From positions 1-22,683 of IMG/VR virus record IMGVR_UViG_3300037963_003307: a DNA stretch of 22,683 bases; one strand, 5' to 3'. Shown here piece after piece: positions 1 to 22,683 of this stretch. Source of the stretch: a virus. The notes under the pieces are model-generated. The model was not told where the DNA came from and did no database searches. It saw only the letters and a program-made list of their open reading frames with translations. The number at the start of each line of letters is the position of its first letter. Positions within the stretch are counted from its first letter, which is position 1. The position numbers were made by a program, and so were the translations under genes.

Positions 1-43
1 GGAAAAGCTGCTTTTTTATGTTCCTTCGTGTGATTGACTCGAC

Positions 44-54
44 TAAATAATTAT
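44..54 (+). promoter_or_regulatory. Late-type promoter element TAAATAATTAT fused to a start codon
   Basis: The 11-mer TAAATAATTAT ends one base before the ATG at 55. It resembles the T4 late promoter core TATAAATA. A start site 5-7 bases past TAAATA would fall on or beside the ATG, giving a leaderless or nearly leaderless mRNA. The same 11-mer precedes the starts at 1264, 5910, 9962 and 17035. Promoter function is inferred from recurrence and position. Confidence 0.6.
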
Positions 55-546
55 ATGCTGTCGATAGAATTGCATGCAAAACAAACTATAAAAAAATGGT
101 TGCGTGATAATGAAATCGATATTCGTATCATCCAAAAATGTACAAACATACTTCTCAATCAAATTCGGCGACACAACAAGTGGGTCTTTCCTGAGATTGA
201 GATTAAGAGATATAAGAACGCAAACAGCAGTGGATATTATTTTGGGTTTGACGAGCTTTACTTGACTGGAAATCTAGATCAGAATGGTTGGAGTAAAGAG
301 AAGAGGTTTGATACATTTGTAAGTCATTATCTTCATGAGCTTAGACATTGGATACAGGATAACATGCTGGGGGTATCTGAAGAGAAGTTAAACTACACAG
401 ATGAAGATGTTGATAAAGAGCGACCTACATACTGTCAAAATAAATGGGAAGTAGATGCTCGACGATTCGAAAGACGATATAAGAAAGAATTCATTCAACT
501 GTATCACATTCTAGAGAAGTTATCCAAGAAAAAAGATTTGCGTTAA
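55..546 (+). CDS. Predicted small zinc metallopeptidase (HExxH protein)
   Basis: This is a 163-residue soluble protein. Residues 94-98 read HELRH, a canonical HExxH zincin motif in which the two His would bind zinc and Glu95 would be the catalytic base. WEVDARRFE follows at about 131-139, and Glu132 is well placed as the third zinc ligand, as in short zincins with a downstream E-x-D/E-A motif. The N-terminal third is basic and probably helical. No signal peptide or membrane segment is visible. The start is taken at ATG 55, directly after the late-type element, rather than at an in-frame TTG at 34 that would place the element inside the gene. The substrate is unknown; maturation of a virion protein or attack on a host protein are both possible. 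The peptidase call rests on the motif alone. Confidence 0.6.
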   Translation: MLSIELHAKQTIKKWLRDNEIDIRIIQKCTNILLNQIRRHNKWVFPEIEIKRYKNANSSGYYFGFDELYLTGNLDQNGWSKEKRFDTFVSHYLHELRHWIQDNMLGVSEEKLNYTDEDVDKERPTYCQNKWEVDARRFERRYKKEFIQLYHILEKLSKKKDLR

Positions 547-581
547 TTTCAATTATACTATTGCTCTAATTTTTATAAGGG

Positions 582-592
582 TAAATAATATT
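582..592 (+). promoter_or_regulatory. Late-type promoter element, variant
   Basis: GTAAATAATATT sits directly before the ATG at 593 and keeps the TAAATAAT core. AAGGG lies about 11 bases upstream of the ATG, which is far for a Shine-Dalgarno site. Start-codon spacing matches the other copies of the element. Confidence 0.45.
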
Positions 593-943
593 ATGAGATT
601 CAATCAACAAGTACTTTTAAAGCATGAGCATGGAATTACTGCTCAATGGATGGCGTCAGATTATTCTAACATGGCGATCGCAACCTATCAACAAGAAAAG
701 GGGACAGGGACAGATGTTGATGGTAACCAAGTTGTTCTTAAAAAATGGGTCATGGTAAATTGCTCTGGACCTTGGACAGGTTTAAGTGAGGATGGAAAGT
801 CATTAGTTATTAATGGGATGTTTGACGCAGAGAGAAAAAACATATCAGGAGAAGCGACAGTTATTCTTACCTGTCTTAATGCTACGTTAGGTGGTGAGAA
901 GGCTCTTGATGGTTTTTGGCAGGCTCAAAAGATAGGTTTCTGA
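593..943 (+). CDS. Hypothetical phage protein, 116 residues
   Basis: I do not recognise the family. The product is a compact soluble protein with alternating hydrophobic and polar stretches, a Gly/Asp-rich turn near residues 37-45 and a central WVMVNCSGPWTG segment, which suggests a small beta-rich fold. It contains two Cys but no zinc-binding pattern, and no signal peptide or membrane helix. It is the second gene of a small plus-strand group and has its own late-type element just before the ATG, so it may be expressed late independently of its neighbours. The stop at 941-943 lies two bases before the first of three AATTAATCAA-type half-sites upstream of the next gene. Confidence 0.7.
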   Translation: MRFNQQVLLKHEHGITAQWMASDYSNMAIATYQQEKGTGTDVDGNQVVLKKWVMVNCSGPWTGLSEDGKSLVINGMFDAERKNISGEATVILTCLNATLGGEKALDGFWQAQKIGF

Positions 944-944
944 T

Positions 945-983
945 TTGATTAATTTTACCCTGAATTAATCAATTGATTAATTC
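945..983. repeat. Three-half-site inverted repeat (possible operator or switchable hairpin)
   Basis: The 10-mer TTGATTAATT occurs at 945-954 and 973-982 on the plus strand, and inverted (AATTAATCAA) at 963-972. The last two form a perfect 22-bp palindrome with no spacer (962-983, half GAATTAATCAA). The first and second could form a perfect 10-bp stem with an 8-base loop. The two pairings exclude each other. No T-tract follows, so it is not an ordinary terminator. The right arm overlaps a candidate -35 box for the gene at 1008, so an operator or attenuator-like role is plausible. Confidence 0.7.
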
Positions 984-1000
984 TCTAGCTTTCCTATTAT
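973..1000 (+). promoter_or_regulatory. Candidate sigma70-like promoter for the zinc-finger gene
   Basis: TTGATT (973-978), a 16-base spacer and TATTAT (995-1000) form a plausible -35/-10 pair. The expected start is about 1007, next to the ATG at 1008. This is the only plus-strand gene of the left group without the TAAATAAT element. The -35 box lies in the right arm of the palindrome at 962-983. AT-rich sequence makes chance matches common. Confidence 0.35.
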
Positions 1001-1007
1001 ATTGAAT

Positions 1008-1259
1008 ATGGATTGCATTTGTGGTAATACTATCGAACCTGCAAGGGTTGAATTTGGTCTTAAGATCTGTAAGTCATGTGCCTTTAAAGGTCGAGGACCT
1101 TCTCGTAAGAAAGGTATTATGGTATTTGGTCATAAGACTGGCGGTGATTGTCAGATTGTAAGTCAAGAGAACTTCGCTGATTATCGCCGCCTCAACCCTT
1201 ATGGTAAGTTATCCGGTCGTGGATCGGGCGTGCATGTTGTATCACCTAAAGCTAAATAA
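1008..1259 (+). CDS. DksA/TraR-like C4 zinc-finger protein
   Basis: This is an 83-residue basic protein with a four-cysteine cluster at its N-terminus: C3 and C5, then C21 and C24. The intervening I-E-P-A-R-V-E pattern ending in C-K-S-C resembles the C4 zinc finger of DksA/TraR proteins, which bind RNA polymerase through the secondary channel. Oddly, the first pair is CxC rather than the usual CxxC, and the long coiled coil of full DksA is absent, as in short phage and plasmid TraR-type proteins. The rest is Lys/Arg/Gly-rich. The start is taken at ATG 1008; a TTG two codons earlier is the alternative. The stop TAA at 1257-1259 lies inside the next gene's late-type element. A role in transcription or another zinc-finger function is inferred. 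Confidence 0.55.
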   Translation: MDCICGNTIEPARVEFGLKICKSCAFKGRGPSRKKGIMVFGHKTGGDCQIVSQENFADYRRLNPYGKLSGRGSGVHVVSPKAK

Positions 1260-1263
1260 TTAT
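1253..1263 (+). promoter_or_regulatory. Late-type promoter element TAAATAATTAT overlapping an upstream stop codon
   Basis: This exact copy of the 11-mer runs from the last Lys codon and TAA stop of the zinc-finger gene up to the ATG at 1264. The promoter-like element is thus built into the end of the previous coding sequence. Confidence 0.6.
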
Positions 1264-1476
1264 ATGAACCCATCAGAATTCGAAAGAACAAAACCTACCC
1301 AAACATACGCTGCTTTAGACGGTATGATTAGTAAGTATCGACGTATTGTAAATGAGCATACCTATAACGGTCAATCGTTAATTATGGAAGGTACAGATAG
1401 TGCTCAGTTGCATTTAGCTCAACAAGTTGTTGCTGAGTTAGAAAACGTTAAAGCGTTATTTGTATCTGGTCGATGA
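1264..1476 (+). CDS. Hypothetical small protein, 70 residues
   Basis: The family is not recognised. The product is a 70-residue, probably all-helical soluble protein, with two likely amphipathic helices (about residues 14-32 and 44-66). No Cys, signal peptide or membrane segment is visible. The start at ATG 1264 is chosen because the late-type element ends immediately before it. A longer reading from 1201 would overlap the zinc-finger gene by 59 bases and contain the element. The TGA stop overlaps, in the ATGA arrangement, the start of a possible 33-residue membrane peptide. Confidence 0.7.
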   Translation: MNPSEFERTKPTQTYAALDGMISKYRRIVNEHTYNGQSLIMEGTDSAQLHLAQQVVAELENVKALFVSGR

Positions 1477-1574
1477 GAAATATATATGTTTATATGATCC
1501 TCGGGCTTATTAGCTGGGGGATCATTTTTCTTTTTATATATGCGTTCTTGTGGTTACTTAGATCTGCTTTCTAA
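1473..1574 (+). CDS. Possible 33-residue single-pass membrane peptide
   Basis: A short reading frame begins in an ATGA overlap with the stop of the preceding gene and encodes 33 residues. A short Arg/Asn start is followed by an unbroken hydrophobic stretch of about 20 residues (roughly 8-28, rich in Ile, Leu, Phe and Trp) and a short C-terminal tail with one Arg. It reads as a single transmembrane helix, like the small membrane peptides common in phages. The stop-start overlap supports translation by coupling. Against it, the frame overlaps a strong terminator hairpin, and a T-rich terminator tail automatically encodes Phe/Leu/Ile. Its stop overlaps by four bases the end of the large convergent gene. 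Function, if real, is unknown. Confidence 0.4.
   Translation: MRNIYVYMILGLISWGIIFLFIYAFLWLLRSAF
1496..1535 (+). terminator. Intrinsic terminator at the end of the left plus-strand group
   Basis: GATCCTCGGGCT and AGCTGGGGGATC can pair into a 12-bp stem with one mismatch and two G-U pairs, closed by a TATT loop. A then TTTTT-C-TTTTT follows. This is a typical rho-independent terminator for plus-strand transcripts, just before the convergent end of the 1149-residue gene. The opposite strand has no T-tract after the hairpin, so it should be one-directional. Confidence 0.7.
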
Positions 1575-4500
1575 GTAATAGTCATTTCCTCATTAGTGTC
1601 GTAGTAAGGAGTTATTTTCTTTAACTCCTCTTTTAATCTCTCTTTTATCTTATCTTTTAACTTCTCATCTTTAATATCTGTGTTGAGGATGTCAACCTTA
1701 TAATTATTATTAATTTTTTCTGGGAAGCTAAATTTAGACAGTTTATCGATAGTATCGATATATGTTCTTTGACCAATAGGATAAGACCAGATAAGATCCT
1801 TGTCTCCGATATGATAGTTATAATGAGCTAACATATCGAAATAGGACATTACTTTGTTGTAGAGTTTAAAACCTTTTATCTTAGCATTATTAATAAAATA
1901 CTTCTTAGGTTGTTGTAACCTATTCGCTAAGGTGAGATAGAATGGAGTACTTACTGCTCCGACATATAAACCAGTTCCTAAAATGTTATCTAAAGCAAAT
2001 GTACCTGCGGAGAAATTGACTGTTTGATAATGACTTCCATTCACATAAAGCTCCATATAACCTTTCCTCAAAGATACATTAACAAAGAAATGATTATAAC
2101 CAGAATTCAATGTTGTAATATCAAAGTCAATTGAACTCTTCACTCTAGGAATAACTCCAGAGGAAGAAAATTTTGGTTTTGCTTTTATTACAACTTTAAG
2201 TCTGTTCTTATTAGCACCTGTATTTCTTAGGTAATAATATGATGTAACAGATTTAGTGAGTTTTAAATTTCCTAGACTAGGTTTTCCTGGGCCACTATTA
2301 AAGAACTTTTTAGAGGCTATAATTTCTAATCTTTCATTAAGTTTAGTTAATCGAAAACCGTCATTAAATTCTTGTATAAACAAAATATATTTTTTGTAGA
2401 CTCCATCTTCGAAGTCACAAATTATATCCATGTAAGTTTGTTGGAAAGGAAAGTTATTAATATCGCAAAATTCTCTTGTGCGCTTCAATTTGCGATTATT
2501 ATCTAAAATAGAAATGATATTATTATCATGTAGTACAACAATGTTGTCATTGTCGTCAATTATTACGCCATTAATTTTTGTTTTAATACCGAGACCAGCT
2601 TTTATAGAATCAGTTAAAGACTCAGAATAGTTAAGAGGGTCAGCATTTTTTTGTACATAGTTTTGAGTGTTAGATAAGTCGTTTGGTTTCTCTTGTCTTA
2701 ACACAAATGGGTTACCACTGCTATCAAAACTAATTTCATTACCATACCCGTTATTTGCATCTACTTTATATACAGTAGTACCGCCATTTTTTCTTACAAT
2801 CTTTCCTTTTTGGCCTTTCGTATTCGCAGAAACACTTGTAGTAACAGTATTAGTTTTATTAGTGTTATAATTATAAGTAAAGAAATTACCTGCCGCTGTT
2901 ACAGGGTTAAATAACACATGCAATTTGTCTTCTCCTACTTCAAAGTCATCAACTACAGCGTTTGTATCTTTTAGATCTTCAATCTTACTAATGAGATTAT
3001 TGTTACTGTTAAATACGTATATTACATTATTAACACCTAATACATAAAACTCAGAGAAGTTATCTTTTCTACCGATTGCTTTTATTTCAATCTCACTCTT
3101 TCCGTCTCTTAATATAATCTCATCATAAGATTCGAAGTCATTATTTAAAAACATTAACTTACTCATTCTACCAGATTTTTCGTTTCGAGTAGGTAGGATA
3201 ATATTAGGAGTAATTAAGTCAGTATTAAATATACCAAATCCTTCTTCAAAGTAATTACCTAGTATCTGGTAGCCAAATGGTAAGGTGTTGTCTTCAGTAT
3301 GTAACCAAAAATTAGTACTAAAGTCTCCAATAGACTCAGTTTTAATTCTGCCTAATGTTTCTCCGTTTAGTACAATCTCATCGTCGTCTAATACCTTATC
3401 AACAACTTGAGGTACCCCTTTGTAATTAATATACTCTATCCCTGACGCTTCATTATATTGAGTATTATAAGCTTCAAATAACTTTCCATAGTCATTTGAC
3501 CCTATATGATAAAACATATAATCATTATTAGGCTCAAATGTTAAACTAGATGAAACATCGAATGTCTCTGTTGTTTCAGCCCCAGCTGCAGTAACAACCT
3601 TATAATAAGATGTAGTAGAAAGAGCAGCGGTAAAGTTTTTAATAGATGGGTTATAATACCTATCTACCCATTTAGTTTCTCCATCACTATTACCTGATAA
3701 CCAACTACACAAATAAGTCGGATCAGTATTATTACTGTAGTTGTTGTTTTTAATATCTACTCGTCTCTTGAAGACCTTGTCCGACATTAACGGATTATCT
3801 CCTGGTATAGCTCCTAAGTTTTCTATCTTAGAATCTTTAATATGTAGAACAGTATACGGAGATAAAGAACTAGGAGTTGTGAAGTATGTTAATTTATTAG
3901 GCTTAAATGCAATATCATATGTACCTATATTATAAGATACTCCTATTTTGTCTGTACCTGTTTGTTGGTTTGTACCTGCATGTATTTTTTCGTATACGCG
4001 GTTTAAATAGCCTGGTTCGGAATTAAAGTGATTATTTTCCGCGTAATATTCGTGTAGCGTAGCTTGGTTTTTTAAAGGAAATATATCTGCGTGTACAGTG
4101 TTGGTATTGTTCTGCTTTTGTTGAAAGTAATTATAATTATTACTATAAACAAAATAATTATTACTAATGTACTCTGTTACAGTACTAGTATTTAAATCTA
4201 CAACATCTGTATTAAAAGAAGAAGTATATTTAACAAAACTATTAGGTAATGTCTTATAATCTTTTGTTAACTCATATCTATTAATATCAAATATACAAGC
4301 GCTAAGTAAACTTGCTGTATTAAAAAAGTTATCAATACCAGACAAGCTCAGGGTTCCTCCGTGATTACATAATCTACCATCTCGAGCAGATAACTCTGGA
4401 GTAACATTAGAAAGTATTATTTTATTGTTATCTATATTATATCTAAAACTAGGTATATCAGATGATACTGCTGACAATGGTAAAAATATCGCTGTAGTAT

Positions 4501-5020
4501 CAGTACCAGAAACTGCAGCAAGATAATACGTATTGTCTGCAGAAGTAGTTGTAACAATAACTCTATCTTCTGGTGGAAGTGTATTGCCTGATGTCGCTGT
4601 TACATCGGTTGATTTGGTTAATGATGTACTTGTAAGTGTAAAAGTAAAAAAGAACTGGCTACTTAGGTTACTAAACTCAGTAGATGATACAAAATCAGCG
4701 CTTAGAGCTGAAGCAGCAGACCCTGAAGTCATAAGAAAGTCTCCGTCAAATTTTACGGTAGTTGTAAACTTCTCTGTTGCTTTTTTAGTGTAAGGTATTT
4801 TTAACTCTAAGATAGTAGATAGTGGTTGGAGCTCAGATAATATGTACTGAGTATTGTAATTTGTTTTTCTATCTTTAGCGTCTTTATTAAAGTAGTATTG
4901 ATCTACTGTTAAACCGAAGTCAAAGTTTTCTCTATATTTTCTGAATACTAGCGTACTGTCGTGCATATGATTATACTCGACTGGCGTAATACTTTCAGTA
5001 TTAATAGAGTTAATAATCAT
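1571..5020 (-). CDS. Large virion protein with C-terminal LamG-like domain (candidate tail fibre or receptor-binding protein)
   Basis: This is an 1149-residue Asn/Ser/Thr-rich protein, last gene of the minus-strand virion block. Residues 1-90 form a distinct Tyr-rich N-terminal region. Residues 640-905 contain several short beta segments separated by Asp/Asn-Gly turns (for example VVDDFEVGEDKLHVLF, GVIIDDNDNIVVLHDN), suggesting propeller-like repeats. About 915-1067 resembles a concanavalin A/LamG domain: VSLRKGYMELYVNG at 982-995 and the closing strand-helix GFKLYNKVMSYFDMLAHY near 1050-1067 are typical. A charged helix lies at 1114-1137. The gene starts two bases after the stop of the 295-residue gene, with which it should be co-transcribed. 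No signal peptide or membrane segment is seen. LamG domains often bind carbohydrate, so surface adsorption is the favoured role. Structural status is inferred from context and size. Confidence 0.6.
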   Translation of the reverse strand: MIINSINTESITPVEYNHMHDSTLVFRKYRENFDFGLTVDQYYFNKDAKDRKTNYNTQYILSELQPLSTILELKIPYTKKATEKFTTTVKFDGDFLMTSGSAASALSADFVSSTEFSNLSSQFFFTFTLTSTSLTKSTDVTATSGNTLPPEDRVIVTTTSADNTYYLAAVSGTDTTAIFLPLSAVSSDIPSFRYNIDNNKIILSNVTPELSARDGRLCNHGGTLSLSGIDNFFNTASLLSACIFDINRYELTKDYKTLPNSFVKYTSSFNTDVVDLNTSTVTEYISNNYFVYSNNYNYFQQKQNNTNTVHADIFPLKNQATLHEYYAENNHFNSEPGYLNRVYEKIHAGTNQQTGTDKIGVSYNIGTYDIAFKPNKLTYFTTPSSLSPYTVLHIKDSKIENLGAIPGDNPLMSDKVFKRRVDIKNNNYSNNTDPTYLCSWLSGNSDGETKWVDRYYNPSIKNFTAALSTTSYYKVVTAAGAETTETFDVSSSLTFEPNNDYMFYHIGSNDYGKLFEAYNTQYNEASGIEYINYKGVPQVVDKVLDDDEIVLNGETLGRIKTESIGDFSTNFWLHTEDNTLPFGYQILGNYFEEGFGIFNTDLITPNIILPTRNEKSGRMSKLMFLNNDFESYDEIILRDGKSEIEIKAIGRKDNFSEFYVLGVNNVIYVFNSNNNLISKIEDLKDTNAVVDDFEVGEDKLHVLFNPVTAAGNFFTYNYNTNKTNTVTTSVSANTKGQKGKIVRKNGGTTVYKVDANNGYGNEISFDSSGNPFVLRQEKPNDLSNTQNYVQKNADPLNYSESLTDSIKAGLGIKTKINGVIIDDNDNIVVLHDNNIISILDNNRKLKRTREFCDINNFPFQQTYMDIICDFEDGVYKKYILFIQEFNDGFRLTKLNERLEIIASKKFFNSGPGKPSLGNLKLTKSVTSYYYLRNTGANKNRLKVVIKAKPKFSSSGVIPRVKSSIDFDITTLNSGYNHFFVNVSLRKGYMELYVNGSHYQTVNFSAGTFALDNILGTGLYVGAVSTPFYLTLANRLQQPKKYFINNAKIKGFKLYNKVMSYFDMLAHYNYHIGDKDLIWSYPIGQRTYIDTIDKLSKFSFPEKINNNYKVDILNTDIKDEKLKDKIKERLKEELKKITPYYDTNEEMTIT

Positions 5021-5022
5021 AG

Positions 5023-5910
5023 TTAAGAAATTTTAAATATATCAAGTTTACCTTTTTGAATTAAATTACTACTGGTAGCTCGTAACGATTCACCAAGATT
5101 TATAGTTACAACCTCCAGAATGTCGACAGATTTTATCCCTCTGTTAAATTTTTGTAGTTTGGCTATATACTTCGTAAATATTTCCTCACTCGATCCATCA
5201 CTTTTGTCCTTATAAAAAGTGATTGTTGCGTCTTGAGACATTGAAACCGCAGCTGTAAAATTACCAGTTATCAAATATCTCGAACCATCTACGAAACCTT
5301 CATTTGCGTCTGGAAAGGTTAGTTTGAACGGATTTAATTGTACAGTACAGTTTGGGTTCGTTGTCGACGGATCAAGATCTGCTTTAGTAAAACCTACACT
5401 TGCTCTGCTACCACGACCTCCTCCAGTTGCTCCTGTGACTATACAATTACAAGCTGATGTTTGTAGAGTAATACTGTTAAGAACCGAGCTACTGGTAGAT
5501 TCTAATACCCCTGCAAGGTTATCAAGTACAGTGCGTAATTCAGTTATGGCGGATGTGTTAGTTACAATATCAGCTGAAACAGACGCTAAGTTGGCGATAG
5601 CGTTAAAGTTAAATTTACCTAATTCTACTGTTCCACTAATTTGATCATATTGTGTATTAAGCCCTGGAGTTGTTTGATTGTTAAGAATATTAAAACCAGT
5701 TACCACATTATAATTTGTAGTAGACTCTCCTTCAACATTTTCATCCTTGAGTCGGTTAGCGAAACTAATATTATCCGTACCTATAACAAAGTCTTTAAAA
5801 GCAATCATCTTAGTACCATTGCTCGTTTCTATTAATAGCTTGTCACTATTAAGTATCTCTGTTCCAATATCAATATCTGATATATTAATAATTTCGTCTT
5901 CTATCGCCAT
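5023..5910 (-). CDS. Fibre-like virion protein, 295 residues
   Basis: The family is not firmly recognised. Residues 10-50 (DIGTEILNSDKLLIETSNGT, then MIAFKDFVIG) resemble a short N-terminal attachment segment seen in other phage fibre or appendage proteins. A region rich in small residues follows (about 95-150), with repeated hydrophobic spacing that could form a trimeric coil (IANLASVSADIVTNTSAITE). Next come a CNC pair and a Gly-rich linker (GATGGGRGSRASVG) near 153-171, and then a beta-rich C-terminal domain with alternating hydrophobics. This looks like a trimeric short fibre or adaptor. It is the first gene of the leftmost late unit, has a perfect late-type element before its ATG, and is followed two bases later by the 1149-residue gene, so the two may form one appendage. 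Confidence 0.5.
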   Translation of the reverse strand: MAIEDEIINISDIDIGTEILNSDKLLIETSNGTKMIAFKDFVIGTDNISFANRLKDENVEGESTTNYNVVTGFNILNNQTTPGLNTQYDQISGTVELGKFNFNAIANLASVSADIVTNTSAITELRTVLDNLAGVLESTSSSVLNSITLQTSACNCIVTGATGGGRGSRASVGFTKADLDPSTTNPNCTVQLNPFKLTFPDANEGFVDGSRYLITGNFTAAVSMSQDATITFYKDKSDGSSEEIFTKYIAKLQKFNRGIKSVDILEVVTINLGESLRATSSNLIQKGKLDIFKIS

Positions 5911-5921
5911 ATAATTATTTA
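5911..5921 (-). promoter_or_regulatory. Late-type promoter element TAAATAATTAT, minus strand
   Basis: On the minus strand the exact 11-mer ends immediately before the ATG at 5910, in the 18-base gap after the 357-residue gene. It probably starts the unit encoding the 295- and 1149-residue proteins. Confidence 0.6.
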
Positions 5922-5928
5922 ATTCCTA

Positions 5929-7002
5929 TTAGTAATTTACAAACGCTGTAATTGTACTTGTTTGTGTTGTTATTGAGTCACATCCAGATACATCATATAA
6001 ATCTACATAAAAATAACCACCAGATGCAAGACCCATTACAGATGTTCCAACACCTGTATTAACATTAGTAAAATAATAATCTCCTAAAGAAACTCTTGTA
6101 CCTACAATATCAACAAGCGGTATTGTAATTGTCTTTGTTGATAAGTCTACATCTTTAAGTAAATCCCCACAGTTCCAAGTTAAGAAACCGCTTAAGTGCA
6201 TGAAACCAGAATTAGCAGTTAATGGTATGTAGAACAAAGACGGGTTGTTAGGTAAATTAACAGCGCCTTGATTATCTGGATCGGCAGCTCTTGTTCTATA
6301 TTTTAGACTTATAGAACCGTTATTTTTAGGTAGACCTGTATTTGGGTTAATAATGTCAGTAAGACTTACCTGTACTCCTCCAGCAGTATTAGACTGGGAT
6401 GCTTGAGTTTGTATGTACTCGGTTGTAAACCCTACATTAAATGATTCAGCACTTACTCCCTGACTAGTTGCTAAAGCAGGATCATATACATCTGTTTCGT
6501 TATCTACATCTAATAAGCTCAATCCTAGTACTTCAGGGTTTTTGTTAATAAATGTTAATAACAACTTTTCATCATTTTTATCATCATTAAAGTAATCTGT
6601 TTTTAACAAATTAACATTTTCATATTTTTCGATAGGAGCTTTTTCGACTGTAAATTTTAAATCTATAACATCTACTTCTTGATCGTCTCTATATATTGTA
6701 AAGTATACATGCCGGGTCGCCATGTCAGTGAAATCACTTTCAATAGTATGTGTGAATGTATGACTAGATAAAGATGGGATTGTAGATGCTGAAAGAGGTC
6801 TATTTACTACAAGTTCTTGCCCATCATCGAAATCTACTATAACTTTATTGATGCGATAGTTACCACCTGCCGCAGCATCATAGCTACTTAAGCCACCAAA
6901 GTCGAACGTAACGTCATTAGTACCAGTGATAGATTTAGACTTAGTCTTCGTTCCTCCGAACGGACTAGGTGTTGCTGTTACTGTGTATGTCGTTGTATTC
7001 AT
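5929..7002 (-). CDS. Virion protein with PKD-like beta-sandwich domain, 357 residues
   Basis: Residues 45-120 have a PKD-like pattern: KVIVDFDDGQE at 53-63 (the WDFGDG strand and turn), SHTFTHTIESD at 80-90 (the HTY segment) and VYFTIYRDDQEVDVIDLKFTV at the end of the sandwich. PKD and related Ig-like domains act as spacers or adhesion modules in surface proteins. The rest is rich in Thr, Asn and Gly, beta-predicted and of unknown family. No Cys pairs, signal peptide or membrane helix suggests a membrane role. The ATG lies two bases after the stop of the 985-residue gene, with AAGG six bases upstream, one of few possible Shine-Dalgarno sites here. Assembly with the lectin-like neighbour at the baseplate rim is inferred from context. 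Confidence 0.5.
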   Translation of the reverse strand: MNTTTYTVTATPSPFGGTKTKSKSITGTNDVTFDFGGLSSYDAAAGGNYRINKVIVDFDDGQELVVNRPLSASTIPSLSSHTFTHTIESDFTDMATRHVYFTIYRDDQEVDVIDLKFTVEKAPIEKYENVNLLKTDYFNDDKNDEKLLLTFINKNPEVLGLSLLDVDNETDVYDPALATSQGVSAESFNVGFTTEYIQTQASQSNTAGGVQVSLTDIINPNTGLPKNNGSISLKYRTRAADPDNQGAVNLPNNPSLFYIPLTANSGFMHLSGFLTWNCGDLLKDVDLSTKTITIPLVDIVGTRVSLGDYYFTNVNTGVGTSVMGLASGGYFYVDLYDVSGCDSITTQTSTITAFVNY

Positions 7003-7004
7003 TA

Positions 7005-9962
7005 TTAGCCTTGTAGATCTTTCAGATCATAACTACCTTCAGTTGCGAACCAATTGCCTTGTGTAGTTACCCCGGTTGCAAAAAATTCTGGATACATTTT
7101 CTGTAGGTTAGCTTGTTCCGTGGAAATATCTATAGGAGTTCCTGTTGTGTTAGGTAGAAAATAGTATGTATAACCATCTTCATAAGCAGTTAGCTGCTCC
7201 CATTTTACCCCAAATGCCTTGCTCATTTTTTTAGCTTCATCTAAAGTTATAACTAGGGCTTTTTCTGCGGACGCATCATCTATATCATCTGGTATATTTT
7301 TAATATTAAGTATATTGAATGAAATTTCCGCTAAGCCTACGAAACCGTTTGCGTCGTTTCCACCCTCAATACCAGTTAAGTTTATACTAACATTTGGTTC
7401 TAGTACTCGACAAACCCCGCCTCCGTTTTGGTATTTCTCATCCGCGTCTTCTTTAGAACCGACTTTAACCCAGTTCCAATCTGGTCTTCCATCTGCGCCT
7501 TCCCATTGTTCCATTTTGCCTTCCCATGGATTATCTGCAGTTTCTACCATAGGCATTAACTCCCATACTTTAGTATATTTCTCAACTCCGTTCGCTTCAA
7601 AGTCTTTTTCTATGGCATCGATAAACAGTCTTTCAAGTTCGTCGTAATCTTCTGTATAATATACTTTAGTATCTGTTGTTAACCCTAGTTGCCTAACTCT
7701 CATATATACAATATATTCTCTATCGTTATATATGATTGGATCAAAAAGATGACCATTAAACATGTTTGCAGAATTAGTTAATAATTGGTTTACCGGTGCG
7801 CCTAGTACAGGTCCGCGATCACCAGCCAAGAAACAAACAGCGCCCCATCCTTTATTACCTCCAAGAGTGAATGTTTCTTCACCTGTTGATGTTATTCGTT
7901 TTCGGAATGAAGGTAATAAGTTTGCAATTGGCTCTGACGGTACAACTAGATCAGCAGGTACTCCGTATATTTTTTCTACAGTTTCTCCTGTCGCTCTTGG
8001 TATTGAACCTCCGCCGATTTCTGGTATTAAATCTCCACGCTCAACTGCTTGTACAACTGTATCAATATCTTCCGGTCTGATTCCAGTGTATTTAACCTCT
8101 ACATCTTGTTCTATAAATTCTGGTTCATTATTATCACACAATGTAATCTCGGTTGTATTTGTCCGCTCATATAATTCACTTGCTATATTGTTTTTTGATG
8201 GGATAACCATTTCTATGTCTACGTTATCATCTAGCTCAGAATAAGTGAGTCGTTCTCTAAGATTCTTAGAAGATTTGTTTAAATAATCAATCCGGGTTTT
8301 TTGTTCTTGTGTTTCTGGTTCTATTTTTTCTTCCCACGGGTTATGTACTTTAACTCCTTTTACTTCAAAGGAATGTAATTCAAACTGACTTACTTTTGTA
8401 CTTGTAGTAAAAGATAGACCTATGTTTAGTAACGGGTATTCATCGTTTTGTACCTGAAAACCAGACCACGGGTCATACATATTACTACCACCTACATTAC
8501 CAGCATTACCAGTCGTACTATAATAACTTCCTTGTATCTTATTAAGACGTAAATCTAATATAGTGTTATATGTTTCACTCGATGTGAGTTTATGCGAGAC
8601 AGTTAATCTATTTCCTTTATTAGTTAGATCTACTCTGTAATCAACAAAAACTGCATCAGCTGCAGACGTATGTAGAGGTATAGCAGTTGAACCAGGAACA
8701 GCAGAAAGATCTACTGAGGTTAATATTTGATTATTAGTAAATCTGTTTCCTCTTATCGATACTGAACATGGAGAAGGAGTAGTTGTATTTACATTAAACC
8801 ACCCAGGTTTATCTTCTGTAGTTTTACCAAAATTACCAGCTATATCAAAACCGACCCCTATGAAACTATTTGCTTCTCGTCCATCACCAATACAACCATA
8901 TGTTTCTTTAAATGGATTCCAATTGTTTCTCTCAAACAAACCAACTGTAGTTTGAGCAGAGCCAGCGGTTTCAACTACATTGAAGTCTGCTGGGCTATAA
9001 CCGAGTGTTGACGCAACACCATTAGGTACAACATACCGATCCTTTTGAGGCTGTTCAAACAAATATACACAAAAACCTTCCCCAGCTCCAGCAGGGGAAT
9101 ATTGCTGTATCCATCTTGAAGCACTATTACCTACTGTTTGAGTACTCGCATAAGCAGTAGGAGCAGGTACGTTAAAACTTCTCGCCCGAAAATCTATTCT
9201 TATAGTATGTTGTGGATCATAAGCAGCGTATTTTGGATTAACAGTTATATAACCACCGCTAAACATAAGAGGGAAATTTTTATCTCCTGTTAATGCGTCA
9301 AATGCTGTATCGGTATAATCTTGAATTAAATTAAAGCCTATTGCGCTTGTACTTTCTACATGTGTAGGAGACACCATGTAGTTAGGGGACCTTTCTATTT
9401 CTGCACCGACTGCTGGGTTAAACCAAGAAGCGTTTTGGTTACGTACAGTATTACCACCAAGATATAAATCAGAGTTTAAATAACCACTGTCAAATGTAAA
9501 TCGACCGTTTACGGCTGATAAGGAATTTTGTGGTAAAAGGGATTTAGCTTTTAATAAATGAAACTTACTATCTACATCTTCAAATATGTAATTATTAATT
9601 ACTAACCCATCTACATCACTAGCGAACCGACCTAAAAAGGTTACAGAATATCTTGACGTGTCCTTATTATAATTAATGAGAGGTTTTGTTATAGAGTCAA
9701 AATTTAAATCTTCTACAGGACATGGAGGAGTTAATTTAAATATATCAGAGTTTTCATCTGTATGAAAGGTGTCTAAATTATCAGGATATATTGTTTGTCT
9801 ATAATTTGTATCTTTATCGATTTTGTAAATTATTGGTAATGCACCGTATATAGTATCTCCTGATTCGCATCTTGCTGCAGTAATAGCACTAACAGTACAA
9901 ACGAACATTTCTTTCGTTTGATCGTTGTAAAATATGTCTGACTGTTTGTTGCTAAAAGGCAT
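7005..9962 (-). CDS. Large virion protein with L-type-lectin-like domain (candidate glycan-binding adhesin)
   Basis: This is a 985-residue protein. Residues about 200-540 read like a legume/L-type lectin sandwich: GEGFCVYLFEQ at 294-304, LGYSP at 320-324, SFIGVGFDIAGNFGK at 366-380 (compare the A-V-E-F-D-T strand of L-type lectins, whose Asp is a sugar/metal site), VDYRVDLTNKGNRLTVSHKL at 440-459, IGLSFTTST at 514-522 and FELHSFEVKGVKV at 527-539. The order and spacing fit the family, so carbohydrate binding is likely. The N-terminal 190 residues are a separate beta-rich region. The C-terminal 440 residues are unrelated and more acidic, with two NPWE motifs and a Gly/Trp-rich segment. An exact late-type element precedes the start, and the 357-residue gene follows almost without gap. 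Virion location is inferred from position. Confidence 0.6.
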   Translation of the reverse strand: MPFSNKQSDIFYNDQTKEMFVCTVSAITAARCESGDTIYGALPIIYKIDKDTNYRQTIYPDNLDTFHTDENSDIFKLTPPCPVEDLNFDSITKPLINYNKDTSRYSVTFLGRFASDVDGLVINNYIFEDVDSKFHLLKAKSLLPQNSLSAVNGRFTFDSGYLNSDLYLGGNTVRNQNASWFNPAVGAEIERSPNYMVSPTHVESTSAIGFNLIQDYTDTAFDALTGDKNFPLMFSGGYITVNPKYAAYDPQHTIRIDFRARSFNVPAPTAYASTQTVGNSASRWIQQYSPAGAGEGFCVYLFEQPQKDRYVVPNGVASTLGYSPADFNVVETAGSAQTTVGLFERNNWNPFKETYGCIGDGREANSFIGVGFDIAGNFGKTTEDKPGWFNVNTTTPSPCSVSIRGNRFTNNQILTSVDLSAVPGSTAIPLHTSAADAVFVDYRVDLTNKGNRLTVSHKLTSSETYNTILDLRLNKIQGSYYSTTGNAGNVGGSNMYDPWSGFQVQNDEYPLLNIGLSFTTSTKVSQFELHSFEVKGVKVHNPWEEKIEPETQEQKTRIDYLNKSSKNLRERLTYSELDDNVDIEMVIPSKNNIASELYERTNTTEITLCDNNEPEFIEQDVEVKYTGIRPEDIDTVVQAVERGDLIPEIGGGSIPRATGETVEKIYGVPADLVVPSEPIANLLPSFRKRITSTGEETFTLGGNKGWGAVCFLAGDRGPVLGAPVNQLLTNSANMFNGHLFDPIIYNDREYIVYMRVRQLGLTTDTKVYYTEDYDELERLFIDAIEKDFEANGVEKYTKVWELMPMVETADNPWEGKMEQWEGADGRPDWNWVKVGSKEDADEKYQNGGGVCRVLEPNVSINLTGIEGGNDANGFVGLAEISFNILNIKNIPDDIDDASAEKALVITLDEAKKMSKAFGVKWEQLTAYEDGYTYYFLPNTTGTPIDISTEQANLQKMYPEFFATGVTTQGNWFATEGSYDLKDLQG

Positions 9963-9973
9963 ATAATTATTTA
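9963..9973 (-). promoter_or_regulatory. Late-type promoter element TAAATAATTAT, minus strand
   Basis: The exact 11-mer fills the whole gap between the TAG stop of the 766-residue gene and the ATG at 9962. It marks the start of the second late unit (985- and 357-residue proteins). Confidence 0.6.
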
Positions 9974-12274
9974 CTAAGTTATTATAGATTTCGACCCTGC
10001 GGCGTTTTTAAATGTACCGTCATCAAATGTATATTTTTCAGTTAATGTTTCTACGTTAGTTTGTATGTATATTGAATCTTCGATAATCTCAAAATCTTGT
10101 ATTTTATTAGATGTGTAAATTCGGCCTTTTGTTGCAGCAGAATGTTTATTAAACACAGCAGACATGGCTTGTTTTAAAGTTAATACTTCTTGAGAAAAGT
10201 TATTACGTACAAATATCTCTCCAAACTCTTCAAATTGCTGCTCAAATAACTGATACTTTGTTGCTGTTGGTTGGTTGAGGCTCGCTGACTCATACGTAGT
10301 AATTGTATTAGAATAAATTGCAGTCGAATCAATTGTGTAGTATGGTATAGTTATATCTTTAAAATAATTCTCAATTAATAAATCTGAGCGACCTGGGTGA
10401 CTTTTAAACGGACCACCGTCAACCGCTGAGACAGCAGATACGGAACCACATGATAAGGCTATTGTATGTAGGTCTGTACAATTGTATGTTGATAATGGCG
10501 CAAAGAATGAACTACCAGCTCCACCAATACTGCCTAGATCATTTAATGTGTTGTCATTAACAATGAAGGTATCATATATTCCAGTCAACCCTGTATACGC
10601 TGTAGGGCTATCTGCTTGAGCTGCGGATATAGCAGATAAAAGCGGATTAAAATAAAGACCGTCATAAAACTCCGCGGCTGTTGTACAGCTTGTATCTGTG
10701 CTAGATGACTCTTCGCTTATATATGATGTTCCTGCTTTTCTCTTTGGGTATACCGACTTAATAAAGTAAAACTCATTACCATATACATCGCTCCGTAATT
10801 TAACACCTGTCTTGTTTGTGATAAGTAAATCATCTAAGCGTTTACTTTCCGGAAATATATTCAAAACACTTACCGGATAAGTATCTGTATTTCTCCAATC
10901 GATATGACCTTCTGCATCTTCCCAAAAACTAATATTATCTTCTCTTTTGTTAATACCTGCAGGAGTATATTCTAAACTGTTTTCTTGGCTTTGATAACCA
11001 TAATTGCGTACAATTTTATTATTATAAAAATTAATAGAATTTGTTCTATCATTATTTTTAAATGTGTTTGTTTTAGATTTAAAAATTAATGGAGTACTTT
11101 GTTTAACTTTTATATTGCGTAAAATATTGCCTTTGTGGTCTTTAATATAACCAACTGCTTTTAACCCTGGTTCATATTGGTGTGGGTTTGGAATTAAATA
11201 CTCTCTTCCGTTGAACGCAGATAAATTAATATTAAAAGTTAGACCAAAAGAATTAAAATTATTTGTACCAGTATTTTTATATGAAAGCTGAAAAGGAAAT
11301 ATATTCGTATTTTTCTCATTTACAATACCGCCAAATAAATTAGGGCCATATCTTTGTGTTAGGTTGTTTGTAGGATTAACATTATCGTATAAAACTTCTA
11401 CATTAGCGTTCTTTTTATCTCCTGACAGCCGATATATATCATTAGCTAAATATTTTTTAATTAGATCGCGTTCAAGAATAAATTTTAAATTATCTAATGT
11501 TTTTATTTCATTACGAAAATATCTATTAGGTAGTCTTTCATAATTAGAAAACGGGTCATTAATACCTAATAAAGCGCTTGGGGTAGAGATGTTATTAGTT
11601 TCAACTTTACATTGTTTACCGTTTTTATTAATAGTAATTAATTGAAATATATTTTTTGATTTAGACTCTCTTAAAACTCTGTTGTCAATATTGTCGACTA
11701 AATCTTTATCAATCGGGTGTATATTATATATGAATTCGTCAGATACGTAATGGTCTATATCTATAGAAATTGCATTAGCGATTTTTTCAACATTTATATC
11801 TGTAGTTGAAGTATCAGTATTTTCAGTTATAAAATCTTTATTACTTAAAAGCTTAGAAATATAATTCTTTAAGTATTGTTTTACACCTGCTTTAGATGTT
11901 TTTAGTTTATTTTTAGTTGTACTAAAAGTAGCTTCATCTCTTAACTCCTTTACACTTAATACCTGATTACGAATTATATTAACAAAATAATGTACCCCTA
12001 ATTCTAGTTCATATATATCGTCTGTATCTATTTCATTTAAAAATCTTCCAACATCGGGATCTAAAGTATCTAATGTTAAATTTTTGAGGAACTGGGTATA
12101 AATAGACCTTGTGTAGTTGTTTTTTGTATCTGTATTGGCTTGTTTTTGTTCTTTCCAGTCAACCAAATAATTATTATATAATATAGATAATTCAGTCGCG
12201 TTGCGATTGTCATTATAATATTGCTTCCATTCTACAAATGATAATGGATTAGTTGTATTTAAATCTATTGTCAT
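9974..12274 (-). CDS. Large baseplate-region virion protein, 766 residues
   Basis: I cannot name the family. The N-terminal 150 residues are helical, charged and Tyr/Trp-bearing (SFVEWKQYYNDNRNATELS near 12-30, then alternating helices to about 145), unlike the beta-rich rest. The middle is Asn/Lys/Ile-rich. Residues about 560-660 are rich in Ala, Ser and Thr. The C-terminal 90 residues (from 677, with FEEFGEIFVRNNFSQEVLTL and DFEIIEDSIYIQT) form a distinct globular segment. The start overlaps the stop of the PKD protein gene as ATGA, so translational coupling is likely. In T4-type order, genes following gp6 encode outer wedge proteins, so a baseplate role is inferred from position. No enzyme motif, signal peptide or membrane helix is seen. 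Confidence 0.5.
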   Translation of the reverse strand: MTIDLNTTNPLSFVEWKQYYNDNRNATELSILYNNYLVDWKEQKQANTDTKNNYTRSIYTQFLKNLTLDTLDPDVGRFLNEIDTDDIYELELGVHYFVNIIRNQVLSVKELRDEATFSTTKNKLKTSKAGVKQYLKNYISKLLSNKDFITENTDTSTTDINVEKIANAISIDIDHYVSDEFIYNIHPIDKDLVDNIDNRVLRESKSKNIFQLITINKNGKQCKVETNNISTPSALLGINDPFSNYERLPNRYFRNEIKTLDNLKFILERDLIKKYLANDIYRLSGDKKNANVEVLYDNVNPTNNLTQRYGPNLFGGIVNEKNTNIFPFQLSYKNTGTNNFNSFGLTFNINLSAFNGREYLIPNPHQYEPGLKAVGYIKDHKGNILRNIKVKQSTPLIFKSKTNTFKNNDRTNSINFYNNKIVRNYGYQSQENSLEYTPAGINKREDNISFWEDAEGHIDWRNTDTYPVSVLNIFPESKRLDDLLITNKTGVKLRSDVYGNEFYFIKSVYPKRKAGTSYISEESSSTDTSCTTAAEFYDGLYFNPLLSAISAAQADSPTAYTGLTGIYDTFIVNDNTLNDLGSIGGAGSSFFAPLSTYNCTDLHTIALSCGSVSAVSAVDGGPFKSHPGRSDLLIENYFKDITIPYYTIDSTAIYSNTITTYESASLNQPTATKYQLFEQQFEEFGEIFVRNNFSQEVLTLKQAMSAVFNKHSAATKGRIYTSNKIQDFEIIEDSIYIQTNVETLTEKYTFDDGTFKNAAGSKSIIT

Positions 12275-14718
12275 ATGCTAAGGCCCTTCCGTATTTGATA
12301 GTCTAAATTCTTATACATTATACCATCATCATTAGTCCAATTACCGCTTAAAGATGAAGCAGTTCTTGTTATTGTTGTATATGGGTTATTGTAATCAATT
12401 AAATTTGCTTGTAAATTTTTAATTGCTGAAGTTGGGTCTGTTACCGTATATGGATAAAAATCATACATAGTAGACAACCCGCTCGCACCTGTCACAGTAG
12501 TGTCCAAAGGCCATCCCCAATTGCTATAAAGGTTGTATGTCGATAGCGCGTATGTACTTGACTCTCCAGAGGAACTACCATCAACATTTTTAGTAGCAAC
12601 CTTTTGAGGTTTAATTATTAAAAATTCGTTATTAAATTTTTGTCGTGCTACAAAATTTGTATACGCTGTAACTGTATATGTAGAAGCAGTAATTGGGTTG
12701 TTGAAATCTACATTCACACCGTCTGCAGAAGAAGTATAAAAATTCGAGTTTAAGCTTTCTGAAAATTGTTCATAGTTACCTAACAATTTAGATACCTTTA
12801 TACTAAACGTATCATACAACCTTTTTAGTTCTGAAGGTGGTTCTGGTAAAATAATATCTACATCCTCATTCAGTAAATCATAAAAGGATTGTATTTGATT
12901 TATTTTACATAAATCAACATCGTTATGATTAGTAACAAAGTTAGCTATTTTAGAGAATATAGTCTTACCAAATGTAGTCGGGCTTGAACTCGCTTCTCCT
13001 ACAAATGATGTAAATATCCCGTCAAATAGATTATCATACTCATGCATGAATGATTGGAATCTATAACTCTTAATTACTTGAGAGTAATCTATATCTTCGT
13101 TTTGTAAATAAAACTCAACGTCGTTAGTTGACGGGTAAACTGTAAATGTAAACGAACCAGTATAATGTTGTGTATTTTCCCCGACGTTACCACCAACATT
13201 GCCGAAACCAGAAAGCGAGCTCGTGTTAGCGCTTAGAGATTGTATGTTCGCAGAAACATTTAATGTCCATGTTCCAGCGCTTAATGGGTCGATATTTAGA
13301 TATAAAAAGCTACTTAACTCTGTGTTACTTGTAGTGCTGTTATATGGGAACTTATCAGTACTTACACTGCTTATATTAGTGGTGTGTAAATCTCCACCAC
13401 TTGCCCAATTGACATAAAAATTATTATCAGTAGCAGATAACGAACCGATATTGCCGTTTGTAATTCTTTTAAAGTCAGAAAAGTTCTTTAATATATTTTT
13501 GTCTTCGTCTTGTACTCCTATAAAAACCTGAAACTTATCTCCTTGTCTTTTATAATTAATCGCCGACATTTGTTTCATTCCAGTAGATGTAAAAGAAAAC
13601 AAATCAGAAAAATTTGGAACTGGTTTAGTAATTTTAACTAAAATACCGTCGTAGTTTTTAAGAGCACCTCCTCCGGTTTCAAGGAAGTTTTGACCGCTAC
13701 CGTTAATATCTGTTTCTATATTATCTACATAGAAATTTTTGAGACGATGTTTACTAAGATCAAGCTTTACAATTAATTGGACTCCTGGGTCTATGTTTGG
13801 GGTGTCGTCATAATAACTTAACACCACATTTTTACCTGATAATGTTTCTGATCCTGTCAAACCAGATACCGAAGTATTATAACTGTTAACAGCCGTCTGT
13901 GGGTTATTTGTAGCGCCTAGCATGTAGGTTTTTATGCCTAACGCGCTTAATTCTGGAATAAAACTATCCGCAACTAACTTAATAGTATTATCTTTCGGGT
14001 TAATAGCGTAATTGCGTTTATTAACTTTTATGTTTACTCCTGTATGATCAATGCGTACAGGTTTGTCTCCCGATCGATCATAAAAAGCATTAAAAGGTAA
14101 TAAATGAGCATATTTATTCTTGGTGTCGTATGGTTTTGATTTACTACCGCTCGCTGTAACATAAAGAGTAAAGTCTTCTGTTCCTGTAATAGAATCTGTT
14201 GTTGATACATCTTGCCAAGAAGCAGTTATAAGAGTTGGAAATTTTTGGCCAGGATCATCTGTACTACCAGCTCTGAACATCATACCAGAGACACTATCTA
14301 CTTCAGTGTTCGATAATTGTATATTCGTTTCTACATAGTTGTATACTGATACAGTTTCAGTAAGGGTATTAAAATACGCAGTTCCGTTGATATCATAGTA
14401 ATAAACAGCTACAGTATAAATGCCAGGAACTTTGTATGTATGAGTTGTAGTTGGAGTGTTTCGTGCACTTAGAGTGTTACCATCTCCAAAATCCCAAACT
14501 GCAACAGTAGTAGAAATCGGCGGATCGACTAGTTCATTAAACGAAGTTGAACCTGTGAGATTAGATGTAAAGGTAAATTCACTTATACGAGTGAACCCGC
14601 TATGAGTGGCAGATAAACTGTGTACATTGTTCACAGGAGAAGGTATCGACCCGGATGTGTTTACCGATAGAGTAATCGGTACTGGTACACTTAATGGACA
14701 TTTTTCCTCAGCGCTCAT
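12271..14718 (-). CDS. PKD-domain baseplate-region protein, 815 residues
   Basis: Residues about 40-126 form a textbook PKD domain: VAVWDFGDGNTLSA at 72-85, THTYKVPGIYTVAVYYYDI at 92-110. The middle (130-540) is beta-rich with many Ser/Thr turns. From about 550 the character changes to helical with aromatic residues (YRFQSFMHEYDNLFDGIF), then a C-terminal block with NWGWPL at 733-738, LIDYNNPYTTIT at 771-782 and a conserved-looking last helix. The start codon overlaps the gp6 stop as TAATG, so it should be made stoichiometrically with gp6. It occupies the T4 gp7 position; the C-terminal half could be the wedge-attachment part and the PKD half an outward spacer. That assignment is inference only; I see no clear gp7 similarity. 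Confidence 0.55.
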   Translation of the reverse strand: MSAEEKCPLSVPVPITLSVNTSGSIPSPVNNVHSLSATHSGFTRISEFTFTSNLTGSTSFNELVDPPISTTVAVWDFGDGNTLSARNTPTTTHTYKVPGIYTVAVYYYDINGTAYFNTLTETVSVYNYVETNIQLSNTEVDSVSGMMFRAGSTDDPGQKFPTLITASWQDVSTTDSITGTEDFTLYVTASGSKSKPYDTKNKYAHLLPFNAFYDRSGDKPVRIDHTGVNIKVNKRNYAINPKDNTIKLVADSFIPELSALGIKTYMLGATNNPQTAVNSYNTSVSGLTGSETLSGKNVVLSYYDDTPNIDPGVQLIVKLDLSKHRLKNFYVDNIETDINGSGQNFLETGGGALKNYDGILVKITKPVPNFSDLFSFTSTGMKQMSAINYKRQGDKFQVFIGVQDEDKNILKNFSDFKRITNGNIGSLSATDNNFYVNWASGGDLHTTNISSVSTDKFPYNSTTSNTELSSFLYLNIDPLSAGTWTLNVSANIQSLSANTSSLSGFGNVGGNVGENTQHYTGSFTFTVYPSTNDVEFYLQNEDIDYSQVIKSYRFQSFMHEYDNLFDGIFTSFVGEASSSPTTFGKTIFSKIANFVTNHNDVDLCKINQIQSFYDLLNEDVDIILPEPPSELKRLYDTFSIKVSKLLGNYEQFSESLNSNFYTSSADGVNVDFNNPITASTYTVTAYTNFVARQKFNNEFLIIKPQKVATKNVDGSSSGESSTYALSTYNLYSNWGWPLDTTVTGASGLSTMYDFYPYTVTDPTSAIKNLQANLIDYNNPYTTITRTASSLSGNWTNDDGIMYKNLDYQIRKGLSI

Positions 14719-16550
14719 TAATATTCAACAACCCGTTTGTTAGTGACTTGTGACTTTACTACGATTTTATCTTTAAAAGCAACCGGGCTTTCAATGTACG
14801 GTATTTGATATGGTTTTAATTTGCATCTAGTATCGAATACTTTTTTATCCTTCCCATTGTAGATTGGATTAAACACACAAAATGAAAGACCAGGAGTACT
14901 TCTATTTAAATCTGTACGTAATGTTTCTATGCCTTCTATGCCTTGTATTTTTTCAATCTCATTATTAAGGTATCTTACATCAATAGTATCTCCTAGTTTT
15001 AGATTATTAATGTATGTAGTAATAATATTATACACTTTACTTTTTAAATCGTCTTCATTTATTAAAGCACGAGCTTGTTTAGTTATAACTAATTGAGTAC
15101 TATCTTTATATCTAAGTCTATTTACTTCCCCTGAAAATCGTAATGATAAATCTAAATTTAAATAAACCGGGTCAATAAAAGCAATCTCACTATTTAGTAA
15201 TTTATAATCTGCGATCTCGTTTCGAATTTTTTCTTTCAGAGCATTAGAGAGATAATTTGATCTAGTAATTACAGATTTATTTTTTCTTAAATTAGGTACA
15301 ATAGTTAAGTATATATTATTTGCATCTGAACTATCCGCAAAATAATACTGATTAAACAACGCGTTAGTCTCGAGACTATAATCTGTTAAACCAAGTTCAT
15401 CATCTAGATATTTTAAATAATCGTTAGTGTAGTCACTATTGTTTTGTACAGTAACGTCATAAACAAGGTTCTTATAATTACGTTCTATAAAGCTTTTATA
15501 GTCATCCTTTGTTGTAAGTTTATATTCTGAGCTAAAGAATCTTGGTGCGTTTTGTTTAATTTCATCTGCGTTTTCTTCTTCTCCGAAATCGGTACTATCT
15601 TCTGTATTACTTATAGTAGTGTTCAATACAGTCTCAATCGTCAAAAAGTTCAGAGATGTATCTTGGGTATCTGTAAGAATGTTATCATACTGTGAAGTAT
15701 TGTATATGTTTAGCGAGCTACTATTAAAAGTATTCTTTGTTACTTTACCATCTGTACCAGAAGATTTGAGGTAGTATACTGCGATTTGGTCCCCTTGATT
15801 TAATTTTCTTCCGTTAACACTATTGCCAAACTTTATTTCATAGTTTTTATTTTCATTGTATCTAATTTCAAAACTTCTTTCATTTGGTTTTGACAAGTAC
15901 AAAGAAGGAACTCGTGACCATTCATACCATTTATTATTAGAATTAACTTCTTTTACATATACGTAAATATTAAAATGATCAATTGTAGTATTACCACCGG
16001 GTAAAATGTTTACTACTTCGAATTTTTCTCCTATAGGGTTAATAATAGGATATTCTTGTAATGTACCTTCATACATTAATTGACTTCCAATTGCAGAGAT
16101 TGTTTCAGTATCAGAAGTAGTTTTTTCAAATGTTACGTCTTTAGTGAAAGTAAATGTTTTACCTTGACTTGTTGCGAATGAAAATTTAGGAATAGTATAA
16201 TAACCAGCAGACAAATCAGAAGTACCTTTTATTTCTACCGGTAATACAGCGGTTTGTTTACCTACTGGCTTATAATCAATAAGCTTAACAATCCGATTAA
16301 TATTCTCGTATAGTTCTGCGTCATTAAAATTACTTTCAGAGCTAGTTTGGTTTAAGTAAAAAAGTAATGTATGGTATGAGTACGCAATTATATCTATAAG
16401 GGCAGAAATATTACTACCCTCAAAGTTTTGATCAGTAAAATTAATTGTCGTGTCGTTATTAATTCTATCAATGATCAGATCTCTGAGACTCTGGGCATCA
16501 AACCCAGTGTACGCATTTGTTGGTAGATTAAATTCTGTAAAGTTTGCCAT
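14718..16550 (-). CDS. 6: Baseplate wedge protein gp6 (baseplate J-like family)
   Basis: This is a 610-residue homologue of T4 gp6 (about 660 residues), which dimerises to form the inner ring of the baseplate wedge and holds gp25, gp53 and gp7. The N-terminus carries the highly conserved signature: FDAQSLRDLIIDRI at 17-30, FTDQNFEGSNISALIDIIAY at 38-57, LLFYLNQTSSES at 62-73 and ENINRIVKLIDYKPVG at 82-97. The middle is beta-rich, with VNGRKLNQGDQIAVYYL similar to baseplate J-like proteins. The C-terminal third continues the family pattern (LNNEIEKIQGIEGIETLRT). It starts two bases after the gp25 stop and overlaps the next gene as TAATG, the tight arrangement expected of a wedge operon. No Shine-Dalgarno site is visible. 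The gene looks intact. Confidence 0.93.
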   Translation of the reverse strand: MANFTEFNLPTNAYTGFDAQSLRDLIIDRINNDTTINFTDQNFEGSNISALIDIIAYSYHTLLFYLNQTSSESNFNDAELYENINRIVKLIDYKPVGKQTAVLPVEIKGTSDLSAGYYTIPKFSFATSQGKTFTFTKDVTFEKTTSDTETISAIGSQLMYEGTLQEYPIINPIGEKFEVVNILPGGNTTIDHFNIYVYVKEVNSNNKWYEWSRVPSLYLSKPNERSFEIRYNENKNYEIKFGNSVNGRKLNQGDQIAVYYLKSSGTDGKVTKNTFNSSSLNIYNTSQYDNILTDTQDTSLNFLTIETVLNTTISNTEDSTDFGEEENADEIKQNAPRFFSSEYKLTTKDDYKSFIERNYKNLVYDVTVQNNSDYTNDYLKYLDDELGLTDYSLETNALFNQYYFADSSDANNIYLTIVPNLRKNKSVITRSNYLSNALKEKIRNEIADYKLLNSEIAFIDPVYLNLDLSLRFSGEVNRLRYKDSTQLVITKQARALINEDDLKSKVYNIITTYINNLKLGDTIDVRYLNNEIEKIQGIEGIETLRTDLNRSTPGLSFCVFNPIYNGKDKKVFDTRCKLKPYQIPYIESPVAFKDKIVVKSQVTNKRVVEY

Positions 16551-16552
16551 AA

Positions 16553-17035
16553 TTATGAGTAATTAAATCCTTGTGTTGTTAATAATCCAGACGCTGTTCC
16601 TTTTTTATTATTTAACGACGGGATAGTTATTGAGATGGTAATTTTGTATTCATTATCGTCTGGTCGTGCAACTACACTCACATCGTTAACAACTATACGA
16701 GGCTCATACAAAGCTAACTCTTCATATATTGTTTGCCCTATAGTTTGGCCGTTTTCTTTAGAAACGTTTTCAAATAAATACTGTTCAAGATCTAAACCAA
16801 AAGTTGGGTTTAGAATTTTCTGACCTTTTTTTGTATTAAAAATATTACTAATAGAGTTGTAAATAGCTTTTTCATCATAGTCAATTTTAAGGTCTTGCTT
16901 GTTTTTTTCTGCACCTGTTGGAGTATCAGGTGTTTTTGCATCTAAATCAATATCTAGATGTAAATCTGCATATGAATAGGAACGAAAACTGTTCTTATTC
17001 TTTACATCTTTTAGTATATCTAATTTAAGAGCCAT
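16553..17035 (-). CDS. 25: Baseplate wedge protein gp25 (gp25/W lysozyme-like family)
   Basis: This is a 160-residue homologue of T4 gp25 (132 residues), the lysozyme-like inner wedge protein that nucleates sheath assembly and is conserved across contractile injection systems. Family marks are FRSYSYADLHLDI near 17-29, the FNTKKGQKILNPTFGLDLEQYLFE block at 66-89, the signature EPR in YEPRIVVNDV at 110-119, and the closing beta strands with a Gly-Thr-Ala-Ser-Gly turn. An acidic/Lys stretch at about 30-50 is a small insertion relative to T4. It heads the first minus-strand late unit, with an exact late-type element ending two bases before the ATG, and is followed two bases later by gp6. In T4, genes 25 and 6 are not adjacent, whereas here they are. 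Confidence 0.92.
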   Translation of the reverse strand: MALKLDILKDVKNKNSFRSYSYADLHLDIDLDAKTPDTPTGAEKNKQDLKIDYDEKAIYNSISNIFNTKKGQKILNPTFGLDLEQYLFENVSKENGQTIGQTIYEELALYEPRIVVNDVSVVARPDDNEYKITISITIPSLNNKKGTASGLLTTQGFNYS

Positions 17036-17037
17036 CT

Positions 17038-17048
17038 ATAATTATTTA
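17038..17048 (-). promoter_or_regulatory. Late-type promoter element TAAATAATTAT, minus strand
   Basis: The exact 11-mer on the minus strand lies two bases before the gp25 ATG (17035), in a 46-base divergent gap that also holds a plus-strand copy. It should drive gp25, gp6 and the following PKD and 766-residue genes, up to the next element at 9973. Confidence 0.6.
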
Positions 17049-17069
17049 ATTTAAAATGGCTAAAAACAA

Positions 17070-17081
17070 TAAATAATTTAA
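17070..17081 (+). promoter_or_regulatory. Late-type promoter element, variant, divergent copy
   Basis: TAAATAATTTAA lies directly before the ATG at 17082 and keeps the eight-base core. With the minus-strand element at 17038-17048 it makes a back-to-back pair. A six-codon frame (MAKNNK, 17056-17076) ends inside this element and is the only other coding potential in the gap. Confidence 0.45.
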
Positions 17082-17579
17082 ATGAGTAAATTCGATACTA
17101 TATTTGAGGCGCAAATTGGTAGATTCGTCAAATCCGGACCTATTGCTGGAGATTATGTCAAGTTTGCAAGTAATATGAAATCTTCTGATTGGTACTCAGG
17201 ACTAGACGAAGCTCGTAAAGCTTATGTTGACGAGATTGTTACTGTTGCTGAAGAAGGAAAACCACTTATGCTTTCTACTATCAAAAAAGCAGTATACGAA
17301 ACTGAAACAACAGATAGTGAAAAACAACTCGCTGATATTGCAGTAGAAATCTCACCTGGATTTTATGCCCAGAAGTTAACAGTTCCGTTAGAATTATTAG
17401 AGTTCGCTATTTCTTCGGCTGATGCGCGCGGTACACAGAAAGATCCAACTAATGACGCGGATCATAAAGTTACCTTAAAACCTGAAGAAGCAGAAACAAC
17501 AGCAGCAGATGTTGGACAACCAACACATGTACCTGACGGGGATTATAAGTTAACTACTGCGAAGTACTTAAACGCGTAA
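17082..17579 (+). CDS. Conserved-looking phage protein of unknown function, 165 residues
   Basis: I do not recognise a named family. The first 30 residues (FDTIFEAQIGRFVKSGPIAG, then DYVKF) look like a short helix followed by a Gly turn and strand; from memory this opening resembles short conserved proteins of other T4-like marine phages, but I cannot confirm that. The middle is mixed alpha/beta (ADIAVEISPGFYAQKLTVPL at about 113-132), and the last 40 residues are acidic and Thr/Ala-rich, probably flexible. It is a single plus-strand gene between gp25 and the clamp loader, with a late-type element of its own. Its last 12 bases overlap the convergent clamp-loader gene. Late timing suggests a virion or assembly role, but nothing in the sequence proves it. 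Confidence 0.65.
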   Translation: MSKFDTIFEAQIGRFVKSGPIAGDYVKFASNMKSSDWYSGLDEARKAYVDEIVTVAEEGKPLMLSTIKKAVYETETTDSEKQLADIAVEISPGFYAQKLTVPLELLEFAISSADARGTQKDPTNDADHKVTLKPEEAETTAADVGQPTHVPDGDYKLTTAKYLNA

Positions 17580-18479
17580 TTCTAACATACAAGAATAGAA
17601 GTTGATCTCCTGATCTATACACTGACTATTCTGATAAAAATATCTAGAGACTGTAATTAAACAGTCTCTTTTTTTATCTTCATCCATCGTATATTCATAT
17701 AAGAAGTCAAATAGTTTCTTAAACAACATATCATAGTCATTATTAAACAATGCTTCGTTCTCAATAATGTACTTACGTATCTTCATATATTGCTTACTTG
17801 GTAATAGATTAGATACTATTTCTTTAAAGAAGTTATCAGCATTAAAGTCTTTCTGCTGGTTTCCTTCAGATAGATGAAACTTTTGAATATTGTTTATACC
17901 TTTACGAAAATCAGGATAACAACTATTCACAATGCCCATAAAGTCATCTTTGCTTATAGACATTTCTTCTAACTTAACTATAGATATAAGCTTAGCAATA
18001 TAATCAGACTTATCGTAATTAATATCTATAGTTTGACACCTACTCTGTAAGGCAGGTATAATTTTATGTTTATAATTAGCGGTTAATACAAATCTAGTTA
18101 AGTCGTGATATTCTTCAATTGAATTACGTAATGCTTTTTGCGCATCAACAGATAAACCATCACACTCATCTAGAATAATAACTTTGATATCGCCAAATAA
18201 ACTTTTTGTTTGAGCGAAATTTAGTACTTTAGTTCTTATAGTATCAATACCGTTTTCATCAGATGCATTGATATATAGATATTGACACTTAAGAATGTCA
18301 TTTACTATGACTTTAGCTAAAGTAGTTTTACCGATACCTGGTTGTCCTACAAATAAAATATTAGGGAGAGTTTTATCCTCTTTTATTTTATTAAAATAGG
18401 TAATGATATTCTTGTTTAGAACTACATCGTCTAAACAAGAAGGCCTATACTTCTCACACCAAATATCAGATATTTCCAT
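17568..18479 (-). CDS. 44: Sliding clamp loader large subunit, gp44-type AAA+ ATPase
   Basis: This is a 303-residue homologue of T4 gp44 (319 residues), the ATPase subunit that, with gp62, opens and loads the gp45 sliding clamp for the replicative polymerase. Visible motifs are W-x-E-K-Y-R-P at 7-13, Walker A GQPGIGKT at 45-52, Walker B VIILDECD at 100-107 (DECD in place of the commoner DEAD/DEFD), sensor 1 LTANY at 132-136 and the clamp-loader signature SRC at 146-148, followed by a helical lid and C-terminal collar. Its start overlaps the dUTPase stop as TAATG. There is no late-type element nearby, so the two genes probably share the sigma70-like promoter upstream of dUTPase. No gp62 or clamp gene is in the window. 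The end overlaps the convergent gene by 12 bases. Confidence 0.9.
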   Translation of the reverse strand: MEISDIWCEKYRPSCLDDVVLNKNIITYFNKIKEDKTLPNILFVGQPGIGKTTLAKVIVNDILKCQYLYINASDENGIDTIRTKVLNFAQTKSLFGDIKVIILDECDGLSVDAQKALRNSIEEYHDLTRFVLTANYKHKIIPALQSRCQTIDINYDKSDYIAKLISIVKLEEMSISKDDFMGIVNSCYPDFRKGINNIQKFHLSEGNQQKDFNADNFFKEIVSNLLPSKQYMKIRKYIIENEALFNNDYDMLFKKLFDFLYEYTMDEDKKRDCLITVSRYFYQNSQCIDQEINFYSCMLELRV

Positions 18480-18916
18480 TATGCTTTATCTGTTGAACCA
18501 AACCCTGCATCACCACGATCAGCCTCGGTAACTTCTTCAGCCCAACTTACATTTGCAGTAATATGAGGGTATAAAACTAATTGAGCAATCTTACTACCTG
18601 CAGGTAGAACCCAGTCTGACCCACTAAAGTTATAAAGCTTAACTCCAAGATCCCCACGATATCCATTATCAATAATACCTAAATGAGGCTGTAAGCTTTT
18701 CTTAAAACCCAAACCACTCCTAGGTTCAATTCTAAACCACCAACCCGGTTCCAAATAACCTAAAGTCAAACCAACAGGTACTACAGCTGATCCTTTAGCA
18801 GGGATTGTTGTTTCTTCTACACTAGTTAGATCATAACCAGAATCACTAGCATGTGCACGCTCAGGTAATTTAGCATCCTTATGCGTCTTGACGAACTCCA
18901 TTTTTACGCTACTCAT
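18479..18916 (-). CDS. dut: Trimeric dUTPase (dUTP diphosphatase)
   Basis: This 145-residue enzyme hydrolyses dUTP to dUMP and pyrophosphate, keeping uracil out of phage DNA and supplying dTMP precursor. All five motifs of the homotrimeric family are in order: motif 1 ASDSGYDL at 23-30, motif 2 EPRSGLG at 64-70, motif 3 GIIDNGYRGDL at 80-90 (catalytic Asp83, uracil-stacking Tyr86), motif 4 GSKIAQLV at 107-114 and the C-terminal P-loop-like motif 5 RGDAGFGST at 134-142. The length is normal for the family and nothing is missing, so the enzyme should be active. It is the first gene of a two-gene set with the clamp loader and lies between late baseplate blocks, which is unusual. A sigma70-like promoter rather than the late-type element precedes it. 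Confidence 0.93.
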   Translation of the reverse strand: MSSVKMEFVKTHKDAKLPERAHASDSGYDLTSVEETTIPAKGSAVVPVGLTLGYLEPGWWFRIEPRSGLGFKKSLQPHLGIIDNGYRGDLGVKLYNFSGSDWVLPAGSKIAQLVLYPHITANVSWAEEVTEADRGDAGFGSTDKA

Positions 18917-18922
18917 ACGACT

Positions 18923-18950
18923 AATATAGTGTAAATAGAGAGTTATTCAA
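18923..18950 (-). promoter_or_regulatory. Candidate sigma70-like promoter for dUTPase and clamp loader
   Basis: On the minus strand TTGAAT (18950-18945), a 16-base spacer and TATATT (18928-18923) form a plausible -35/-10 pair. Six bases separate the -10 from the ATG at 18916, so transcription would begin at or beside the start codon. The late-type core is absent in this orientation. Early or middle expression is inferred. Confidence 0.4.
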
Positions 18951-18951
18951 G

Positions 18952-18962
18952 TAAATATTTTT
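18952..18962 (+). promoter_or_regulatory. Late-type promoter element, weak variant
   Basis: TAAATATTTTT lies directly before the ATG at 18963. Only TAAATA is shared with the exact element, but the distance from TAAATA to the ATG (5 bases) is the same. It diverges from the dUTPase promoter within a 46-base gap. Confidence 0.4.
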
Positions 18963-19436
18963 ATGGATGATATTAATCCGGATGATTTAATTTCTCAGTT
19001 AAAAGCTATCCCTGCGGATAGTAATAAAATTTCTAGAGCTGTACAAGAACGACCAGAGCTAGAAAAAGAGGAAATCGAAAACTTCGTTATACAAAATTCT
19101 GCTAAACTTATACAAGATAGCTTAGAGTTAATTGATAATATGAAAGAGGTAGTTCATCATATGCCCGAAGCAGAGAATATGTCTGCTCTGTCTGAACTCG
19201 TAAAGGCGTCGACAGGTGCTATCGATACTCTTAACAAAATTGTATTACAAGATAAAAAATCTAATACTACTCTCAAAGCTAAAGAGATGGATATTGAATC
19301 TAAGAAAGAGTTACAACAGTCAGATCAGAAACACGCTCTTACTATGAGTAGAGAGGAAGTTATCGCAAACTTATTGAACGCAAAAGACGCGATAGATGTT
19401 GAAGCAGAAGTAAAAGAACCAGACAAGCTTACTTAA
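18963..19436 (+). CDS. 16: Probable terminase small subunit (T4 gp16-like)
   Basis: This is a 157-residue, almost wholly helical, charged protein, close to the length of T4 gp16 (164). Residues about 42-100 (from FVIQNSAKLIQDSLELI through MSALSELVKASTGAIDTLNK to VLQDKK) match, from memory, the central oligomerising coiled coil of gp16, where two antiparallel helices precede an LxKDMK-type segment. MSREEVIANLLNAKDA near 129-144 matches the C-terminal motif that in gp16 begins with G-S-P-T-E-L. gp16 recognises viral DNA and stimulates the gp17 packaging ATPase. It normally sits just upstream of gene 17; here it stands alone on the plus strand, diverging from dUTPase and overlapping the convergent 358-residue gene by 8 bases. 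It could instead be another helical scaffold-type protein. Confidence 0.6.
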   Translation: MDDINPDDLISQLKAIPADSNKISRAVQERPELEKEEIENFVIQNSAKLIQDSLELIDNMKEVVHHMPEAENMSALSELVKASTGAIDTLNKIVLQDKKSNTTLKAKEMDIESKKELQQSDQKHALTMSREEVIANLLNAKDAIDVEAEVKEPDKLT

Positions 19437-20505
19437 GTATATCTATACTAAACGGTCGCTGCAATGTCTCTACTTTGTTCTTTAAGATATCTACTCTTTC
19501 TTTAGATCTCTCTACTACAATATCAAAAACACCAGGTACCATCTTTTGTTTGTTACTAACTTTATTTGTAGTTAGCCAAGTGAGCAGTTTGTAAGAACCT
19601 CCAAGTACAATAGCAATAACTTCGTTTACCTCATCTTGGTTTTGTTTTAGTCTTCTATAATGGAAGTGATCAGTAACGAGATTTTCTCTATGAGCCATAC
19701 TCCCAATATCAGCTGTACTAATGACTTGCTGCATGTTACGTTTAAATAAAGCTTCTGCTCTTCTACTAAGACCTAAAATATTCTTACGAGTATCAAGTTC
19801 TAATTTGTCATCAATAATACCGTTAAATGGAAATGGTGTTGGATCAGAGTCTTCATCTCCGTAATGCATATATCTACTTTGAGGAGTTTGGTATTGTGAG
19901 AAAATAAAACCACAACTCTCGGAGACCTCTTGTAAGAAAGTATCTTCTACATTAATTTTCTCTTGTAATAATTCTTTTACTTTGTGATGGCTCTTTCTAT
20001 ATTTGTCTAACCACCATGCAATAAACTCTCCATGTTTATCTTCATTTACTATATCAAACGCAGAGGAAATATTAGCTATCTTTTCATTTACTTCTTGAGT
20101 AGTATCTTCAGTAAGAGGTATCTCTCTCCCTTCAGTTGTTTCAGCAATTAAGTTACCATCTGTACTTACAAATATAATAGCATCTCCGTCATCAGTAGTC
20201 TTCAAAAACTCTCCAGGGTTTAAACTTATTTCTAACTGTTTAAGATATTTTGTTGCTTTAGGATTTTTAGCAAAAGATTGTAAGTTAATATTAGAGTTAG
20301 CTAATTGTTCCCAAAATGTAGCTTCAGCTGTTATAGGATCAGCTTCATATCTTAAACTATCATAGTACTTAGATAGAGCGACAAAATTTATATAATGCTC
20401 TATTACAGTGTTAAAGTTTGTATACGCTACATGAAAGTCAACAGTATTGTTCAACTTTATATCTACAACTCTTGGTACTCCTGTTTTTGATGGTATAGCG
20501 CTCAT
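19429..20505 (-). CDS. Unknown baseplate-block protein, 358 residues
   Basis: The family is not recognised. The N-terminus (about 1-100) is mixed, with the helical aromatic stretch FNTVIEHYINFVALSKYYDS. Residues about 150-215 are helical and include FIAWWLDKYRKSHHKVKELL, and 245-320 are basic and helical with two Arg/His-rich segments (RRAEALFKRNMQ, HFHYRRLKQNQ). No signal peptide, membrane helix or enzyme motif is visible. The start overlaps the stop of the hub-like gene as ATGA, so it is coupled to the gp53/hub set and probably works in tail or baseplate assembly. Its size is close to T4 gp48 (364) and gp54 (320), but I see no sequence evidence for either. The last 8 bases overlap the convergent small-terminase gene. 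Confidence 0.5.
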   Translation of the reverse strand: MSAIPSKTGVPRVVDIKLNNTVDFHVAYTNFNTVIEHYINFVALSKYYDSLRYEADPITAEATFWEQLANSNINLQSFAKNPKATKYLKQLEISLNPGEFLKTTDDGDAIIFVSTDGNLIAETTEGREIPLTEDTTQEVNEKIANISSAFDIVNEDKHGEFIAWWLDKYRKSHHKVKELLQEKINVEDTFLQEVSESCGFIFSQYQTPQSRYMHYGDEDSDPTPFPFNGIIDDKLELDTRKNILGLSRRAEALFKRNMQQVISTADIGSMAHRENLVTDHFHYRRLKQNQDEVNEVIAIVLGGSYKLLTWLTTNKVSNKQKMVPGVFDIVVERSKERVDILKNKVETLQRPFSIDILK

Positions 20506-21914
20506 TTCGGTTTATCTAATTTTATACATTCAATACTACTATTAAATTCTCCTTTCTTTAACGTAGTAGTATTACTTATTATATACCAAAAACCAGGTAT
20601 TTTTTTAGCGAACTCGTTTTTAGATCTTAAGTCTATAGTCATATAAACAAATCTATTTGCACAGTAATTTATATTACCAGGAGTATCAAATGTAGCTTTT
20701 GTTAAACTAGAAAGTAATTGTTTTTGTAATTCTATAGTACCTAAATGTCTTGTAGAGTCTTCATCTGAGAGAGCGAATATTTTATTTTTAATATTATAAT
20801 CACTATTGTTATCAATATTGATTTTGTTATCAGATCCTCCTGGTAATGCATCTAAGCCTGTTATTTCTTCTACCCGATCTATAATTCCTTGATCACTGTG
20901 GAAAGTAAACTGTTTCCCTAGCATATCAAACTGTATAACTTCGTTCTTTGATAGTTTGTTTACTGTACTGTCAGGTTGTATGTCTCTTAACTTTATATCT
21001 TTTAGATCTAAGGGTATATAACTAAAAGATCTACCGAACAAATCTACTGTACTATTATTAGTGTATTCTTGCTGTAAGTCATTTGTTTGTAGTTTAAAAA
21101 TCGCGGCCAGACCGCTTGAAATTTTTATATTGTTGTTTTCTTTTTTATATAGCTCTTCAATATGTTTTTTAAGAGACTTAAGTTGAAATTTACCATTGTA
21201 GTATGTAAGGATGCCAGTACCTTCATCACTCGAAACATATGAAGATAATATTTGAGAAATACCAGTTAATGCTGATGTATTCGCTGGTAATGTATAATAC
21301 AAATTACCTATGCCATAATCCCAGTTGTCAGTATCGACAATATCTTTTTGTTCTGTAAATGTTTCTAATAAATGTTTTAATGCGCGACCAGCGTTAACTT
21401 TTTGTTCACCATATTGATTAATTCTGGTCTTTTCGTTTAATAAATCTGTACTCCAACTCTGTCTTTTATATTTTAAATGATTAAAAATAACATCAACAAA
21501 ATAATAAGCAGTTTGTCTTGAGCCTCCTTGTACAGTGTTTATTTTATTTTTTACTACGAATAATTTATCTACTAAAGTAATATTTTTATTTTGACCAGAT
21601 AAGAATGTAATTTTTAATTTTAAAAACAGCTTTCCATCTCCATATTCATTAACATTTGATACAGGAGATTTTAAGTCTAATTTATTAAGCACATCCATAT
21701 TACTTTCATTACCAGTAGTAAGGGTACCCATTAAAAACGGAGATGTATGATATGTCTCAAAACTAACACTCTCGAAACTATTAGAATCTATAAACCTACC
21801 TTCCCCTTTGGTATTAAAAAGAACAGCAACTACTTTATATTCCGTACTATTAGCGTTAACTGTAACAGCTAATTCTTTTTTAGGTAAAACTTTTGATGTT
21901 GCAGGGGTTGTCAT
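20502..21914 (-). CDS. Baseplate hub-like protein, 470 residues (gp27/gpD-type candidate)
   Basis: The call is tentative. The protein is beta-rich throughout. The N-terminal half contains strands and a P-F-L-M-G turn (FETYHTSPFLMGTLTTG near 52-68), a central helical segment includes GRALKHLLETFTEQ near 176-189, and the final 60 residues (GFWYIISNTTTLKKGEFNSS followed by IECIKL) have the pattern typical of the last strands of tail hub proteins of the gp27/gpD type, where W-x-I-x-x-x-x-H/T precedes an outward-facing loop and closing strand. T4 gp27 is 391 residues. The gene lies between gp53 and an unknown tail-type gene, with ATGA overlaps on both sides, in line with a structural complex. No lysozyme domain is attached. 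An alternative is another beta-barrel baseplate component. Confidence 0.4.
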   Translation of the reverse strand: MTTPATSKVLPKKELAVTVNANSTEYKVVAVLFNTKGEGRFIDSNSFESVSFETYHTSPFLMGTLTTGNESNMDVLNKLDLKSPVSNVNEYGDGKLFLKLKITFLSGQNKNITLVDKLFVVKNKINTVQGGSRQTAYYFVDVIFNHLKYKRQSWSTDLLNEKTRINQYGEQKVNAGRALKHLLETFTEQKDIVDTDNWDYGIGNLYYTLPANTSALTGISQILSSYVSSDEGTGILTYYNGKFQLKSLKKHIEELYKKENNNIKISSGLAAIFKLQTNDLQQEYTNNSTVDLFGRSFSYIPLDLKDIKLRDIQPDSTVNKLSKNEVIQFDMLGKQFTFHSDQGIIDRVEEITGLDALPGGSDNKINIDNNSDYNIKNKIFALSDEDSTRHLGTIELQKQLLSSLTKATFDTPGNINYCANRFVYMTIDLRSKNEFAKKIPGFWYIISNTTTLKKGEFNSSIECIKLDKPK

Positions 21915-22279
21915 GCAGTTAGGTTTTTAAGTTCTTGTAAAACTACGTTAACAAAATCTGGTTTAATTATTTTGTACACTGCTCCTAACTCTGGATTGTT
22001 AATAGGGTTATAGACTTTATTAGTTAAACAAATTAACCACCATAAGTCTTGACTACCATATATTTCATGAGATAAAGCAGTCCATGGTTTATTACTATTA
22101 ATTCTATATTCTATATAAATCTCTGACTGGAGATCGTCAGGTATAGATATCTTCTTTATAATATTGTAGAAAAAATACTTATCGTCTTTCGCTAATTTAA
22201 AAATATTCTCATAACGAGTATCTTCTAGATTAGGTAACTCTTTTATGCTGTTTTGGTATTTCTCTATATCAGTAATCAT
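21911..22279 (-). CDS. 53: Baseplate wedge protein gp53
   Basis: This is a 122-residue homologue of T4 gp53 (196 residues), which joins neighbouring wedges into the hexagonal baseplate. Family marks are FYNIIKKISIPDD and the strongly conserved block NKPWTALSHEIYGSQDLWWL, then ICLTNKVYNPINNPELGAVYKI, with the Trp-Thr-x-Leu-Ser and LWWLI core. It lacks the T4 C-terminal extension. The start is placed at ATG 22279, one base after the stop of the upstream gene; another ATG at 22297 would add six residues but overlap that gene by 17 bases. The hub-like gene begins in an ATGA overlap with its stop. Together with gp25 and gp6 it completes a recognisable inner wedge set. Confidence 0.8.
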   Translation of the reverse strand: MITDIEKYQNSIKELPNLEDTRYENIFKLAKDDKYFFYNIIKKISIPDDLQSEIYIEYRINSNKPWTALSHEIYGSQDLWWLICLTNKVYNPINNPELGAVYKIIKPDFVNVVLQELKNLTA

Positions 22280-22280
22280 T

Positions 22281-22683
22281 TTATTCTTCTGTTGCAACTA
22301 CATTAGTGCTAAATGCATCGTAGTATAAGTTTTGAGTTTCTGGTACCAAGCTTTGTATAGTTAAATTAACTTCATAACCTTCAGGTATTACAACCTGGCT
22401 AGGCTTGCCGTCTATAAATTCATTTATAGTTTTATTACGTCGAACACCGATCATTTTTATTTCTATATTGCTAATATAACTCCATCTATAACTAAACACT
22501 CCAGGTAATAATGCTCTATATATTACTGGTGGTACAAAAGTAATTTTGTTAATTCTATTAGGTAAGTTTTGATATAATAACAAATAGATTAATCTAAAGT
22601 TTGTTTCAAAACCACCATATTCTGCGTCTTTAGTATTATCTAAAAAGAATGAAATATTATGACTGGGTCCATCACCGTAAGTA
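22281..22683 (-). CDS. C-terminal part of a tail tube/baseplate-associated protein (cut by right edge)
   Basis: The reading frame is open to the window edge, so only the last 133 residues are visible and the real start lies outside. Visible features are an aromatic helix (FRLIYLLLYQNLPNR), a Pro-rich turn (FVPPVIYRALLPGVFSYRW), then strands YISNIEIKMIGVRR and VVIPEGYEVNLTIQSLVPET. The last strand, beginning I-P-E-x-Y-x-V-x-L-T-I, resembles the C-termini of tail-tube-like baseplate proteins such as the gp48/gp54 group, where the strand is part of the tube barrel. It sits directly upstream of gp53 in the same operon, in line with a tail role. The gp48/gp54 link is inferred from pattern only, and the internal TTG at 22583 should not be taken as the start. 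Confidence 0.5.
   Translation of the reverse strand, partial: TYGDGPSHNISFFLDNTKDAEYGGFETNFRLIYLLLYQNLPNRINKITFVPPVIYRALLPGVFSYRWSYISNIEIKMIGVRRNKTINEFIDGKPSQVVIPEGYEVNLTIQSLVPETQNLYYDAFSTNVVATEE

Follow-up and report, generated by a model that had tools for sequence, protein, structure and literature searches.

T4-type late promoters predicted to be fused to start codons in a clade of uncultured marine phages

The textbook example of late transcription in phages is that of T4, in which the mRNAs have leaders and Shine-Dalgarno (SD) sites. In the fragment of a T4-type phage studied here, an 11-base element, TAAATAATTAT, recurs directly or almost directly in front of ATG codons. This raises the question of where late transcription and translation would begin in such a phage. 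The initial annotation had proposed that the element is a late promoter core fused to the start codon, so that the late mRNAs would be leaderless. From the comparison of sequences, we consider it very probable that the elements are T4-type late promoters, that the late mRNAs are leaderless or nearly so, and that their translation is SD-free, as a trait of the whole clade to which the fragment belongs. In the mechanism that we propose, the box core TAAATA (T4 positions -11 to -6) would set +1 either at the A with which the start codon begins or 1-4 nt upstream. RNA polymerase with gp55 would use the boxes, and the position of the RNA start would lead to a leaderless mode of translation without SD sites. 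If this is true, a single DNA element fixes both the transcription start and the translation start.

The phage clade and the elements of the window

The window, i.e., the whole stretch of DNA that was analysed, is the complete IMG/VR record IMGVR_UViG_3300037963_003307, with a length of 22,683 bases. The following genes are referred to below:

14718..16550, minus strand: gp6 baseplate wedge gene, operon-internal (PHROG 219, E=3e-44) and, from its upstream sequence, without a box of its own
16553..17035, minus strand: gp25 baseplate wedge gene, a late gene (Pfam GPW_gp25, E=3.3e-15; PHROG 261)
17568..18479, minus strand: gp44 clamp-loader ATPase gene, internal in an early operon (PHROG 168, E=1.1e-73)
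18479..18916, minus strand: dUTPase gene, the first gene of the early operon (Pfam dUTPase, E=1.1e-25)

A gp6 scan of viral contigs gave 24 relatives of the window, and it contained G001, a 119-kb contig whose gp6 is 99% identical to that of the window. A gp17 scan, with the first 59 residues as the query, returned 80 loci. The clade sequences comprise G001-G004 and G010-G022, which were largely read, G014 and G015 by pattern only. The reference phages were T4, KVP40, Syn9, P-SSM2, AG-345-F15, AG-345-P14, HTVC008M, Mosig and Melnitz. In the gp17 and gp6 trees, the relatives of the window form a single deep group with full support, separate from the reference phages. The gp6 of the window is only about 23-26% identical to that of isolates, and its gp44 about 34-36%. 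The relatives of the window are an uncultured marine clade of T4-type phages. G001 encodes a QueC homolog and dTDP-sugar genes (RmlA, a 4,6-dehydratase and an RmlD-like protein), a 4357-aa ORF lies among its late genes (98564-111637), and its commonest 11-mer is CTGTTGTATTA, with 22 copies. When genome contigs were searched for a host, alignment of gp17 gave no match, and the phage RmlA matched only proteins in unrelated taxa, with identities of about 50% at most.

The elements in the window, and the relatives in which they are kept, are:

44..54, plus strand: TAAATAATTAT abutting the ATG at 55 of a 163-aa ORF (55-546); same distance in the orthologs of G001, G003, G011 and G012
582..592, plus strand: TAAATAATATT abutting the ATG at 593 of a 116-aa ORF; kept in G001 and G004
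1253..1263, plus strand: TAAATAATTAT abutting the ATG at 1264 of a 70-aa ORF; same in G001, G003 and G004
5911..5921, minus strand: TAAATAATTAT abutting the ATG at 5910 of a 295-aa ORF (5023-5910) in a structural operon; six relatives, at 32-65% protein identity
9963..9973, minus strand: TAAATAATTAT abutting the ATG at 9962 of a 985-aa ORF (7005-9962); box 5-6 nt before the ATG in G001, G003, G004, G011 and G012
17038..17048, minus strand: TAAATAATTAT 2 nt before the gp25 ATG at 17035; kept in G001, G003, G004, G011, G012, G013 and G020
17070..17081, plus strand: TAAATAATTTAA, box 6 nt before the ATG at 17082 of a 165-aa ORF; nine relatives
18952..18962, plus strand: TAAATATTTTT abutting the ATG at 18963 of a 157-aa ORF; kept in G001, G003, G004, G011, G012 and G013

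As the initial annotation had it, there are five exact copies of TAAATAATTAT (44-54 and 1253-1263 on the plus strand; 5921-5911, 9973-9963 and 17048-17038 on the minus strand), and they end 0, 0, 0, 0 and 2 nt upstream of an ATG, respectively. The looser forms before 593, 17082 and 18963 are also present, as are copies of the 8-mer TAAATAAT within genes at 8280 and 15414. Additional intragenic copies of the 8-mer lie at 16614 and 3147, both on the minus strand. The copy at 17038-17048 heads the gp25-gp6 operon, and its predicted +1 would leave a 2-nt leader. Operon-internal genes of the window closely follow the preceding stop codon and have no box. The divergent late promoters predicted for gp25 and the 165-aa gene lie within 46 shared bases (17036-17081), and the pair is found in several relatives. 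A terminator-like hairpin, readable on both strands, is located within the 3' part of gp44 (17646-17669), 67 nt beyond the end of the convergent 165-aa gene.

The five copies compare with 0.20-0.28 expected from Markov-shuffled windows (order 1-3), and at least five copies were seen in none of 3 x 1000 such windows. The 14-mer made of TAAATAATTAT and ATG was found 4 times against 0.001-0.005 expected. TAAATAATTAT ties, with its overlapping neighbours, as the commonest 11-mer of the window, in which the reversed control pattern has 0 copies. Chance and composition are rejected as explanations by the shuffles, by the reversed control and by hexamers of the same composition. When one mismatch to the 11-mer is allowed, the signal is gone (8 found, 5.7 expected from shuffles); thus, the exact core and its position matter. 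The signal had first been placed in the extra TTAT and in the distance to the ATG. The distance is indeed fixed across the clade, but the TTAT tail as the key signal is ruled out, since many tails are found and ATTAT is simply the commonest among many five-base tails. The part that is constant in the clade is TAAATA, the fixed distance and a pyrimidine at -1.

Distance from the box to the start codon

We defined d as the distance from the end of TAAATA to an ATG that opens a frame of at least 60 codons, and determined it in the window and in 15 related IMG/VR contigs of up to 127 kb. A peak at d=5-6 is present in the window and in all 15 contigs, whereas any excess at 15-34 nt is slight or absent; the d=5-6 counts, seen and expected, are 22 and 3.4 in G001, 24 and 2.8 in G013, and 20 and 2.5 in G021. 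Start-codon enrichment was also examined with a motif-blind scan of every hexamer at every position relative to 773 called starts in eight divergent clade contigs, each ORF being called from its first ATG. TAAATA at d=5 tops all pairs of hexamer and position, with 70 of the 773 genes where 4.4 would be expected on average. TATAAT ending 6 nt before the ATG follows as the second independent signal (30 genes against 1.9 expected). GTG starts peak at d=5 too (14).

No notable peak at d=5-6 is seen in T4, KVP40, Syn9, P-SSM2, AG-345-F15, AG-345-P14 or Melnitz, which have a broad excess at 15-34 nt. HTVC008M has a sharp peak at d=5 (12 genes), and Mosig has 6 genes at d=5. In the hexamer scan the top signals are SD sequences in T4 and Melnitz and both kinds in HTVC008M. 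Because T4, P-SSM2 and AG-345-F15 are of similar GC and have no notable peak at d=5-6, a general trait of A+T-rich T4-type phages is ruled out. Another hexamer, TATATT, is enriched directly before the ATG (d=0) in HTVC008M (9 genes) and in Melnitz (4 genes).

In most contigs, structural ORFs are preceded by boxes, as are gp25, gp17 and gp18. Thus they would serve late (virion) genes, and pol43, gp55 and the dUTPase-gp44 operon have no late box. Some of the major late genes go against the distance rule. In G001-like phages the box of gp18 (sheath) is about 16-18 nt before the ATG and accompanied by an AAAGG-like stretch, and that of gp19 (tube) is 11 nt before the ATG; in G001 these sites are near positions 23048 and 25605, and the same genes are alike in relatives. 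The most abundant proteins may keep leaders. In G020-G022, the gp18 box is at d=5.

Box and spacing are kept before the orthologs of gp25, of the 295-aa, 985-aa, 165-aa and 157-aa ORFs and of others, even where protein identity is as low as about 30%; the bases around the conserved boxes vary. We regard it as highly improbable that the motif is a chance product of gene junctions in which tandem stops (TAA A TAA) precede a start codon. Some copies do hold the stop of the preceding gene, and the one at 1253-1263 includes the stop codon of ORF 1002-1259. However, the upstream stop falls within the box in only 20 of 160 clade genes whose box is at d=5-8, and the stop-codon artefact was rejected on this count; a divergent neighbour is present in 58, and in 34 the stop is more than 40 nt away. 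In addition, T4 and the cyanophages share such junctions without a peak at d=5.

Predicted transcription start and translation

The sigma70 -10 box ends at -7, and bacterial start sites favour a pyrimidine at -1 and a purine at +1. With a -10 box ending at -7, +1 would therefore be the seventh base after the box, which is the A of the ATG at d=6. T4 late boxes span -13 to -6 (PMC2988020), and with a box ending at -6, +1 would therefore be the sixth base, which is the A of the ATG at d=5. The late and early peaks in the clade, at d=5 and d=6, are one base apart, exactly as the box ends predict.

The bases at the predicted start agree with these positions. In tests that treat kin contigs, which differ at up to half of their gp17 residues, as independent, and whose P values are too small because related contigs are not, a pyrimidine is found at -1 in 68 of 70 late genes with d=5 (P=8e-17) and in 34 of 38 early genes with d=6 (P=3e-7), each against 111 of 239 operon-internal genes; with ATGs 7-11 nt off, a pyrimidine-purine step is present at box+6 in 37 of 63 cases against a background of 25% (P=9e-8). 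Applied to sigma70 boxes at d=7-12, the same test gave no significant result (10 of 27, P=0.28). T4 late boxes have a pyrimidine-purine step at the same box+6 offset. In the clade as in T4, the sequences place the predicted +1 six bases past the end of the box. Since the start step tracks the box and not the start codon, the element would be a promoter rather than a translation signal. We take this step, together with TAAATA at d=5 as the top signal, as strong support for the proposed fusion of promoter and start codon, from which leaderless late mRNAs would arise.

Sigma-factor initiation windows vary by 1-3 nt, and there is a tail of boxes at d=7-11. Both would suit late promoters that are real but give short leaders of 5-12 nt, or that serve downstream in-frame ATGs, so that the mRNAs would be short-leadered and not leaderless. 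We think this unlikely to a high degree: T4 late boxes end at -6 (PMC2988020) and the start-step analysis gives +1 at box+6, while the orthologous proteins start at the same ATG and have similar first codons.

Homologs of gp55 are found in eight clade contigs, and homologs of the gp45 sliding clamp in nine, including G001. An iterated HMM search from Syn9 gp33 was positive in seven reference phages and in 0 clade contigs, gp33 being a small protein and the clade contigs incomplete. The TAAATA core of the box is the top signal of the hexamer scan. In the d=5 set, -12 is A in only 65%, and -13 is A in 52% and T in 27%; the T of T4 at -13 is not kept, and the bases are closer to the cyanophage NATAAATA than to TATAAATA of T4.

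The early operon of the window has a promoter of a similar layout:

18923..18950, minus strand: predicted sigma70-type early promoter of the dUTPase-gp44 operon, with -35 TTGAAT (18950-18945), a 16-nt spacer and -10 TATATT (18928-18923)

Its -10 box is 6 nt from the ATG at 18916, the A of which is the predicted +1. This layout is kept in G001, G004, G011 and G012, and with 8 nt in G003. The dUTPase early promoter on the minus strand and the late box of the 157-aa gene on the plus strand (18952-18957) stand back to back in about 45 bases (18914-18965), both fused to their start codons. As with the late promoters, fusion to an ATG is seen in many putative sigma70 early promoters of the clade. 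These many fused promoters suggest that the host readily translates leaderless mRNAs, and we predict that the host of the clade is rich in leaderless genes.

On the translation side, the SD motif is found at 2-20% of clade genes, about the level of a control stretch in most contigs, at 25-34% of genes in cyanophages, and at 52-67% in T4, KVP40, HTVC008M, Mosig and Melnitz. In a total for 11 clade contigs, it precedes only 5 of the 228 genes with a late box and 0 of the 120 with an early box. G016 has a modest SD signal, at 30% of its other genes. This contig also carries a predicted tmRNA gene (5-397) with an odd tag peptide, GKNKVSELFAKVADMFQATPKQELALA. A phage initiator tRNA was rejected as a candidate, since the CAT tRNA of G001 does not resemble an initiator by eye. 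The original idea that one element is both promoter and translation start context thus extends beyond what had been claimed, with putative sigma70 early promoters fused too and SD motifs near background in most clade contigs.

Could the A+T-rich stretch be a translation start context only, such as an unstructured or S1-binding leader, with the real promoters further upstream? AU-rich starts aid SD-independent initiation, and the clade is SD-poor and A+T-rich. Nevertheless, we judge this improbable. The distance has its peak at one base (d=5), and the count expected from hexamers of similar composition is far lower. Two hexamers in two gene classes have peaks displaced by one base, as two sigma factors require, and the pyrimidine-purine step stays with the box and not with the ATG. 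In addition, operon-internal genes lack the box as well as the preference for a pyrimidine at -1.

Comparison with known systems

T4 late promoters, which work with gp55, gp33 and gp45, resemble those predicted for the clade in having a TATA-type box with a TAAATA core and then an A+T-rich stretch. In both, the boxes precede structural genes on either strand, and the relatives of the window encode homologs of gp55 and gp45. However, T4 boxes are mostly 20-33 nt before the ATG with an SD-bearing leader, while those of the clade are at 5-8 nt without SD; the clade also differs in its weak -13 and -12 bases and in that gp33 was not found. The cyanophages S-PM2, Syn9 and P-SSM2 (NATAAATA) are, like the clade, marine T4-type phages with a relaxed -13 and reduced SD use, but their boxes are about 20-28 nt before the ATG.

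HTVC008M, a phage of Pelagibacter (SAR11), has a clade-like fusion at d=5 in 12 genes including gp25, e.g., TAAATAGTAAT followed by ATG. It differs from the clade in its branch in the gp17 and gp6 trees, in its tails, and in a mixed strategy with SD at 55% of genes. A second origin of the fused layout in HTVC008M is probable. We lean towards a history in which the clade, of family level, moved both early (sigma70) and late (gp55) transcription to leaderless mRNAs and nearly abandoned SD sites, the layout of HTVC008M having arisen separately. Because this cultured SAR11 phage has the same layout, the idea is directly testable in existing strains.

For pelagimyophages, published late-promoter prediction was unsuccessful (PMC7029224). 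The fused layout may be a reason for the failure of standard late-promoter searches in some marine phages, and it offers a rule by which to locate late genes and choose the right start codons in contigs of marine viruses. Phage genes without leaders are not new in themselves, and phage transcripts are described as often leaderless in the AR9 paper (PMC5312081). For late mRNAs of T4-type phages, our search of the open-access literature gave no description of a leaderless form.

In Actinobacteria and Deinococcus, there are leaderless genes whose -10 box adjoins the start. Their -10 box is 6-7 nt before the ATG, without SD, and the sigma70 early genes of the clade are alike. The bacterial genes use a host sigma factor, whereas the late genes of the clade would use the phage's own late sigma in the same layout. 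The T4 late core machinery appears to be coupled to leaderless translation throughout a phage clade. On sequence grounds, it is well supported that the element is a form of the T4 late promoter that is fused to the start codon throughout a clade of SD-poor phages.
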